From Hyphomicrobiales bacterium (GTDB lineage Bacteria > Pseudomonadota > Alphaproteobacteria > Rhizobiales > Beijerinckiaceae): a DNA stretch of 64,000 nt. This document shows positions 1 through 64,000 of the stretch, piece after piece. The DNA lies in contig SEEM01000005.1 in assembly GCA_004144595.1 (NCBI GenBank), forward strand, positions 124,001 through 188,000, written 5' to 3'. Each line of letters opens with the position of its first letter. The stretch's first letter is position 1. The position numbers were made by a program, and so were the translations under genes. The notes under the pieces are model-generated. The model ran no database searches and was not told the origin of the DNA. It saw only the letters and a program-made list of their open reading frames with translations.

Positions 1-58
1 TACAAGCACCTGCGCCGGCCGGTCTTTCCGCTGGATTGAAAGTGAGCGACACCCCGGC

Positions 59-156
59 CGTCATGCCCGGGCGAAGCGCAGCGCAGACCCGAGAATCTCA
101 GCCAGGATAGGGCGCGTCCTTGTCCCGAGATGCTCGGGTCAAGCCCGAGCATGACG
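59..156. repeat. Family A paired-palindrome repeat (REPIN-like), copy 1
   Basis: Two hairpins in inverted orientation. The left module begins cgtcatgcccggg and runs to cgagaatctcag. The right module reads gagatgctcgggtcaagccc then gagcatgacg. Near-identical copies lie at 5393, 11051, 43328 and 57646, all between genes. Bases 1-58 hold nothing I can identify. Confidence 0.8.
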
Positions 157-184
157 CCCATGCACCCGAGGTGCATTTTCCCTC

Positions 185-215
185 TTGAACCTGAAGTGGC
201 TACAGCTTGTAGAGA
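185..215 (+). promoter_or_regulatory. MerR-family (ZntR/CadR-type) promoter-operator
   Basis: A -35-like TTGAAC (185-190) and a -10-like TAGAGA (210-215) are separated by 19 bp, the long spacer typical of MerR-regulated promoters. The spacer carries a dyad: aacctgaag (188-196), tgg, ctacagctt (200-208), with 7 of 9 positions complementary. This is the expected control site for a Zn/Cd/Pb exporter. The cognate MerR gene is not in the window. Confidence 0.65.
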
Positions 216-250
216 CATGTCCCGTAGCGAAAGAGAGACGGAGACACGTC

Positions 251-2644
251 ATGGCCACCGAGCCCGAAACCGTCACCCAGACCCTGTCCTGGAAGGTCGG
301 CGGCATGGATTGCGCAAGCTGCGCGGCAAAGATTCGCGGCGCAGTGGAGCGGCTGCCGGGCGTCAGCGACGTCAAGCTCTCGGTGATGTCGGAGACGCTG
401 ACGCTCGCGCTCGGCACCGGCGCGACCACGCCGGAAGCGATCGAAAAGCGCGTCAACAGCCTCGGTTACACCACCGTCGCGCTGGCAGCCACGGCCACTA
501 AGCGCGCCGCGCCGAAACAGGATGCCTGCGGCTGTGGACATGACCATGGCGACCACGCGCATGACCACAGCGGCCACGCACGTGATCACGGCCAGCATGA
601 GCACGGCGACGCCTGCTGCTCGGGCGATGCGCATGGTCACGATCACAAGCACGATCATTCGGACCACGATCACGCCGGCCATGACCACAGCCCGAAGCCT
701 CCCAAGCAGCCCGCCGCCGCGAAGGATCACGGCCACGGCCTGCCCGGCCATGTCCATGAAGCCACGCCCGATGGCGCAAGCTGGTACCAGACGGCCAAGG
801 GCCGCCTCGTCATCGCGACGGGCGTTTTCCTCGGCGCCGCCTACGCCGCCGGACTGATCTGGCCGGGCATCGGCCACTGGGCCTTCATCCTGGCCTGTAT
901 CGTCGGCGTCGCTCCGGTAGCGAAGCGCGCCTTCGCTGCGGCCCGCGCGGGCATCCCCTTCACGATCGAGATGCTGATGACGATCGCCGCCATCGGCGCT
1001 CTCTTCATCGGCGCGGCCGAGGAGGCGGCGCTGGTCGTCTTCCTGTTCGCGGTCGGGGAAGTGCTGGAAGGCGTCGCGGCCGACCGCGCCCGTGCCTCGA
1101 TCCGCGCGCTCGGCGATCTCGTTCCCAAGACCGCCATCGTCGAGGAGAACGGCGCGACCCGCCAGGTCGATGCCGCGAGCCTTGAGGTCGGCCAGACCGT
1201 GCTGGTCCGTCCCGGCGACCGCATCCCGGCCGATGGCGAGATCATCGAGGGCATCTCCGGCATTGACGAGAGCCCGGTCACCGGCGAATCCGTGCCCAAG
1301 ACCAAGGGCGTCGGCGAACCCGTCTATGCCGGCTCGGTCAACCGCGAGGCGGCCTTGCGCGTGCGCGTCGACAAGGCGGCGCAGGACAACACCATCGCCC
1401 GCATCATCCGCCTGGTCGAGGAGGCGCAGGAGGCACGCGCGCCGACCGAGCGCTTCATCGACCGGTTCTCGCGCTGGTACATGCCGGCGATCGTCGGGCT
1501 CGCCGTGCTGGTCGCGCTGGTTCCCCCGCTGCTGCTCGGCGCCGAATGGTCGGTCTGGATCTACCGGGCGCTGGCGCTGCTGCTGATCGGCTGCCCATGC
1601 GCGCTGGTCATCTCGGTTCCCGCGGCCATCGCAGCCGCCCTCTCGGCAGGCGCCCGTCAGGGCCTGCTCATGAAGGGTGGCATCGTCATCGAGACAGCCG
1701 CCAAGACCGGGCTCGTCGCCTTCGACAAGACGGGCACGCTGACCCAAGGCAAGCCGCGTGTCACCGATATCGTAGCGCTCGCCGGCAGCGAAACCGAGCT
1801 CCTCGCCTTCGCCGCCGCGGTCGAGCATGGCTCGTCGCACCCGCTGGCCGAGGCCGTAATGGAGCGCACCCGCACCGACGGTATCGCCTACAAGCCTGCA
1901 ACCGAAGCCGCCGCCCTGGCCGGCCAGGGCGTTACAGGCAAGGTCGATGGCCGCGCCGTCTTCGTCGGCGCACCGCGCCATGCCGAGAGCCGCGCGCCCT
2001 TCGACAAGCGGGCCCGCGTCACGGCTGGAGAGCTGGAAGCCGCCGGCAAGACCGTGGCCGCCGTCATAGTCGATGGCGCGCTCGCCGGCTTCATCGCGCT
2101 CCGCGACGAACCGCGCGAGGATGCTGCCGCTGCGATCGCGGAGCTAAAGGCGATGGGCATCCGCTCGATCATGCTGACCGGCGACAATGCCCGCACCGGC
2201 GCCGCCATCGCCGCCGGCCTCGGCATGGAGCACAAGGCCGAATTGATGCCCGACGACAAGGTCGCGGCGATCAAGGCCTTCTCCGCCGAGACGCCCGTGA
2301 TGATGGTCGGCGACGGCATCAACGACGCGCCCGCATTGGCCGCTGCCAGCATCGGTATCGCCATGGGCTCGGGCACCGATGTCGCGCTGGAGACCGCCGA
2401 TGGCGCGGTGCTGAAGAGCCGCGTGCGCGATATCGCGGCGATGATCCGGCTCGCGAGGGGCGCGATGGCCAATATCCGCACGAACATTACGATCGCGCTT
2501 GGGCTCAAGGCCGTGTTCCTGGTCACCAGCGTGCTCGGCTACACCGGCCTCTGGGTCGCGATCCTCGCCGATACCGGCGCGACCGTGATCGTCACCGCCA
2601 ACGCGCTGCGGCTGCTGCGCTTCGACGCGAGCAAGGTGAACTGA
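251..2644 (+). CDS. zntA: Heavy-metal-translocating P-type ATPase (Zn/Cd/Pb exporter)
   Basis: This 797-residue P1B-type ATPase exports divalent soft metals across the inner membrane. An N-terminal HMA domain has the GMDCASC metal motif (Cys21 and Cys24). A very His/Asp-rich segment follows at about residues 91-175 and probably binds metal. The transmembrane core carries the CPC motif (448-450), the phosphorylated Asp is in DKTGT (Asp492), and the SSHP, TGDN and GDGINDAP motifs follow. CPC with this HMA type favours Zn/Cd over Cu, but substrate is not certain. I chose the ATG at 251 because GGAG lies 7 nt upstream; an in-frame TTG at 185 lies inside the promoter. Regulation is probably by a MerR-type activator. 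Confidence 0.93.
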   Translation: MATEPETVTQTLSWKVGGMDCASCAAKIRGAVERLPGVSDVKLSVMSETLTLALGTGATTPEAIEKRVNSLGYTTVALAATATKRAAPKQDACGCGHDHGDHAHDHSGHARDHGQHEHGDACCSGDAHGHDHKHDHSDHDHAGHDHSPKPPKQPAAAKDHGHGLPGHVHEATPDGASWYQTAKGRLVIATGVFLGAAYAAGLIWPGIGHWAFILACIVGVAPVAKRAFAAARAGIPFTIEMLMTIAAIGALFIGAAEEAALVVFLFAVGEVLEGVAADRARASIRALGDLVPKTAIVEENGATRQVDAASLEVGQTVLVRPGDRIPADGEIIEGISGIDESPVTGESVPKTKGVGEPVYAGSVNREAALRVRVDKAAQDNTIARIIRLVEEAQEARAPTERFIDRFSRWYMPAIVGLAVLVALVPPLLLGAEWSVWIYRALALLLIGCPCALVISVPAAIAAALSAGARQGLLMKGGIVIETAAKTGLVAFDKTGTLTQGKPRVTDIVALAGSETELLAFAAAVEHGSSHPLAEAVMERTRTDGIAYKPATEAAALAGQGVTGKVDGRAVFVGAPRHAESRAPFDKRARVTAGELEAAGKTVAAVIVDGALAGFIALRDEPREDAAAAIAELKAMGIRSIMLTGDNARTGAAIAAGLGMEHKAELMPDDKVAAIKAFSAETPVMMVGDGINDAPALAAASIGIAMGSGTDVALETADGAVLKSRVRDIAAMIRLARGAMANIRTNITIALGLKAVFLVTSVLGYTGLWVAILADTGATVIVTANALRLLRFDASKVN

Positions 2645-2662
2645 CGACGGGTCGTCGGCATT

Positions 2663-2714
2663 CGCTTGTCATTCCGGGGCGGGCCGCAGGCGCGAAGCCC
2701 CGGAATGACAAGCG
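2663..2714. repeat. Family C palindrome (18-bp perfect stem) between convergent genes
   Basis: The arms cgcttgtcattccggggc (2663-2680) and gccccggaatgacaagcg (2697-2714) are perfectly complementary. The hairpin lies between the convergent zntA and a small unknown gene and may end or stabilise both transcripts. Longer relatives with the tcat...ccgg / ccgg...atgac ends occur at 18842 and 21612. Confidence 0.75.
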
Positions 2715-2728
2715 GTTCAAAAAGCGTC

Positions 2729-3079
2729 TCACACCCGGATATCGGCGAGCGCTCCGGTCTTGGTCGCGTTGTCGCCCTTGGCTTCCATCTGCTTCAGCAT
2801 CTCGTCGCGGATCTTGCTCATCACGTCGGCCTTCGCCTTCGAGTCCAGCTTGTTGAACTGCTCCTCGGTCATGCCGAGCTTGGCGAGGATAGCGGCCTGA
2901 ACCCGCTCCTCCGGGGACATCCGTGCGATCTTGAGGAACTCTTCTTCGGTTGAAGAGGATGTCGTCGTGGCCTTCGCGGAAGCGCTGCTGCTGCTGGTGC
3001 CACTCTCGTTCTGCGAGCCTGGCTTCACCGGATTCGTGAATGGCAGGCTGATCGGCCGGTTGATGATCGGGTTCGACAT
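2729..3079 (-). CDS. Small hydrophilic protein of unknown function
   Basis: A 116-residue soluble protein with no recognised domain. The first 45 residues are Ser/Thr-rich and probably disordered (SSSSASAKATTTSSSTEEE). The remainder is charged and helical (FLKIARMSPEERVQAAILAK). No signal peptide or membrane segment. The ATG at 3079 has AAAGGAGC just upstream, which makes it a better start than the in-frame codon at 3133. It converges on zntA. Confidence 0.7.
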   Translation of the reverse strand: MSNPIINRPISLPFTNPVKPGSQNESGTSSSSASAKATTTSSSTEEEFLKIARMSPEERVQAAILAKLGMTEEQFNKLDSKAKADVMSKIRDEMLKQMEAKGDNATKTGALADIRV

Positions 3080-3634
3080 GGCTTGCTCCTTTGAGCAAAC
3101 CGGCAGGCAAGCGCCGGGCCGCCTCGGCAACACCAGGAAACCAACAAAAAATCAGTACCTTGTAAGCGGAAACAGGCGCTTCGCGGCCGCCATGGTCCAA
3201 GAATACGGCAAGTTCTGCCCGGCAAACGCTGCCGAATCGGAAGCGCCAGACCACCCTAGGCAGCATTAATCCGAGCCGCTGGGATCGCAGCGGAGCGACT
3301 TTGCTGCAACGCAAAATTGCCTTGGAGCGACAACTCGCCACTTAGCACCTGCAACACGCCTATTAATGAAGCATAGTTTTGACGGCCGCGTTGGGGTGAG
3401 CTCATTTGCATCATTAACAGGCTGTCTATTTCCTCAATTTCGCCGCAAGCGTTACCCTCAACGCAGGGCGGTCGACGAAAATGACCGAAACCTTAACTTG
3501 TCATGCATTATATGCATATCGGAGCTGAGCAAGTGCCCCTGTTGGAAGCAGGCTGTCCGGTTTATATGCAGCGCACAACGAGATTATCGCTGTGGGCGCC
3601 GCCCCGGTCCGGAATATCGCTAAGGAAAACCACC
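3080..3634. other. Intergenic region, locally AT-rich, with ATGCAT dyad
   Basis: Divergent 555-bp gap. No reading frame here has convincing coding character. Around 3360-3560 the sequence is less GC-rich than its surroundings and contains ATGCAT-TAT-ATGCAT at 3503-3517, a perfect dyad about 120 bp upstream of the DUF1127 start. It probably holds the promoters of both flanking genes; I cannot place a confident -35/-10 pair. Confidence 0.5.
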
Positions 3635-3790
3635 ATGTTCGTCACCATGATCGCTGCCAAAATTCGCGCCTACCTCCGCTATCGCGAGACCGTTCGCGAG
3701 CTGTCCCGCCTGACCGACCGCGAGCTCGACGATCTCGGCCTGTCGCGCTCGGAGATCTCCTTCATCGCGCGTTCGCACGCTGCGGCCTGA
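3635..3790 (+). CDS. DUF1127 (YjiS-like) small protein
   Basis: A 51-residue protein matching the DUF1127 pattern: a basic helix (KIRAYLRYRETVRELSRLTDREL) followed by DDLGLSRSEISFIAR. Small DUF1127 proteins are abundant in Rhizobiales, and some act in RNA turnover or phosphate/carbon adaptation; no specific role can be assigned here. The start at 3635 has AAGGA (3622-3626) 8 nt upstream. It is monocistronic with a terminator downstream. Confidence 0.85.
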   Translation: MFVTMIAAKIRAYLRYRETVRELSRLTDRELDDLGLSRSEISFIARSHAAA

Positions 3791-3893
3791 AGGCTTCCGA
3801 ATGAGAACCGCCGCGCACAGGGTGCGGCGCGTTCCGTGTAGTTTCTCCTGAGGCTCGTGTTTCCCCTCCCCTCGAGCTTCGGTCGAAGAGCGA

Positions 3894-3919
3894 ATGCCCG
3901 CCTCACGGCGGGCATTTTG
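3894..3919 (+). terminator. Rho-independent terminator
   Basis: Nine-bp stem atgcccgcc / ggcgggcat with a tcac loop, followed by ttttgcattt. It lies about 100 bp after the DUF1127 gene and ahead of trmFO. Confidence 0.85.
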
Positions 3920-3975
3920 CATTTCAGGGCGCCTGTCCCTTGACCTCGCGGCCCGCTGCGGACACATCCGCAGCC

Positions 3976-5382
3976 ATGGAACCCGTACACATCATCGGCG
4001 GCGGTCTCGCCGGCTCCGAAGCCGCCTGGCAGGTCGCGCAGGCCGGCATCCCCGTCGTCATCCACGAGATGCGCCCCGTCCGCGGCACCGAAGCCCACAA
4101 GACGGAGGGGCTGGCCGAGCTTGTCTGCTCGAACTCCTTCCGCTCGGACGATTCCTCCAGCAATGCCGTCGGCCAGCTTCACTGGGAAATGCGCCGGCTG
4201 AACTCGCTGATCATGGCCAAGGGCGACGCCCATCAGGTCCCGGCCGGGGGCGCGCTCGCGGTCGACCGCGACGGCTTTTCCCAAGCCGTCACCGCGGCGC
4301 TGGAAGCCCATCCGCTCGTCACCATCGATCGCGGCGAGATCGCCGGCCTGCCCCCGGCCGAATGGACCAACGTGATCATCGCGACCGGTCCGCTGACTTC
4401 GCCTGCGCTGGCGCAGGGCCTGCAATCGCTGACGGGGGAGGATGCACTCGCCTTCTTCGACGCGATCGCGCCGATCGTCCATTTCGATTCGGTCGACATG
4501 GACCAGGCGTGGTTCCAGTCGCGCTACGACAAGGCGGGGCCGGGCGGCACCGGCGCCGACTACATCAACTGCCCGCTCGACCGCGACCAGTACGAGGCCT
4601 TCATCGACGCGCTGCTCGCCGCCGAGAAGACCGAGTTCAAGGAATGGGAGGGCACGCCCTATTTCGACGGCTGCCTGCCGATCGAGGTCATGGCCGAGCG
4701 CGGCCGCGAGACCCTGCGCTGGGGCCCGATGAAGCCGGTCGGCCTGACCAACAAGCACAACCCGACGGTGAAGGCCTATGCCGTGGTGCAGCTCCGGCAA
4801 GACAATGCGCTGGGCACGCTCTTCAACATGACCGGCTTCCAGACCAAACTGAAATACGGCGAGCAGGCCGCCATCTTCCGGATGATCCCCGGCCTCCAGA
4901 ACGCCGAGTTTGCCCGGCTCGGCGGCATCCACCGCAACACCTACCTGAACTCGCCGAAGCTGCTCGACGAGCGCCTGCGCCTCAAGGCCGACACGCGGCT
5001 GCGCTTCGCCGGGCAGATCACCGGCTGTGAGGGCTATGTCGAGAGCGCTGCCACGGGACTCCTCGCCGGCAGGATGGCCGCCGCCGAGCGGCTCGGCCGC
5101 GAACTGCCATTGCCCCCCGCGACGACGGCGCTCGGCGCGCTGGTCAACCACATCACCGGCGGCCATATCGTCACCATCGACGAGGGGCCGCGCTCCTTCC
5201 AGCCGATGAACATCAATTTCGGCCTGTTCCCGCTGATCGAGGGGGTTACGACGACTGGCCCAGACGGCAAGCGCCTGAAAGGCCCGGCCAAGACCGTTGC
5301 CCGCAAGCAGGCGCTGACGGCCCGTGCGAAGCAGGTCATGGACGAGTGGGCTGGTAGCGTCGAGGCGAAGGCGGCGGAGTAG
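3976..5382 (+). CDS. trmFO: Methylenetetrahydrofolate-tRNA-(uracil-5-)-methyltransferase TrmFO
   Basis: A 468-residue FAD-dependent enzyme that makes m5U54 in the T-loop of tRNA using methylene-THF and NAD(P)H. The N-terminal Rossmann motif [14 protein letters not shown] binds [18 protein letters not shown] carries the conserved Cys51, and [12 protein letters not shown] supplies a second conserved Cys. Length fits the family. I chose the ATG at 3976; a TTG 12 codons upstream would add a non-homologous leader. It converges with the NDUFAF6-like gene across a family A repeat. Confidence 0.95.
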
Positions 5383-5392
5383 GAAACTCAGC

Positions 5393-5498
5393 CGTCATTC
5401 TCGGACGAAGCTAAAGCGCAGACCCGAGAATCTCAGCCAGAAGGAAGCTCTGGCGCCTCCGCGTCATGAGATGCTCGGGTCAAGCCCGAGCATGACGG
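5393..5498. repeat. Family A paired-palindrome repeat, copy 2
   Basis: Starts cgtcattctcgg, contains gacccgagaatctcag, and ends atgctcgggtcaagcccgag then catgacg. It lies between the convergent 3' ends of trmFO and the NDUFAF6-like gene, whose stop codon is only about 5 bp beyond it. Confidence 0.8.
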
Positions 5499-5502
5499 CC
5501 TC

Positions 5503-6414
5503 CTACTTGCGCCGCGACGACCGCCACAGCACCCACTGCCGCTTCCACGCCGGGAGCGTGATGATGGTGCGATAGGGATCGTAGCCGCCGATTTCCATCC
5601 GCTTGAGATAAGGCTCGACCAGTGCGACCGGCAGGAAGGCGGGCTTCAGCTCGGAGGGAAACGTCTCGCTGAGGCCCGCTAGCTTCTTCAGGTGCATGCG
5701 GGCGATCTCCCGCAACTCCTTCAACGTATAGAGCACGCCCGGTCCGCCGCGCCCGCGCACGATGTCGTCGCGGGTCACGCCGTTGCGGGTGAGGATATCG
5801 GCCGGCAGATAGACCTGCCCCTCGGCCGCGTGCCACGGGAAGGCGCGCATCAGCCCGTTCAGCGCATAGGCGACGCCGGCATGGCCGCAGGCGGTGGCCC
5901 CGCCGGGATCGCGCCCGCCGGCCAGGATGATGCAGGCCAGCCGGATCACGGCGCCAACCGTCTCACCGGCATAGCCTTCGAGATCGCGCAAGGACGGCAT
6001 CGGGTCGTCGTAGAGGTCGAAGATGCGCGCATCGATCAAGGCCGTCAGCGGCGCGACAGGCAGGCGGTAACGCCTGATCGTGTCGAGCAGCGCCGCGGCG
6101 ACCGGATGCGCCTGCGTCTCGCCGCTCGCCTGGCCTTCCAGCACGTCGCGCCACCACTGCAGCCGGACTTCGCCGGGAAGCGGCTCGCTGACCAGCGCCC
6201 GAACCCGCGCGATCTCCAGGCTGAAGGCATACAGCGCATAGAGCGCCGCCCGGCGATCCTCTGGCGCGTAGAGCCCGGCGATATAGCGATCCTGATCCTG
6301 CTCCCGGACCAGCGCGGCGCAATGAGCGTATGCCTCCGGCAGGCGCGCCGGCGCGGTCTCCCTGCGGTCGTCGGATTCGGTCTGCGGCATCGTTCCGCCC
6401 TGGCCCGTCATCAT
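5503..6414 (-). CDS. Squalene/phytoene synthase-fold protein, NDUFAF6-like
   Basis: A 303-residue protein of the trans-isoprenyl diphosphate synthase fold. The aspartate-rich motifs of true squalene/phytoene synthases are degenerate. The first is replaced around EVRLQWWRDVLEG. The second (NxxRDxxED...GRVYLP in enzymes) reads NGLMRAFPWHAAEGQVYLP. This is the pattern of the mitochondrial complex I assembly factor NDUFAF6, so a role in respiratory complex assembly is more likely than carotenoid or hopanoid synthesis. No other isoprenoid gene is nearby. It lies downstream of an NDUFAF3-like gene and secF on the same strand. The start is uncertain; an ATG at 6390 is the alternative. Confidence 0.8.
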   Translation of the reverse strand: MMTGQGGTMPQTESDDRRETAPARLPEAYAHCAALVREQDQDRYIAGLYAPEDRRAALYALYAFSLEIARVRALVSEPLPGEVRLQWWRDVLEGQASGETQAHPVAAALLDTIRRYRLPVAPLTALIDARIFDLYDDPMPSLRDLEGYAGETVGAVIRLACIILAGGRDPGGATACGHAGVAYALNGLMRAFPWHAAEGQVYLPADILTRNGVTRDDIVRGRGGPGVLYTLKELREIARMHLKKLAGLSETFPSELKPAFLPVALVEPYLKRMEIGGYDPYRTIITLPAWKRQWVLWRSSRRK

Positions 6415-6496
6415 TCGCCCTCGGCCCTAGCCCAGTCTAGGCCAAGCGCGGCGTCCTCGCTACGCGCCGCTCGCATGGCCGGCTCACGAAGCGGTC

Positions 6497-6874
6497 CTAA
6501 TCGACTGCGATCAGCGCCGCCGCCACTCGCCGATCCTCGCCGACCAGGACGTTGTAGGTCCGCGCCGCGGCACCCGTGGCCATGCCCTCGACGGCGATCC
6601 CCAACTCCTTCAGCGGATCACGCAGAGCGGGCGGAATGAAGGCGATGTCCGCGCCGGTCCCGATCAACAGGAAGTCGATGGTGCCGGCCTCGTCGAGCAC
6701 CGGCCGCAGGCTTTCGATCGTGATCTCGGAAAACCGCGTCACCGGCCAGATCCGAATTCCGGCCGGCGTCGCGATAATCGAGCCCTTGTGGCTCATCTCG
6801 GCAAAGCGGAACCCGCCCGCACCGATGGCGTCGAGCGGGAAGCGGCCGGGGACGAACCCGTCAAAGCGCGGCAC
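6497..6874 (-). CDS. Mth938-like domain protein (DUF498), NDUFAF3 homologue
   Basis: A 125-residue single-domain protein matching the Mth938/DUF498 family: VPGRFPLDAIGAGGFRFAEMSHKGSIIATPAGI, then FLLIGTGADIAF and a GIAVEGMATGAAARTYNVL tail. The human member, NDUFAF3, helps assemble complex I. It starts with GTG 8 nt after the secF stop, so translation is probably coupled. The conserved placement beside secDF suggests membrane insertion or assembly of respiratory subunits; this is inference. Confidence 0.85.
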   Translation of the reverse strand: MPRFDGFVPGRFPLDAIGAGGFRFAEMSHKGSIIATPAGIRIWPVTRFSEITIESLRPVLDEAGTIDFLLIGTGADIAFIPPALRDPLKELGIAVEGMATGAAARTYNVLVGEDRRVAAALIAVD

Positions 6875-6882
6875 GGCCGCGA

Positions 6883-7845
6883 TCAGGCCTTGGCCTTGGC
6901 AGCAGACGCCTTGGCAACGCGCGCCGCCTCCTGCGCCTCTTCACGGGCGCCGGCCGAGCGGACGTCCATGTAGAGCAGCACCGGGGTCGAGACGAACATC
7001 GCCGAATAGGTGCAGACCACGACGCCGAACAGCATGACCAGCGCAAAGCCCTCGATCGCCGTGCCGCCGAAGATCACGAGCGCCAGCAGCGACAGGAAGG
7101 TCGTGGTCGCCGTCATCGCGGTGCGCGACAGCGTCGAGTTCACCGAGAGGTCGAGCAGCTCGGCCACCGGCATGGTCTTGTAGCGGCGCAAGAGTTCGCG
7201 CGTCCGGTCGAACACCACGACGGTCTCGTTCAGCGAATAGCCGACGATGGTCAGGATCGCCGCGATCGAGGTCAGGTTGAATTCGAGCTGCGTGATCAGG
7301 AAGAAGCCGATGGTCAGCACGATGTCGTGGAGCGTGCCGAGAATCGCGCCGATCGCCAGCGGCATCTCGAAGCGGAACCACAGATAGATGAGCACGCCGA
7401 CGATCGCGAGCACGACGCCAAGCGTGCCGGCCTGCACCAGTTCGCCCGAGACGCGCGGGCCGACCGTCTCGACGCGGCGGAAATCATAGTTGGAGGCAAA
7501 CGCCTCACGCGCCTTCACGACGACAGCCTGCTGCGCCGTCTCGCCGCCCGGCTGCATGCCGAAGCGCATCGAGACCTCGCCGCCGGAGCCGAATTCCTGC
7601 ACCTCGGCCTCGCCGAAGCCGAGCCCGTTGGCGGTCTGGCGAATCTGGGCGATGTCGACGGCCGTGCTCTTCGTCTGCATCTCGATCAGCGTGCCGCCCT
7701 TGAAGTCGATGCCGAAATTCAGGCCGACCATCAGGAAGAGCGCGAGGACGAGGATCGAATAGGCGGCCGACAGCGGATAGCTGAAGCGGCGGAACCAGAC
7801 GAATTTGAACTTGGTATTGTCGGGAACGATACGAAGCAGCCGCAT
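6883..7845 (-). CDS. secF: Protein translocase subunit SecF
   Basis: A 320-residue inner-membrane protein of the SecDF complex, which uses proton-motive force to complete Sec-dependent export. The family signature VGLNFGIDFKGGTLIEM follows the first membrane helix. A periplasmic domain follows and then five C-terminal helices containing YSLNETVVVFDRTREL. The ATG at 7845 has AGGAGA 6 nt upstream; a TTG two codons earlier is less likely. It lies 27 bp downstream of secD in the order yajC-secD-secF, followed by the NDUFAF3-like gene. Confidence 0.96.
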   Translation of the reverse strand: MRLLRIVPDNTKFKFVWFRRFSYPLSAAYSILVLALFLMVGLNFGIDFKGGTLIEMQTKSTAVDIAQIRQTANGLGFGEAEVQEFGSGGEVSMRFGMQPGGETAQQAVVVKAREAFASNYDFRRVETVGPRVSGELVQAGTLGVVLAIVGVLIYLWFRFEMPLAIGAILGTLHDIVLTIGFFLITQLEFNLTSIAAILTIVGYSLNETVVVFDRTRELLRRYKTMPVAELLDLSVNSTLSRTAMTATTTFLSLLALVIFGGTAIEGFALVMLFGVVVCTYSAMFVSTPVLLYMDVRSAGAREEAQEAARVAKASAAKAKA

Positions 7846-7872
7846 GGCCAATCTCCTAGGGGGTTGGCAGCG

Positions 7873-9483
7873 TCAGAACGGAAGGCGCTTGGGCTTGGCC
7901 CAGCGATACCAGATCGCGATCAGCATCCGGGTCAGCGTCACCGCCGTGATGACGGTGGTGAGGATGCCCAGGATGAACACGACCGCGAAACCGCGCACCG
8001 GGCCGGAGCCGAGCGAGAACAGCGCCACGGCGGCGATCAGCATGGTGACGTTGGAGTCGATGATCGTCGCGAAGGCGCGCTGGAAGCCGGCTTCGAGCGC
8101 CGAGACGAGGCTGCGCCCGGCATGCTCTTCCTCGCGCATGCGCTCGTAGATCAGCACGTTGGAGTCCACCGCCGTGCCGATGGTCAGCACGATGCCGGCG
8201 ATGCCGGGCAGCGTCATCGTCGCGCCGAGGAACGACATCAGGCCGAAGATCAGGCCGACATGGACGAGCAGCGCGATGCTCGCGATCAGGCCGAAGACGC
8301 CGTAGGTCGCGAGCATGTAGATCACCACCAGCACGGTCGCGATCAGGGTCGCCATCTTGCCGGCCTGGATCGAGTCGGCGCCGAGGCCGGGGCCGACGGT
8401 GCGCTCTTCGACGATCGTCATCTTGGCGGGCAGCGCGCCGGCGCGCAGCAGGATCGACAGGTTGTTGACCTGCTCGACCGTAAAGCTGCCGGAGATCTGG
8501 CCGGAGCCGCCCGTGATCGGCGACTGGATCACCGGCGACGAAATCACCTTGTTGTCGAGCACGATCGCCAGCGGGCGGCCGAGATTCTCGGTGGTGATCT
8601 GGCCGAAGCGCTGAGCACCGCGGATATTGAAGCGGAAATTGACGATCGGCGTGCCCGAACGCGAATCGAAAGCCGGCTGAGCGTCGATCAGGTCTGCGCC
8701 GTCGACGACGGGCTGGCGCAGGACCGGCACCATCTGGCCGCCGGCATCCTGCGAGGGCAGCATGTCGACATCGCTGCTGTTGGCATCGCCGACGAGGCGG
8801 AATTCGAGCTTGGCGGTATCGCCGAGGATCTGCTTCAGCCGCTGCGGGTCCTGCAGGCCCGGCACCTGCACGAGAATGCGGTCGAGGCCCTGGCGCTGGA
8901 TGTTCGGCTCGGTCGTACCGAGCGCGTCGACGCGCCGGCGCAGCACTTCCATCGCCTGCTCGACGGCACGGCGGATGCGCTCGTTCGAGCCGGCCTCCGT
9001 GACCGTAAGCTGGATCAGCCCGTCCGGCTGCTCGGTGATATTGATCGACTGGTTGCCGGAGGGCCCGAAGGCGCCGAGCGTACCGACCGGCTGCGCGAGC
9101 TCGCGCAGCTTCGGCATCACGCGCGCGCGCTCCGTCGCATCCGGGACGCGCACCTGAACGCCGCGGGGCGTCGTCTGGATGCCGCCCTGGAAGCTGGCGC
9201 GTTCCTCGCGCAGAATCCGGCGAGCATCGTCGCGCAATTGGGTGATCTGGCTGCGCACCAGCTCGGCCCGGTCGATTTCGAGCAGCACATGCGAGCCGCC
9301 CTGCAGGTCGAGGCCGAGCACGACCGCGTGGGTCGGCAGGAAAGCGCGCGGAATCCAGGACGGCGCGTTGGTTTCGATGGCCTTGCGCGTCTCAGGCGAC
9401 AAGAGGTTCGGCACGGCGAGCCCGCAGCCGATGAGCAGCACGAGCAGGACGAGGATGACCTTGCGGGCCTGGAGACGAAGCAT
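7873..9483 (-). CDS. secD: Protein translocase subunit SecD
   Basis: A 536-residue partner of SecF. A first membrane helix (VILVLLVLLIGCGLAV) is followed by the D1 motif LGLDLQGGSHVLLEID, a large periplasmic P1 region (ending near GALPAKMTIVEERTVGPGLG), and five C-terminal helices including GTAVDSNVLIYERMREE. SecD and SecF are separate genes here, not fused. A strong hairpin lies in the 63-bp gap after yajC. Confidence 0.96.
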   Translation of the reverse strand: MLRLQARKVILVLLVLLIGCGLAVPNLLSPETRKAIETNAPSWIPRAFLPTHAVVLGLDLQGGSHVLLEIDRAELVRSQITQLRDDARRILREERASFQGGIQTTPRGVQVRVPDATERARVMPKLRELAQPVGTLGAFGPSGNQSINITEQPDGLIQLTVTEAGSNERIRRAVEQAMEVLRRRVDALGTTEPNIQRQGLDRILVQVPGLQDPQRLKQILGDTAKLEFRLVGDANSSDVDMLPSQDAGGQMVPVLRQPVVDGADLIDAQPAFDSRSGTPIVNFRFNIRGAQRFGQITTENLGRPLAIVLDNKVISSPVIQSPITGGSGQISGSFTVEQVNNLSILLRAGALPAKMTIVEERTVGPGLGADSIQAGKMATLIATVLVVIYMLATYGVFGLIASIALLVHVGLIFGLMSFLGATMTLPGIAGIVLTIGTAVDSNVLIYERMREEEHAGRSLVSALEAGFQRAFATIIDSNVTMLIAAVALFSLGSGPVRGFAVVFILGILTTVITAVTLTRMLIAIWYRWAKPKRLPF

Positions 9484-9511
9484 CTGCGTGAACAGCCTTG
9501 TTATCGCGCCC

Positions 9512-9532
9512 GGGCTCCCGAATCGGGAGCCC
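9512..9532 (-). other. Intercistronic hairpin between yajC and secD
   Basis: The arms gggctcccg (9512-9520) and cgggagccc (9524-9532) are perfectly complementary around a 3-nt centre. On the transcribed (minus) strand no U-tract follows, so this is more likely an mRNA-stabilising or processing hairpin than a terminator. Confidence 0.6.
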
Positions 9533-9546
9533 TAGCCGCCGCATTC

Positions 9547-9873
9547 TCAGTTCTTGACCGGCTCGCTCTTGGAGCGGACGTCCTGGATCATGCCGCGCAC
9601 GATGCGCACCCGCACGCCGTCGGCGATCTCGACTTCCAGCTCGCCGTCGTCGACGACCTTCGAGACCTTCGCGATCATGCCGCCGGAGGTGACGACCGTG
9701 TCGCCGCGGCGCACGTTCTTGATCAGCTCCTGGTGGCTCTTCGCCCGGCGCTGCTGCGGCCTGATGATCAGGAACCACATGATGACGAAGATCAGCAGGA
9801 ACGGCACGAGCTGGATCAGCATGTCGGCGCCGCCACCGGCTCCTGTCGCCTGGGCGAAAGCGGGGGTGATCAC
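9547..9873 (-). CDS. yajC: Preprotein translocase subunit YajC
   Basis: A 108-residue single-span inner-membrane protein associated with SecDF. An Ala/Gly-rich N-terminus is followed by the helix MLIQLVPFLLIFVIMWFLII and the signature RPQQRRAKSHQELIKNVRRGD, then a small cytoplasmic domain (TVVTSGGMIAKV). I set the start at GTG 9873, which has AGAGGAG upstream and gives the family-typical ITPAFAQA beginning; the in-frame ATG at 9903 would add ten unlikely residues. Confidence 0.93.
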   Translation of the reverse strand: MITPAFAQATGAGGGADMLIQLVPFLLIFVIMWFLIIRPQQRRAKSHQELIKNVRRGDTVVTSGGMIAKVSKVVDDGELEVEIADGVRVRIVRGMIQDVRSKSEPVKN

Positions 9874-10105
9874 GAATACACTCCTCTGGTACGGCGGCGG
9901 CACGCCGCCGACCGCGAATCTCTGATGGAAAGACGTCGGGCCAAACCACCGCCGGCCGCAAAATCGCGCGGACTATAGCCAGCAACGCCGTGAAATCAAT
10001 CGGACGCGCCCGGTCTCCCGGACGCGACCCCTCACCTATGGGCTGGCCGCCATTCGCGCAATGCCCCTTGCGCACGATCCACGGCGCGGTTTAGCTAGCG
10101 AAGAC

Positions 10106-10132
10106 AGCCGTACCGGACGGTACGGTACGGCT
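10106..10132. promoter_or_regulatory. Perfect 9-bp inverted repeat upstream of the DUF815 gene
   Basis: The arms agccgtacc (10106-10114) and ggtacggct (10124-10132) are exact complements separated by 9 bp; the spacer also holds cggtac. The site is 30 bp before the DUF815 start codon in the divergent gap from yajC. Arm size and spacing suit a TetR-like dimer operator, or it could form a 5'-UTR hairpin. Confidence 0.5.
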
Positions 10133-10161
10133 CGACGGAACGAAACGAAGGCCCCGCCGCC

Positions 10162-11046
10162 ATGACCACGACCGAGACCGCTCCCGACCAGACGCTGGCC
10201 ACGCTCCTGCGCATCGCCGACGCGCTGGAGCGCATCGCCCCGCCCCGCCGCAAGGCGGTCGATCTCAAGGCCGCCGATGCCTTCGTCTGGCAGGCGTCGG
10301 GCTCGGAGCTCGTGCCGGTCCCGAAGGTCAACCGCGTCGCGCTCTCGCTTCTGCGCGGGGTCGATCGTGTCCGCGACACGCTGGCGGAGAATACCGAGCG
10401 CTTCGCCAGGGGCCTGCCGGCCAACAACGTCCTGCTCTGGGGCGCGCGCGGCATGGGCAAGTCCTCGCTGGTCAAGGCCGTCCATGCCGACACCAATCTG
10501 CGCCTCGCCGAGGGCGCGCTGCCGCTGAAGCTGATCGAGATTCACCGCGAAGACATCGAGAGCCTGCCCAGGCTGATGAGCCAGCTGCGCGCCGACCCGC
10601 ACCGCGCCATCGTCTTCTGCGACGATCTGTCCTTCGACGGCGACGATACCTCCTACAAGTCGCTGAAGGCGGTTCTCGACGGCGGCGTCGAGGGCCGGCC
10701 CGACAATGTGGTGTTCTACGCCACCTCGAATCGCCGCCACCTGCTGCCGCGCGACATGATGGACAACGAGCGCTCGACCTCCATCAATCCCGGCGAGGCG
10801 ATCGAGGAGAAGGTCTCGCTTTCGGATCGCTTCGGCCTCTGGCTCGGCTTCCACAAATGCAGCCAGGACGAATATCTGGAGATGATCGACGGCTATGCCG
10901 GCCATTTCGGACTGGACGTGGCCGCAGACGAGCTGCGCCGCGACGCGTTGGAATGGTCGACGACGCGCGGCTCGCGCTCCGGCCGCACCGCCTGGCAATA
11001 CATCCAGGACTTGGCCGGCCGGCTGGGGAAGAGGATGGAGACCTGA
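10162..11046 (+). CDS. AAA+ ATPase, DUF815 family
   Basis: A 294-residue cytoplasmic P-loop ATPase. Walker A is GARGMGKS (94-101), and the Walker B-like segment AIVFCDDLSFD is followed by SYKSLKAVLDGGVEGRPDNVVFYATSNRRHL, all hallmarks of DUF815. The C-terminal part FGLWLGFHKCSQDEYLEMIDGYA is also conserved. The biological role of the family is unsettled. It is transcribed alone, divergently from yajC, and ends in a family A repeat and a terminator. Confidence 0.9.
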   Translation: MTTTETAPDQTLATLLRIADALERIAPPRRKAVDLKAADAFVWQASGSELVPVPKVNRVALSLLRGVDRVRDTLAENTERFARGLPANNVLLWGARGMGKSSLVKAVHADTNLRLAEGALPLKLIEIHREDIESLPRLMSQLRADPHRAIVFCDDLSFDGDDTSYKSLKAVLDGGVEGRPDNVVFYATSNRRHLLPRDMMDNERSTSINPGEAIEEKVSLSDRFGLWLGFHKCSQDEYLEMIDGYAGHFGLDVAADELRRDALEWSTTRGSRSGRTAWQYIQDLAGRLGKRMET

Positions 11047-11050
11047 GGGC

Positions 11051-11137
11051 CTCATTCTCGGGCTTGACCCGAGAATCTCAGTCCGGAAGAGGCGCCTTCT
11101 TCTGCCCGAGATGCCCGGGTCAAGCCCGGGCATGACA
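11051..11137. repeat. Family A paired-palindrome repeat, copy 3
   Basis: ctcattctcgggcttgaccc then gagaatctca forms the left hairpin; gagatgcccgggtcaagccc then gggcatgaca forms the right one. This is the clearest example of two complete inverted modules. It starts 4 bp after the DUF815 stop codon. Confidence 0.85.
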
Positions 11138-11160
11138 ACTCGCGGAAACGCAAATGAAAA

Positions 11161-11195
11161 CGGGGCCGCCCTTTTCTGGAGCGGCCCCGTTCTTT
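11161..11195. terminator. Bidirectional terminator between DUF815 and nlpD genes
   Basis: Nine-bp stem cggggccgc / gcggccccg around an 11-nt loop. It is followed by ttctttt on the plus strand and preceded by aatgaaaa, giving ttttcatt on the minus strand. It fits termination of both convergent transcripts. Confidence 0.8.
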
Positions 11196-11253
11196 TCGAT
11201 CGGGAGGGTCTCGCGAACCGATCGAATGGGGAAATGGTGTCCGGGACTGCGGA

Positions 11254-12633
11254 TCAGTTGTTCAGATAAGGCGTCGGATCGACCGGCGCCGAGCCCTTGC
11301 GCAGTTCGAAGTGGAGCTGCGGCGAGGAGACGTTGCCGGTCTGGCCGGAATTCGCCACGACCTGGCCGCGCTTCACCGCGTCGCCGCGCTTCACCTTGAG
11401 CTCGCCGTTATGGGCATAGGCCGAGACGTAGCCGTTCGGGTGGCGGATCAGGACGAGATTGCCATAGCCCTTCAGCTCGCTGCCGGCATAGGCGACCGTG
11501 CCGCCCTCGGCCGCCTTGATCGGCGTACCCTCGGGAACCGCGATGTTGATGCCTTCGTTGCCGCCCTTGCCGCTATAGCCGGAAATCACGCGGCCGCGCG
11601 CCGGCCAGCGGAAATCCGCCTTGTCGGATGCCGAAGCCGCCTCGTCTTCCTGCTTCGGAATACTGGCGGTGGTCTTCGGCTCGGCGACGGGCTCGGACTT
11701 GGGGATCGCGGTCGCCTTCGGCTCGGCCGCGGGAGCGCTCGCCACGACGACCGGCTTTGCCGGCTGGGCGGCCGGCGCAGCGGTCTTCACCGGCTTCGCC
11801 TCGGGCGCAGGCTTCACGGCAGCGACCGGCGCAGCGGCAGGCTTGGCGGCCGGCGTCGGCAGGGCCGCGGTCTTGCGGGCATCCGCCTTGGCCTTGGCCT
11901 CGGCGGCAAAGCGCGCGCGGGATTCCTTCATGGCCTGGGCGTCGGCAGCAGCTTTCGCCTTGGCTTCAATGGCGGCAGCAGCCTTCGCCTCGGCGGCAGC
12001 CTTGGCCTGCGCCTTGGGATCGACGGCAGCCGGAGGCGTAGCGCGCGGGGCAGCGGACGGCCCGGCGACGAAGCGCTGTGTCTCGACCGGCGCCTGAGCG
12101 ACCTGGCGAACCGGCGCCGGAGCAGCGGCGGAAGCCGAGCCCGACGCGTTATAGACGGGGATGGTGATGCGCGTGCCGGGAGCGACGTTGGCGTTGTTCA
12201 GACCATTCGCCGACATGATGGCGGCGCGGGGGACGCCGTAGCGCGACGAGATCGTATCGAGGGACTCGCCCTGAGCGAGCACGACAGGCGTGCCGCCCTG
12301 CGCGGACCAGCCGGAAGCGCCGCCCGAAACGGCCTGCGGGGCCGGCGCGCTCAACGCGACAGAGGACTGCGGCGCCGGCAGAGGCTGCGCCCGGACGACG
12401 GGCGGGGAAGCCACCGGCTGCAAGGGCGCACTGGAGACCTGCCCGATCGAGCCGGTCGTGGCCGGATCGCGAATGGGTGCAGGCGCCTGCGCCGACCTGA
12501 AGGGGCTGTCGAACGGCGTCTCGGTGAAACGCATCGTGTCCGAAGAGCACGCACTGACGCCTACGGCGAACAGGCACACCGTCGACAGACGGCGAAGAGC
12601 GCGGGGATTGATCGATCCGGCTTGACTACGCAT
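11254..12633 (-). CDS. nlpD: NlpD-like lipoprotein: LysM + degenerate LytM (M23) domain
   Basis: A 459-residue outer-membrane lipoprotein. The lipobox VSAC is near residue 29. A LysM domain (VVLAQGESLDTISSRYGVPRA) precedes a long Ala/Lys/Pro-rich linker and a C-terminal M23 fold. The M23 metal ligands are largely lost: GNEGINIAV lacks the His and Asp, and the HxH motif reads QLHFEL. It is therefore probably a non-catalytic activator of N-acetylmuramyl-L-alanine amidases, as for E. coli NlpD/EnvC. The order surE-pcm-nlpD matches E. coli, though rpoS is absent. No good Shine-Dalgarno is visible at the ATG. Confidence 0.85.
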   Translation of the reverse strand: MRSQAGSINPRALRRLSTVCLFAVGVSACSSDTMRFTETPFDSPFRSAQAPAPIRDPATTGSIGQVSSAPLQPVASPPVVRAQPLPAPQSSVALSAPAPQAVSGGASGWSAQGGTPVVLAQGESLDTISSRYGVPRAAIMSANGLNNANVAPGTRITIPVYNASGSASAAAPAPVRQVAQAPVETQRFVAGPSAAPRATPPAAVDPKAQAKAAAEAKAAAAIEAKAKAAADAQAMKESRARFAAEAKAKADARKTAALPTPAAKPAAAPVAAVKPAPEAKPVKTAAPAAQPAKPVVVASAPAAEPKATAIPKSEPVAEPKTTASIPKQEDEAASASDKADFRWPARGRVISGYSGKGGNEGINIAVPEGTPIKAAEGGTVAYAGSELKGYGNLVLIRHPNGYVSAYAHNGELKVKRGDAVKRGQVVANSGQTGNVSSPQLHFELRKGSAPVDPTPYLNN

Positions 12634-12778
12634 GAACAGAGTACTCGCGAACGACGCAACTCGATGGGGTGATTAAACTCCTGTTGAGGTTACGAAACCG
12701 TTTCGCTCGCGCCGCCGTCTTCACTTTTTTGGATTTTTCGGAAAGCGCTCTCGCGCAGGCGATCGACGCGGCAGAAGC

Positions 12779-13441
12779 CTAAAGAGCGCGCGAGCGGCCG
12801 GGAATCAGTGGTGGCAGGCGCAGCGCCGGCCCGGTCGCATGGTCGAACTGGCCGTCATCGAGATGCGTGACCACCACCCGCCGCGCCGCGCCCTCGACGC
12901 GGAGCGCCCCCACCAGGCGCCCACCGGGCGAAAGCCGCGCCAGAAGTGCTTCCGGCACTGCTTGTGTGACGCCGTTGACGAGGATCCGGTCGAAACGACC
13001 GAGCGTCCGATCGGGCTGGAAGCCGTCGGCATGGCGCAGGTCGACGACCCCGCCGAATCCACTGCTCAGGACGCGCTCGTGCGCGGCCAGCGCCAGGGAG
13101 CGGTAGCGCTCCAGCGAGACGACCTCGCCACCCATCGCGGCAAGCACGGCCGAGACATAGCCGGAACCGGTCCCGACCTCGAGCACCCGTGCGCCCGGCT
13201 GCATGTCGAGCGCCACGAGCAGGTTGGCGACGGTATGCGGCGCCGTCATCGTCTGGCCGCAGGGCAGCGGCACCGACACGTCCTGGCGGGCGAGGTCGGC
13301 AAAGCGGGCCGGCGCGAAACGGTCGCGCGGCACCCGCTCCATCGCGCGCAGCAGCGCGAGATCGCGCACGCCCCGCGCCCGGAGCGAGAGCAGGAAGGCG
13401 ACCGTGCGCTCGCCTTCACTGGCCGGCGCCTCCTCGCTCAT
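12779..13441 (-). CDS. pcm: Protein-L-isoaspartate O-methyltransferase
   Basis: A 220-residue SAM-dependent enzyme that repairs isoaspartyl residues in damaged proteins. VPLPCGQTMTAPHTVA is the PCMT family motif (usually with a Ser-type residue near the catalytic position), and VLEVGTGSGYVSAVLA is the SAM-binding loop. Length fits the family. It lies 20 bp downstream of surE and 146 bp upstream of nlpD on the same strand. Confidence 0.93.
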   Translation of the reverse strand: MSEEAPASEGERTVAFLLSLRARGVRDLALLRAMERVPRDRFAPARFADLARQDVSVPLPCGQTMTAPHTVANLLVALDMQPGARVLEVGTGSGYVSAVLAAMGGEVVSLERYRSLALAAHERVLSSGFGGVVDLRHADGFQPDRTLGRFDRILVNGVTQAVPEALLARLSPGGRLVGALRVEGAARRVVVTHLDDGQFDHATGPALRLPPLIPGRSRAL

Positions 13442-13461
13442 TGTCCCTCTCTGCTCCTGAC

Positions 13462-14223
13462 TCAGGCGAAGATCTGCGCAAAGCGCGTCAGCGTCGGCTC
13501 ATGCGTCAGGTCGAGTTCGAGCGGGGTCACCGAGATGCGCTTCTCCGCGAGCGCCTTCAGGTCGGTGCCGTTGGCCGGCTCGTTTCGGCTGCGCTGGAAG
13601 GCGATCCAGTAATAGGGATTGCCGCGCCCGTCCTTGCGGGGCTCCAGCTGCACCAGCTCCTGGTCGCGCCGCCCCTGCACGGTGACGGCGACGCCCTCGA
13701 CCTCGTCCGGGCCCGCATTTGGGAAGTTGAGGTTGAACAGCACGCCCTCCGGAATGCCCTCCTCCAGCAGGCGCCGGATGATGCCCGGCGCATGTCCCTC
13801 AGCGCAGTCCCAGCGGATCTGTTCGCGATTGCCCGGCGCATAGGCCTGGCTCAGCGCGATCGAGGGCACGCCGAGCAGCGTGCCTTCCATCGCCGCCGCG
13901 ATCGTGCCGGAATAGGTCACGTCCTCCGCGACGTTCGAGCCGCGGTTGATGCCGGAAAGCACGAGATCGGGCCGCGCGTCGGCCATGACGGCGCGCACCG
14001 CCATAATCACGCAATCGGTCGGCGTGCCCTGCACCGCGAAACGCTTCGCCTCGATCTGGCGCAGCCGCAGCGGGTTCGACAGCGACAGCGAATGCGCGAC
14101 GCCCGACTGGTCGGTCTCGGGCGCCACGACCCAGACGTCGTCGGAGAGCTGGCGCGCGATTCGCTCCAGCACGGCCAGGCCCTCGGCATGGATGCCGTCG
14201 TCATTGGTAACGAGGATACGCAT
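13462..14223 (-). CDS. surE: 5'/3'-nucleotidase SurE
   Basis: A 253-residue metal-dependent nucleoside-monophosphate phosphatase. [16 protein letters not shown] carries the Asp pair that binds the metal. [38 protein letters not shown] and a LLFNLNFPN-like segment ([18 protein letters not shown]) are family signatures. It begins 3 bp after the serS stop, so translation is coupled. Confidence 0.96.
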
Positions 14224-14226
14224 ATC

Positions 14227-15528
14227 TCAGGCCGCCTTCTCGATCCGCGTCACGCCGCGCATATAGGGCACCAGAACGTCCGGCACGGTGATCGAGCCGT
14301 CGGCGTTCTGGTAGTTCTCCATCACCGCGATCAGCGCGCGGCCAACCGCCGTGCCCGAGCCGTTGAGGGTGTGCACGAAGAACGGCCCCTTGCCGTCCTT
14401 CGTCTTGTAGCGCGCGTTCATGCGCCTTGCCTGGAAATCGCCGCAGACCGAGCAGGACGAAATCTCGCGATAGGTCTTCTGGCCGGGCAGCCAGGCCTCG
14501 ATGTCCCAGGTCTTCTGCGAGGCGAAGCCCATGTCGCCGCTGCACAACGTCATGACGCGATAATGCATGTCGAGCTTCCTGAGCACGGCCTCGGCGCAGG
14601 CGAGCATGCGCGCATGCTCCTCGCGCGACTTCTCCGGCGCCGTGATCGAAACCAGTTCGACCTTCTCGAACTGGTGCTGGCGCAGCATGCCGCGCGTGTC
14701 GCGCCCGGCAGAGCCGGCTTCCGACCGAAAGCAGGGCGTGAGCGCGGTGAATCGAAGCGGCAGCTCCTCCTCGGAGAGAATTGATTCCCTTGCCAGATTG
14801 GTCAGCGGCACCTCGGCGGTCGGGATGAGCCAGTGCTCTTCCCCGGCCCGGAACTGATCGTCCCGAAACTTCGGCAATTGCGCCGTGCCGAACATCGCAT
14901 CGTCGCGCACGAGAAGCGGCGGATTGACCTCGGTATAGCCGTGCTCTTCCGTGTGTGTGTCGAGCATGAACTGCCCGATCGCCCGCGACAACCGCGCGAC
15001 CCCACTTTGCAGCACGACGAAGCGCGAGCCGGAGAGCTTGGCCGCCTTCTCGAAATCCATCTGGCCGAGCGCCTCGCCCAGCTCGAAATGCTGCTTGGGA
15101 TCGTTGACGCCCTTGAGCAGCCCGCGCTCCTCCGGCTTCACGCCATGGACATGCAGCACGACATTGCCGTGCTCGTCGGCGCCATCCGGCACATCGTCGA
15201 AAGGCATATTCGGGATTGCGGCAAGTTCCTTGTCGAGCGCGTCCTTGGCCGCCTTTTCCTCGGCCTCCAGCGCCGGCTGCGCTTCCTTCAGCGCCGCGAC
15301 CTCGGCCTTCAGCTTATCGGCGAGCGCGACATCCTTCGCGCCCATCGCCTTGCCGATTTCCTTGGAGAGGGCGTTGCGGCGCTCCTGCGTGGCCTGAGCC
15401 TTAGCGATCGACGAGCGGCGGACATCGTCGAGTTCGAGCAGCGAGGACGACAGCGGCGCCAGGCCCCTGCGTTCAAGCCCCTTGTCGAACGCCGCGGCGT
15501 TCTCGCGAATCCATCTGATGTCGTACAT
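14227..15528 (-). CDS. serS: Serine-tRNA ligase
   Basis: A 433-residue class II synthetase. The N-terminal helical arm (about residues 30-100, rich in Lys/Glu/Ala) is the coiled coil that grips the tRNA-Ser long variable arm. Motif 2 is [20 protein letters not shown] followed by [28 protein letters not shown] and the motif 3 region [18 protein letters not shown] complete the active site. It is the first gene of a serS-surE-pcm run. Confidence 0.97.
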
Positions 15529-15633
15529 CGTCGTCCGGCCATGCCATCGCTGCGGAATGCAGCGTTGGATGCTCTAGACCGGGATCGCGCGCGAGGGAAC
15601 CACCGAGATCGGCATTCCGCGCACCAACCGCAT

Positions 15634-15723
15634 CATGGTCGGGCCTGTCCGACCATTCACGTCTTCACCCTTCGAGCGTGGCGTTCAAGACGTGGATGCT
15701 CGCCACAAGGGCGAGCACGACGG
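15634..15723. repeat. Family B paired-palindrome repeat, copy 1
   Basis: Runs from catggtcgggcctgtccgac through cattcacgtcttcaccctt to acgtggatgctcgccacaag then ggcgagcacgacgg. It fills most of the tatC-serS gap. Family B is recognised by the acgtc/gacgt inner arms. Bases 15529-15633 show nothing else. Confidence 0.75.
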
Positions 15724-15730
15724 AAGCGCC

Positions 15731-16543
15731 CTACTCCGCAGCGTCCGCTTCCGCCTTCGCGGCCTCGCCCTTCTTCTCGACCCGGCGCACCGAGAACACC
15801 GAGAGTTCGTAAAGGATCATCATCGGGACCGCGAGCATGAGCTGCGAGATCACGTCCGGCGGGGTCAGCACGGCGGCCACGACGAAGACGAAGACGATGG
15901 CGTAGCGGCGCTTTTCCTTCAGGAACTTCGAATCGATGATGCCGGCCTGCCCGAGAAGGGTCAGGACGACCGGCAGCTGGAAGGCGACGCCGAAGGCGAA
16001 GATGAGCGTCATGATCAGCGAGAGATATTCGCTGACCTTCGGCAGCAGGGCGATGCCGGCCTGGGTCTCGGTCGCGGCCTGCTGCATGCCGAGCGAGAAC
16101 TTCATCAGCACCGGCATGGCGAAGAAGAAGACCAGCGCGGCCCCAAGCGTGAAGAAAAGCGGGGTCGCCACAAGATAGGGCGCGAAGGCCGCCTTCTCGT
16201 TCTTGTAAAGGCCGGGCGCGACGAACTTGTAGACCTGCGTCGCGATCACCGGGAAGGCGAAGAAGCCGGCGCCGAACGCCGCCACCTTGATATGGGTGAA
16301 CAGCAGCTCGAGCGGGCCGGTATAGATCAACTGCGCATTGGCGGCGCTGCCGGCGGCCCAGACATAGGGCAGCACCAGGATGTTGTAGATCTGCGTCGAG
16401 AAACCAAAGCAGATGAAGAACATGATCAGGAAGGCGATCAGCGACTTGATCAGTCGCGAGCGCAATTCGACGAGATGCTCGATAAGCGGCGCGCGCGAAG
16501 CCTCGATCTCGTCGTCGCCGTCCCGCGGATTGGCGACGCTCAT
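15731..16543 (-). CDS. tatC: Sec-independent protein translocase TatC
   Basis: A 270-residue inner-membrane receptor of the twin-arginine pathway, with six predicted membrane helices. [21 protein letters not shown] is the conserved N-terminal signature, and [20 protein letters not shown] lies before helices 5-6. Its ATG overlaps the tatB stop (ATGA). Several Tat-type signals are seen in this window (TRAP binding protein, Kelch protein, two L,D-transpeptidases). Confidence 0.97.
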
Positions 16544-17229
16544 GCGGAGTTCTCCTCGCCCTTGGCGATCTTGCGCTTGCGGGCAGCAGGCTTGGCGGCT
16601 TCAGCCGGAACGGCGGAAAGCTTCGGCTTGCGCACGGCGGCTTTCGCAGCCTTGGCCGGCGCGGTCACGGCGGCAGCCGGAGCCTGTGCTTCGGCAACGG
16701 CTGGAGCTTCGACCGCCTTGGCGCTGCGCTTGCGGGCAGGCTTCGCCGGAACGGACTCTGCCACGACGACCGGGGCGACCGGCGCCTCGACAGCGGGAGC
16801 AACCGGCTCGGCCGCGGGCTTGCGGGCTCGTTTCGGCTTATCGGCAGGCTTCGGCGCTTCAGGTACGATCTCGACCGGCGGCAGCGGCTCCGGCGGCGGC
16901 AGCGAAGCGAGCTTTGCCTCGGCCTCCTTCAGCGCGGCCTCGTCCGGCTTCGGCGTCTCGAATTCCTTGGGGGAATCGATCGGCTTGAAATCGCTGTTCA
17001 GCGAGTTCGATACCGATCCGCCGACATCCTCGACCTGCTTCTTCAGGTCGGCGAGTTCGGCCTCGCGCATCGCCTCGTTGAACTGCCCCTGAAATTCCGA
17101 CGCCATGCGTCTGACACGGCCGATCGTCTGGCCGACCGTACGCAGGGCCTTGGGCAGGTCCTTAGGGCCGATCACAACCAGCGCAACCGCGCCGATCAGG
17201 ACCATCTCGCTCCAGGCGATGTCGAACAT
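16540..17229 (-). CDS. tatB: Sec-independent protein translocase TatB
   Basis: A 229-residue Tat subunit. The short N-terminal helix [22 protein letters not shown] with the conserved Glu and GP hinge is followed by an amphipathic helix ([22 protein letters not shown]). A long Ala/Pro/Lys-rich tail of about 140 residues follows, common in Rhizobiales. It lies between tatA and tatC and overlaps tatC by 4 bp. Confidence 0.95.
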
Positions 17230-17270
17230 CGACGGCTCGTCCTCTCAAGCCTGCGCTCCGCCGCACCGGA

Positions 17271-17358
17271 CCGAAAAGTGGCTCCCACTTTTCGGAAAGA
17301 TCCGATGCGACACCAATTGATCGATCACGTTACCGCGTCCTATCGGACGCGCGTGATC
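17271..17358. repeat. Double-hairpin element between tatA and tatB
   Basis: Hairpin 1: ccgaaaagtgg (17271-17281), ctc, ccacttttcgg (17285-17295), a perfect 11-bp stem. Hairpin 2: outer stem gatcacg/cgtgatc (17323-17329, 17352-17358) and inner stem cgcgtcc/ggacgcg (17334-17340, 17345-17351). This resembles a repeat I recognise from Rhizobiales intergenic regions. Its place inside the tat operon could help keep TatA above TatBC. Confidence 0.7.
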
Positions 17359-17373
17359 TCAAGCGCAGCGGCA

Positions 17374-17622
17374 TCAGGCCTTGTGCTCGGCCTTGGCCTG
17401 GGCCTGGGCGGCGGCGTTGTCGGCCTTCGTCTGGTCGATAACCTTGGGGTCGACGGTGGTGGCGGTCGGCGCAGCCGGCTCGTCATCCTCGGCCATGCCC
17501 TTCTTGAACGACTTGATGCCCTTCGCGACATCGCCCATCAGCTCGGAAACCTTGCCGCGCCCGAACAGCAGCATCACGATGACGCCGACGACGATCCAAT
17601 GCCAAATGCTCACGCCACCCAT
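17374..17622 (-). CDS. tatA: Sec-independent protein translocase TatA
   Basis: An 82-residue pore-forming Tat subunit. The N-terminal helix ([17 protein letters not shown]) is followed by the FGRGK hinge and the amphipathic helix [19 protein letters not shown], then a short acidic/Ala-rich tail. It is the first of tatABC. The gap to tatB (144 bp) contains two strong hairpins. Confidence 0.95.
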
Positions 17623-17702
17623 GGCGAACTCCTCCGAATTTGCGTCGACCGGGGAATGGCCCCAACCAAGTCCTTGTCCGGTCGCTCGTTCGGCGGCGGA
17701 AC

Positions 17703-18743
<1,041 letters not shown>

Positions 18744-18841
18744 CGGGATCGCCGCGCCGGCCGTGCCGCGCCGGCCCCAGCCGAGCCATCCTGCCTTGGT
18801 TCCGCCCTGCGCCAATTCCCTGCTCCACATCGCCATCCGCG

Positions 18842-18947
18842 CCGTCATCCCGGCAAGCGAAGCGTGGCCCCGCGATACATCATGGGGCTCCGGCGCTCTA
18901 CGACGGATCCCGGGTCGGCGCCGCTTCGCGGCTTGTCCGGGATGACG
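18842..18947. repeat. Family C paired-palindrome repeat, copy 2
   Basis: Outer ends cgtcatcccgg and ccgggatgacg are complementary; inner segments gcgaagcgtggccccg and cggcgccgcttcgcgg are partly so. It lies between scpB and the inserted ABC ATPase gene. Confidence 0.7.
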
Positions 18948-18970
18948 CGCGCGATATCACGACCACCGCC

Positions 18971-19669
18971 TCACCCCTGTTGCGACCCGCCCTCGCCGTC
19001 GTCAAGCGGGCTGAACAGGTCGCCGAGCGGGTCCTCGTCGTCGCGCAAGGACGGATCGTCGTCGGGAACCGGCACGGCAAGGTCCCGGGTCAGCCGTCCC
19101 TCGATGAAGCCCGTGCCTTTCAGTTCCTCCAGCCCCGGTAGGTCGTCGATGCGATCGAGCCCGAAATGGTCGAGGAAGCCCGCCGTCGTTCCGTAGGTGA
19201 TGGGCCGGCCCGGCGAGCGCCGCCGCCCGCGCAGACGCACCCAGCCCGCCTCCAGAAGGATGTCGAGCGTGCCCTTGGCGGTGGCGACGCCGCGGATCTC
19301 CTCAATCTCGGCCCGCGTCACCGGCTGGTGATAGGCGATGATCGACAGCACTTCGAGCGCGGCCCGCGACAGCCGGCGCGGCGGCTCGGCCTCGGCCGCA
19401 AGGAGGTAGCCCAAGTCCGCCGCCGTCCGGAAAGCCCAGCCGCCGGCGACCTGGCGGAGATTGACCCCACGTGGCGCATAGCTCTCGACCAGCCTGGCCA
19501 GCACCAGCTCGATCGCGATGCCCCCCGGAATGGCACGACCGAGCGCGTCGGCGGTCAACGGCGCGGCGGATGCGAACAGCAGCGCCTCGACGACGCGCAG
19601 CGCCAGCGAAAACGCTTCGGCGCCGCCATCGGCGTCGACATCCTCGGGTTCGGCCGCCGCTCCGATCAT
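18971..19669 (-). CDS. scpB: Segregation and condensation protein B
   Basis: A 232-residue winged-helix subunit of the SMC-ScpA-ScpB condensin. The motif RRLSRAALEVLSIIAYHQPV, then TRAEIEEIRGVATAKGTLDILLE and GRPITYGTTAGFLDHFGL, is diagnostic. The C-terminal tail is acidic (PDDDPSLRDDEDPLGDLF). Its start overlaps the scpA stop by 4 bp, so the two are co-translated. Confidence 0.95.
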   Translation of the reverse strand: MIGAAAEPEDVDADGGAEAFSLALRVVEALLFASAAPLTADALGRAIPGGIAIELVLARLVESYAPRGVNLRQVAGGWAFRTAADLGYLLAAEAEPPRRLSRAALEVLSIIAYHQPVTRAEIEEIRGVATAKGTLDILLEAGWVRLRGRRRSPGRPITYGTTAGFLDHFGLDRIDDLPGLEELKGTGFIEGRLTRDLAVPVPDDDPSLRDDEDPLGDLFSPLDDGEGGSQQG

Positions 19670-20496
19670 GAGGCATCCCTGTCGGCGAAGGGCAGTCCCT
19701 GCGGGCGGGCCGAGCGGCGGCGCACCTCGATCGGCGTGAACGGCTCGTCCTGCCTGAGGTCGAGCACCCCTTCCCGCACCATCTCCAGCATCGCGGAGAG
19801 TGCAGAGGCCCGCACCGTTGCCTGCATCTGCCGCTCAGGCAAGCCATGGCGCGCCATGTATTGCGTGAGATAACGGTCGAGCTCCATCCAGTCGCCGGCA
19901 TCGCCGATCAGCCGCTGCAGCGCCTCGCGGGCCTCGACCAGCGACCAGACGACGCGGTGGCCGACCGAGATGTGGCCCTGCACCCGCTTCTGCCGCTGCT
20001 GGGCATAGGCCGCGAGCAGGTCGTAGAGCTCGGCTTCCCAGATCGGGCGTGCTCCAGCGACGATATCCTCGGGCGCGCCGCGCGCGAACACGTCCTGCCC
20101 CAGCCGCTCGCGCGCCGAGAGCTTGTTCGCGGCGGCGCGGATCCCCTCCAGCCGGCGCAGGCGCAAGGCCAGCGCCGTCGCGAGATCGGCGGCGCTCGGC
20201 TCCTCGCCCTTGGGAGGCTCCGGCAGCAAGAGACGCGATTTGAGATAGGCGAGCCAGGCCGCCATCACCAGATAATCGGCGGCGAGTTCGAGCCGCAGCG
20301 CCCGCGCCTCCTCGACGAAGGTGAGATACTGCTCGGCCAGCGCCAGGATCGAGATGCGGTGCAGGTCGACCTTCTGCCGGCGCGCGAGATCCAGCAGCAG
20401 GTCGAGCGGCCCCTCATAGCCGTCGACATCGACGACGAGCGAAGGCTCGCCCGCACGCCCGGCGCGGTCTTCCTCGAATGGCAATTCGGCCGTCAT
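19666..20496 (-). CDS. scpA: Segregation and condensation protein A
   Basis: A 276-residue kleisin that bridges SMC heads with ScpB in chromosome organisation. The N-terminal motif VDGYEGPLDLLLDLARRQKVDLHRISI and YLVMAAWLAYLKSRLLLP are ScpA signatures; a C-terminal winged helix follows. It lies 48 bp downstream of nagZ in the order nagZ-scpA-scpB, as in many Rhizobiales. Confidence 0.95.
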   Translation of the reverse strand: MTAELPFEEDRAGRAGEPSLVVDVDGYEGPLDLLLDLARRQKVDLHRISILALAEQYLTFVEEARALRLELAADYLVMAAWLAYLKSRLLLPEPPKGEEPSAADLATALALRLRRLEGIRAAANKLSARERLGQDVFARGAPEDIVAGARPIWEAELYDLLAAYAQQRQKRVQGHISVGHRVVWSLVEAREALQRLIGDAGDWMELDRYLTQYMARHGLPERQMQATVRASALSAMLEMVREGVLDLRQDEPFTPIEVRRRSARPQGLPFADRDAS

Positions 20497-20544
20497 CTAA
20501 GGCCCCGCCCTACCTGTCATCCCCGAAGGCGCAGATTCAGCCGT

Positions 20545-21555
20545 TCAGGCGCTCAACGCAAGCGCGGCCATGACCTCGGCCCGCGCAGCGTCCAGATCGA
20601 CCGGTTCCGGCTCGTGCCGGATGCGTCCGAGCGCGGCCGCGGCACGGCGCGCGCGGGCGCCCGTCATCTCCGGCACTGCTCCGGCGACCGCGATCATTTC
20701 GTCCATGATCCCATGGCAATGCAGAACCACGTCGACGCCGGCCCGGATGGCGGCCCGCGACTTGGCTTCGAACGAGCCGGAGAGCGCCTTCATCGAGATG
20801 TCGTCGGTCATGATCAGGCCGTCGAAGCCGAGCTCGCCGCGCATGATCTCGCGCACGATCTTGCGGGAGATCGTCGCCGGGTTCTTGGCGTCGAGCGCCG
20901 TGAAGACGAGATGGGCGGTCATCGCCATCGGCATGTCGGCAAGATGCCGGAACGGCCGGAAATCATGCGCCCGCAACTCTTCCAGCGAGGCATCGACGAT
21001 CGGCAGATCGTGGTGGCTGTCGGCGCGCGCGCGGCCATGGCCGGGCATATGCTTGACGACCGGCAGCACCCCGCCGGCGATCAGCCCCTCGGCCGCCGCC
21101 CGGCCGAGCCGCGCGACCTGATCGGGATCGTGCGCATAGGCGCGGTCGCCGATCACGTCATGGCTGCCCGCGACGGGAACGTCGAGCACAGGCAGGCAGT
21201 CGACATCGATGCCGACGCTTTTCAGGTCATGCGCCATCAGCCGGGCCGAGAGCCGGACGATCTCGCGCTGGCGGACGGGATCGTTGATCGCGAGGAAGGC
21301 GCGGGCCGACTGGTATTTGGGCCAGTTCGGCGGCCCCATGCGCTGGACCCGCCCGCCCTCCTGGTCGATCAGGATCGGCGCGTGCCAGCCGACGGTCTCG
21401 CGCATCTCGGCGGTCAGCGCCGCGACCTGCTTGGGCGACTGCGTGTTGCGCTTAAAGACGATGAAGCCCCAGGGCCGGGCGTCGCGGAAGAAAGCCCGCT
21501 CGTCCGCGGTGAGGCTCGTGCCGAGGCAGCCGGCGATGAAGGCGCGCGATGTCAT
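20545..21555 (-). CDS. nagZ: Beta-N-acetylhexosaminidase NagZ (GH3)
   Basis: A 336-residue cytoplasmic glycosidase that removes GlcNAc from anhydromuropeptides during peptidoglycan recycling. Family motifs are PILIDQEGGRVQRM near residue 60, GVLPVVKHMPGHG with the His of the KHxPGHG loop, and the catalytic-Asp segment GLIMTDDISMKAL. No signal peptide, as expected. Confidence 0.95.
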   Translation of the reverse strand: MTSRAFIAGCLGTSLTADERAFFRDARPWGFIVFKRNTQSPKQVAALTAEMRETVGWHAPILIDQEGGRVQRMGPPNWPKYQSARAFLAINDPVRQREIVRLSARLMAHDLKSVGIDVDCLPVLDVPVAGSHDVIGDRAYAHDPDQVARLGRAAAEGLIAGGVLPVVKHMPGHGRARADSHHDLPIVDASLEELRAHDFRPFRHLADMPMAMTAHLVFTALDAKNPATISRKIVREIMRGELGFDGLIMTDDISMKALSGSFEAKSRAAIRAGVDVVLHCHGIMDEMIAVAGAVPEMTGARARRAAAALGRIRHEPEPVDLDAARAEVMAALALSA

Positions 21556-21611
21556 GACACCGGGTTACGACATCGGCCCGAAAACGCAAATGCGGTTTTC
21601 GCCCCCTCCGC

Positions 21612-21718
21612 CGTCATTCGGGGCGGAGGGGAGCGAAGACCGTGAATCCATCTTAAGGCACAGCACCCTTCGATGGGTTTCGGATCGGCGTCGCTGACGC
21701 GGCTGGTCCGGAACGACG
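21612..21718. repeat. Family C-like paired-palindrome repeat, copy 3 (diverged)
   Basis: Starts cgtcattcggggcgg and ends ggtccggaacgacg; the outer ends are imperfect complements. It lies between nagZ and the 3' end of the TRAP binding-protein gene. Confidence 0.6.
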
Positions 21719-21741
21719 CCTCCTGGAACGGAGGGATTTCC

Positions 21742-22836
21742 TCACTTCACCTGCTGGTAGTTCTGCGCGTTGAACGCGTCGAACGGCAGCTCCGCGATGC
21801 GGAACCAGAGCTGCTCCTTCTTCCAGTACGGCAGGAAGGAATCGTAGAAGGTCTTGAAGTTCGCGTTGCTGGCCGCGAGTTCGCCATACATGGCGAAGGC
21901 CTCCTTGAACGCCGCCGTCATTACCTCCTGCGGGAAGGGCCGCAGTTCCGCACCGGTGCCGGCGAGGCGCACCAGCGCGTCAGGGTTGTTGTGGTCGTAT
22001 TTGGCCAGGCAGTTCATGTTGGCCTCGGCGCAGGCCGCTTCCACGATCGCCTTGTAGGAGGCCGGCAGCTCGTTCCACTTGTCCTGGTTGGCGAGGAAGC
22101 TGACATTGGCATTCCCCTCCCAGAAGCCGGGATAGTAGTAGTATTTGGCGACCTTCACGAAGCCGAGCTTCTCGTCGTCATAGGGGCCGGAGAACTCGAC
22201 GGCGTCGAGCGTGCCGCGTTCCAGCGCCGGATAGATGTCGCCGCCGCCGATGGTCTGCGGCACGACGCCGAGGCGCGCCATGATCCGCCCGCCGAGGCCG
22301 GCGATGCGGAACTTGAGGCCCTTCAAATCCTCCAGCGACTTGATCTCCTTGCGGAACCAGCCGCCCATCTGCGCGCCGGTATTGCCCGAGGGAATCGTGT
22401 GGACGTTGAAGCCCTTCATGAAGGCGCGGCAGAGTTCGAGCCCGCCGCCCTGATAGAGCCAGGCGTTCTGCTGGCGCGCGTTGAAGCCGAACGGCAGCGA
22501 GGTTTCGAACGCGAAGGCCGGGTCCTTGCCGATATAGAAGCTCGCCAGCGTGTGGCTGCATTCGACGGTGCCGTTCTGAACGGCGTCGAGCGCCTGCAGC
22601 GCCGGCACGATCTCGCCCGGCGCGAAGACCTGGATCTGGAAGTTGTTGTCGGTCGCCTCGGCCACGCGCTTCGCGACATGGGTCGAGATGCCGAACAGCG
22701 TGTCGAGGCTCTTCGGATAGCTCGAGGTCAGGCGCCAGTTGATCTTGGGCTGCGACTGCGCGATGGCGGGCGCGGCGATGGCGGCGCTACCGGCCGCACC
22801 GGCGGCGGCGGCCTTGACGAATTTGCGGCGATCCAT
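21742..22836 (-). CDS. TRAP transporter substrate-binding protein (DctP family), orphan
   Basis: A 364-residue periplasmic binding protein. MDRRKFVKAAAAGAAGSAAIAAPAIAQ is a Tat-type signal. DLKGLKFRIAGLGGRIMARLGVVPQTIGGGDIYPALERGTLDAVEF is the DctP signature, close to TakP-like 2-oxoacid binders. No DctQ or DctM membrane genes are next to it. GGAGGT lies 5 nt before the ATG. It separates the SPOR gene from nagZ and is followed by a family C repeat. The ligand is unknown. Confidence 0.9.
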   Translation of the reverse strand: MDRRKFVKAAAAGAAGSAAIAAPAIAQSQPKINWRLTSSYPKSLDTLFGISTHVAKRVAEATDNNFQIQVFAPGEIVPALQALDAVQNGTVECSHTLASFYIGKDPAFAFETSLPFGFNARQQNAWLYQGGGLELCRAFMKGFNVHTIPSGNTGAQMGGWFRKEIKSLEDLKGLKFRIAGLGGRIMARLGVVPQTIGGGDIYPALERGTLDAVEFSGPYDDEKLGFVKVAKYYYYPGFWEGNANVSFLANQDKWNELPASYKAIVEAACAEANMNCLAKYDHNNPDALVRLAGTGAELRPFPQEVMTAAFKEAFAMYGELAASNANFKTFYDSFLPYWKKEQLWFRIAELPFDAFNAQNYQQVK

Positions 22837-22970
22837 GGGGTTACCTCCAGCGTTCGGTCGGCCTGCCCGTGAGGAACAGAGCGACGCGTTGTTGGCAGGC
22901 TACTCGCATGGCGGAAGACGCGAAACAAGCGCGGCCTCCAACCCTGTCATGCGTCTGATTCAAATGAGAA

Positions 22971-22995
22971 CGGCGGCGCCCGCTGGGCGCCGCCG
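22971..22995 (-). terminator. Terminator of the SPOR gene
   Basis: Ten-bp stem cggcggcgcc / ggcgccgccg with a 5-nt loop. On the minus strand it is followed by ttctcattt, a modest U-tract. It lies 27 bp after the SPOR gene stop. Confidence 0.7.
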
Positions 22996-23021
22996 TCATG
23001 TCCTGTCGCGGATTGGTCAGA

Positions 23022-24590
23022 TCAGTTCTTGGCGATGAAGCACTGTCCGCCGGCCGCCTGGAGCCCCGAGCACATCGAGGTCGCATCCTCGCGGGAATAA
23101 GGCCCGACGCGCAGGCGGAAGACGGTCTTGCCGCCGGCCAGCTCGGTCTTGCGGATGATCGGCGACTGGCCGCCGAGCTGCTGCGGATACTTGCGCTGGA
23201 GTGCGGCGAAGGTAGCGCGGGCCTCGGCATCGCTGCCGGGCGCGCCGAGCTGCACGACGAAATCGCCGGTGCCGGCGCGGACGGCGGCAGTCGCCGGGGC
23301 CGGCGGAACGGCTGCCGGAGCCGGTGCGGCGCTGGCGAGACGGGTCGGCGCAACCGGTGTCGTGGCGGCCGGCGGCGTCGTGGCGCGCTCCTGAGCCTTC
23401 GGTGCGGCGGCCACGGCCGGAGCCGGACGTTGCGGGGCAGGATTGGCCGTCTGACCGGAGAGCGAGCGGCTCGGCGCCGAGCCGGTCGCGATATTGCTGT
23501 CGACGGCGATCGGGTTCTGCGACGGGGTACCGTCGGGACGGATCGAGACGGTGCGAACCTTGCGCGGCTCGCCGAGACCCGGCACCGGCGGCATCGGCGT
23601 CAGGGCCGGCTCCGGCGGGATGATGCTGCGCTCGGGCGTGGTGGGGGCCGCGGCAAGCGCGTTGCCCGCATTGGCGATCGGCCCCGGCATGACCACGCGC
23701 GGCGGCATCGAGCGGGCGGCCTGCTGAACGTCGACCGGCTGCTCCTCGTTGTTCACGACCTTGCTCTGCGCCGGCGGTGCGTCGGGGCTGCGCTCGTAGA
23801 TCTGCTTGTTCTGGTTCGGGATCTCGGCGCCGCCCGGATTGACCGGCTCGACCTTGACGGGGCCGGCATCGGCGGTGATGACCGGCGGCTGCCCGTCTTT
23901 CGTGGCGGTGCCGCCGCGCATGGTGAAGGCCGCGCCGACGCCGATGAGGCCGATGGCGATGACGGCAGCCGCAGCCCACAGCCCCTTGCGCGAACGGCGC
24001 GGCTCCAGGTCGGGCAGATCGTCCTCGCCATAGTCATGTGCCGGCGCATCCTGCTGGGCGTGACCATAGTCGTAGGCGGGCTCTTGCTGGGCGTAGGCAA
24101 CCGTCGCCGGGTGGTACTGCGCGCCCTCGTCGAGATCGCGCGGCGGGGCCGCCCCCTGGATCGCGGCCGGGCGGGAATAGGGCGCCGGCTCCGGCAGGTC
24201 GAAATCGGGCTGGAGCTCAGGCTGGTATGTCGACGGTGCCGGCATCGGCGCAGGCGCTTCCGCCCGGCGCGGCTCGGTGCGGCGCAGCAGCGCCTCGAAC
24301 TCGTCGAGCGCCCCGCGCATCTCGGCCGGCGGCGCACTCACTTCAGGCACAGCCGGCGCCGGCTGCTGCGGCACGACCTCGAAGCTCGGCTCATGGCGGG
24401 CCGCTGGCCGTGGCGGCTGGCGCCGCTCGGCGAAAATGTCCTTGAGCGGATCGTCCTGCCCGACGATGCGGGTCAATTCCGCAAGCGGATCGGACTGCTG
24501 CCCGGCGCGGGGCGCCTGCCCTGCCCCGCGGAGCTGGCGCTCGAGATCTTCGAGATCGAGCGCGAAACGATTCCTAGCTGGCTCACTCAT
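23022..24590 (-). CDS. SPOR-domain inner-membrane protein (FtsN-like)
   Basis: A 522-residue bitopic protein. About 200 cytoplasmic Pro/Gln-rich residues come first, then a membrane helix (GLWAAAAVIAIGLIGVGAAF, about 203-224) and a long periplasmic Pro/Ala-rich linker. The C-terminal SPOR domain (about 444-521) contains FVVQLGAPGSDAEARATFAALQ and FRLRVGPYSREDATSMC. SPOR domains bind denuded glycan at division sites, so a septal role is likely. It follows argS and precedes nagZ/scpA in most relatives. ATG 24590 was preferred to 24602 because GGAT is suitably spaced upstream. Confidence 0.85.
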   Translation of the reverse strand: MSEPARNRFALDLEDLERQLRGAGQAPRAGQQSDPLAELTRIVGQDDPLKDIFAERRQPPRPAARHEPSFEVVPQQPAPAVPEVSAPPAEMRGALDEFEALLRRTEPRRAEAPAPMPAPSTYQPELQPDFDLPEPAPYSRPAAIQGAAPPRDLDEGAQYHPATVAYAQQEPAYDYGHAQQDAPAHDYGEDDLPDLEPRRSRKGLWAAAAVIAIGLIGVGAAFTMRGGTATKDGQPPVITADAGPVKVEPVNPGGAEIPNQNKQIYERSPDAPPAQSKVVNNEEQPVDVQQAARSMPPRVVMPGPIANAGNALAAAPTTPERSIIPPEPALTPMPPVPGLGEPRKVRTVSIRPDGTPSQNPIAVDSNIATGSAPSRSLSGQTANPAPQRPAPAVAAAPKAQERATTPPAATTPVAPTRLASAAPAPAAVPPAPATAAVRAGTGDFVVQLGAPGSDAEARATFAALQRKYPQQLGGQSPIIRKTELAGGKTVFRLRVGPYSREDATSMCSGLQAAGGQCFIAKN

Positions 24591-24688
24591 GGTACGATCC
24601 ATTCCAGCACAAGCCGCTTCCTCCTATGGAAGAACCGGGAACTCTGTGCGGTCAACCTGACCTTGTGCGCGCCGGCGGAAAATCTCCG

Positions 24689-26455
24689 TCAACGCATCTC
24701 TTCCGGCGCCGCAACTCCGGCGACAGCCAGACCGGAGGCAAGAACGCTGCGCACTGCATGCACAAACGCCAATCTCGCCAAGGTCGACTTTCGATCAGTT
24801 TGATTAACGAACCGTAATTGCGGCGAGTCTTTGCCCTTGTTCCATAGCGAATGGAAGGCGCTCGCCAGTTCATGGACGAAGAAGGCCACCCGATGCGGCT
24901 CATGCGCCGCCGCGGCGCCCTCGATGATTCGCGGATACGAAGCGAGCATCTTGACGATGCCGACCTCCGCCTCGTCGGCCAGGATCGATAGATCGGCGCC
25001 GGCGAGCGCCGCCGTCGAAAGGTCGAAATCCGGAAAGACCTCCCGCGCCTGCCGGAAGATCGAGGCGCAGCGCGCATGCGCATACTGGACATAGAAGACC
25101 GGGTTGTCCTTCGACTGCTCGACGACCTTGCCGAGGTCGAAATCCAGCGTCGCGTCATTCTTGCGGAAGATCATCATGAAGCGCACCGCATCGCGGCCGA
25201 CCTCGTCGATGACCTCGCGCAGCGTGACGAAATCGCCGGAGCGCTTCGACATGCGCACCTGCTCGCCGTTGCGCAGCAAACGCACGAGCTGGCAAAGCTT
25301 GACGTCGAGCGAGCCCTGCCCGCCCGTCACGGCCTTCACCGCCGCCTGCATGCGCTTGACATAGCCGCCATGGTCGGCGCCCCAGACGTCGATCATCTCG
25401 GGGAAGCCGCGCACGAACTTGGAGCGGTGATAGGCGATATCGTTGGCGAAATAGGTGTAGCTGCCGTCCGATTTCAGCAGCGGCCGGTCGACATCGTCGC
25501 CGAACTTGGTGGCGCGGAACAGGGTCTGCTCCCGGTCCTCCCAGTCCTCGTCCTTCTGGCCCTTCGGCGGCGGCAGGCGGCCTTCATAGACCAGATCGCG
25601 GGAGCGAAGATCCTCGATGGTCTGGTGCACGGCGTTGGCATTGCCGTCCCGCCCCTGCAGGGAGCGTTCCGAGAAGAAGAGATCGTGGACAACGCCGAGC
25701 GCGGCGAGATCGTCGCGGATCATCGCCATCATGCCGTCGATCGCCGCCTGCCGGACCAGCGGCAGCCAATCCCACTCGGCCTTGTCGCGCAGCGTTGCCC
25801 CATATTGCTCGGCGAGCGTCTTGCCGACCGAGACGAGATAGTCGCCGGGATAGAGCCCCTCGGGAATAGCGCCGATATCCTCTCCCAGCGCCTCGCGGTA
25901 GCGCAGGAAGGCGGAACGGGCGAGCACGTCGACCTGCGCGCCGGCATCGTTGATATAATATTCGCGGGTGACGTCGTGGCCGGCGAAGGCAAGCAGGCTC
26001 GCCAGGGCATCGCCGAACACCGCGCCGCGGCCATGGCCGACATGCATCGGCCCGGTCGGATTGGCCGAGACATACTCGACGTTGACGCGGGGCTCGGGCT
26101 TCGGCGCGCCGCGCCCGTAATCCAGCCCGGCCTCGATCGCCGTCTTCAGCACCGCCGTGAACACGGCCGGCTGCAGCGTCAGGTTGATGAAGCCCGGGCC
26201 GGCGATCTCCGCCCTGGTGATTTCCGGGTCCTTGGACAGTTCCTCGACTAGGAGCGTCGCCAGTGCGCGCGGGTTCGTGCCGGCATCCTTGGCCAGCACC
26301 ATCGCGGCATTGGTGGCGAGATCGCCATGGGTCGGATCCTTGGTCGGCTCCACCACGACGCGCGCGAGATTGAGGCCGGCCGGAAGCGCGCCTCGCTCGG
26401 CAAGGCCTGAGAGCGCGGCGTGAAGACGGGCGGAATGGATCTCGAACAGGTTCAT
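24689..26455 (-). CDS. argS: Arginine-tRNA ligase
   Basis: A 588-residue class I synthetase. The HIGH-type motif is in [20 protein letters not shown]. The KMSKS-equivalent is [16 protein letters not shown]. The C-terminal DALR anticodon-binding domain ends near [17 protein letters not shown] chose ATG 26455 (MNLFEIH) over a GTG three codons upstream. It lies 35 bp after the dGTPase-like gene. Confidence 0.96.
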
Positions 26456-26490
26456 TGTGGCCACGATTGCGGATGGGGAGCCGCCCGGCC

Positions 26491-27732
26491 CTATCGCAGC
26501 GAGGGGGTGGCGTCAAACAGCCGGCGGTGCTCGTCGAGCGCGTACCAGTCGGTCATCCCGGCAATGTAGTCGGCGATTCGCCGGGCGCGGCGGTGTTCGT
26601 CGAGCGGATCGCAGCCTGCCGCCCATTCCTCAGGCATTGCCGCCGGATCGGCGCTGAAACGCTGGAACAGTTCGCGCACCACCTGCGCCGCATCCTCCCG
26701 GATCGGCGTGATACGCGGGTGGCGGTACATGTTCGGATAGAGGAAATTCTTGATGTCGCGATCCGCCTGCTCGATCGCGGTTGAAAAGGCGATGACCGGC
26801 GCTCCCGCCCGGCGGATCGCATCGGCGTCGGCAGGCACCAGCGCCGCGAGGCGTCGCTGCGATTCCGCGATCACGTCCTCGACGAAGCGCGTGATCACGC
26901 GTCGCACCAGCTCGTTGGTGGCCCGCGCCCGCTCCAGACCGGGATGCAGGCGCTCGATCTCGTCGAGCAGTTCGGCAAGAAACGGCACCGCGCGGAGCTC
27001 GGCATGGCCGAACAGCCCGGCGCGCAAACCGTCGTCGATATCATGGGCATTGTAGGCGATATCGTCGGCCAGCGCCGCAGCCTGAGCCTCGGCCGAGGCA
27101 TAGCTGTCGAGCCAGAGGTCCTGGCGCTGCTGGTACTCGACGATCGCGACCGGTATGCCGCGCTCGGCATAGCGCGCCGTCGGCTTGCCCTCGCAGTCGA
27201 GTAGTGGCCCGTTATGCTTGACCAGCCCCTCCAGCGTCTCCCAGCTCAGGTTCAGCCCGTCGAAATCGGCATAGCGTCGCTCCAGCCGCGTCACGATCCG
27301 CAGCGTCTGGGCGTTGTGGTCGAAGCCGCCGAAACCGGCCATGCACTCTTCCAGCGCATCCTCGCCGGTATGGCCGAATGGCGTGTGGCCGAGGTCATGC
27401 GCCAGCGCCAGCGCCTCGGCGAGATCCTCGTCGAGGCCGAGCGCGCGCGCCAGCGCGCGGGCGATCTGCGCGACCTCGATGGTATGGGTGAGCCGCGTCC
27501 TGTAATGATCGCCCTCATGCGAGACGAAGACCTGCGTCTTGTGCTTCAGCCGGCGGAAAGCGGTCGAATGAATAATGCGGTCGCGGTCGCGCTGGAACTC
27601 ACCGCGCGTGCCCGAGGCCGGTTCCGCCACGAGGCGACCGCGGCTCGTCGTGGAGCGGCAGGCATAAGGCGCCCGCCAGCGCTCTCCGGGCTCAAGGCCG
27701 GCCGGCGGAATCGAGCTCTGTGGATAGGGCAT
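26491..27732 (-). CDS. dgt: Deoxyguanosinetriphosphate triphosphohydrolase-like protein
   Basis: A 413-residue HD-domain dNTP triphosphohydrolase. The metal-binding motif [17 protein letters not shown] is intact, and [20 protein letters not shown] followed by [17 protein letters not shown] is the family N-terminal signature. It probably hydrolyses dNTPs to deoxynucleosides and triphosphate. It is divergent from erpA with 86 bp between starts and is upstream of argS on the same strand. Confidence 0.92.
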
Positions 27733-27818
27733 GGCAGCCTCATTGCGGACCCATGCTTGTAGAGCCGCTGCCGGGCCATTACCTTTCCGGGCAACCAGGG
27801 TGCAAGGAGCATCTGACC

Positions 27819-28169
27819 ATGTCGACCGATCTTGCGGTCAATCCACGCGGCATCGCAGTGACCGCGAACGCCGCGAAACGCATTGTCTCGGTGATGGCGA
27901 GCGAAGCGCCGGGCGCGATGCTGCGCGTCAGCGTCGCGGGGGGCGGCTGCTCCGGCTTCCAGTACATCTTCGATATCGATCAGGAAAAAGCTCCGGACGA
28001 TCTGATGATCGAGCGCGACGGCGCAAAGGTCCTGATCGACGAAACCTCGCTCGACCTGCTCGAAGGCTGCACGATCGATTTCGTCGACGACCTGATCGGC
28101 CAATCCTTCCGCATCACCAACCCGAATGCGACGAGCTCCTGCGGCTGCGGCACGTCCTTCGGGATTTGA
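27819..28169 (+). CDS. erpA: Iron-sulfur cluster insertion protein ErpA (A-type carrier)
   Basis: A 116-residue HesB/IscA-family protein. The three cluster-ligating cysteines are present: Cys44 in GGGCSGFQY and Cys108/Cys110 in SSCGCGTSF. The start has AAGGAGC (27804-27810) 8 nt upstream. It delivers [Fe-S] clusters to apoproteins such as respiratory enzymes. Assignment as ErpA rather than IscA rests on the [15 protein letters not shown]-type N-terminus and the lack of adjacent isc/suf genes. Confidence 0.92.
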
Positions 28170-28189
28170 TCGCGGCCGATCGACGGGGG

Positions 28190-28291
28190 CACGCTCAAGC
28201 CTGACCCGAGCATCTCAGGACAGCAAGGCTCGATAGCCGCCTCCGGCAGGCGCTTCGCGGGTCTTCGCTACGCTCCCCCGGAGAATGACGC
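28190..28291. repeat. Family A-like repeat remnant
   Basis: Contains acgctcaagcctgacccgag then catctcagga (left module, altered) and ends ccggagaatgacgcc. The right module is disrupted. It lies just after the erpA stop. Confidence 0.5.
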
Positions 28292-28312
28292 CGAGCCGTG
28301 CGCGGCAAAAAG

Positions 28313-28338
28313 AAAAGGCGCCCACCGGGCGCCCTTTT
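28313..28338. terminator. Bidirectional terminator between erpA and the cold-shock-domain gene
   Basis: ggcgccc-acc-gggcgcc stem flanked by aaaa on the left and ctttt on the right. It serves both convergent transcripts. Confidence 0.8.
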
Positions 28339-28359
28339 CCATTCAATCACTTGGAAGCT

Positions 28360-28977
28360 TCAGTGCGCCGCCGTCGCGGCGACATCCTGCTCGACATGGA
28401 TCTCGGCGGCCATGAGCCCCTTCGGCCCAGGCCCGTAGCGCACCAGGACGGTCTGGCCCGGGATAAGCTCGACGAGCCCATAGCGGCGCAGGGTCTCCAT
28501 ATGCACGAAGATATCAGGTGCACCCTCGCCCTTCGAAACGAAGCCGAAGCCGCGCAGGCGGTTGAACCACTTCACCACCATGCGCTCGAGGCCGCTGGTC
28601 GGCGACACCGCGACATTGGTGCGCGCCATCGGCATCTCCGACGGGTGGCGGCCGGACGAGGTGTCGATCGAGAGCACGCGCACTGCCTGACGGCCCCGCG
28701 CCTTCTCGACGGCTTCGAGCACGATGCGAGCCCCTTCGGCTATCGTGTTGAATCCATCGCGCTTCAGGATCGTGACATGGAGCAGCACGTCGGCGCCGCC
28801 CGTTTCCGGAACGACGAAGCCATAGCCCTTGGAGACATCGAACCACTTGACGTAGCCGGTGACCTCGACCGCCACTTCCGAGGCATGATCGCTCGGTCCA
28901 TCGAGCCGCATGACTCGATTGAGTGACTGAATGGGACCCATCGGTGGCCGCCCGCTCTCACCGAATTCGTCGGACAT
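28360..28977 (-). CDS. Double cold-shock-domain protein
   Basis: A 205-residue protein with two CSDs, a layout typical of alphaproteobacteria. CSD1 (about residues 37-105) has [18 protein letters not shown] with the RNP1-like KGYGFV. CSD2 (about 130-195) has [19 protein letters not shown] and [14 protein letters not shown]. It probably binds single-stranded nucleic acid and acts as an RNA chaperone or stress regulator. The ATG at 28977 is preceded by a GGTGAG-like site. Confidence 0.92.
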
Positions 28978-29124
28978 GTCCCGCTCACCCCCACGCGCAA
29001 CGCTTGATTCGCGCTGTCACGATACCATCGCTGCCGATTCAGGATACAGCCCCCAGAAAACCGTCCACATCATCCGGCTTGTCTTCGGCGACCTGACGAT
29101 CCGGCTGGCGCTGGCATCGCGCGA

Positions 29125-29880
29125 TCAGTGCGGCAGACTTCCCAGCACGACGCCGCTCTCGGCGCGGATCACGAGATCGGCGATCGGGTCGAGCTCGGTC
29201 GGCTCTCGGTTGAGGATCACGAGCTTGGCGCCCTGGCGCTTGGCGACCACCGGCAGGGTCGCCGCCGGATAGACCACGAGTGACGAGCCGACGACGATGA
29301 ACAGGTCGCAGTCCAGCGCCAGCGCCTGCGCCCGCTTCATCGCCTCCTGCGGCATCGCCTGCCCGAAGGAGATCGTCGCCGATTTCACTGGCCCGGCGCA
29401 GATCACGCAGCTCGGCGGCTCGCCGGTCGCCTCGAAAACCGGCCGGATCGCCGCCAGCTCATGCCGCCATCCGCAGGTCAGGCAGGTAGCATAGGTGCCG
29501 TTGCCGTGCAACTCGATCACCTTGTCCGCAGGCACGCCGGACGCCTGATGCAAGCCGTCGATGTTTTGGGTGACGATGGCGGGCGAGCGCCCCTCCGCCA
29601 CCAGCCTAGCCAGCGCCCGATGGCCGCTATTGGGCGCCGCGCCGCGATAATGGTCGTCCATGGTGAACTTGCGGCGCCAGGCCTCGATGCGGACCTCGCG
29701 GCTCTCGACGAAGGCATCATAGGGAATCGGCTTGTTGACCATCCAGGGCGAGCCCGGCGTGCGGAAATCCGGCACGCCGGATTCCGTCGAGATGCCGGCG
29801 CCGGTGAAGCTGACGATGCTGTCCGCCCGATCGAGCAGCGCATGCAGCGCGGCAATCGCATCCTCGGTCTCGTCCTGCAT
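29125..29880 (-). CDS. NAD-dependent protein deacylase, Sir2 family
   Basis: A 251-residue sirtuin. The NAD motif is SFTGAGISTESGVPDFR, TQNIDGLH precedes the catalytic His in ELHGNG, and Zn Cys pairs are in CLTCG and CVICAG. VVGSSLVVYPAATLPVVAKRQG completes the Rossmann fold. It removes acyl groups from lysines and is possibly CobB-like. The frame stays open 53 codons upstream, but MQDETED at 29880 is the homologous start. It is divergent from the aminotransferase gene, 106 bp away. Confidence 0.93.
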   Translation of the reverse strand: MQDETEDAIAALHALLDRADSIVSFTGAGISTESGVPDFRTPGSPWMVNKPIPYDAFVESREVRIEAWRRKFTMDDHYRGAAPNSGHRALARLVAEGRSPAIVTQNIDGLHQASGVPADKVIELHGNGTYATCLTCGWRHELAAIRPVFEATGEPPSCVICAGPVKSATISFGQAMPQEAMKRAQALALDCDLFIVVGSSLVVYPAATLPVVAKRQGAKLVILNREPTELDPIADLVIRAESGVVLGSLPH

Positions 29881-29986
29881 GCACCCGTCCCATCGCTGGA
29901 TTGGAAGTCCTCCAGATATGGAGCGGGTTTGCCGCGCTTCCAAGGCGATTGACGCAAACGTCCGCACGCCGCAAATCAGTCGGATC

Positions 29987-31171
29987 ATGTCGACGACCGC
30001 CGCCGCCTCGCTCAATCCCGATCTCATCGATACCGGCACGCCGCCGATTCCGGAGGCACAAGGCTGGGCGCGCGCCTATGGCGGCGCCCGCGGCCCGCTG
30101 ATCGACCTGTCGCAGGCGGTGCCCGGCGCCCCGCCCCCGGCCGCCCTGCTCGAGAGACTCGCGGCCGCGGCGGCCGAGCCCGGCAGCACGCGCTATGGCG
30201 GCATCACCGGCGACGCCGCCTTGCGCGAGGCCTATGCCGCCGAGATCTCCCGCATCTATGGCGCGGCCGTCAAGCAGGCCGAGGTCGCGATCACCTCGGG
30301 CTGCAATCAGGCCTATATCGTGACGATGATGGCGCTGGCGCGGGCCGGCGACAACGTGTTGCTGCCGACGCCCTGGTATTTCAACCACGAGATGACGCTG
30401 ACCATGCTCGGCGTCGAGCCCCGCCCGCTGCCCTGCGCGCCTGACGCCGGCTTCGTGCCGGACGCAGCGACGGCCGAGGCGCTGATCGACGACCGCACCC
30501 GCGCCATCGTCCTCGTGACGCCGAACAACCCGACCGGTGCGGTCTACCCGCCGGAGACCATCGCCGCCTTCGCCGCGCTTTGCGCAAGGCGCGGCATCTG
30601 GCTCGTGCTGGACGAGACCTATCGCGATTTTCTGCCCGCCAGCGTTGCGAGACCGCATGAAGTCTTCGCCGCAACAAGCTGGCAGGATTCCGTGATCGGT
30701 CTCTACAGCTTCTCGAAGGCCTATGCGATTCCGGGCTGGCGCCTCGGCGCGATCACGGCCGGCGAGCCGGCGCTCGCCCAGATCGGCAAGGTGCTCGACT
30801 GCGTCCAGATCAGCCCGGTCCGGGCCGGCCAGGCCGCCGTGACCTGGGGCATCGACGGCATCCGCGACTGGCGCGAGCAGAACCGTGCCGAGATCAACGC
30901 GCGTGCCGATCTCTTCCGCCGGGCGATGGCGCCGCTGAACGGCTGGCGCGTGCTCTCGGCCGGCGCCTATTTCGCCTATGTCGCCCACCCGTTCGAGGGC
31001 GCGCCGGCGGCCGAGGTGGCGCGCCGCCTCGTCGGGGATTGCGGTGTGCTCACCCTGCCCGGCCCATATTTCGGCCCAGGGCAGGAGAACCACCTGCGCA
31101 TCGCCATCGCCAATGTCGCGGCCGACCGGATCGAAGGGTTGCGCGAGCGGCTGACCGGTTTTTCGCTCTAA
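29987..31171 (+). CDS. Class I/II PLP-dependent aminotransferase
   Basis: A 394-residue fold-type I aminotransferase. The PLP lysine is Lys244 in YSFSKAYAIPGWRLGAI, and TPNNPTGAVYPPE and VLDETYRDF supply the Asn and Asp/Tyr cofactor contacts. RIAIANV near the C-terminus has the carboxylate-binding Arg. Substrate is not clear; aspartate/aromatic-type enzymes are the nearest look. The start at 29987 gives a normal family N-terminus. Confidence 0.88.
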   Translation: MSTTAAASLNPDLIDTGTPPIPEAQGWARAYGGARGPLIDLSQAVPGAPPPAALLERLAAAAAEPGSTRYGGITGDAALREAYAAEISRIYGAAVKQAEVAITSGCNQAYIVTMMALARAGDNVLLPTPWYFNHEMTLTMLGVEPRPLPCAPDAGFVPDAATAEALIDDRTRAIVLVTPNNPTGAVYPPETIAAFAALCARRGIWLVLDETYRDFLPASVARPHEVFAATSWQDSVIGLYSFSKAYAIPGWRLGAITAGEPALAQIGKVLDCVQISPVRAGQAAVTWGIDGIRDWREQNRAEINARADLFRRAMAPLNGWRVLSAGAYFAYVAHPFEGAPAAEVARRLVGDCGVLTLPGPYFGPGQENHLRIAIANVAADRIEGLRERLTGFSL

Positions 31172-31187
31172 GCGGCGACTGGCCTCA

Positions 31188-31280
31188 CCGTCATGCTCGC
31201 CCTTGGGGCGATCATCCACGTCTTGAACACGCCCTCGATCGCTGAAGACGTGGATGGTCGGGACAAGCCCGACCATGACG
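31188..31280. repeat. Family B paired-palindrome repeat, copy 2
   Basis: ccgtcatgctcgcccttggg then gcgatcatccacgtcttgaa on the left; gaagacgtggatggtcggga then caagcccgaccatgacg on the right. It lies between the convergent aminotransferase and DoxX-like genes. Confidence 0.8.
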
Positions 31281-31300
31281 CGAGATGCCATTGACGATTG

Positions 31301-31693
31301 TCAGCGGAACAGCTCCGCGTAGCGATCACGATAGGCCCAGACCAGCATCGAGCCCAGCACCACGAGAATGACCGCGACCGGCAGGCCCTGCGGGTTGATC
31401 GTGGCGTGGAACAGCACGATCACCGCCATCACGGGCGCGATCAGTGCGAGCCCGAAGGCCGGCACGACGTTCGAGATCAGGCTCAGCGCTCCGGTCAGGT
31501 TGATCGCCTTGATGAAGGGCCAGAGGAAGCCTGAATCCTGCAGGGCCGTCTCGAAGACGACGCCGCGCGGGCTGGTCGGCGGGTGGATCAGGTTCGCGCC
31601 GGTGGCGAGCCACCAGAAGCCATCGACGGCGCTGATCAGGAAGATCACCCCGAGCAGGACGCGCGGGACGGTGACGAGGAAGAAGGTCTTCAT
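31301..31693 (-). CDS. DoxX-like small membrane protein
   Basis: A 130-residue protein with four hydrophobic helices, the first being FFLVTVPRVLLGVIFLISAV. The pattern RVLLGVIFLISAVDGFWWL and a PFIKAINLTGALSLIS segment fit the DoxX/YphA superfamily. Role unknown; some members act in redox or thiosulfate metabolism. ATG 31693 was chosen because the six upstream residues are not hydrophobic or conserved-looking. Confidence 0.65.
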   Translation of the reverse strand: MKTFFLVTVPRVLLGVIFLISAVDGFWWLATGANLIHPPTSPRGVVFETALQDSGFLWPFIKAINLTGALSLISNVVPAFGLALIAPVMAVIVLFHATINPQGLPVAVILVVLGSMLVWAYRDRYAELFR

Positions 31694-31788
31694 GGGAATC
31701 CGGGCTGACAAGAGAATGGCCCCGGCAGCGCCGGAGCCATCCTTGGTCGCCTCAGTCGCAAGCCGGGTTCAATCGGCGCGGATAAAAA

Positions 31789-33318
31789 CTACATCGTGGC
31801 GCCGATCTGCCAGGGCACGAACTCAGCGTCGCCGTAACCCATTTCTTCGGATTTGGAGTGCTCGCCGGACGCGATGCGCAGCAGGTAGTCGAAGATCTCC
31901 TGCCCCTTCTGCTCCAGCGTCACGCCGTCGAGGACATCGCCGCAGTTGAGGTCCATGTCGTCGGTCTGTTTCAGATACATCGGCGTGTTGGTGGCGAGCT
32001 TGACCGAAGGCGTCGGCTTGCAGCCATAGGCCGAGCCGCGCCCCGTCGTGAAGGCGAGGATATTGGCGCCGCCTGCGACCTGGCCCGTCGCGGAAACCGG
32101 ATCGTAGCCGGGCGTGTCCATGTAGACGAAGCCCTTGGACGTCACCGGCTCGGCATAGTGATAGACCGCAGCGAGCGTCTTGGTGCCGCCCTTGGCCGCC
32201 GCGCCCAGCGACTTCTCCAGGATGGTGGTCAGGCCGCCCGCCTTGTTGCCCGGCGATGGGTTGTTGTTCATGCTCATCCGGGCGCGTTCGGTATAGTCTT
32301 CCCACCACTTGATGATGCCGACGAGCTTCTCGCCGACCTCGCGCGTCGCGGCGCGACGCGTCAGCAGATGCTCGGCGCCGTAGATCTCGGGCGTTTCGGA
32401 GAGGATCGCCGTGCCGCCATGCTCGACGAGGATATCGACGGCGGCGCCCAAAGCCGGGTTGGCAGTGATGCCGGAATAGCCGTCCGAGCCGCCGCATTGA
32501 AGCGCCAGCATCAGTTCGGAGGCCGGCACCGTCTCGCGGACCGACTTGTTGGCGATCGGCAGCATCACCTTCAGCGCTTCGATGCCGGCAGCGACCGCCT
32601 TCCTCGTGCCGCCGGTTTCCTGGATCGTGAGCGTGCGGAAGACGTCGCTTTCGGTGACGCCATAGGCTTCCTTCATGCGGCTGATCTGGAAGCCCTCGCA
32701 GCCCAGGCCGACAACGAGCACCGCCGCCATATTGGGGTTGCAGGCATAGCCCCAGGTGGTGCGCTTCAGCACCTCGAAGCTCTCGCCGTTATAGTCGATG
32801 CCGCAGCCGGTGCCGTGGGTCAGCGCGATCACGCCGTCGACATTCGGGTAATCGGCCAGCAGCCCGGAGCGCTTCACCTCCTCGGCCATGAAGCGCGCGG
32901 CCGAGGCCGAGCAGTTCACCGAGGTCAGGATGCCCACGTAATTGCGCGTGCCGGCCTTGCCGTTCGCACGGCGGAACCCCTCGAACGTCGCCTGCTGCTC
33001 CACGGGCAGCACGAATTCGGGCCTGGCCTCCTCCGCGAAGGCGTAATCGCGGTCGAAGGCATGGAAGCCGGTGTTGTGCTCATGGACCCAGTCGCCGGGC
33101 ACGATATCGCTGGTCGCAAACCCGATGATCTGGCCGAACTTGCGGATCGGCTGGTCTTTCGCGATCGGCGCGATCGCCAACTTGTGCCCGCGCGGGATGC
33201 GCTTCAGCGCCTCGACTCCCGCCGCGGTCACGCCGAGATCGACTGGGTCGACGGCGACGACGACATTGTCGGCGGCGTTGAGCTTGAGCGTGCGGGGCGG
33301 CGCGGACTTGTCGAGCAT
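31789..33318 (-). CDS. UxaA-family dehydratase (altronate/galactarate type)
   Basis: A 509-residue enzyme. An N-terminal SAF-like domain (about 1-100, DNVVVAVDPVDLG...HEHNTGFHAF) is fused to a UxaA/GarD catalytic domain with RNYVGILTSVNCSASAARFM, ALTHGTGCGIDYNG, LQCGGSDGYSGITANPALG and FTTGRGSAYGCKPTPSVKLATN. Such enzymes dehydrate aldarate or aldonate sugars (altronate or galactarate) with a metal cofactor. No other hexuronate gene is adjacent, so the substrate is open. A 16-nt motif shared with another gene lies upstream (33395-33410). Confidence 0.88.
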   Translation of the reverse strand: MLDKSAPPRTLKLNAADNVVVAVDPVDLGVTAAGVEALKRIPRGHKLAIAPIAKDQPIRKFGQIIGFATSDIVPGDWVHEHNTGFHAFDRDYAFAEEARPEFVLPVEQQATFEGFRRANGKAGTRNYVGILTSVNCSASAARFMAEEVKRSGLLADYPNVDGVIALTHGTGCGIDYNGESFEVLKRTTWGYACNPNMAAVLVVGLGCEGFQISRMKEAYGVTESDVFRTLTIQETGGTRKAVAAGIEALKVMLPIANKSVRETVPASELMLALQCGGSDGYSGITANPALGAAVDILVEHGGTAILSETPEIYGAEHLLTRRAATREVGEKLVGIIKWWEDYTERARMSMNNNPSPGNKAGGLTTILEKSLGAAAKGGTKTLAAVYHYAEPVTSKGFVYMDTPGYDPVSATGQVAGGANILAFTTGRGSAYGCKPTPSVKLATNTPMYLKQTDDMDLNCGDVLDGVTLEQKGQEIFDYLLRIASGEHSKSEEMGYGDAEFVPWQIGATM

Positions 33319-33394
33319 GGCGGAAACCGGAACCTCTCGGCGCCGCGACGGCAGCGCACGTCCCCTAGAGATGCGCCCGATTCACGGCGTTTTC

Positions 33395-33410
33395 AATCGT
33401 TTGAGATGGC
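33395..33410 (-). promoter_or_regulatory. 16-nt motif shared with the 47.1-kb SDR upstream region
   Basis: aatcgtttgagatggc, identical to 47121-47136. Here it lies 77 bp upstream of the dehydratase start; there, 28 bp upstream of an SDR start, on the same (minus) gene strand. It could be an operator or a short dispersed repeat. Confidence 0.4.
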
Positions 33411-33586
33411 AGGCCGGATATGCGCCCGTCCGAAGACGGGATCGACAGGCGGAGATCACGAATATGCGAGGCCGATCGCTGCCGGGCGTTTCGACAGGGT
33501 TTGTGGCGGAATTGAGATAGCCGCTCTTCTGACCTTGCGGCATGGTTGCTTCAAGGCTCGGGGCCCTCACTCTTTTCGGAGATTTC

Positions 33587-34366
33587 ATGCTCAAGCGTAT
33601 TCTAGCTTCGGTCGCGTTCACTGCGCTGGCCGGCACCGCCATGGCAGCCGACCTTCCGTCGCGAAAGGGGCCGGTCGCTGTTCCCTATGCCCCGGTGTTC
33701 ACCTGGACGGGCTTCTACATCGGCGCGCATGCCGGCGGGATCTTCTCTGATTCCGATATCGATACGCAGGGCACGGCGGCGAATACGATCGCCAACGTCG
33801 CGTTTTCCCGTCGTCCTGCGAACGTCAGCGCCAACGAAGGCGGCTTCATGGGCGGCGCGCAGATCGGCTACAACTACCAGATGGCCAACTGGGTGTTCGG
33901 CGTCGAAGCCGACCTCTCCTATACCGATCTGAAGAAGCGCATCTCGTTCCTCGGCACCAGCGGAGCGACCTCGAACTTCCAGCAGGAAATGGAATATTTC
34001 GGGACAGTGCGCCTGCGCGCCGGCTATGCTTTCGACCGTCTGCTCGCTTACGCGACAGGCGGCCTCGCCTATGGCGACGCCAGCAACCGCGCGACGTTCT
34101 TCAGCGCAGCCGTTCCTGGTCAGGTCGACTATATCGGTAGCAAAGGCGATACGCGCTTCGGCTGGACTGTCGGCGCAGGCCTCGAATACGCCTTCACCAA
34201 CAACCTCTCGGTCAAGGCAGAGTACCTTTATTACGATCTCGGCAAGCAGTCGGTCCCAGTCGTTCTGACGGCAGCCGGACCGGCCGGCGGGTCCTATGTC
34301 TCGAAGTTCGACAATACCGGACATATCGCCCGCGTGGGTCTCAACTATCGGTTCAGCACCTTCTGA
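33587..34366 (+). CDS. Outer-membrane beta-barrel protein (Omp25/Omp31-like)
   Basis: A 259-residue protein with a Sec signal peptide (MLKRILASVAFTALAGTAMA, cut before ADLPSRK). The mature part has FTWTGFYIGAHAGGIFSD, GGAQIGYNYQMANWVFGVEADLSYTDLKK and alternating strands, and ends in an aromatic residue (GLNYRFSTF), the BAM signal. This is the 8-stranded porin-family barrel common in Rhizobiales. It is monocistronic with a strong terminator. Confidence 0.93.
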   Translation: MLKRILASVAFTALAGTAMAADLPSRKGPVAVPYAPVFTWTGFYIGAHAGGIFSDSDIDTQGTAANTIANVAFSRRPANVSANEGGFMGGAQIGYNYQMANWVFGVEADLSYTDLKKRISFLGTSGATSNFQQEMEYFGTVRLRAGYAFDRLLAYATGGLAYGDASNRATFFSAAVPGQVDYIGSKGDTRFGWTVGAGLEYAFTNNLSVKAEYLYYDLGKQSVPVVLTAAGPAGGSYVSKFDNTGHIARVGLNYRFSTF

Positions 34367-34390
34367 GCGCGTCGACCAGTGAAAGACTTC

Positions 34391-34422
34391 AGCCCGCGGA
34401 ATCGCTTCCGCGGGCTTTTTGT
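34391..34422 (+). terminator. Strong rho-independent terminator
   Basis: Eleven-bp stem agcccgcggaa / ttccgcgggct with a tcgc loop, followed by ttttgttt. It ends the barrel-protein gene. Confidence 0.92.
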
Positions 34423-34615
34423 TTGGGCCGGCTTGTTGACCTGGCCTTCAGGACAGCGGGTTGGCGACGCCATCTATCGACGAACGTCGTGACCGGAAGT
34501 CGTCATGGGGCAGCCTCGCCCGGAGATACCAGCGCATCGGCGGAAAACCGTTCGTTCACTCAACGGTAACCATCCAAGCCGATGTATCGTCTCGGAGTTT
34601 CCCGAGAGATACCCG

Positions 34616-35350
34616 ATGCTGACGCGCCGTTCGTTTACCTTACCAGCCCTCTCCGTCGCGGCGGCGGGCCTCGCTGGCTGCGGCTCGCGCAGCATCGTCG
34701 CCCTGCCCGAGTTCGGCACAAGCCCGAGCGCCCCAAGCCCGAGCGCCCCAAGCCCGCAGGGCCTCGTCACGCGGACCTTGGCGCGGCCGAACTATGCCGA
34801 GGTCTATGCGGAATACCCCGGCGAACGCTTTCCGATCTCGGCCATCGACTATCAGCGGATCGATGCCCGCTACCTGCGCCAGACCGTCGAGTTTCCACGT
34901 GACGAGAAGCCGGGCTCGATCGTGGTCGATCCCGCCGGCTATCATCTCTACTTCGTGGAATCGCCGCGCGTCGCGACGCGCTACGGTGTCGGCGTCGGGC
35001 GCGAGGGCTTCGGCTGGTCCGGCGCCGCCCGGATCAACATGAAGCGCGACTGGGCCGACTGGGTCCCGCCCCCGGAGATGATCGCGCGCGATCCCGCGAT
35101 CCGGGCCCAGCTCGAGCAGACCCCGCGCGGGCTCGGCGTGCGCGGCGGCTCGAAGAGCCCGCTCGGCGCCCGCACGCTCTATCTTTTCGGCGAGGGGCGC
35201 GATCTGGGCTACCGCATCCACGGCACTTTCGAGCCGTACACGGTCGGCACCAACGTCTCTTCCGGCTGCATCCGGATGATCAACCAGGATATCGCCCATC
35301 TCTATGCACGCGTCGCGCTCGGCACCCCCGTGACGGTGCTGCCGGTTTGA
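34616..35350 (+). CDS. L,D-transpeptidase (YkuD), Tat-exported
   Basis: A 244-residue periplasmic enzyme. MLTRRSFTLPALSVAAAGLAGCGS combines a twin-arginine signal with a lipobox-like AGC. A short Ser/Ala/Pro linker is encoded by two copies of a 15-bp repeat (34722-34762 region). The catalytic core is intact: GYRIHGT supplies the His and VSSGCIRM the Cys and Arg. It forms 3-3 crosslinks or attaches proteins to peptidoglycan. It is followed by a diverged paralogue on the same strand. Confidence 0.9.
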   Translation: MLTRRSFTLPALSVAAAGLAGCGSRSIVALPEFGTSPSAPSPSAPSPQGLVTRTLARPNYAEVYAEYPGERFPISAIDYQRIDARYLRQTVEFPRDEKPGSIVVDPAGYHLYFVESPRVATRYGVGVGREGFGWSGAARINMKRDWADWVPPPEMIARDPAIRAQLEQTPRGLGVRGGSKSPLGARTLYLFGEGRDLGYRIHGTFEPYTVGTNVSSGCIRMINQDIAHLYARVALGTPVTVLPV

Positions 35351-35510
35351 GTCCGATATCCCGGCTCCGCCATAGGCCAACCGGCCCGCGCGGAGACAAA
35401 ACCTTGCCAGCCGGACCGAGAAACGGCAATCTCCGCCCGGCTAAGACGTTCAACGACTGTGTGCAGGCATCCGTTTTCGCCCGGCAGCAGGACATGGGAA
35501 ATCCCGGATC

Positions 35511-36212
35511 ATGATCATCGATGGTAGGAATGCCGGCGCCGGCGCGATGGCTTCGCTGGAGCGTCGGTCGGGGCTTGTCGACCGCCGCTCGTTCCTGGTC
35601 GGCTCGGCCGCCGGGCTCGGCGCGCTGGGGCTTGGCGGCTGCGCTGCGACCGACGGCATGAGCCTCGCCGAGGCGCAGCAGATGTATGGGCCAGTGCCCG
35701 ACAAGAAATTTGCGATTCCGGCCGCCGACGTCACCAAGGTCGATCGGAAATACTGGCGCCGCACCGTCCGCTACGAGACCAAGGAAGAGCCGGGCACGAT
35801 CATTGTCGACCCCGCCAATTACTATGTTTATCGCATCGAGGGCGGCGGCAACGCCACCCGCTACGGCGCCAATGTCGGCCGCGACGGCTTCCGCTGGAAC
35901 GGTGACGCCTATGTCGGGCGCAAGTCGGAATGGGCGACCTGGACCCCGCCGCCGGAAATGATCAGGCGCCAGCCCGAAGCGGCCAAATACGCGCGCGGCA
36001 TGCCCGGCGGACTCGAAAACCCGCTCGGCGCCCGCACGCTGCATCTCTACCAGAACGGCAAGTACACGCTCTACACGATCTATGCCTCGAGCGACGAGGA
36101 ATCGATCGGCTCCGGCATCACCAGCGGCTGCGTCGGACTGCTCAGCCAGGACATGATCGATCTCTACGATCAGACGCCGGTTAAGACGAAGGTCGTCGTG
36201 CTCCCGGCCTGA
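35511..36212 (+). CDS. L,D-transpeptidase paralogue with altered active site
   Basis: A 233-residue Tat-signal protein (VDRRSFLVGSAAGLGALGLGGCA). It aligns along its length with the preceding paralogue: TVRYETKEEPGTIIVDPANYYVYRIEGGG, WTPPPEM, NPLGARTLHLYQ. The YkuD His-Gly is replaced (LYTIYAS instead of YRIHGT), and SGCVGLL replaces SGCIRM, so the Cys remains but the Arg is Gly. It may be inactive, or use a different catalytic arrangement. The start is uncertain because the upstream site is weak. Confidence 0.85.
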   Translation: MIIDGRNAGAGAMASLERRSGLVDRRSFLVGSAAGLGALGLGGCAATDGMSLAEAQQMYGPVPDKKFAIPAADVTKVDRKYWRRTVRYETKEEPGTIIVDPANYYVYRIEGGGNATRYGANVGRDGFRWNGDAYVGRKSEWATWTPPPEMIRRQPEAAKYARGMPGGLENPLGARTLHLYQNGKYTLYTIYASSDEESIGSGITSGCVGLLSQDMIDLYDQTPVKTKVVVLPA

Positions 36213-36247
36213 AGCCGGATACCTCGGCCCCATTCGGCTGCATCTGA

Positions 36248-36274
36248 AACCCCGGCCCTCGGCCGGGGTTTTTC
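36248..36274 (+). terminator. Terminator after the second L,D-transpeptidase gene
   Basis: Ten-bp stem aaccccggcc / ggccggggtt, ctc loop, then tttcat. The same stem is reused at 36787-36810. Confidence 0.85.
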
Positions 36275-36305
36275 ATGACAGGCCGGATCGTCTATCCCTG
36301 CCGGC

Positions 36306-36767
36306 ATGACCGAGCTCGTCATTCGCGCAGCGGAGCAGGCCGACCTGCCCGCACTTCAGGACCTCTATCGCCACCTCCTCCCGGAGGATGAGCGCTGTCC
36401 GGACGACAGGGCGGCGGCGATCCTCGACAAGCTCCGGCATTTCGAAGGCAGCGCGATCCTGATCGGCCTCCTCGGCACCGAACTCGTCGCGAGTTGCACC
36501 GTGATCGTCATCCCGAACCTGACGCGCGGCGGCATGCCCTATGCGCTGATCGAGAACGTCGTCACCGACGCCGGCCGGCGCGGTCAGGGCTTGGGCAAGG
36601 CCATTCTCAAAGCCGCGCTCGATCGCGCCTGGGAAGCCGGGTGCTACAAGACCATGCTCATGACCGGTTCGCGAAACCCGGCCACGCTGGGCTTTTACGC
36701 GGCCGCCGGCTTCGAGCAGTCCAAGACCGGGTTTCAGGCGAGACGGCTTCCGGCCCGCACCGAGTGA
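36306..36767 (+). CDS. GNAT family N-acetyltransferase
   Basis: A 153-residue acetyltransferase. The acetyl-CoA site is VVTDAGRRGQGLGKAIL (motif A, R/QxxGxG/A), followed by the C-terminal GSRNPATLGFYAAAGFEQSKTGFQA. Substrate unknown. It is transcribed alone between two similar terminators. Confidence 0.9.
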   Translation: MTELVIRAAEQADLPALQDLYRHLLPEDERCPDDRAAAILDKLRHFEGSAILIGLLGTELVASCTVIVIPNLTRGGMPYALIENVVTDAGRRGQGLGKAILKAALDRAWEAGCYKTMLMTGSRNPATLGFYAAAGFEQSKTGFQARRLPARTE

Positions 36768-36783
36768 GGCGGCGTCCCCAACG

Positions 36784-36810
36784 AAAAACCCCGGCCTCGC
36801 GGCCGGGGTT
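36784..36810 (-). terminator. Terminator of the phasin gene
   Basis: aaccccggcc-tcgc-ggccggggtt, preceded on the plus strand by gaaaa, so a T-run follows the hairpin on the minus strand. The stem is identical to that at 36248. Confidence 0.8.
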
Positions 36811-36865
36811 CGCAAACGCAACTGAACTCACGGAACTCCGGCAGCCTGTCGGCAGCCGGCCGCAA

Positions 36866-37222
36866 TCACGCCTTGGGGGCGACCGGAACGGCCGAAGCGG
36901 CCTTCGCGACGATGCCTTCGAACGGCTTGTAGGCGTCCTTGGCGAGAGCGGTGTAGAGCTCGCCCATCTTGCTCATCTGGGCGACGGCGCCCTCGAACGA
37001 GGTCTTGATGAAGTCGGCCTGGATCTCGAGGGCCTTGTCGAAGGTCTTCACGCCAGCGAGCTTCTCGAGCGTGGCGGTGCCGGCCTCGAAGGACTTCTTG
37101 GCATAGTCGGTGGTCTCGACGGCGATCGCCTGGACGCTCTTCGAGGTGGTGCCGAAAGCCTTCAGGGCGGCGTCGACATTGTCCTTGGAAGCCTTCTGGA
37201 TGGTCTCGAACTGCTGGATCAT
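36866..37222 (-). CDS. Phasin family protein
   Basis: A 118-residue, almost entirely helical and amphipathic protein. The region DNVDAALKAFGTTSKSVQAIAVETTDYAKKSFEAGTATLEKL and KALEIQADFIKTSFEGAVAQMSKMGELY fit the phasin_2 family. Phasins coat polyhydroxyalkanoate granules. No pha biosynthesis gene is in the window. Twin TGC-N3-GCA sites upstream suggest control by PhaR. Has its own terminator. Confidence 0.9.
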   Translation of the reverse strand: MIQQFETIQKASKDNVDAALKAFGTTSKSVQAIAVETTDYAKKSFEAGTATLEKLAGVKTFDKALEIQADFIKTSFEGAVAQMSKMGELYTALAKDAYKPFEGIVAKAASAVPVAPKA

Positions 37223-37333
37223 GGGTCGTCTCCTGGCACTCTTCGGTGCCGCCTTAGGTTATGAGCCGTACAGGCCCGATATATTGCCCCAAGGTCGCGT
37301 GACGTTCGTCACCACCGGGACTGCCCGTATATT

Positions 37334-37374
37334 GTGCATTGCAACATGAATGTCAAGAGAACGCTGCAATGCAC
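37334..37374. promoter_or_regulatory. Twin TGC-N3-GCA inverted repeat upstream of phasin (PhaR-like)
   Basis: gtgcattgca (37334-37343) and tgcaatgcac (37365-37374) are perfect 10-bp complements; each also contains its own TGC-N3-GCA dyad. Centres are about 31 bp apart, near three helical turns. The site lies 112-152 bp upstream of the phasin start. PhaR of Paracoccus and Rhodobacter binds CTGC-N3-GCAG-type sites at phasin genes. A second dyad, gtgacg-tt-cgtcac, is at 37299-37312. Confidence 0.6.
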
Positions 37375-37517
37375 CAAACGCAGATCGTTCCATTGGCAAC
37401 CGTTCAAGTTTTAACGGCTCCGTAACCGCATCCGCCTAACCTCTCCAACTGTGTCCCCTGCGCCACGATGAGCCAGGCGCGGGATCGGCCCAAGGTTGTA
37501 GAGTTCGAGGCGGGTTC

Positions 37518-39173
37518 ATGGTGTCTGGTTGCGTTGCGTTGCGGCGGTCGCGTCTGCGAACCGTTGCGGGTCTGATCGGTGTCGTCGCCGTTGCGGCCAC
37601 GATCGCCTCCTCTCCTGCTGAGGCGCGCAAGCGCCGTCACGTGGGTGGCGGCGGCTACACGCCCCCTTATGCCGCGATGGTGGTCGACGCGAAGACCGGC
37701 CGCACGCTGCACGCGGTGAACGAGGATGCAGCCCGCATCCCGGCCTCGCTGACAAAGGTCATGACGCTCTACATGCTCTTCGAGCAGATGGAGCGCGGCC
37801 GCTTCACCATGGATTCTGAACTCAAGGTCTCGTCCTATGCGGCCTCGCAGCCGCCGACCAAGCTCGGCCTGCGCCCCGGTTCGACCATCGCGGTCGAGGA
37901 CGCCATCAAGAGCATGATCACGCTTTCGGCCAACGATTCCTCTGTCGTCGTCGCCGAGAATATCGCCGGCTCAGAGGAAGCCTTCGCCGAGCAGATGACG
38001 CGCAAGGCGCGCTCGCTCGGCATGGGTTCGACCCGTTTCTACAACCCGCATGGCCTGCCGCATTCCCCGCCGAACCTGACGACGGCGCGCGATCTCACGA
38101 TCCTCGCCCGCGCCATCCAGGAGCGCTTCCCGAAATACTACCCGCTGTTCTCGATGCGGGCATTCCAGTACGGCAGCCGCACGATCCGCGGTCATAACCG
38201 CCTGCTGGGCAAGGTCGAGGGCGTCGACGGCATCAAGACGGGCTATACCCGCGCCTCCGGCTTCAACCTGATGACCTCGGCCAAGGCGGAAGGCCGGCAC
38301 GTCGTCTCGGTCGTGCTCGGCGGCCGCTCGGGCGCCTCGCGCGACAAGATCATGACGGATCTGGTGCTCGCCAGCCTGCCTCGCGCCTCGACCAGCGGCC
38401 GGTCTTCGGTGATGGTTGCCGAGGCTCCCGAGCCGGAGGAGCGTCCGCGTTCCCTCTCGGTCCAGCAGGCCGCCGTGGCCGAGCCCGCGCCGATCCCGGT
38501 GCCGCGTCCGCGCCAGCAGCCGCAGGCTGAAGAGCATCAGCCGCTCCCGGCCGCCGCCCGCGCCTATGCCCCGATGCCGACCACCACGCCGATCGCGCCG
38601 CCGCGCCCGATCGCCGTCGCAGGTGCGCAGCCTCTGCAGATTTCCGGCATGCGCCCGGTCGCCGCGACGACGACGCCGTCGGCGATGCGCTGGTCGATCG
38701 GCGCGCAGCCGGCCGATGCCAAGGTCCTGCGCCCGCCGGCGAATGTCGACGTCACCTCCTCGATCGCCAAGCTACCCGAGCCCGCCGCCGAGCCGGTGAA
38801 GCTCGCCGAAGCCAGGATCGACGTCCCCGCCGCCCCGGTCGCTCGCAAGGTCGAAGCCGCTCCCGCCAAAGTTCAAGCTCAGGAGCCGGCTCCCGCCATG
38901 TCCCATCAGGCCGCGATCGTCGCGTCCGGCAAATGGGTGATCCAGCTCGGCGCCACCGATGACGAGGGCAAGGCCAAGGAAATCCTGGCCCGCGCCAAGG
39001 CCAAGGCCTCGACCTCTCTCGCCAGCGCCTCCCCCTTCACCGAAAAGGTCGACAAGGGTGGCTCGACCCTCTTCCGTGCCCGCTTCGCCGGATTCGACGA
39101 CTCGAAGGACGCGCAGAACGCCTGCAACCAACTGAAGCGCGGCGGCTTCTCCTGCTTCGCCACCCGCAGCTGA
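37518..39173 (+). CDS. D-alanyl-D-alanine carboxypeptidase (S11) with C-terminal SPOR domain
   Basis: A 551-residue penicillin-binding protein. The signal peptide ends near SSPAEA. The SxxK motif is Ser77-Lys80 (PASLTK), SxN is Ser137-Asn139 (SAND), and KTG is 240-242. A long Pro/Ala-rich linker (about 285-470) leads to a SPOR domain containing WVIQLGATDDEGKAKEILARA and FRARFAGFDDSKDAQNAC. It removes terminal D-Ala from peptidoglycan stem peptides, probably at division sites given the SPOR module. The second SPOR protein of this window is at 23022. Confidence 0.93.
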   Translation: MVSGCVALRRSRLRTVAGLIGVVAVAATIASSPAEARKRRHVGGGGYTPPYAAMVVDAKTGRTLHAVNEDAARIPASLTKVMTLYMLFEQMERGRFTMDSELKVSSYAASQPPTKLGLRPGSTIAVEDAIKSMITLSANDSSVVVAENIAGSEEAFAEQMTRKARSLGMGSTRFYNPHGLPHSPPNLTTARDLTILARAIQERFPKYYPLFSMRAFQYGSRTIRGHNRLLGKVEGVDGIKTGYTRASGFNLMTSAKAEGRHVVSVVLGGRSGASRDKIMTDLVLASLPRASTSGRSSVMVAEAPEPEERPRSLSVQQAAVAEPAPIPVPRPRQQPQAEEHQPLPAAARAYAPMPTTTPIAPPRPIAVAGAQPLQISGMRPVAATTTPSAMRWSIGAQPADAKVLRPPANVDVTSSIAKLPEPAAEPVKLAEARIDVPAAPVARKVEAAPAKVQAQEPAPAMSHQAAIVASGKWVIQLGATDDEGKAKEILARAKAKASTSLASASPFTEKVDKGGSTLFRARFAGFDDSKDAQNACNQLKRGGFSCFATRS

Positions 39174-39231
39174 CCAAAGACCTGGGAAAGGAGTTCACGG
39201 CATGTCGCAGACCCACTCCCCGACCCCTTCG

Positions 39232-39951
39232 CTAGCGCTGCTTCAGAAGGACGTCCTTGGCCTGGTTGACGCGAGCGGCAAGGCCGCTGGTGCCCCCGGC
39301 ATCCGGGTGGATGCGCTTCATCAAAGCCCGGTGGGCTTCACGGACCGCCTCCTCACCCGCCCCCGGCTGAAGCCCCAGGATATCGTAGGCCTCCTGCTGC
39401 GCCATCGCGCCCGCTCCCGGCGCGCCGCGCTGCCCCGCGTCACCATCACGCTGAGCGTCTTCACGCCAGCCGGGCGACCGGCGGTCGAGATATGCCTCTA
39501 GCAGGCGCGCGCCGTCGGGATCGCGCGTGAGGCAGTCGCGCATCAGCGCGGCGAGCTCACCCGCATTCAGGCTGTCTAGCACCCGCCCGGCATAGGGACC
39601 GGCAGCGACGCTGCCGGTCATAGCGCCGCTGTCGTGGTCGAGTTCCATCTCCAGCAGCACGGATTTGACTTTCGAGGTCGTGCCCGGCGTCGGCTCCGCG
39701 CGATCGGCCCAGGGGAAGCGGATGCCGCCCGGCCCGGTCGCGCTCCAGCCGAGCAGCCAGGCGCCGACGCCGCCGAGGAAGATGGCCATGTCCATCCGGC
39801 CGCGCACCATCAGCAGGCCGGCAACGCCGAGCGCGGCCACGCCGCCGCCGGTTTTCGCCAACCGCGCCAGCACCTTGGGGTTCGATCCGGCGAAGAGCTT
39901 CGCAAGCCACCACACCAGAATCAGCACGGCGACGCCGTAAAGCAGGCTCAC
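39232..39951 (-). CDS. Membrane-anchored J-domain protein (DnaJ-like)
   Basis: A 239-residue protein. Two to three N-terminal hydrophobic segments (LLYGVAVLILVWWLAKLF, GVAALGVAGLLMV) precede a middle domain and a C-terminal J domain with the HPD motif at 215-217 (RIHPDAGG). A J domain at the C-terminus of a membrane protein resembles Tim14/Pam18 and DjlA-type co-chaperones. Its start overlaps the VWA-like gene stop by 4 bp. Partner is presumably DnaK. Confidence 0.88.
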   Translation of the reverse strand: MSLLYGVAVLILVWWLAKLFAGSNPKVLARLAKTGGGVAALGVAGLLMVRGRMDMAIFLGGVGAWLLGWSATGPGGIRFPWADRAEPTPGTTSKVKSVLLEMELDHDSGAMTGSVAAGPYAGRVLDSLNAGELAALMRDCLTRDPDGARLLEAYLDRRSPGWREDAQRDGDAGQRGAPGAGAMAQQEAYDILGLQPGAGEEAVREAHRALMKRIHPDAGGTSGLAARVNQAKDVLLKQR

Positions 39952-40688
39952 GGCCGTCCTCCATCCATGGCCGCGATCAGCCCTTGCACCGCAGGGGTCG
40001 AGCTGGCGAGCCGCAGCATCGCCTCGCGCCCGCCGGCGGCATAGGCCGCCGCACCGCGGAGGAGATCGAGCAGCGAGCCCGGCGCATTCACGTCGAAGCG
40101 GGCATGGGCACCGCCGGTCAGCCGTGCGATCGTCGCGAAGGCGTTGCTCGCCGCCGGATCATGCCCTTCCTGGAAAACGAAGCCGCGGATGCCGCGCAGG
40201 CCCAGCTCGCCCGCAAGGGCCGCCAGAGCGTCGACATTCTCTTCCATCGCATCCCCGACATAGACGAAGGCGCGCACCGGCACGGCCTTGGCCTCGTCGC
40301 GGATGTGGCGCAGCACGCGCGCGATCTGGGTCTGGCCGCCCTCGCAGGCGATCTTGCGCATCAGCCCGGTCAGGCGCGCGGGCTCGCCGACCCAGCCGGA
40401 GGCGCGGCACTCGCCGATTCCCCTGAAATAGACGAGCTGCACCGCAAGTCCGCCGCTTTGCGACGTCACATCAAACATCCGCGCCTGCAGCGAACAGGCG
40501 AGGTCCCAGGTCGGCTGGCGGCTCATCGTGGCATCGAGCGCGAAGACGAGCCGCCCCGCCTGCCCGCTCGCCAAGGGCGCGAGCTGCTTCGCTGCGCCGA
40601 GAAAGCGATCGATCTCACCCGGCTGCGAAGGCGTCGCCGGCGCGGTCGCTCCCGCCTTGCCGACAGCCCGGTCCTTCCTCTCGCTCAT
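39948..40688 (-). CDS. VWA-like domain protein of unknown function
   Basis: A 246-residue soluble protein. GRLVFALDATMSRQPTWDLA is a DxTxS metal-ion-dependent adhesion-like motif, and FVYVGDAMEENVDALAALAGELG follows the Rossmann-like VWA layout. ATG 40688 was chosen; a TTG four codons upstream is unlikely. It is co-translated with the J-domain gene (ATGA), which suggests they work together. Function unknown. Confidence 0.7.
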   Translation of the reverse strand: MSERKDRAVGKAGATAPATPSQPGEIDRFLGAAKQLAPLASGQAGRLVFALDATMSRQPTWDLACSLQARMFDVTSQSGGLAVQLVYFRGIGECRASGWVGEPARLTGLMRKIACEGGQTQIARVLRHIRDEAKAVPVRAFVYVGDAMEENVDALAALAGELGLRGIRGFVFQEGHDPAASNAFATIARLTGGAHARFDVNAPGSLLDLLRGAAAYAAGGREAMLRLASSTPAVQGLIAAMDGGRP

Positions 40689-40806
40689 CGATCCCTTCAA
40701 TCTGCCTGATTCATCTCGCTGTCCTGATATTGGCTATGGCGGCGGCATTTGCCAGCCTTGCGGCCGGCACGACCGAGACTGCAAAGCCTGACGCGCGACG
40801 AGACGC

Positions 40807-41244
40807 CTAGAGCAGCCCCAGCCCGGCCAGCTCCCGCCGGAGCTCCTCCGGCATCTCGCCGATGTCGCCGCCATGCTCGGAGAGATCGCGCGGCGCGTCC
40901 TTCGCCTGCAGATAGCGCCAGCCCTGGAAGGGACGGAACGGGCGCGGCTCGACCGGGACCACGATCGGCTCCATCACCAGATGGCAGCGGCCGATGCCGT
41001 CGACATCGGTGAACGGGCGGATATCGGTCAGGCGCTGGCGGGCCGAGACCTGGCCCTTGATCACCCAGTAGAGCGAGCCGCCGTCCAGGACCTCTGCGAC
41101 CTTCTTCGGCACCATGCGCGTCGTGTGCAGTTGTTCGGCCGGTTCACCGCGGGCACGCCGGTGCGCCTGGCGCTCGGTGATCCAGTTCTCGAGATCGGAG
41201 ATCGATTCGGCGCCGACGCAAAGCTTGAGCAGGTGAAGGGACAT
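40807..41244 (-). CDS. DUF1489 family protein
   Basis: A 145-residue cytoplasmic protein of a family confined mainly to alphaproteobacteria. Signatures are HLLKLCVGAESISDLENWI, TTRMVPKKVAEVLDGGSLYWVIKGQVSARQRL and PFQGWRYL. No function is established. It lies between the VWA-like and VOC genes on the same strand. Confidence 0.9.
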   Translation of the reverse strand: MSLHLLKLCVGAESISDLENWITERQAHRRARGEPAEQLHTTRMVPKKVAEVLDGGSLYWVIKGQVSARQRLTDIRPFTDVDGIGRCHLVMEPIVVPVEPRPFRPFQGWRYLQAKDAPRDLSEHGGDIGEMPEELRRELAGLGLL

Positions 41245-41310
41245 GGGCGCAAAATAGGCCTGCGCCGGACTGGGGACCAGTCTCCGCAGCTTTTCTCCAC
41301 AGCCCCGCCG

Positions 41311-41667
41311 TCAGCCGCGATGGGTCAGCACGTTGACGGGTCGCCCGAACGGATCGCGCAGGAAGAAGCGACGCACGCCCCAGGGCTCGTCGACGGGACC
41401 GTATGCGATCGCGAGCCCGGCTGCTTCGACCTGGCGCAGGACATCGTCGAGATCGTCGACCTCGATCGAGAGGTCCGGAACCGGGGCGCCCGAACCGCCC
41501 TCGCTCGCGAAGCTGAGTTGCGGGCCGGCAGGATCGCCATCGGCCGCACAGGTCTGGATCCACCCATGGTCCATGACGGGGTGCATGCCAAAAATGTCGC
41601 CGTAGAAGGGTTTGGCCAGCCCGGGCTCGGCGGTTAGCATGTTCGCCACGATACGCTTCACCGTCAT
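41311..41667 (-). CDS. VOC (glyoxalase/bleomycin-resistance) family protein
   Basis: A 118-residue single-copy betaalphabetabetabeta module pair. The N-terminal TAEPGLAKPFYGDIFGMHPVMDHGW and C-terminal PWGVRRFFLRDPFGRPVNVLTH are VOC signatures. Substrate unknown; the family includes lyases, dioxygenases and binding proteins. It is divergent from the SDR gene by only 34 bp. Confidence 0.88.
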   Translation of the reverse strand: MTVKRIVANMLTAEPGLAKPFYGDIFGMHPVMDHGWIQTCAADGDPAGPQLSFASEGGSGAPVPDLSIEVDDLDDVLRQVEAAGLAIAYGPVDEPWGVRRFFLRDPFGRPVNVLTHRG

Positions 41668-41701
41668 GCTCTTTTCCTCGACAGGCTACGGACGTTCCAT
41701 C

Positions 41702-42469
41702 ATGCGCGGACTTGCAGGCAAGGTCATTCTCGTCACCGGCTCCTCCACCGGCATCGGCCATGCCATGGCCGAGCGCCTCGTCGCCGAGGGCGCCAAGGTG
41801 CTGATCCATGGCCGCGACGCGGCGGAAGTCGACGCCGCTGTCGCAAAGCTCGGCACCGCGACCGCCGGTGCGACCGGCGATCTCGCCGAGCCCGCGACGG
41901 CGCAGGCCATTGTCGACGCGACCGTCGCCGCCTTCGGCCGCATCGACGGGCTCGTCAACAATGCCGGCATCTATCCGCGCGGTATCCTGACCGAGACCAC
42001 CGCGGCCTTCTTCGACCACATGTTCGCGATCAACACCCGCGCGCCTCTGCTCTGCGCCGAAGCGGCGATCCGCGCCTTCCGCGCCCAGAAGTCGCCGGGC
42101 GCGATCGTAACGGTCGGCTCGATCAACGCCTATTGCGGCCTCTCGAACCTCACCGTCTATTCGATGTCCAAGGGCGCGCTGATGACGATGACGCGCAACC
42201 TCGCCAATACGCTAGGCCCGGAGCGCATCCGGGCCAACCAGCTCAACGTCGGCTGGACCTGGACCGCCAACGAGGACGCGACCCAGCAGCGCGAGGGCCG
42301 CAAACCCGGCTGGCAGAACCATCTCCCGCTCCGCGATGCCCCGACCGGTCGCATCATGCAGCCCGAGGAGATCGCCGCCCACACCGCCTTCTGGCTCTCG
42401 GAGGACAGCGCGCCGGTCTCGGGGCAGATCTACGAGGTCGAGCAGTTCCCGGTCATCGGGCGCGGATGA
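41702..42469 (+). CDS. Short-chain dehydrogenase/reductase
   Basis: A 255-residue SDR oxidoreductase. The cofactor motif is TGSSTGIG, NNAG follows, and the catalytic residues are in VGSINAYCGLSNLTVYSMSKGAL (Ser, Tyr and Lys of YxxxK). Substrate is unknown. ATG 41702 gives the standard N-terminus; the open frame continues 30 codons upstream through the divergent VOC gene region. It overlaps the next gene at ATGA. Confidence 0.93.
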   Translation: MRGLAGKVILVTGSSTGIGHAMAERLVAEGAKVLIHGRDAAEVDAAVAKLGTATAGATGDLAEPATAQAIVDATVAAFGRIDGLVNNAGIYPRGILTETTAAFFDHMFAINTRAPLLCAEAAIRAFRAQKSPGAIVTVGSINAYCGLSNLTVYSMSKGALMTMTRNLANTLGPERIRANQLNVGWTWTANEDATQQREGRKPGWQNHLPLRDAPTGRIMQPEEIAAHTAFWLSEDSAPVSGQIYEVEQFPVIGRG

Positions 42470-43314
42470 GCGAGGTCTCCCGGGCCGTCTTCGAACCCTG
42501 GCTCGTCCGCTGGAGACTGTTGCCCGATGGAGCGCCAATCGCAACCCATGCCAGCCACCTGCTGCCCGTGCTGCGGGACGGCGCGCCCGCCATGCTGAAG
42601 CTGCCAGAGGTCGACGACGAGCGCCGCGGCTACCTGCCGCTGGAATACTGGCACGGCAATGGAGCCGCCCGTCTGCTCGCCCGCAGCCAGAACGGCGAGG
42701 CGATGCTGATCGAGCGCGCCACCGGCAAACGCTCGCTCGCCGCCATGGCGCGCAGCGGTGCCACGGGCGACGATGAAGCCACGACGATCCTTTGCGACGC
42801 CATCGCGGCCCTGCAAAAACCACGCGGCCCGGCTCCTGCCGGGCTGATCCCGCTCGACATCTGGTTCAGGGACCTCTTCCCGGCAGCGGCCCTGCAAGGC
42901 GGCCTGCTCGCCCGGGCCGCGGCCGAGGCAAGCGCGCTCCTGCCCACCCAGCAGGAGATCCTGCCGCTCCATGCCGATCTGCATCACGACAATGTCCTGG
43001 ACTTCGAGGGGCGCGGCTGGCTCGCCATCGACCCGAAATCCGTGATCGGCGACCGCGCCTTCGACTACACGATCCTGTTCTGCGATCCCGACCTCGCCGA
43101 CCCCGAGCCGCCGGTCGCAGTCGCACCCGGCGCCTTCGAGCGCCGACTGGAGATCGTGCTGGCAAGATCGGGACTGGAGCGTCAGCGGCTGCTGCGCTGG
43201 ATCATCGCCTGGTGCGGGCTATCGGCGAGTTGGTTCCTGGAGGACGAGGACCCGCTGGCGCAGGTCAATTTCGCCGTTGCCGAGCGGGCGATCGCGGCCT
43301 TGGATGCGCCCTAG
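42466..43314 (+). CDS. APH(6)-family (streptomycin/hydroxyurea kinase-like) phosphotransferase
   Basis: A 282-residue kinase. The catalytic loop is LPLHADLHHDNVLDFEGRGWLAIDPKSVIGD, with HxDxxxxN and IDPK matching APH(6)/hydroxyurea phosphotransferases (StrB-like). The N-terminal half LLPVLRDGAPAMLKLPEVDDERRGYLPLEYWHGNGAARLL carries the ATP-Lys. Its ATG overlaps the SDR stop by 4 bp. GC content and context look native, so a housekeeping small-molecule kinase is as likely as resistance. Confidence 0.85.
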   Translation: MSEVSRAVFEPWLVRWRLLPDGAPIATHASHLLPVLRDGAPAMLKLPEVDDERRGYLPLEYWHGNGAARLLARSQNGEAMLIERATGKRSLAAMARSGATGDDEATTILCDAIAALQKPRGPAPAGLIPLDIWFRDLFPAAALQGGLLARAAAEASALLPTQQEILPLHADLHHDNVLDFEGRGWLAIDPKSVIGDRAFDYTILFCDPDLADPEPPVAVAPGAFERRLEIVLARSGLERQRLLRWIIAWCGLSASWFLEDEDPLAQVNFAVAERAIAALDAP

Positions 43315-43327
43315 GCGGCACGGCCTG

Positions 43328-43422
43328 CCGTCATTCTCGGGCAAAGCGAAGCGCAGACCCGAGAATCTCGTGACGAGAAGCCACTGGTTTCCGAGATGCT
43401 CGGGTCAAGCCCGAGCATGACG
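43328..43422. repeat. Family A paired-palindrome repeat, copy 4
   Basis: cgtcattctcgggcaaagc... to gacccgagaatctcg on the left, and gagatgctcgggtcaagccc then gagcatgacg on the right. It lies between the convergent APH-like gene and the biotin carboxylase gene. Confidence 0.82.
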
Positions 43423-43478
43423 AGAGCACCTTGAATCAAAACCTCAGCAGTCGCCCGCAAGCGACTCCACTGATTCGC

Positions 43479-45464
43479 CTACTCCCCCAGCACGACCACC
43501 TTGGCGCCTTCGGCCACCTGCGCGCCGGGCTCGCCCGCAACCTCGCTGACCGTGCCGTCCCGCGGGGCGGTCAGCACATGCTCCATCTTCATCGCCTCGA
43601 CGATGGCGAGGCGCTGGCCCTTGGTCACGGCGTCGCCCGGCGCCACGAAGAGCGCCACGAGCTTGCCATGCATCGGCGCCTTGACCACGCCGCCCGAGCC
43701 TTCCGCCGCGTCGAGATCGACACTGAACGGATCGAACAGCGAGACGGCCGTCTGGCGGCCGCGATGCAGCGCGAACCAAGTCCCGCCCTCGCCCTCGGCC
43801 AGCGCGATTTCGTGCTCGCCCTCGCCGATCTCATGGCCGGGCAGGCTGACGCGCGCATCCTCGCCATGCCATTCGATCCGCGCCTCGATGCGCTCGCCAT
43901 CGACCGTCAGCGGCAGACCCAGCGGCTGGCGCGGCATCAGCGAGAAGGCGTCCGGATCGAGCCAGGGCGAGCGGGCCTCGCCCTCCGTCCGGCCGGCCGC
44001 CGCGATCATGCCTGCCGCCTGCCGCTCCTCCTCGAGTTGCAAGGCCGCGGCTGCCACGGCCGCCGCATCGAGCGGCTGCGGCTCGGCGCCGAGCGCGCTG
44101 ATATTGCGGTCGATGAAGCCGGTATCGAACGGCCCCTTCCTGAAGCCTTCCGCCTCGGTCAGCTTCTTCAGGAAGGCGAGATTGGTGCGCGGGCCGGCGA
44201 CCACCGTCGCGCCCAAAGCCGCGCCCAGCCCGTCGAGAGCCTCGTCGCGCGTCGCGCCATGGGCGATCACCTTGGCGATCATCGGATCGTAGAACGGCGT
44301 CACCGTATCGCCCGCCTCGACGCCGGTATCGATGCGGATGCCTTCGCCCTCCGGAAATTGCAGGGCCCAGAGCTTGCCTGTCGAAGGCAGGAAGCCTTTT
44401 TCGGGATCCTCGGCATAAAGCCGCGCCTCGACCGCATGGCCCGTGGCCGCCACATCGGCCTGCGTGAAGCCGAGCGGCTCGCCCGCAGCGACCTTGAGTT
44501 GCAACTCAACGAGATCGAGCCCGGTGATCGCCTCCGTGACCGGATGCTCGACCTGGAGACGCGTGTTCATCTCCATGAACCAGAAGCCGTCGGCCTTCAG
44601 CCCGTCACGCCCGTCCGCGATGAACTCGACCGTGCCGGCCCCGACATAGCCAACGGCCTTGGCGGCCTCGGTCGCGGCCTTGCCCATGGCGGCGCGAACC
44701 TCGGCGCTCATGCCCGGCGCCGGGGCCTCCTCGATCACCTTCTGGTGGCGTCGCTGCAAGGAGCAGTCGCGCTCGTAAAGATGGACGACATTGCCATGGC
44801 TGTCGCCAAAGACCTGGATTTCGACATGCCGCGGCGAGAGCACGTATTTCTCGACGAGCACACGGGCGTCGCCGAAGGCGTTCTTGCCCTCGCGCTGGGC
44901 GCTGGCCAGGGCATCGTCGAAATCCTCGGGCCGGTCGACCTTCTTCATACCCTTGCCGCCGCCGCCCGCGACAGCCTTGATCAGCACGGGGTAGCCGATG
45001 CGCCGCGCCTCCGCACGGAGGAAATCGGCGCCCTGCTCGGCGCCGTGATAGCCGGGCACCACCGGCACGCTCGCCTTCTCGACCAGCGCCTTGGCGGCAT
45101 CCTTCAGGCCCATCGCCCTGATTGCCGATGCCGGCGGGCCGACGAAGACGATGCCGGCCGCGGCGCAAGACTCGGCGAATTCGGCATTCTCGGACAGGAA
45201 GCCGTAGCCCGGATGGATGCAGGCGGCGCCGGCCTCCTTCGCCACGGCAAGAATCTTGTCCCCGTCGAGATAGCTCTCGCGGGCCGGGGCCGGGCCGATA
45301 GGATAGGCCGCGTCGGCCATCTCAACGAACAGCGCCTCGGCATCGGCCTCCGAATAGACGGCGATGGTGCGCAGGCCCAGCCGCTTGGCGGTACGGATCA
45401 CGCGGCAGGCGATCTCGCCGCGATTGGCGATCAGGATGGAGGGCAGCTTGGCGGCGATCGTCAT
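43479..45464 (-). CDS. mccA: Methylcrotonyl-CoA carboxylase biotin-containing (alpha) subunit
   Basis: A 661-residue ATP-dependent biotin carboxylase/BCCP fusion. Biotin carboxylase: ILIANRGEIACRVIRTAKRLG, then KAVAGGGGKGMKKV (ATP grasp), RDCSLQRRHQKVIEEAPAP and MNTRLQVEHPVTEAITGLDLVE. The C-terminal biotinyl domain has VEAMKMEH with the biotin Lys at 626. It probably pairs with the carboxyltransferase at 49038 in leucine breakdown; a separate propionyl-CoA carboxylase alpha end is at the right edge of the window. The frame is open 70 codons upstream, but MTIAAKLPSILIANRGE is the real start. Confidence 0.9.
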   Translation of the reverse strand: MTIAAKLPSILIANRGEIACRVIRTAKRLGLRTIAVYSEADAEALFVEMADAAYPIGPAPARESYLDGDKILAVAKEAGAACIHPGYGFLSENAEFAESCAAAGIVFVGPPASAIRAMGLKDAAKALVEKASVPVVPGYHGAEQGADFLRAEARRIGYPVLIKAVAGGGGKGMKKVDRPEDFDDALASAQREGKNAFGDARVLVEKYVLSPRHVEIQVFGDSHGNVVHLYERDCSLQRRHQKVIEEAPAPGMSAEVRAAMGKAATEAAKAVGYVGAGTVEFIADGRDGLKADGFWFMEMNTRLQVEHPVTEAITGLDLVELQLKVAAGEPLGFTQADVAATGHAVEARLYAEDPEKGFLPSTGKLWALQFPEGEGIRIDTGVEAGDTVTPFYDPMIAKVIAHGATRDEALDGLGAALGATVVAGPRTNLAFLKKLTEAEGFRKGPFDTGFIDRNISALGAEPQPLDAAAVAAAALQLEEERQAAGMIAAAGRTEGEARSPWLDPDAFSLMPRQPLGLPLTVDGERIEARIEWHGEDARVSLPGHEIGEGEHEIALAEGEGGTWFALHRGRQTAVSLFDPFSVDLDAAEGSGGVVKAPMHGKLVALFVAPGDAVTKGQRLAIVEAMKMEHVLTAPRDGTVSEVAGEPGAQVAEGAKVVVLGE

Positions 45465-45495
45465 GGCGGCGGCATCCTCAGGAGACGTGCCGCCT

Positions 45496-46224
45496 TTATA
45501 GCCCGCCCGCGGCGTCTGTCTGCGCCTTGTTGCGCAAACCGGATTGGGACGCTTCCGATGGCACGCTCCGCCGCAGCGAGCGCCAGATCGCCCATGTCGC
45601 CTGGAAGCAGATGCCGGCGACGACGAGGTCGAACAGATATTCCGGCCAGCGCACCGGCGCGACGCGCGCGGCAAGCCCGACCAGCGCGAAGCCGGTGGTC
45701 GAGATCGTGTCGTTGCGGCTCGACAGCCAGGTCGCCTTGATCACCGGGTTCCGCTCGCGCCGGAAGCGCCAGAGCGCGCCGACGACGAGGAATGCGATGA
45801 CGATGGCGCTCGCCGCCGCAAAGCCGAGCGTCCAGATCTCGATCGGCCGCGGCCGGGCGATCTTGTCCCAGAGATCGTAGAGCGTGTGCAGCCCGGCGAC
45901 CGCCATGACGGCGCCGATCGCGACCGCAGCCAGCCGCTCGATCCGCGCGTCGCGGCCGAAGATGATCGCCGCAATGCCGTAGAGCGCGACGTCGTAGACC
46001 CAGTCGACGCCGTCCTTGAAGAGCTGGGCATTGCCGATGGCGAGCGCCCAGGCGACGGTCGCCACCGCCTGTACCAGGATGCCGAGCGCGATGGCCCAGA
46101 TGGTCAGCGTATAGGCGCGGGCGACGGCGGGGCTCGATGCCGAGCCGTTTATGCCTCCGTCATGGTCGGGCTTGTCCCGACCATCGACGTCTTCAGGAAC
46201 TTGCGGCAAACTGGCGGCTGACAA
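45496..46224 (-). CDS. CDF-like cation transporter, N-terminus encoded by a repeat
   Basis: A 242-residue membrane protein of a small CDF/cation-transporter branch: FKDGVDWVYDVALYGIAAIIFGR, AVMAVAGLHTLYDLWDKI, NPVIKATWLSSRNDTISTTGFALVGL, with about six hydrophobic segments. No ATG or GTG start precedes the first helix. The only in-frame starts are TTGs at 46224 or 46209, which give EDVDGRDKPDHDGG, the translated family B repeat. Either the repeat has become coding sequence or the native start was lost. Its stop is 31 bp from the mccA start on the same strand. Confidence 0.65.
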   Translation of the reverse strand: MSAASLPQVPEDVDGRDKPDHDGGINGSASSPAVARAYTLTIWAIALGILVQAVATVAWALAIGNAQLFKDGVDWVYDVALYGIAAIIFGRDARIERLAAVAIGAVMAVAGLHTLYDLWDKIARPRPIEIWTLGFAAASAIVIAFLVVGALWRFRRERNPVIKATWLSSRNDTISTTGFALVGLAARVAPVRWPEYLFDLVVAGICFQATWAIWRSLRRSVPSEASQSGLRNKAQTDAAGGL

Positions 46225-46312
46225 GGTCGCGCTCCGATGAGAGCTTCGTCTGTCTCATGCCATTGGGAACGGTGGCAAGGCGTGGATGGTCGGGACAAGC
46301 CCGACCATGACG
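46158..46312. repeat. Family B repeat, two separated modules
   Basis: The left module cgtcatggtcgggcttgtcc then cgaccatcgacgtcttcag (46158-46196) and the right module cgtggatggtcgggacaagc then ccgaccatgacg (46281-46312) are inverted copies separated by about 84 bp instead of the usual close spacing. The left module lies inside the predicted transporter reading frame. Confidence 0.75.
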
Positions 46313-46331
46313 ATAGCGGCCGTCGTCGCCC

Positions 46332-47093
46332 TCACCCACGCCCGACGAACGGGGCCTTGGTCGCCATCACCGTGACGAACAGGATATTGGCCTCCAGCGG
46401 CAGGCCGGCCATGTGCAGCACGGTCGTCGCGACATGATCGACATCCATCACCGGCTCGACCTTCACCGAGCCGTCCGCCTGCGGCACGCCGGTGGTCATC
46501 TTCTTCGCCATCTCGGTCAGGGCGTTGCCGATATCGACTTGGCCAACGGCGATGTCGTATTTGCGCCCGTCGAGCGAGGCGGTCTTTGTCAGGCCCGTGA
46601 TCGCATGCTTCGTCGCGGTATAGGCGACCGAATTCGGCCGCGGCGCATGGGCCGAGATCGAGCCGTTATTGATGATGCGCCCGCCCTGCGGCTGCTGATC
46701 CTTCATCGCCTTGAAGGCGGCCTGGGTGCAGAGGAAGGGTCCTGTCAGGTTGGTGTCGACGACCTTCTGCCAGTCCTCTAGCGAGAGGTCCTCCAGCAGC
46801 ACGCCGCCCGGCGCGTTGACGCCGGCATTGTTGAAGAGCATGTCGACCCGGCCGAAGGCGGCCTTGGTCTTGGCGAACAGGTTCTCGACCGAAGCCTTGT
46901 CGGTGACATCGGTCGGCACGGCCAGGGCACGCCCCTTGTCGATGCCGGAGAGCGCGATCGTCTCCTCCAGCGCGTCCGCCCGGCGGCCAGCCAGCACGGT
47001 GCGATAGCCGTCTTTCAGAAAGGCGATCGCGACTGCGCGCCCCACGCCCGAGCCGGCTCCGGTGATGATCGCGACCTTGTTATGCCCAGACAT
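46332..47093 (-). CDS. Short-chain dehydrogenase/reductase
   Basis: A 253-residue [23 protein letters not shown] binds NAD(P), [10 protein letters not shown] follows, and catalysis uses Ser of [10 protein letters not shown] and YTATK. The C-terminal [27 protein letters not shown] is typical. Substrate unknown. It begins at a good ATG; a 16-nt motif also found upstream of the UxaA-family gene is 28 bp upstream. Confidence 0.92.
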
Positions 47094-47120
47094 GCGTTTC
47101 CCCGTGTTTCCCTAGACCTA

Positions 47121-47136
47121 AATCGTTTGAGATGGC
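47121..47136 (-). promoter_or_regulatory. 16-nt motif shared with the 33.4-kb upstream region
   Basis: aatcgtttgagatggc, identical to 33395-33410; both copies have gcgcccg or a similar segment and cctag(a) close by. See the dehydratase entry. Confidence 0.4.
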
Positions 47137-47246
47137 GCCCGACCATAACGGGCGAAACCGCCCAGGGGAACCATCGGACGGCAGGCGCCTCATGCGCTTG
47201 CCGCCGACTATCTCTGCCCTATCGTTGTAGTCGGGAGGACGACGCG

Positions 47247-48332
47247 ATGACCAGCCTGAACCGCCGCCATTTGCTCGCGGCAGGAGCCGCCGCACTCACC
47301 GGCCCGGCGCTCGCGCAGCAGCAGGGTCACGAGCACCACGGCCCGCAATACGAGCGCCTGAACCAGCCCGGCCGGATCGGAAAGCCCGAACTCGCGGCAA
47401 CGCAGAACGTGTTCGATTCACCGGTTCCAAAAGCCGCCAATCCCGGGCGCTGGAGCGCGAAGGCTCCGCTGCCGCTGCCGCGCTCTGAAATGGCCTGGGC
47501 GACGGCCTTCGAGGACCGGATGCATGTCGTCGGCGGCTATGGCGAGCAGCGCACCGACCGGGCCTATCACCATGTCTACGACCCCAAGGCCGATAAGTGG
47601 AACGACGGCGCGCCCTTGCCCCAGGGCGCCAACCATGTCGGCGTCGCCTTCCTCGATGGCAGGCTCTACGCCATCGGCGGCTTCCTCGAGCAGAACCGCA
47701 AGCCGCATCCGCGCTGCTTCACCTACGATCCCAAGGCCGATCGCTGGGCCGAGATCGCCGCCCTGCCCCGCGCTGCCGGCTCAACCGCCGTGGTCGGGCT
47801 CGGCGGCGTGCTGCACGTCATTGGCGGCGCGATCGGCGAGACCACCGAGAGCAAGCGCTCGGTCGACTGGCATCTGGTCTACGATCCCAAAGCCGACCGA
47901 TGGAGCGAGCGCACGCCCCTGCCCACCGCCCGCGACCACACCGGCACGCTCGCCATAGGCAAGCTGATCCATGTCATCGGCGGCCGCGTCGATTCCTTCC
48001 ACACCAACTCGAACCTGCACCATTCCTACGATCCGGCCGCGGACAAATGGACGATGCGGACGCCGGCGCCGACAGGCCGTTCAGGACACGGCGCCGTGCT
48101 CTATCGCGGCAAGGTCTTCGTGATGGGCGGCGAAGGCACCAACCGCGTCTTCGGCCAGATGGAGGCCTATGACCCTGCCGCCGACGCCTGGGAGCAATAC
48201 GCGCCGATGCTGACGCCGCGCCATGGACTGGGCGCGGCGCTGGTCGGTGATGCGATCCATGTCGCCGGCGGCGGCCCGGTCATGGGGGGCGGCGTACAGA
48301 GCGCCGTGCACGAGGCGTTTTCGCTGGGGTGA
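47247..48332 (+). CDS. Tat-exported Kelch-repeat protein
   Basis: A 361-residue periplasmic beta-propeller. NRRHLLAAGAAALTGPALA is a twin-arginine signal. Five to six Kelch units of the form hVVGGYGEQRTDRAYHHVYDPKADKWNDGAPLP and YAIGGFLEQ...YDPKADRWAEIAALP follow. Kelch propellers serve binding or enzyme roles such as N-acetylneuraminate epimerase-like ones; no function can be assigned. The start has GGGAGG upstream. The next gene begins 8 bp after the stop. Confidence 0.9.
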   Translation: MTSLNRRHLLAAGAAALTGPALAQQQGHEHHGPQYERLNQPGRIGKPELAATQNVFDSPVPKAANPGRWSAKAPLPLPRSEMAWATAFEDRMHVVGGYGEQRTDRAYHHVYDPKADKWNDGAPLPQGANHVGVAFLDGRLYAIGGFLEQNRKPHPRCFTYDPKADRWAEIAALPRAAGSTAVVGLGGVLHVIGGAIGETTESKRSVDWHLVYDPKADRWSERTPLPTARDHTGTLAIGKLIHVIGGRVDSFHTNSNLHHSYDPAADKWTMRTPAPTGRSGHGAVLYRGKVFVMGGEGTNRVFGQMEAYDPAADAWEQYAPMLTPRHGLGAALVGDAIHVAGGGPVMGGGVQSAVHEAFSLG

Positions 48333-48339
48333 GGGAGCA

Positions 48340-49005
48340 ATGCTCAGCGACGAGACAATAGGGAGAATTGTTGCGCATACGGAAGGCGGAGCCGCGTCCG
48401 GCTGTCCGTTCTGCAAAGGCCGAATGGTCGTGGAGGTCTTTCCCGGCGAAAAGATTAGAATGTTCAGCGGCTTTAAGGCGCGTCGACCAATGATCGTGAC
48501 AGCGAGCAAGGGATGGTCTGAAGACGAATTTCTTGCATCGTTCAGCGATAATCCAGATGGGTCTAACTATCGTGTTAATTTTCGTCGAGACCGGTTTTGC
48601 TACGATGAAGATTTCAATGCGCAAGGATGGATGCCAACAGCATCGGTCGATGACATTGACGCGCTAGAAGAGTCGTTCGTCGAAACGATAAGGCTTGGAG
48701 ATACCGAATCCGGCTGGGAATGGAATGACCAATGTTTATATCCAATAATCAGCACGATTTGGCACCGGAGACTCCCGATCAAAGGAAAAACAATAGCACG
48801 AACCCTAAAGGCTCATGACTTTTGCGATACTGAAGAAGCGCACATCGAGAAGTTGATAGATTTCGGGCTCGGCATTCTAATTAAAACCAATGGTCGCGAT
48901 CCAATAAAAAGAAAAATCATGCCATCCCTTCAAAGAGGTCGTTATCGAACTCCGAGAAGAATTGATTTGGAGTACAAGCTCCTCGGAATTCCCCCCGAAA
49001 ACTAA
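48340..49005 (+). CDS. AT-rich orphan protein of unknown function
   Basis: A 221-residue protein I do not recognise. It has a CPFC pair near residue 22 (SGCPFCKGRM), a PMIVTASKGWSEDEF segment and a basic C-terminus (RKIMPSLQRGRYRTPRRID). No signal or membrane helix. Base composition differs from its neighbours: for example, 25 of 60 bases are G/C in 48781-48840, with many A-ending codons, while flanking genes are far more GC-rich. GAGGGAG lies just before the ATG. It sits directly after the Kelch gene and converges with mccB. Likely acquired by transfer. Confidence 0.7.
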   Translation: MLSDETIGRIVAHTEGGAASGCPFCKGRMVVEVFPGEKIRMFSGFKARRPMIVTASKGWSEDEFLASFSDNPDGSNYRVNFRRDRFCYDEDFNAQGWMPTASVDDIDALEESFVETIRLGDTESGWEWNDQCLYPIISTIWHRRLPIKGKTIARTLKAHDFCDTEEAHIEKLIDFGLGILIKTNGRDPIKRKIMPSLQRGRYRTPRRIDLEYKLLGIPPEN

Positions 49006-49037
49006 TGTTGCGAAAATTCGTCCAGTACCGGACAATT

Positions 49038-50645
49038 TTACATCCGGAACACGCCGAATTTCGTCTCGGGCACCTCGGCGTTCAGCGTCGCGGAGAAGGC
49101 CAGCGCCAGCACGCGGCGGGTCTCGGAGGGCAGGATGATGCCGTCGTCCCAGAGCCGGGCCGTGGCGAAATAGGGCGAACCCTCTTCTTCATAGCGGTTG
49201 CGAATCGGCGCCTTGAAGGCTTCCTCGTCGGCTGCCGGCCAGCTCTTGCCTTCGGCCTCGATATTGTCGCGGCGCACGGTTGCCAGCACGCTCGCAGCCT
49301 GCTCGCCGCCCATCACCGATATCCGCGAATTTGGCCAGGTGAACAGGAAGCGCGGTGAATAGGCCCGGCCGCACATGCCGTAATTGCCGGCGCCGAAGGA
49401 GCCGCCGACCAGCACGGTGATCTTCGGCACCCGCGCCGAGGCCACCGCCGTGACGAGCTTCGCGCCGTCCTTGGCGATGCCGCGCGTCTCGACATCGCGC
49501 CCGACCATGAAGCCGGTGATATTCTGCAGGAAAAGCAGCGGAATCCGCCGCTGGCAGCAGAGCTCGATGAAATGCGCGCCCTTGACCGCGCTTTCCGAGA
49601 ACAGGATGCCGTTATTGGCGATAATCCCGACCGGGATGCCGTGGATGCGGGCGAAGCCGGTCACCAGCGTCGTACCGTAGAGCTTCTTGAACTCGTCGAA
49701 CTCCGAGCCGTCGACGAGCCGCGCGATCACCTCGCGGATATCGTACTGCTTCTTGAGATCGGTCGGTACGACGGCTTCGAGCTCGGCCGGGTCGTAGAGC
49801 GGTTCCACCGGCTCGGCGATGTCGATATCCGGGCGCTTGACGCTGTTGAGGTTGCCGGCGATGCGCCGGGCGATGGCGAGCGCGTGGGTATCGTCGCCGG
49901 CATAATGGTCGGCCACGCCCGAGAGGCGGGCATGGACATCGGCGCCGCCGAGATCCTCGGCCGAGACGACCTCGCCGGTCGCGGCCTTCACCAGGGGCGG
50001 GCCGCCCAGGAAGATCGTGCCCTGCTTCCGGACGATCACCGTCTCGTCCGACATCGCCGGCACATAGGCGCCGCCGGCGGTGCAGGAGCCCATCACGACC
50101 GCGACCTGCGGAATGCCCTCGGCCGATAGCGTCGCCTGGTTGTAGAAGATGCGGCCGAAATGCTCGCGATCGGGGAAGACCTCGGTCTGGTGCGGCAGGT
50201 TCGCGCCGCCGGAATCGACGAGATAGATGCAGGGCAAGCGATTCTCGCGCGCAATCTCCTGCGCCCGCAGATGCTTCTTCACCGTCATCGGGTAGTAGGT
50301 GCCGCCTTTGATCGTCGCATCGTTGCAGACGATCATGCATTCGCGGCCGCCGACGCGGCCGATGCCGGCGATCATTCCGGCGGCATGGACATCGCCCTCA
50401 TACATGCCGAAAGCGGCGAGCGAGCCGATCTCGAGGAAGGCGGAGCCCGGATCGGTCAGGCGCAGCACGCGTTCGCGCGGCAGGAGCTTGCCGCGCGACG
50501 TATGGCGTTCGCGGGACTTGGCATTGCCGCCGAGCGCGGCCGTGGCGCGGTGCTGCTGGAGTTCGTCGCGCAATCCGGCCCAGGCTTCGGCATTGGCGCG
50601 CGTCTCGGCCGAATTCAGATCGACCTTGCTCTCGATGACAGGCAC
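49038..50645 (-). CDS. mccB: Methylcrotonyl-CoA carboxylase carboxyltransferase (beta) subunit
   Basis: A 535-residue acyl-CoA carboxyltransferase. The N-terminal half binds acyl-CoA ([35 protein letters not shown]) and the C-terminal half binds carboxybiotin ([56 protein letters not shown]). This matches MCC beta rather than PCC beta. GTG 50645 has GAGGAG 8 nt upstream and gives the usual length; a TTG at 50666 is less likely. Partner of mccA at 43479, separated by three unrelated genes. Confidence 0.93.
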
Positions 50646-50757
50646 GGGCGCGCTCCTCGACGACAATCTCTGCCGAGGTTATGGCGCGCGCCGTCAAAAA
50701 CGCCAACCGGCGCAGACGCACGGACGCGGCCGTGCAAATCCGCGCCGCTGGAGCGGC

Positions 50758-50958
50758 TCATTCCTGCATCTTGTTGATCGAGCCGGTCACCGACGGCGCC
50801 GCAACCGCACCGATCGCACCGCCGGCAATGGCGCCGATCGGGCCGCCGACCAGTGCGCCGGCTCCCGCGCCGGCCGCAGCACCGGCGATACGCTGGTCGG
50901 TCGTGTTGCAGGCCGCGAGCAGCAAAGCCAGGCTGCCTGCCAGGAAAAAGATTCGCAT
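50758..50958 (-). CDS. Small glycine-zipper lipoprotein
   Basis: A 66-residue protein: signal peptide with lipobox LAAC (residues about 13-17), then IAGAAAGAGAGALVGGPIGAIAGGAIGAV, a glycine-zipper membrane segment, and a short tail. It resembles small outer-membrane lipoproteins of the 17-kDa-antigen/YMGG type. ATG 50958 was chosen among three closely spaced in-frame ATGs because GGGGA lies just upstream. Confidence 0.75.
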   Translation of the reverse strand: MRIFFLAGSLALLLAACNTTDQRIAGAAAGAGAGALVGGPIGAIAGGAIGAVAAPSVTGSINKMQE

Positions 50959-51018
50959 CGTCATCCCCATCTACAACCCCCGGTCGAAGATGGCCCGCCA
51001 TGGCTAACCTAAGGTAAA

Positions 51019-51723
51019 TCAGGCCTGAACGGTCGGCCCGAACACGCGCTCGAAGGCCTCGCGCAGCACCGAATCGACCTCCGGCATCGTCACCGGAAGG
51101 CCGAGATCGACCAGGGAGGTGACGCCATGCCGGCTGACGCCGCAGGGCACGATCCCGTCGAAATGAGTCAGGTCCGGCTCGACATTGAGCGAAATGCCGT
51201 GAAACGAGACCCAGCGCCGCACGCGGATGCCGATCGCGGCGATCTTGTCCTCGACATCGGCGCCCTTGGTGGGCCGGCGCACCCAGACGCCGACGCGGTC
51301 CTCGCGCCGCTCGCCGCGGATATTGAATTCGTCGAGCGCGCCGATCAGCCAGCCTTCCAGCGCGGCGACGAAGCGGCGCAGGTCCGGCTGGCGCCGCTTC
51401 AGGTCGAGCATGACATAGGCCACGCGCTGCCCCGGGCCGTGGTAGGTGAACTGCCCGCCCCGCCCCGAGCGGAACACCGGGAAGCGCTCGGGCGCGATCA
51501 GATCCTCGTCGCGCGCCGAGGTGCCGGCGGTGTAGAGCGGCGGATGCTCGACCAGCCAGACGCGCTCGCGCGCCAGCCCGTCCGCGATCAGCGCAGTGCG
51601 TGCCTCCATCTCGGCCACGGCCTCGTCATAGCCGACAGCACCCTCGGCCACGACCCATTCGACCGGCTCGGAAACCCCTTCCGTCAGGAAGGAGACGGCC
51701 AGTTCCTCACGCATCTTCACCAT
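51019..51723 (-). CDS. lipB: Octanoyl (lipoyl)-ACP:protein transferase LipB
   Basis: A 234-residue enzyme that moves octanoate from ACP to lipoyl domains of 2-oxoacid dehydrogenases. The motifs [22 protein letters not shown] and [15 protein letters not shown] (catalytic Cys) with [17 protein letters not shown] are complete. It probably feeds the lipoylated enzymes of acyl-CoA metabolism. The N-terminus may begin three codons later at a second ATG. It is divergent from the SpoA-domain gene. Confidence 0.95.
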
Positions 51724-51861
51724 GGCTTAACCATGTTTCGTCCAATGTTTCCTGGCTGGCGACGTAACCGCCGCGACCCTCGGAACGCCTCTTGCGCCCA
51801 AAACCGGCAGGCAGGCAAGTTTCGCTGGTCCAATTCTGAAGTAGGGTTCCGGAGGCAGGAC

Positions 51862-52131
51862 TTGAAGGCCGATCTCGATCTCGTCCCGGTGGAACTCACG
51901 GTGGTGCTCGGCCAGACCGAAATGCCGATCTACAAGCTGCTGCGGCTCGGCCGCGGCGCGATCATCGAGCTCAACACCAGCGAGACCGACGAGGTCCAGA
52001 TTCTCGCCAACAACCACCCCTTCGCCAAGGGAATCGTCGTGGTCAGCGGCGCGCGCATCTCCGTCGAGATCACCCAGATGCTGAAGCGGCCGACGATCTA
52101 CACCCTGCAGGATGTCGCAGAGGCCGCCTGA
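51862..52131 (+). CDS. SpoA/FliN-domain flagellar switch-like protein, orphan
   Basis: An 89-residue protein consisting of a single SpoA domain: LDLVPVELTVVLGQTEMPIYKLLRLGRGAIIEL, then VQILANNHPFAKGIVVVSGARISVEITQM. This is the FliN/FliM C-terminal fold. TTG 51862 with GGAGG 6 nt upstream is the likely start; the frame stays open far upstream without conservation. No flagellar or secretion genes are nearby, so its partner is unknown. Confidence 0.75.
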   Translation: MKADLDLVPVELTVVLGQTEMPIYKLLRLGRGAIIELNTSETDEVQILANNHPFAKGIVVVSGARISVEITQMLKRPTIYTLQDVAEAA

Positions 52132-52257
52132 ACCCGGCCGATCCGGAGAAAAATCAAGCTTCTGCGTTTTTCGTCGATGACGCTCTTGTGGCAGTGGATT
52201 CGATTTGCTAGATCGGCGCCGCTCCCTGGTTGCACCGCCCGCAACCGGAACAGAGCT

Positions 52258-52342
52258 GCGGTCGTGGCGGAATTGGTAGACGCACTACCTTGAGGTGGTA
52301 GCGGGGAGACCCGTGGAGGTTCGAGTCCTCTCGACCGCACCA
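52258..52342 (+). tRNA. tRNA-Leu (GAG)
   Basis: An 85-nt class II tRNA with the acceptor arm gcggtcg/cgaccgc and encoded CCA (52340-52342). The anticodon stem ctacc/ggtag encloses loop ttgaggt, giving anticodon GAG. A long variable arm follows (gcggggagacccgt), then T-arm ggttcgagtcc. Confidence 0.97.
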
Positions 52343-52361
52343 AATTCGGATGCAAATCCAG

Positions 52362-52394
52362 CGAAAGGCGACCCTCGGGTCGCCTTTCGTGTTT
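52362..52394 (+). terminator. Terminator of the tRNA-Leu gene
   Basis: Twelve-bp stem cgaaaggcgacc / ggtcgcctttcg with a ctcg loop, then tgttt. A fragment of a family A repeat (gctcgggctcgacccgag) follows at about 52417-52434. Confidence 0.85.
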
Positions 52395-52538
52395 CCGGGC
52401 CAGTTTCATGCTTTTTGCTCGGGCTCGACCCGAGACTGACGTAAGGCAGATTCTGCACCGCCTCGGATTTGGCTGACAGACGGCAGAAGTTTGGTAACGT
52501 AAACCGGCCGTCAAGCATTCCCAGCAATTCTCGGCAAC

Positions 52539-53513
52539 ATGAACGCCCGCCGCATGCCTCGCTTCCGCGCCCTGCCCCTCCTGGCTGCCGCCGCATTCGC
52601 GGCCCTTGGCGGCTGCGTCGCGCTCGACAACTACCCGTCGAAGGGCGATGCCCGGCCGCATCCCGGCGTCGCGGCGGCCCATCAATATCCGATTCACGGC
52701 ATCGACATCTCACGCTGGCAGGGCGAGATCGACTGGACCGCCGTCAAGGCCGCCGGCACCCGCTTCGTCTACATGAAGGCGACCGAGGGCGGCGACCATG
52801 TCGACCCGAACTTCCGGCGCAACTGGGAAGGCGCGCGCCGGGCCGGCGTGGCGCGCGGCGCCTACCATTTCGTCTTCTGGTGCCGCCCGGCGCATGAGCA
52901 GGCGGTCTGGTTCAAGCAGCAGATCCCGAACGATGCCGATGCGCTGCCTCCGGTGCTCGATGTCGAGTGGAACGGCCATTCGCGAACCTGCCCGCAGAAG
53001 ATCGACCGCGAGCTCGCCCGCGAGAAGATCCAGCTCATGCTGACCGAGCTGGAGCAGCTCACCGGCAAGAAGCCGGTGATCTATACCGACATCACCTTCC
53101 ATCGCGAGGTGCTGGAGGGGCAGTTCAACAACTACCCCTACTGGATCCGCTCGACTGCGGCTCTTCCGGAAACCCGCTACAGCAACCGTCCGTGGGCCTT
53201 CTGGCAGTTCACCACCACCGGCCGCGTGCCCGGCATCAAGGGCGATGTCGATCGCAACGCCTTCTTCGGCAGCGAAAGCCAGTTCGCAGGCTGGCTGCGC
53301 GGCGAATACGATATCGGCACAAGGCGCTGGGACAGGCGCGAGGGGCCGGCACAGCCTGCGCCGGTCCAGCAGGCCCCGCTGCCGCCCCCCTCCGCTCCGG
53401 AGCCGCAGGAACCCGGCGACGTGCCCGTGGCGCGCATACCCGGCAGCGTGCCCGCCGTCGCCTCGACCATGCGGGCCATGGACAATCAGGTCGAGCCCGT
53501 CGTCCTCGACTGA
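52539..53513 (+). CDS. GH25 lysozyme-like lipoprotein (copy 1)
   Basis: A 324-residue lipoprotein (AALGGCVALD lipobox) with a GH25 muramidase domain: HGIDISRWQGEIDWTAVKAAG, FVYMKATEGGDHVDPNF, GAYHFVFW and the catalytic DxE in PPVLDVEWN. It cleaves the glycan beta-1,4 bonds of peptidoglycan or remodels cell wall. The C-terminal about 55 residues are a Pro/Ala-rich tail. It is followed at 120 bp by a paralogue on the same strand. Confidence 0.92.
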   Translation: MNARRMPRFRALPLLAAAAFAALGGCVALDNYPSKGDARPHPGVAAAHQYPIHGIDISRWQGEIDWTAVKAAGTRFVYMKATEGGDHVDPNFRRNWEGARRAGVARGAYHFVFWCRPAHEQAVWFKQQIPNDADALPPVLDVEWNGHSRTCPQKIDRELAREKIQLMLTELEQLTGKKPVIYTDITFHREVLEGQFNNYPYWIRSTAALPETRYSNRPWAFWQFTTTGRVPGIKGDVDRNAFFGSESQFAGWLRGEYDIGTRRWDRREGPAQPAPVQQAPLPPPSAPEPQEPGDVPVARIPGSVPAVASTMRAMDNQVEPVVLD

Positions 53514-53633
53514 GCGGACAGGCGAAATCGGCCCGGTTAACCAAGGCTGAAATTCGTTGTTCGACTGCGCTGCAATTCTAACCGGCGCTTAACCACGCTC
53601 CCCGCATCTGGACCTGTGATGCGGGAGAGACAC

Positions 53634-54602
53634 ATGCCAGCGCGCAAGCTGACCAGTCGACGGACAGGCCTCGGAGCCTTCGCCTTTGCGGCGCTTCTGA
53701 CGTGTTTCGTCGAGCCCGCGCAGGCATTCTATCCGAAGAAGGGCGACAGTGCCCCGCATCACGGCGTCCGCGACGCGCGGCGCAAGGTGATCCAGGGCAT
53801 CGACGTCTCCCGCTGGCAGGGCGAAATCGACTGGGCCCGCGTCAAGGATGCCGGCACGCGCTTCGCCTTCATCAAGGCGACCGAGGGCGGCGACCATCTC
53901 GATCCGAATTTCCGACGCAACTGGGCCGAGGCCAAGAAGCACGGGGTCGCGCGCGGTGCCTACCACTTCGTCTGGTGGTGCCGTCCCGCCAAGGATCAGG
54001 TCCGCTGGATCAAGAAGCACATCCCGCGCGATCCCGACGCGCTGCCGCCAGTGCTCGATGTGGAATGGCAGAACGGCTCGCAATGCACCCGCAAGATCTC
54101 GAAGGAGCTGGCCATGGCCAAGATCAATGAGATGCTGAAGGGCCTGCGCGAGCACACCGGCAAGAAGCCGGTCATCTATACCGACATCAATTTCCACGAG
54201 GACGTGCTGGAGGGCGAGCTCAACGACCACCCCTTCTGGCTGCGCTCGACCGCCGCGCCGCTGGCGAAGCGCTATGAGCGCGACCGCTGGGAATTCTGGC
54301 AGTTCACCACGACCGGCCGCGTACCGGGAATCACCGGCGATGTCGACCGCAACGCCTTCTTCGGCAGCGAGCGCGAATTCGACGCCTGGCGCCAGGGCCG
54401 CTTCGACATCGGCACGCGCAGATGGCATGGCGGCGAACCGAAGGTCGCGACCCGGACGCCGCCACCCACTCCGGCGGGCCTGCGCGCCCCCAAGGAAGCC
54501 GGCGGCACCAAGCTGAAATTCGCCCCGCCCGGCCGGATTCCGAACGCACGCACGGCCGATAACCGCCGCGGTGACGTGACGGGCTCGATCGGACGGCACT
54601 GA
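53634..54602 (+). CDS. GH25 lysozyme-like exported protein (copy 2)
   Basis: A 322-residue paralogue of the preceding gene with the same motifs (QGIDVSRWQGEIDWARVKDAG, PPVLDVEWQNGS) but a conventional signal peptide (FAFAALLTCFVEPAQA) instead of a lipobox. ATG 53634 has GGGAG about 7 nt upstream; an ATG and a GTG lie a few codons earlier. Tandem duplication of a native gene is more likely than phage origin, given codon use and the lack of other phage genes. Confidence 0.92.
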   Translation: MPARKLTSRRTGLGAFAFAALLTCFVEPAQAFYPKKGDSAPHHGVRDARRKVIQGIDVSRWQGEIDWARVKDAGTRFAFIKATEGGDHLDPNFRRNWAEAKKHGVARGAYHFVWWCRPAKDQVRWIKKHIPRDPDALPPVLDVEWQNGSQCTRKISKELAMAKINEMLKGLREHTGKKPVIYTDINFHEDVLEGELNDHPFWLRSTAAPLAKRYERDRWEFWQFTTTGRVPGITGDVDRNAFFGSEREFDAWRQGRFDIGTRRWHGGEPKVATRTPPPTPAGLRAPKEAGGTKLKFAPPGRIPNARTADNRRGDVTGSIGRH

Positions 54603-54699
54603 CGCCCTTTCCCGATGGCCGTCACGCCGCTGTCATATCAGCGGCGCCCTTTGGCGCCACGCTGCCGGAGTTGCCCTGTAGCGGCAGCGGAAGCCCGGC

Positions 54700-55692
54700 A
54701 TGGTCAGCGACGTCCAATCCCAGTCCGGCATCATCTGGGCCTACCACTTCGACGAGTTCGGGCAGCCGCGCCGGATCGCCCGCGATGTGATGCCGGACCT
54801 CGCCCCGGCCGAGGGCTTCGTCTGGCTGCATCTCGACCTCGTCCACACGCGGGCGCAGAGCTGGATCGCCGAGCAGGGCCTGCCGGATACGACGCAGGAA
54901 GCCTTCCTGTCGCATGAGCCCCACCAGCGGCTCGACCACTCCGCCAATCTCGCCTGGGGCGTCTCGCACGACCTGATCCGCGACATCGCCGACAAATCCG
55001 AGGATGTCGGCGCACTGCGCTGGATCATCGGCGAGAAATTCCTGCTGACCGGCCGGCGCGAGGCCCTGCATTCGATCCGCATGACGGCGGAAGCGCTCGA
55101 TCGCGGCGAGCCGGCCGCGAGCCCGGCCGGATTGTTCGAGCAGATCATCGAATACATCATCGACGACGTGACCGATGCCGTGGTGCGCCTCGTCGACGAG
55201 ACCGACAGCGTCGAGGACCATATCCTGCTCGACCGCCTGCATGACGGGCCGCAGCGCGTCGGCTCGGTCAGGCGCACGGCGGTGCGGCTGCATCGCCAGC
55301 TCAGCGGCCTGCATGTCCTGTTCCGCCGCTTCGCCGAGACGCAGTCGGGCCGCAGCGCTCCGGACGCGGTCAAGGCGGCCGCTTCGCGGCTGCTCCAGCG
55401 TGTCGACGGGCTGCATCACGACGTCCAGTCGGTGCAGGACCGGGCGCGTTTGCTGCAGGACGAGATCGCGGCCCGCTCGGCCAGCCGCACCAACCGGCAG
55501 CTTTATGTGCTCTCGCTGCTGACGGCCCTGTTCCTGCCTGCGACATTCATCACCGGCCTGTTCGGCATCAACGTGAAGGGCCTGCCTTGGGTCGAATCGG
55601 AGGGTGGCGCGGTCTTCGTGGCGGCGACCTGCCTCGCCGCCGCCCTGCTCACCCTCGTCCTGCTCCGGCGCCGGGGCGTGATCGGAAGTTGA
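54700..55692 (+). CDS. CorA/ZntB-family metal ion transporter
   Basis: A 330-residue protein: soluble N-terminal domain (about 1-270), then two C-terminal membrane helices. The loop after helix 1 reads [10 protein letters not shown], the GxN motif of ZntB-like members (CorA has GMN). The C-terminus is short and basic. Zn2+ or Mg2+/Ni2+ transport is likely; direction and ion are not determinable. Confidence 0.9.
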
Positions 55693-55810
55693 GGGCGGCA
55701 CCGACGCCAAGACGCGCCGGGCATGGCTGCCCACTGACGCTGGCGCTTCGGGTCGGTATAACCCGAACAAAGGGAGCCGCAGCTCCCGACGGATTTCGGG
55801 AGAAACAGCC

Positions 55811-56983
55811 ATGCTCGCCAACGCGCCGCGCCCGTTCAATTTCGACCTCGGCGAGACTGCCGACGCGATCCGCGACACCGTCTTCGCCTTCGCCCAGGAA
55901 AAGATCGCCCCGCGCGCCGAGGAGATCGACAGGACCAACCAGTTCCCGCGCGATCTCTGGCCGGAAATGGGGGCGCTCGGCCTTCACGGCATGACGGTCG
56001 CGGAGGAGTATGGCGGTACGGGGCTCGGCTATCTCGAGCACTGCATCGCGGTCGAGGAAGTCAGCCGCGCCTCGGCCTCGGTCGGCCTCTCCTACGGCGC
56101 CCACTCGAATCTCTGCGTCAACCAGATCAGCCGCAACGGCAACGAGGCGCAGAAGCGGAAATACCTGCCCAAGCTGATCTCGGGCGAGCATGTCGGAGCG
56201 CTGGCCATGTCGGAGCCCGGCTCGGGCTCCGACGTCGTCTCGATGCGCACCCGCGCCGACAAGAAGGGCGACAGCTACGTTCTCAACGGCAACAAGATGT
56301 GGATCACCAACGGCCCGATCGCCGAGACGCTGGTCGTCTACGCCAAGACCGATCCGGAAGCCGGCCCGCGCGGCATCACCGCCTTCCTGATCGAGAAGGG
56401 CATGAAAGGCTTCTCGACCCACCAGAAGCTCGACAAGCTCGGCATGCGCGGCTCGGATACCTGCGAGCTCGTCTTCCAGGATTGCGAGGTGCCGGAGGAG
56501 AATGTGCTCGGCACCGTCGGGCGCGGCGTCAATGTGCTGATGTCCGGCCTCGATTACGAGCGCGTCGTGCTGGCGGCAGGCCCCCTCGGCATCATGCAGG
56601 CAGCGCTCGACGTGGTCATGCCCTATGTCCATGAGCGCAAGCAGTTCGGCCAGTCGATCGGCGAGTTCCAGCTCGTCCAGGGCAAGGTCGCCGACATGTA
56701 TGTCGCGATGAATTCCTGCCGCGCCTATGTCTATGCCGTCGCAAAAGCCTGTGATCGCGGCGAGACCACCCGCGAGGACGCCGCCGGCGCGATCTTGATC
56801 GCGGCCGAGAAGGCGACGCAGGTCGCGCTCGACGCGATCCAGCTCCTCGGCGGCAACGGCTATATCAACGACTATCCGACCGGCCGCCTGCTGCGCGACG
56901 CCAAGCTCTACGAGATCGGCGCCGGCACCAGCGAGATCAGGCGCATGCTGATCGGGCGGGAGCTGTTCAACAAGACGAAGTAG
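55811..56983 (+). CDS. ivd: Isovaleryl-CoA dehydrogenase
   Basis: A 390-residue acyl-CoA dehydrogenase. The FAD/substrate segment is [19 protein letters not shown], and [19 protein letters not shown] places the catalytic Glu at the position specific to isovaleryl-CoA dehydrogenases. [35 protein letters not shown] is the C-terminal signature. It oxidises isovaleryl-CoA to methylcrotonyl-CoA, the substrate of MccAB encoded nearby. Converges on nothing; followed by a family B repeat. Confidence 0.94.
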
Positions 56984-57000
56984 GTCGAGAGCGACAATCG

Positions 57001-57093
57001 CGTCATGCTCGTCCCTGTGGCGAGCATCCACGCCTTGACCGCAGCCCTCGAAGGGCAAAGACGTGGATGGTCGGGACAAGCCCGACCATGACG
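57001..57093. repeat. Family B paired-palindrome repeat, copy 3
   Basis: cgtcatgctcgtccctgtgg then cgagcatccacgcct on the left; acgtggatggtcgggacaag then cccgaccatgacg on the right. The right module lies just upstream of the GGCT-like gene and its frame would read MDGRDKPDHDG. Confidence 0.82.
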
Positions 57094-57113
57094 GAAAGCG
57101 CGCGACCCGAGCC

Positions 57114-57632
57114 ATGCCCCTTTACTTCGCTTACGGCCTCAACATGGACCCGGTCGGAATGGCCGGGCGGTGCCCCAAGGCGCGCCCGCTCGGCCCGGCC
57201 CGTTTGCCGCGCCATCGCTTCATCGTCACCCGCGACGGCTATGCCTCGGTGATCCGCGATCCGCGCGAGGAGGTCCATGGCGTGCTCTGGGACTGTTCGC
57301 TCGGCGAGATGCGCGTCCTCGACAAGTTCGAGGAATTGGCCAGCGGGCTCTATGTGAAACTCAGCCAGCCTGTGATCGTGCCCGGCGGCGCCAAGCGCGC
57401 GCTGATCTATATCGGCCGCTCGGCCGATCCGGGGCGGCCAAAGCCGGGCTATATGGAAGCCGTCATCGCCGGAGCGAAACACCATGGCCTGCCAGAGACT
57501 TATGTCACCGGATTGAATCGTTTTCTGACCAGGCCGACCCCCGATCTGAAGGGCCTGAATCAGGATGAGAGCGGCCCGTTGCCGCCCGGCCCGGTAAAAG
57601 GCGTCAGGCCCAGGGCACTGGCGCCGAAGTGA
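57114..57632 (+). CDS. Gamma-glutamylcyclotransferase (GGCT)-like protein
   Basis: A 172-residue protein of the GGCT/AIG2 fold. FAYGLNMDPVGMAGRCPKA is the substrate-binding YGxN motif, and VLWDCSLGEMRVLDKFEEL carries the putative catalytic acid. It may act in glutathione or gamma-glutamyl turnover. ATG 57114 is chosen; the open frame 17 codons upstream is translated repeat. Confidence 0.85.
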   Translation: MPLYFAYGLNMDPVGMAGRCPKARPLGPARLPRHRFIVTRDGYASVIRDPREEVHGVLWDCSLGEMRVLDKFEELASGLYVKLSQPVIVPGGAKRALIYIGRSADPGRPKPGYMEAVIAGAKHHGLPETYVTGLNRFLTRPTPDLKGLNQDESGPLPPGPVKGVRPRALAPK

Positions 57633-57645
57633 CGCCCATCACAGC

Positions 57646-57743
57646 CGTCATGCCCGGGCTTGACCCGGGCATCTCAGGACGAGAAGGGCGCCCTTCCCGG
57701 CGCGAGATTCTCGGGTCCGCGCCAGGCGCAGCCCGAGAATGAC
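57646..57743. repeat. Family A paired-palindrome repeat, copy 5
   Basis: cgtcatgcccgggcttgacc then cgggcatctcag on the left, gagattctcgggtccgcg and gcccgagaatgacg on the right. It lies between the convergent GGCT-like and ABC exporter genes. Confidence 0.82.
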
Positions 57744-57751
57744 GCCCTTTC

Positions 57752-59551
57752 TTACGCCGCCAGCCCCTTGGCCAGTTCGCTGACCTGCTTCTCGAACAGC
57801 GCGCGATACGCGCCGTCCTGGCGGGTCAGCAGGGCCTCGTGCGGCCCTTCCTCGATCACCCGGCCCCGATCGAAGACCAGGATGCGGTCCATGGCCCGCA
57901 CCGTCGAGAGACGATGCGCGATCACGATCGTGGTGCGGCCTTCCATCAGGCGCTCGATCGCCTGCTGGATCAGCGCCTCCGATTCCGAATCGAGGCTCGA
58001 GGTCGCCTCGTCCAGGATCAGGATCGGCGCATCGGCCAGGAAGGCGCGGGCCAGCGCGACACGCTGGCGCTCGCCGCCCGAGAGCTTGATGCCGCGCTCG
58101 CCGACGAGCGTGGCATAGCCCTTGGGCAGGCGCATGATGAACTCATGCGCATTGGCGAGCTTCGCCGCCTGCTCGACCTGCGCCAGGCTCGCGCCGGGCC
58201 GGCCATAGGCGATATTGTCCGCCAGCGAGCGGTGGAACAGCACCGGCTCCTGCTGCACGATCGCGATCTGCTGGCGCAGCGAGGCCTGCGTGACATCGGC
58301 GATATTCTGCCCGTCGATCGCGATGCGGCCCGCCGTGACGTCGTAGAGCCGCTGCACCAGCTTGACGAAGGTCGTCTTGCCGGAGCCCGAACGGCCGACG
58401 AGGCCGACCTTCTCGCCGCCACGGATGGTCAGCGAGAAATCGCGGTAGAGCGGCTCGGCATGACCGCCATAGTGGAAGGTCACGTCCTCGAAAGCGATCT
58501 CGCCCGCAGTCACGCTCATCGCCACCGCGCCCTTCCGGTCGGGCACGCCATAGGGAAGGTCGTGCATCCAGACGAGCTCCTCCATGTCGTTGACCGAGCG
58601 CTGCAGGTTGTGGACGTGCTGGCCGACATCCCGCAGATAGCCATGCACCACCGCATAGGCCGTCAGCACGAAGGCGACGTCGCCGGGCGAGGCCTGCCCG
58701 TTCGCCCAGAGCCAGATCACCAGGCCGATCACCGCCGCTCGCAGCACCAGCAGCACGAAGTTCTGGCCGGTGCCCGACCAGGTGCCGCGCAACCAGGCGC
58801 GCCGTGTCCGAAGGCTCCACTTGGAGACGACCGTCGCCAGCCGCAGGTCCTCGCGCGCCTCGCCGCCATAGGCCTTGACCACCGGGTTGCAGGTAATGGC
58901 ATCGGCCAGCGCGCCGCCCAGCCGCGTGTCCCAGGCGTTGCCGAGCCGTGCAGCCGGCGCGACGAAGCGCAGCGAAAGCGCCAGCGTCAGCCCGATATAG
59001 GCGACCGCGCCCAGCGCCACGACGAGCCCCATCGCCGGCCAGTGCCAGGCCAGCACCGCCGTCATGCCGAGCAGGATGACGAGCGAGGGCAACAGCGCGA
59101 TCAGCACGGTATCGGTCAGCAGGTCGAGCGCCCACATGCCGCGCGTGATCTTGCGCACCGTCGAGCCCGCGAAGTTGTTCGCGTGCCAGTCGGTCGAAAA
59201 GCGCTGCAGGCGCGCGAAAGCCTCCTGCGAGACGTCGCTCATCGTGCGCAGCGTCATCGTGGTGATGCCGGTGAAGGCGAAATGTCGCCCGATCACCATG
59301 ATGGCGGCGAGCACCATCATCGCGCCGAGCGCCTGGAGCGCCGCTTCCACACCGCCGGCGCCGACAGCTCCCGAAACTGCGTCGACGAGACGGCCGGCAT
59401 AAACCGGGGTGAACAGCTCGGCGAGCGTGGCGGCGGTCGTGGCGCCGGCAACCCAGGCGACCGGGCCGGGCTGGCGAGCCCAGTGCTTGAAGGTGAAGCC
59501 GAGAACGGCCCGGAACGGCTCGCGCCGTCCGGTTCGAGTATCGTGAGACAT
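57752..59551 (-). CDS. ABC exporter (membrane domain fused to ATPase)
   Basis: A 599-residue half-transporter. Six membrane helices (about 30-320) precede an ATPase domain with Walker A GRSGSGKTT, Q-loop AIVQQEPVLFHRSL, signature LSGGERQRVALARA, Walker B ILILDEATSSLDSES and H-loop AHRLSTV. It resembles MsbA/lipid or drug exporters and probably works as a homodimer. ATG 59551 replaces a TTG six codons upstream. Substrate unknown. Confidence 0.92.
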   Translation of the reverse strand: MSHDTRTGRREPFRAVLGFTFKHWARQPGPVAWVAGATTAATLAELFTPVYAGRLVDAVSGAVGAGGVEAALQALGAMMVLAAIMVIGRHFAFTGITTMTLRTMSDVSQEAFARLQRFSTDWHANNFAGSTVRKITRGMWALDLLTDTVLIALLPSLVILLGMTAVLAWHWPAMGLVVALGAVAYIGLTLALSLRFVAPAARLGNAWDTRLGGALADAITCNPVVKAYGGEAREDLRLATVVSKWSLRTRRAWLRGTWSGTGQNFVLLVLRAAVIGLVIWLWANGQASPGDVAFVLTAYAVVHGYLRDVGQHVHNLQRSVNDMEELVWMHDLPYGVPDRKGAVAMSVTAGEIAFEDVTFHYGGHAEPLYRDFSLTIRGGEKVGLVGRSGSGKTTFVKLVQRLYDVTAGRIAIDGQNIADVTQASLRQQIAIVQQEPVLFHRSLADNIAYGRPGASLAQVEQAAKLANAHEFIMRLPKGYATLVGERGIKLSGGERQRVALARAFLADAPILILDEATSSLDSESEALIQQAIERLMEGRTTIVIAHRLSTVRAMDRILVFDRGRVIEEGPHEALLTRQDGAYRALFEKQVSELAKGLAA

Positions 59552-59874
59552 GGCGTCATTCGGCGCCAAGACGGCCGCCGACTCCGAAATCAGGCCAAGA
59601 CGACGACACGCGCCGGCTTCGGCAATGAAAGACAGAAATTGGAAAAAGGCTCAGGAGGCTGCCCGGAGGCGGGCCTCGTGCGAGACCGACCTAGTGCCGG
59701 TTTGGTCGCATGGGAGCGGCTGCGGTATTGTTGAATTTCATTCAGCCCTCCCTTTCTTGAGTTGGAGCCAAGGCGAAGGAAAATGCCTGATGTTTAAGCA
59801 GCGCGCAAGCCTGCCTCCCATGCGCTGAACGCACGGGGCATCGTCACCCAATTCAAGGCGAGTTGTAGGCCGGC
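59552..59874. other. Intergenic region without recognisable gene
   Basis: About 320 bp between the ABC exporter start and a small membrane-protein gene. Short open frames here have no ribosome-binding site or family match. The stretch around 59700-59780 is less GC-rich than the flanks. I see no clear promoter or terminator. Confidence 0.5.
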
Positions 59875-60048
59875 TCACCAGAATAGCGCGACGAGCCGTG
59901 CGGCGATCACCAGCAGGAAGGCCGCGATGATCGTGCCCAGCACCCGCTGGCGCTTGGCGTGGTTCGGCCAGCGCCGCGCGAGCAGCCTGCCCAGCGGCTT
60001 GCGGAAGAGGAAGGCCGCGACCAGCAGAACGATGACATAGTGGGACAA
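59875..60048 (-). CDS. Putative small membrane protein
   Basis: A 57-residue frame starting TTG 11 nt after the rhodanese stop: SHYVIVLLVAAFLFRKPLGRLL, a basic loop (ARRWPNHAKRQR) and VLGTIIAAFLLVIAARLVALFW. Two hydrophobic helices and tight coupling to the rhodanese gene support it. No family recognised; an alternative start would be needed if TTG is not used. Confidence 0.45.
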   Translation of the reverse strand: MSHYVIVLLVAAFLFRKPLGRLLARRWPNHAKRQRVLGTIIAAFLLVIAARLVALFW

Positions 60049-60058
60049 GGTACGGGTC

Positions 60059-60478
60059 TTAAGCCTTCTTGTCGGCAGGAGTTGTATCGACAGGCGCGCC
60101 GGCCTTCTTCCAGGCGCCGAACCCGCCTGCGACATGCGCCACCGGCTTCAGCCCCATCTCCTGCGCCGCCTGTGCGGCCAAAGCCGAACGCCAGCCGCCG
60201 CCGCAGAAGAAGACGAAGCGCTTGTCCTCCTGGAAGACAGGCTTGGCATAGGGGCTTTCCGGATCGATCCAGAATTCCAGCATGCCGCGCGGGCAATGGA
60301 AGGCACCGGGCATCCGCCCTTCCCGCTCCAGCTCGCGCGGGTCTCGCAGATCGACGAAGACCACGGAATCGCTGCCATGCAGCGCCCGCGCCTGCTCGAC
60401 GGAGAGCGTCTCGATCTGGCTCTCGGCCTCCGCGACCAGCGCCTTGTAGCCCTTGGTGATGGTCTGCGGCACGATCAT
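60059..60478 (-). CDS. Rhodanese-domain sulfurtransferase
   Basis: A 139-residue single rhodanese domain. The active-site Cys is in RFVFFCGGGWRSALAAQAAQ, and HVAGGFGAWKKAGAP is the C-terminal signature. FVDLRDPRELEREGRMPGAFHCPRG is the conserved N-terminal part. It transfers sulfane sulfur or handles thiosulfate/cyanide. ATG 60478 has GGGGAGGG upstream; the frame is open further but unconserved. Confidence 0.9.
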   Translation of the reverse strand: MIVPQTITKGYKALVAEAESQIETLSVEQARALHGSDSVVFVDLRDPRELEREGRMPGAFHCPRGMLEFWIDPESPYAKPVFQEDKRFVFFCGGGWRSALAAQAAQEMGLKPVAHVAGGFGAWKKAGAPVDTTPADKKA

Positions 60479-60605
60479 GCCCTCCCCGATTCCGGCCGCA
60501 CCGTGGCGGCTCGCCGCTACAGCGTCAATGCCGGCGCCTTGCCGTGGCGGCGGATGGCGCAGAAGCTGCTTGCCTGAGCCTCGGGCGAAATGGCAGAGCG
60601 ACGGC

Positions 60606-61298
60606 ATGTTCGGCTTCAGCAATCTCGATCTGATCGCCCTGGCGTTCTTCACCCTGTCCTGGTTCGGCTACCATTATGTGGTCGAGATGGGTCCCTATGC
60701 CGTCCGCACGCTGAACATGCGGATGAACCTGCGCCGTGCCCGCTGGATCCGGGAGGCGGCAGCCCGCGAGGTCCGGATCGTCGACACGCAGGTGATGGGC
60801 GGCCTGCAGAACGGCACCGCCTTCTTCGCCTCGACCTCGTTGCTCGCGATCGGCGGCACGCTCGCCCTGCTCAACGCCACCGATCGCGCCGTCGCCATCT
60901 TCAGCGACCTGCCCTTCGTGCCGGTGACCCTTCGCTCCGTCTGGGAGCTGAAGATCATCGGGCTGGTCTGCATCTTCGGCTATGCCTTCTTCAAATTCGC
61001 CTGGAGCTACCGGCTGTTCAACTACTGCGTCATCCTGCTCGGCGCCCTGCCCCCGTTCGACAGCAGGGACGAGCGGGCCATGGCCCATGCGATCCACGAA
61101 ACAATCGAGATGAACATCGCCGCCGGGCGGCACTTCAACCGCGGCCAGCGCGCGTTCTTCTTCGCGCTCGGCTATCTCGGCTGGTTCCTCGGCCCGGTCA
61201 GCTTCATCGGCTTCACCGGCGCCGTGCTCGTCGCAATGTACCGGCGCCAGTTCGCCTCCGACGCGACGCGCGTCTTCAACCATCCGGGAAGCCTATGA
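60606..61298 (+). CDS. DUF599 integral membrane protein
   Basis: A 230-residue protein with about five membrane helices and the DUF599 pattern: DLIALAFFTLSWFGYHYVVE, RTLNMRMNLRRARWIREA, VMGGLQNGTAFFASTSLLAIGG and FKFAWSYRLFNYCVILLGALPP. Function unknown. Its stop overlaps the start of the next gene (ATGA). Confidence 0.88.
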   Translation: MFGFSNLDLIALAFFTLSWFGYHYVVEMGPYAVRTLNMRMNLRRARWIREAAAREVRIVDTQVMGGLQNGTAFFASTSLLAIGGTLALLNATDRAVAIFSDLPFVPVTLRSVWELKIIGLVCIFGYAFFKFAWSYRLFNYCVILLGALPPFDSRDERAMAHAIHETIEMNIAAGRHFNRGQRAFFFALGYLGWFLGPVSFIGFTGAVLVAMYRRQFASDATRVFNHPGSL

Positions 61299-61570
61299 CG
61301 GATCGCGAAACGGAACTGGAACAGACGATGCTGCGGCTCGTGGCCGAGCGCGGGCGCGGCAAGACGGTCTGCCCTTCGGAGGCGGCGCGCGCCGTCGGCG
61401 GCAAGGCGTCGGAGGAGTGGGGGCCGTTGATGCAGCCCGCGCGCAGGGTTGCCGTGCGGTTGATGAAGGAGGGCCGCCTCGTCATCACCCGCAAGGGCCG
61501 CCCCGTCGACCCCGATGATTTCCGAGGCGTCTATCGTCTGACGCTTCCGGAGGATCCGTCGGGGGCTTGA
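61295..61570 (+). CDS. DUF3253 small protein
   Basis: A 91-residue cytoplasmic protein: TVCPSEAARAVGGKASEEWGPLMQPARRVAVRLMKEGRLVITRKGRPVDPDDFRGVYRL. This is the winged-helix-like DUF3253 family. Role unknown. Translationally coupled to the DUF599 gene. Confidence 0.85.
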   Translation: MTDRETELEQTMLRLVAERGRGKTVCPSEAARAVGGKASEEWGPLMQPARRVAVRLMKEGRLVITRKGRPVDPDDFRGVYRLTLPEDPSGA

Positions 61571-61654
61571 ACCCCCGGTGCAGATCTTCGATCCGGCAGG
61601 CCAGCTGCCACGGCCCGAGCGAAACAGGCCAGATGATCGCCAGGGATGGGCGCG

Positions 61655-62443
61655 TCACGGCGCCGGGAAGAGCTCATCGGTATAGCCGGCAAGCCGGTAG
61701 GCCACGAGACCGACCCATTCCTTGAAGCCGTTATCGGCAATCTCGAGAGCGCGCGGCGCGCGGGTGTAAGGCCGGATGAAATCGCCGGGCTCGCCGTTCG
61801 ACCAGAAATCGACCGGAAACGCCTCGACCGCGAATCCCGCCTTGCGGAAGACGCCTATCGAGCGCGGCATGTGCCAGGCCGATGTCACCAGCAGCCAGCG
61901 TTCGCCGGGCTTGGGATCGACGAGCTTGCGCGTGAAGGCGGCGTTCTCGCGCGTGTTGCGCGACTTGTCTTCGAGGATAAGCCGGGCAGGATCGAGGCCC
62001 AGCCCCTCGAACAGCAGCTTGGCGCCGTCCGCTTCGGTCACGGTCGCTTCCGAGATGAGGTTGGCGGCGCCACCGGTGAAGACGACCTTCGCCTGCGGAT
62101 GCAGCCGCGCCAGCTCGACCGCCTTGGTCATGCGCGCCGCAGAGGAGTTCATCGCGACATCGCCGCGCGCGACGCCGACTGCGCCGCCCAGCACGACGAT
62201 GCCGGTCACCGGCCCCTTGCGGGCGTCCTGCTGCGGAAACCGATCCTCCAGTGGGCGCAAAACGATCCGCGGCAGCGGGCTGAAGGCCATCAGGCCCAGC
62301 GCGATGAGCGAGAACAGCCCGACCCAGCGCGCAGGCCGCGCAAAGCGCGTGAAGGCGAGCAGGCTCGAAAGCCCCGCAAGCAGAATCGCCAGGTTGACCG
62401 GGGACACGATGAGCCAGACGACCTTTGAGAGAACGAAGAACAT
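61655..62443 (-). CDS. YdcF/ElyC-family (DUF218) envelope protein
   Basis: A 262-residue protein. Two N-terminal hydrophobic helices precede a DUF218 domain: GIVVLGGAVG, KVVFTGGAANLISEATVTEADG, LILEDKSRNTRENAAFTRKLV and LLVTSAWHMPRSIGVFRKAGF. Homologues such as ElyC influence peptidoglycan precursor metabolism. Probably anchored in the inner membrane with the domain outside or at its face. Confidence 0.88.
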   Translation of the reverse strand: MFFVLSKVVWLIVSPVNLAILLAGLSSLLAFTRFARPARWVGLFSLIALGLMAFSPLPRIVLRPLEDRFPQQDARKGPVTGIVVLGGAVGVARGDVAMNSSAARMTKAVELARLHPQAKVVFTGGAANLISEATVTEADGAKLLFEGLGLDPARLILEDKSRNTRENAAFTRKLVDPKPGERWLLVTSAWHMPRSIGVFRKAGFAVEAFPVDFWSNGEPGDFIRPYTRAPRALEIADNGFKEWVGLVAYRLAGYTDELFPAP

Positions 62444-62604
62444 CGCAAGTCCGGACGGAGGAAAGACTGCAAAGGTCCTACCGCCAAAAGCTGACGGCTT
62501 TCTGAACCGACATCTGCGAACGTCTGCTTCGCCTCTCAGCCCTCATCCTTCGAGACGCCGTTACGCGGCTCCTCGGGATGCGGGCTGCAATAATCCAGCG
62601 GCTA

Positions 62605-63111
62605 TCAGCGAATGATCTGGGGCGGCGATTGCGGGCGGCGTCCGCCGGCTTGCGGCAGCACCTTCGCCAGCTCGATCGCCCGCCCGGCGACCTCCCTCAA
62701 TTCGCAGCCGGCCTGCCGCCCGGCTTGCAGCGCCTCGCGCTGGGTCGCGCCGTAGAAGGCGCATTTCTGCGTGACGTAGCTCTCCCAGGCGAGCTGAAGC
62801 GCGGCCAGCCGGCTCCGCTGGCCGGCATCGAGGGCGCGCCCCGTCACTTGCAGCGCGAGCGTCAGGCGCTCGCGCCATGCCGCCTCCTCGCGCCGGGCGC
62901 AAGCCGCTTCGGCACCGCGCGGATCGTTGCTGGCGGCGCGCACGCAGGCCACCGCCACCGCGCCGATACAGGCCGACGGCGAAGAAGCGCTGTCGCGCAG
63001 GCAGCCGGAGAGCGCCGCCAGATCTGTCCGCAGCATCGGCGAGGTCTGTGCAACCGCGGGCGCGGATGCTGCGAGGCTGCACAGAAGCAGGATCGTCCGA
63101 AAAGCGTTCAT
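62605..63111 (-). CDS. LprI/DUF1311-like secreted protein
   Basis: A 168-residue exported protein with signal peptide (FRTILLLCSLAASAPAVAQ). The mature part has several Cys and a WESYVTQKCAFYGATQREALQAGRQAGCELREVAGRAIEL segment, which resembles DUF1311/lysozyme-inhibitor LprI-type proteins. The MNAF start at 63111 is chosen over an ATG four codons upstream. Function in this species unknown. Confidence 0.7.
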   Translation of the reverse strand: MNAFRTILLLCSLAASAPAVAQTSPMLRTDLAALSGCLRDSASSPSACIGAVAVACVRAASNDPRGAEAACARREEAAWRERLTLALQVTGRALDAGQRSRLAALQLAWESYVTQKCAFYGATQREALQAGRQAGCELREVAGRAIELAKVLPQAGGRRPQSPPQIIR

Positions 63112-63162
63112 GCCGCCCATCATGCCAGCGGCAGCCCGTCGATCAAGCGTGTCGTGGCGACA

Positions 63163-63783
63163 TCACGTGATCGGCAACGGCAGCGCGGCCTGCGCAGCCG
63201 GCCTTGCAAAGACGGTCTCATACCAGCGCTGCACCACCGGCCTTGCAACCCGTTCGACCGGCATGTTGAGCCAGCGATGGACGCCGCAGCCCACTGCGAT
63301 GTCGGCCATGCCGAACTGCGCGCCGGCCAGATAGGGCCGGTCCGCCAGTTGCGCATCGAGGATCGTCATCAGCGCCTCGGCCCGGGCGACGCCATCGGCG
63401 ATCGCTTTCGGATCGGTGAAAGGCAGTACTTTGCGCACGACGCCCCAGAGCACCGGCGCAAGAGCCGGCTGCAACTCCGACTGCATCCAGTCGACCCAGC
63501 GATCGGCCAGCACGCGCCGGGCTGGATCCTCCTCCCAGAGCACGCCCGAGGCATAGCGGGCCGCGAGATAGCGCAGGATGCTGCTCGACTCCCACATGAC
63601 CAGTTCGCCGTCTCGCAGCACCGGAATCTGCCGGTTCGGATTCATCGCCGCGAATTCGGCGGTATCGAGCCCACCATGAGGGCCGCCGACATCGATGCGC
63701 TCGAAAGCCTGTCCGGCCTCCCCGGCGGCCCAGACCACCTTCTGGACGTTGATCGAGCTCAGCCGCCCCCAGATCGTCAGCAT
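63163..63783 (-). CDS. Glutathione S-transferase
   Basis: A 206-residue GST. N-terminal thioredoxin-like domain: LTIWGRLSSINVQKVVWAAGEAG (active Ser/Tyr region) and NPNRQIPVLRDGELVMWESSSILRYLAARY (cis-Pro and SSxI glutathione contacts). C-terminal helical domain follows. Likely detoxification or glutathione-dependent metabolism; class uncertain. Confidence 0.92.
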   Translation of the reverse strand: MLTIWGRLSSINVQKVVWAAGEAGQAFERIDVGGPHGGLDTAEFAAMNPNRQIPVLRDGELVMWESSSILRYLAARYASGVLWEEDPARRVLADRWVDWMQSELQPALAPVLWGVVRKVLPFTDPKAIADGVARAEALMTILDAQLADRPYLAGAQFGMADIAVGCGVHRWLNMPVERVARPVVQRWYETVFARPAAQAALPLPIT

Positions 63784-63795
63784 GAAACCTCCAGA

Positions 63796-63890
63796 CCGTC
63801 ATGCTCGCTCTCGTGGCGAGCATCCACGTCTTAAACACAAATCACGGGGGAGAACGACATGGATGGTCGGGACTAGCCCGACCATGACGG
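63796..63890. repeat. Family B paired-palindrome repeat, copy 4
   Basis: ccgtcatgctcgctctcgtg then gcgagcatccacgtct on the left; catggatggtcgggactagc then ccgaccatgacgg on the right. It sits between the GST start and the 3' end of the carboxylase gene. Confidence 0.8.
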
Positions 63891-63914
63891 CAGAGTAGCG
63901 CCGTCCACCATCCG

Positions 63915-64000
63915 CTCAGGCGAATTCCATGATGACGGCATCGACGGCAAGCGAATCGCCTTCCTTCGCCAGGACCTTGGCGATGGTGACGTCCTTCTCG
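63915..64000 (-). CDS. pccA: Propionyl-CoA carboxylase alpha subunit, 3' fragment
   Basis: The window ends inside this gene. The minus-strand frame stops at 63915 and its last residues are EKDVTIAKVLAKEGDSLAVD then AVIMEFA, the C-terminal end of the biotinyl domain of PCC alpha. Only about 27 codons are present. The rest lies to the right. It indicates a PCC separate from the MCC alpha gene at 43479. Confidence 0.75.

What the first reader, a model, noticed from the sequence alone, without database searches (positions are those of the whole stretch)
59..63890. Three families of REPIN-like paired palindromes at gene ends
At least 13 elements of about 50-110 bp recur in the window: family A at 59, 5393, 11051, 28190, 43328 and 57646; B at 15634, 31188, 46158, 57001 and 63796; C at 2663, 18842 and 21612. 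Each A/B element is two short hairpins in inverted orientation, the arrangement of REPINs. Nearly all lie between genes, often between convergent 3' ends. No RAYT or other transposase is in the window, so what moves them is unknown.
Basis: partly seen in the sequence, partly recalled or inferred. Interest (0 to 1): 0.7.

Follow-up and report, generated by a model that had tools for sequence, protein, structure and literature searches.

The report
Paired hairpin repeats after Bosea genes
These are short paired DNA hairpins of a known but poorly understood bacterial repeat kind, scattered just behind genes in a Bosea bacterium; they seem to keep changing places although the enzyme usually blamed for moving such repeats was not found, and different repeat families fill the same few gaps between genes.

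Summary
Confirmed: 13 of the 14 listed sites are paired hairpins (one degenerate); 2667-2710 is a single palindrome. A, B and C all run CGTCAT...ATGACG: head-to-head dimers of CGTC-tagged REPs, a superfamily named in 2013 (PMC3733652) that "apparently lack a dedicated transposase". The organism is a Bosea. The genome holds 126 A-type halves, control 0. Modules occur in 61 of 61 Bosea genomes, a RAYT/Y1 match in 7 of 61, none here or in the four nearest relatives in the tree. Stems covary; 111 dimers show no target duplication; 23 of 27 own elements lie within 30 bp of a stop codon. New: orthologous gaps are refilled by different families. Own against G110: 9 gaps filled in both, 3.0 expected, 6 of 9 with different families. 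Across 21 genomes 35 of 38 filled cells lie in 4 of 16 gaps; one gap needs 9-11 changes on the tree. Four own copies are absent from both nearest relatives, one of them best read as a gain. Ordinary CGTC-REP dimers by kind; turnover without a resident Y1 enzyme and gap reuse are the interest. The mover is unknown.

The parts
59..156 (.). A dimer (left half degenerate, long loop; right half perfect)
   Evidence: nhmmer family A 4e-15; R1 53.3 bits for the right half, 19.7 for the left
2667..2710 (.). single 44-bp palindrome TGTCATTCCGGGG..CCCCGGAATGACA between convergent genes; C-like, possibly the fused outer ends of a dimer (inference)
5393..5497 (.). A dimer between convergent genes; G110 carries an internally deleted remnant of about 30 bp at the same place
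11050..11137 (.). A dimer between convergent genes; G110 has a B dimer in the same gap
15631..15722 (.). B dimer (left half degenerate); G110 has B in the same gap
18843..18947 (.). C dimer; gap without an element in G110
21612..21718 (.). C dimer; gap without an element in G110
28193..28290 (.). degenerate A dimer between convergent genes
   Evidence: nhmmer 1.5e-05
31189..31280 (.). B dimer between convergent genes; G110 has C in the same gap, G116 an A-like remnant by eye (not scored by the profile)
43329..43422 (.). A heterodimer between convergent genes; the gap is A in G111 and G103, B in G110, G100 and G104, E in G101 and G115
46158..46312 (.). B dimer with a long spacer; the gap is B or C in relatives
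57001..57093 (.). B dimer, 93 bp, best read as gained in this lineage; the gap is A, B, A+B, D, E or empty in relatives
57646..57744 (.). A dimer between convergent genes; G110 and G116 have an intrinsic-terminator-like hairpin there instead; more distant G099, G104 and G113 have A
63797..63889 (.). B dimer; gap without an element in G110 and G116

Best explanation
The elements are head-to-head heterodimers of CGTC-tagged REPs. Each half is CGTC + a hairpin beginning AT (9 bp in A and B) + a short tail (CTC in A, CCA in B); the two halves of a dimer nearly always carry different stems and are joined by a freely varying spacer. They behave as non-autonomous, REPIN-like mobile elements: the dimer is copied as a unit (inferred from shared length and related spacers), is inserted without a detectable target duplication (shown for 111 dimers), lies mainly right behind stop codons (shown), and keeps its two hairpins while the spacer drifts (shown; selection or homogenisation as the cause is inferred). 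The folded single strand is the likely substrate (inferred from stem covariation, absence of target duplication and analogy with REP transposases). The enzyme is not a Y1/RAYT protein found in the same genome (shown for 54 of 61 Bosea genomes within the sensitivity of two profiles); either another enzyme acts on these hairpins or a Y1 enzyme visits and is lost (inferred). A few gaps between genes tolerate or attract palindromic dimers of any family, so they are refilled again and again (reuse shown, reason inferred).
For: CGTC tag, 9-bp stem starting AT, 5-nt loop, head-to-head arrangement, as defined in PMC3733652. 126 A halves in the genome against 0 in the control. Stem covariation: 98.4% of cells paired against 79.5% shuffled, 131 double-change cells against 37.1. 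13 of 27 B dimers are exactly 93 bp; stems of the two halves differ in 38 of 38 A and 24 of 27 B dimers. Matches over about the whole 93 bp of a B element at many places of G110 and G116. Halves 0.88 (A) and 0.90 (B) identical, spacers 0.46 and 0.60, shuffled 0.40 and 0.44. No excess of direct repeats at the ends of 111 dimers for lengths 1-14. B inserted inside an A spacer in G118 and G104. Y1 0 in own genome; 7 of 61 Bosea genomes in the union of two profiles against modules in 61 of 61. At gap 56984 own is filled while G110, G116, G100 and G114 are empty, in a group with support 100/100.
Against: Few near-identical full copies exist, so current mobility is not shown directly; polarity rests on parsimony at 5-10% divergence, with no strain-level filled/empty pair. 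Of four own copies absent from G110 and G116 only one was checked against further relatives in its own group; at gap 57633 more distant species also carry A, so retention with losses is possible. Intergenic flanks are too diverged to align exactly at the empty sites looked at. The ten family genomes with a weak, long (RAYT-like) Y1 match have more modules than the rest (P = 0.016), which leaves room for a past or occasional Y1 role. Own against G116 the 5 shared gaps mostly hold the same family (1 of 5 without a shared family). Different-family overlap with G110 alone is only modestly above chance (6 against 3.0, P = 0.027). The nested insertion comes with a spacer deletion. One covariation measure (number of pairs with a double change, 5 against 4.9) shows no excess. 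The own assembly is a draft of 431 contigs with 5.25% estimated contamination.
Confidence: 0.57

Rival explanations
1. Relics: CGTC REPs were spread by a RAYT-like enzyme that is now lost, no new copies form, and the family is dying out (one of the two hypotheses of PMC3733652).
For: No Y1 match in own genome; spacers diverged, few recent duplicates; 16 of 25 own elements have no element in the same gap of G110, which losses could also produce; module numbers differ widely, which fits loss too.
Against: At gap 56984 own is filled while four relatives of its group (support 100/100) are empty: one gain or several losses. Three more own copies are absent from both G110 and G116: gaps 57633 and 63797 of the window and contig 53, 9349-9465. 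Module numbers in this Y1-free group run from 10 (G114) and 25 (G100) to 92, 103 and at least 119.
Confidence: 0.23
2. The elements are kept for a job at gene ends (transcript end, mRNA protection, supercoil relief); gaps that need such a structure get one, whichever family comes along.
For: 23 of 27 own elements lie within 30 bp of a stop codon; unrelated families occupy the same gaps; hairpins covary and are conserved; G110 and G116 have a terminator-like hairpin where own has an A dimer; tandem gaps with an element have no canonical terminator in 36 of 36 cases.
Against: Convergent gaps with an element have canonical terminators as often as those without: 9 of 27 against 28 of 104, P = 0.63; tandem gaps 0 of 36 against 36 of 501, P = 0.16, or against 33 of 352 gaps of at least 80 bp, P = 0.058. 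Gap 56984 is empty (0-33 bp) in 6 of 19 species. No T-run follows the window's hairpins.
Confidence: 0.25
3. MITEs of a DDE-type insertion sequence with CGTCAT ends.
For: Inverted ends CGTCATNCTCGGG and a nearly fixed length in B.
Against: No target duplication in 111 dimers; no pair of outward single modules 260-3500 bp apart, so no gene between such ends, in the 1.96 Mb examined (total).
Confidence: 0.07
4. A Y1 enzyme of the sporadic TIR-flanked type, or one carried on a visiting replicon, moves CGTC dimers in passing.
For: 7 of 61 Bosea genomes carry a Y1 match; weak association in the family.
Against: The four Bosea Y1 loci examined for inverted repeats sit between ATTACGGTGACA-type ends unrelated to CGTC modules; 0 modules in 6 Bosea Y1 loci; a clear module pair in only 1 of 20 family Y1 loci.
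Confidence: 0.15
5. Gaps are swapped by recombination with other Bosea strains rather than by insertion.
For: Whole gap contents differ while the flanking 500 bp are 93-97% identical at the two gaps compared between G106 and G118.
Against: Tracts would have to end near the stop codons on both sides repeatedly; flanking identities around the own gaps compared (87-96%) are ordinary for the species pair. Flank phylogenies were not made.
Confidence: 0.2

Closest known systems
CGTC-tagged REPs, in particular CGTC-3 (Di Nocera, De Gregorio and Rocco 2013, PMC3733652; parts 1-6 of 8 of its text read)
   Same: CGTC end, 8-9 bp stem starting AT, 5-nt loop and CCA tail (B), head-to-head heterodimers, alphaproteobacterial, near gene 3' ends, no flanking transposase
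   Different: A has a CTC tail and, in most dimers, one half with a long loop; gap reuse and gains in a Y1-free group are not described in the parts read; its figure with the family consensus sequences is not held, so the subfamily is assigned from the text
GTAG REPs and their RAYTs in Pseudomonas and Stenotrophomonas (PMC3686654; passages seen)
   Same: Palindromic REPs in repeats; [quoted passage not shown]
   Different: There the replacement goes with a resident RAYT and a GTAG-type tag; whether single gaps are refilled was not seen in the passages
REPINs of Pseudomonas fluorescens (PMC3116915; start of the abstract in a search listing only)
   Same: Paired hairpins described as miniature mobile DNA
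   Different: Cognate RAYT and GTAG-type tag there (recalled); neither here
Caulobacter CerM, Brucella Bru-RS and Sinorhizobium RIME repeats (names recalled; a review that mentions CerM, PMC2229807, was seen as a search listing only)
   Same: Intergenic palindromic repeats of alphaproteobacteria (recalled)
   Different: Not compared here by sequence

Membership tests
CGTC-REP superfamily | terminal unpaired CGTC (or TGTC/CCTC) tag | tested here: met
CGTC-REP superfamily | 8-9 bp stem starting with AT | tested here: met
   first pair AU in 91 and second pair UA in 94 of 95 distinct rows (rows were chosen by a model that has this stem)
CGTC-REP superfamily | 4-5 nt loop | tested here: inconclusive
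   Met by B and by one half of A; the other A half usually has a long loop, and C too. PMC3733652 itself names families with other loops
CGTC-REP superfamily | short tail, mostly CCA | tested here: inconclusive
   B and C have CCA, A has CTC; the paper says 'most' fit CCA
CGTC-REP superfamily | head-to-head dimers predominate, heterodimers in CGTC-2 and -3 | tested here: met
   for heterodimers; single modules were not counted genome-wide
CGTC-REP superfamily | no flanking transposase gene | tested here: met
   (1 of 20 family Y1 loci has a module pair nearby)
REPIN in the strict sense | two REPs in inverted orientation | tested here: met
REPIN in the strict sense | GTAG-type tag | tested here: not met
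   tag is CGTC
REPIN in the strict sense | cognate RAYT in the genome | tested here: not met
   0 matches in own genome
MITE | target site duplication | tested here: not met
   111 dimers, lengths 1-14
MITE | parent insertion sequence with the same ends | tested here: inconclusive
   none in the 1.96 Mb of Bosea sequence examined; whole genomes not examined for it
intrinsic terminator | GC-rich hairpin followed by a T-run | tested here: not met
   sequence of the window elements
any mobile element | present-day transposition | not testable with these tools
   needs strain resequencing or a mobility assay

The most novel reading that the evidence does not exclude
CGTC-REP dimers are living mobile elements moved by an enzyme that is not a Y1/RAYT transposase and has not been recognised, probably one that acts on folded single-stranded DNA, and a small set of gaps behind genes acts as landing places that palindromic dimers of at least five families (A, B, C and the CGTC-free D and E) fill in turn.
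Probability: 0.3. Interest if true: 0.75.

Novelty: new member of a known kind. Interest (0 to 1): 0.47.

Why it matters
The paper that named CGTC REPs (PMC3733652) left two open questions: do new copies still form, and what makes them. Bosea offers a group of five species with 10 to at least 119 modules and no Y1 match, with at least one gain placed on a single branch, so both questions can be tested directly. Gap reuse by unrelated palindromic families also helps to separate 'the enzyme chooses the site' from 'the site chooses what survives'.

Tried and rejected
Terminator replacement: suggested by gap 57633 (terminator-like hairpin in G110 and G116, A in own) but not borne out as a general rule (tandem gaps of at least 80 bp come near, P = 0.058). 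Autonomous parent: no pair of outward single modules with a gene between them. Y1 association: none by flank in Bosea, 1 of 20 family Y1 loci with a module pair; by counts in 99 family genomes any-Y1 against none P = 0.24, but the 10 genomes with weak long matches have more modules, P = 0.016 (the split of the 15 Y1-positive genomes into 10 and 5 was mine). Target duplication: none; inverted similarity of the two flanks was slightly above shuffles (z 1.6 to 2.4) and the outer flanks are C-rich (C 51% next to the tag), left unexplained. Exact empty-site alignment: failed at 5-10% divergence. Viral contigs: 0 exact matches for the A and B half patterns. Plasmids: 5 records, each matching one B element over its 93 bases at 74-79% identity. 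A lax motif classifier gave a few doubtful cells (44 filled of 182); the stricter profile version is the one reported (38 of 182). Literature (open-access library only): no paper holds REPIN, RAYT and alphaproteobacteria together; a search on REP elements, orthology and insertion sites listed two Pseudomonas genome papers, a search on Bosea repeats two papers unrelated by title, none of them opened, so absence of gap reuse in print is not established.

Rows dropped: gaps over 400 bp (several hold genes or an element), gaps over 800 bp, slots with fewer than 5 genomes (3 of 19) in the permutation tests, elements without a called gene on both sides in the location count, dimers over 170 bp or near sequence ends and duplicate flanks; G117 (1756-bp gap) has no label and G103 (too little sequence) is not in the tree. 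The set of 111 dimers includes some from other genera and 8 without a family label.
Full report
What is there. The window holds 13 paired elements (one degenerate) and one single palindrome at the listed coordinates. Apart from degenerate ends all share the outer form CGTCAT...ATGACG. In A the half is CGTC + ATNCTCGGG stem + tail CTC; in most A dimers (25 of 38 exactly) one half has the stem ATGCTCGGG with a short loop and the other ATTCTCGGG with a long loop such as GAAGCGCAGCGCAGA. In B the commonest halves are ATGGTCGGG and ATGCTCGCC (12 of 27) with loop CTTGT and tail CCACGTCTT. C has longer loops and a CCATC tail. A detector for head-to-head dimers finds 8 in the window and none in 5 shuffles or the reversed sequence. 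The nearest named relative of the flanking acyl-CoA dehydrogenase in a scan that kept 80 loci is Bosea sp. WAO, 94% identical, so the genus is taken as Bosea.

Copies and context. The A half occurs at 126 places in the genome against 0 in the control. In 448 kb of own sequence 29 A/B/C elements with genes on both sides were placed: 14 between convergent genes, 13 between tandem genes, 1 between divergent genes, 1 inside a called gene, against 59, 225 and 60 gaps of the first three kinds; of the 27 in gaps with a stop codon 23 lie within 30 bp of it. Genes were called with a simple codon-usage script. No transposase among 60 window proteins scanned.

Structure. Over 95 distinct modules from Bosea and other genera of the family the nine pairs of the stem are kept in 98.4% of cells (79.5% shuffled), with 131 double-change cells (37.1 shuffled); the number of pairs with a double change, 5, is no more than shuffled, 4.9; sliding the partner by 1-3 columns drops pairing to 29-44%. 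The rows were found and aligned with a model of this structure and lean towards it. Six window dimers fold better than their shuffles as DNA and as RNA, z -3.9 to -7.2, with 0 of 200 shuffles as good in 11 of 12 folds and 1 of 200 in the other; B dimers fold as a closed cloverleaf in 5 of 6 folds, two of the three A dimers as one long hairpin. Stems of the two halves differ in 38 of 38 A dimers (one is probably a false detection) and 24 of 27 B dimers; 13 of 27 B dimers are exactly 93 bp. Within the own genome halves are 0.88 (A, 24 dimers) and 0.90 (B, 8 dimers) identical while spacers are 0.46 and 0.60, above the shuffled 0.40 and 0.44. So dimers descend from one another as units, and the hairpins are held while the spacer drifts.

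What is known. PMC3733652 (parts 1-6 of 8 read) sorts most REPs into GTAG and CGTC superfamilies; CGTC REPs are mostly alphaproteobacterial, head-to-head, and 'apparently lack a dedicated transposase'. It offers two hypotheses: extinct CGTC REPtrons with no new copies, or mobilisation by a broad range of transposases. The present elements belong to this superfamily; A departs in tail and in one loop. That REP transposases act on folded single strands is from the abstract of PMC8266576.

Enzyme. Pfam Y1_Tnp: 0 in own genome, 15 of 99 genomes of the family. Modules at E <= 0.01: 73 of 99. Of 32 family genomes with at least 20 modules 25 have no Y1 match; of 19 with at least 60, 16 have none. Against this, the 10 genomes with weak, long Y1 matches have more modules than the rest (P = 0.016). 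In Bosea modules are in 61 of 61 genomes (3 to the cap of about 119) and a Y1 match in 7 of 61 (NF047646 at E <= 0.001; only 1 over its curated cut-off) or 6 of 61 (PF01797); of the 41 genomes with at least 100 modules 36 have none. The four Bosea Y1 loci examined for repeats lie between ends of the type ATTACGGTGACA and six Y1 loci contain no module. In the family, 1 of 20 Y1 loci has a clear module pair. No pair of outward-facing single modules encloses a gene in 1.96 Mb.

Insertion. 111 dimers show no excess of direct repeats at their ends at any length from 1 to 14 (z -2.5 to 1.4). In G118 and G104 a 93-94 bp B dimer sits inside the spacer of an A dimer; with B left out, the G118 remainder aligns with the A element of its relative G099 without a duplication at the junction, though part of the spacer and right half is deleted.

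Gap reuse. Own and G110 share 234 alignable gaps; 25 are filled in own, 11 in G110, 9 in both; expected 3.0 after stratifying by orientation and residual length (P = 5e-5), and 6 of the 9 hold different families (P = 0.027 against the same expectation). Own and G116 share 91 gaps, 12 and 5 filled, 5 in both, but only 1 of these 5 without a shared family, which fits inheritance. In 21 genomes over 20 kb, the 16 gaps with at least 5 genomes give 182 cells, 38 filled, 35 of them in four gaps, each of which holds two to four families (43315: A, B, E; 46210: B, C; 56984: A, B, D, E; 57633: A, D). Shared ancestry inflates such a test; on the tree gap 56984 alone (19 labelled species) needs 10 changes, shuffled mean 11.6, as low in 18 of 200, and 9-11 under other labellings. 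The three close relatives G118, G106 and G099 hold A+B, E and A. D and E are palindromic dimers without the CGTC end, so homology between elements does not explain these swaps.

Gains. In the group own, G110, G116, G100, G114 (support 100/100), which has no Y1 match, gap 56984 is empty in all but own. At gaps 57633 and 63797 of the window and at own contig 53, 9349-9465, G110 and G116 also lack an element, but for these no or contrary evidence from further relatives exists: at 57633 the more distant G099, G104 and G113 carry A. The first case is best read as a gain, which speaks against the extinction hypothesis; loss or a short recombination tract is not excluded.

Function. Elements do not replace terminators as a rule: canonical terminators are as common with as without them in convergent gaps (9 of 27 against 28 of 104, P = 0.63); in tandem gaps they are absent with elements (0 of 36 against 36 of 501, P = 0.16).

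Verdict. By kind these are new members of a known superfamily. What deserves follow-up is turnover without a resident Y1 enzyme and repeated filling of the same gaps by unrelated palindromic dimers.

Noticed in passing
relatives at window gaps 43315, 56984 and 57633 (D: G105, G118; E: G101, G106, G107, G115): Two further palindromic dimer families without the CGTC end, D (CTTCTCCCC..GGGGAGAAGG) and E (ACCCTCTCC..GGAGAGGGT), use the same gaps; in G118 a D dimer encloses a terminator-like hairpin.
   Followed up: partly
L041/L285 (G084), L281 (G130), L282 (G106), L284 (G099): Sporadic Bosea Y1 transposase genes lie between perfect or near-perfect 19-27 bp inverted ends of the type ATTACGGTGACA, a TIR-flanked Y1 element unrelated to the CGTC modules.
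   Followed up: partly
window 52539-54602: Two neighbouring paralogous genes, each with a glycosyl hydrolase family 25 domain, offset by about 1.1 kb with blocks 71-87% identical.
   Followed up: no
window 55070-55155: ARAGORN calls a tRNA-Ala inside a CorA-like gene (54700-55692); Rfam does not list it, so it is probably a false call.
   Followed up: no
G110 gap orthologous to window 46210-46331: A tandem copy of part of a C element joined by an N in an otherwise one-contig genome, perhaps an assembly artefact.
   Followed up: no
window 42466-43314: Gene with an APH_6_hur domain (aminoglycoside/hydroxyurea kinase family by name) directly before the A element at 43329; no mobile gene beside it among the window proteins scanned.
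   Followed up: no
L064, L065, L071, L078 (other genera of the family): B-type dimers there carry ATGGCCGGG and ATGCCCGGC stems: the same stem position differs from Bosea in both halves, as if the two halves change together.
   Followed up: partly
outer flanks of 111 dimers: The bases outside the tag are C-rich (C 51% at the first position) and the two flanks are slightly more alike in inverted orientation than shuffles; no explanation.
   Followed up: no
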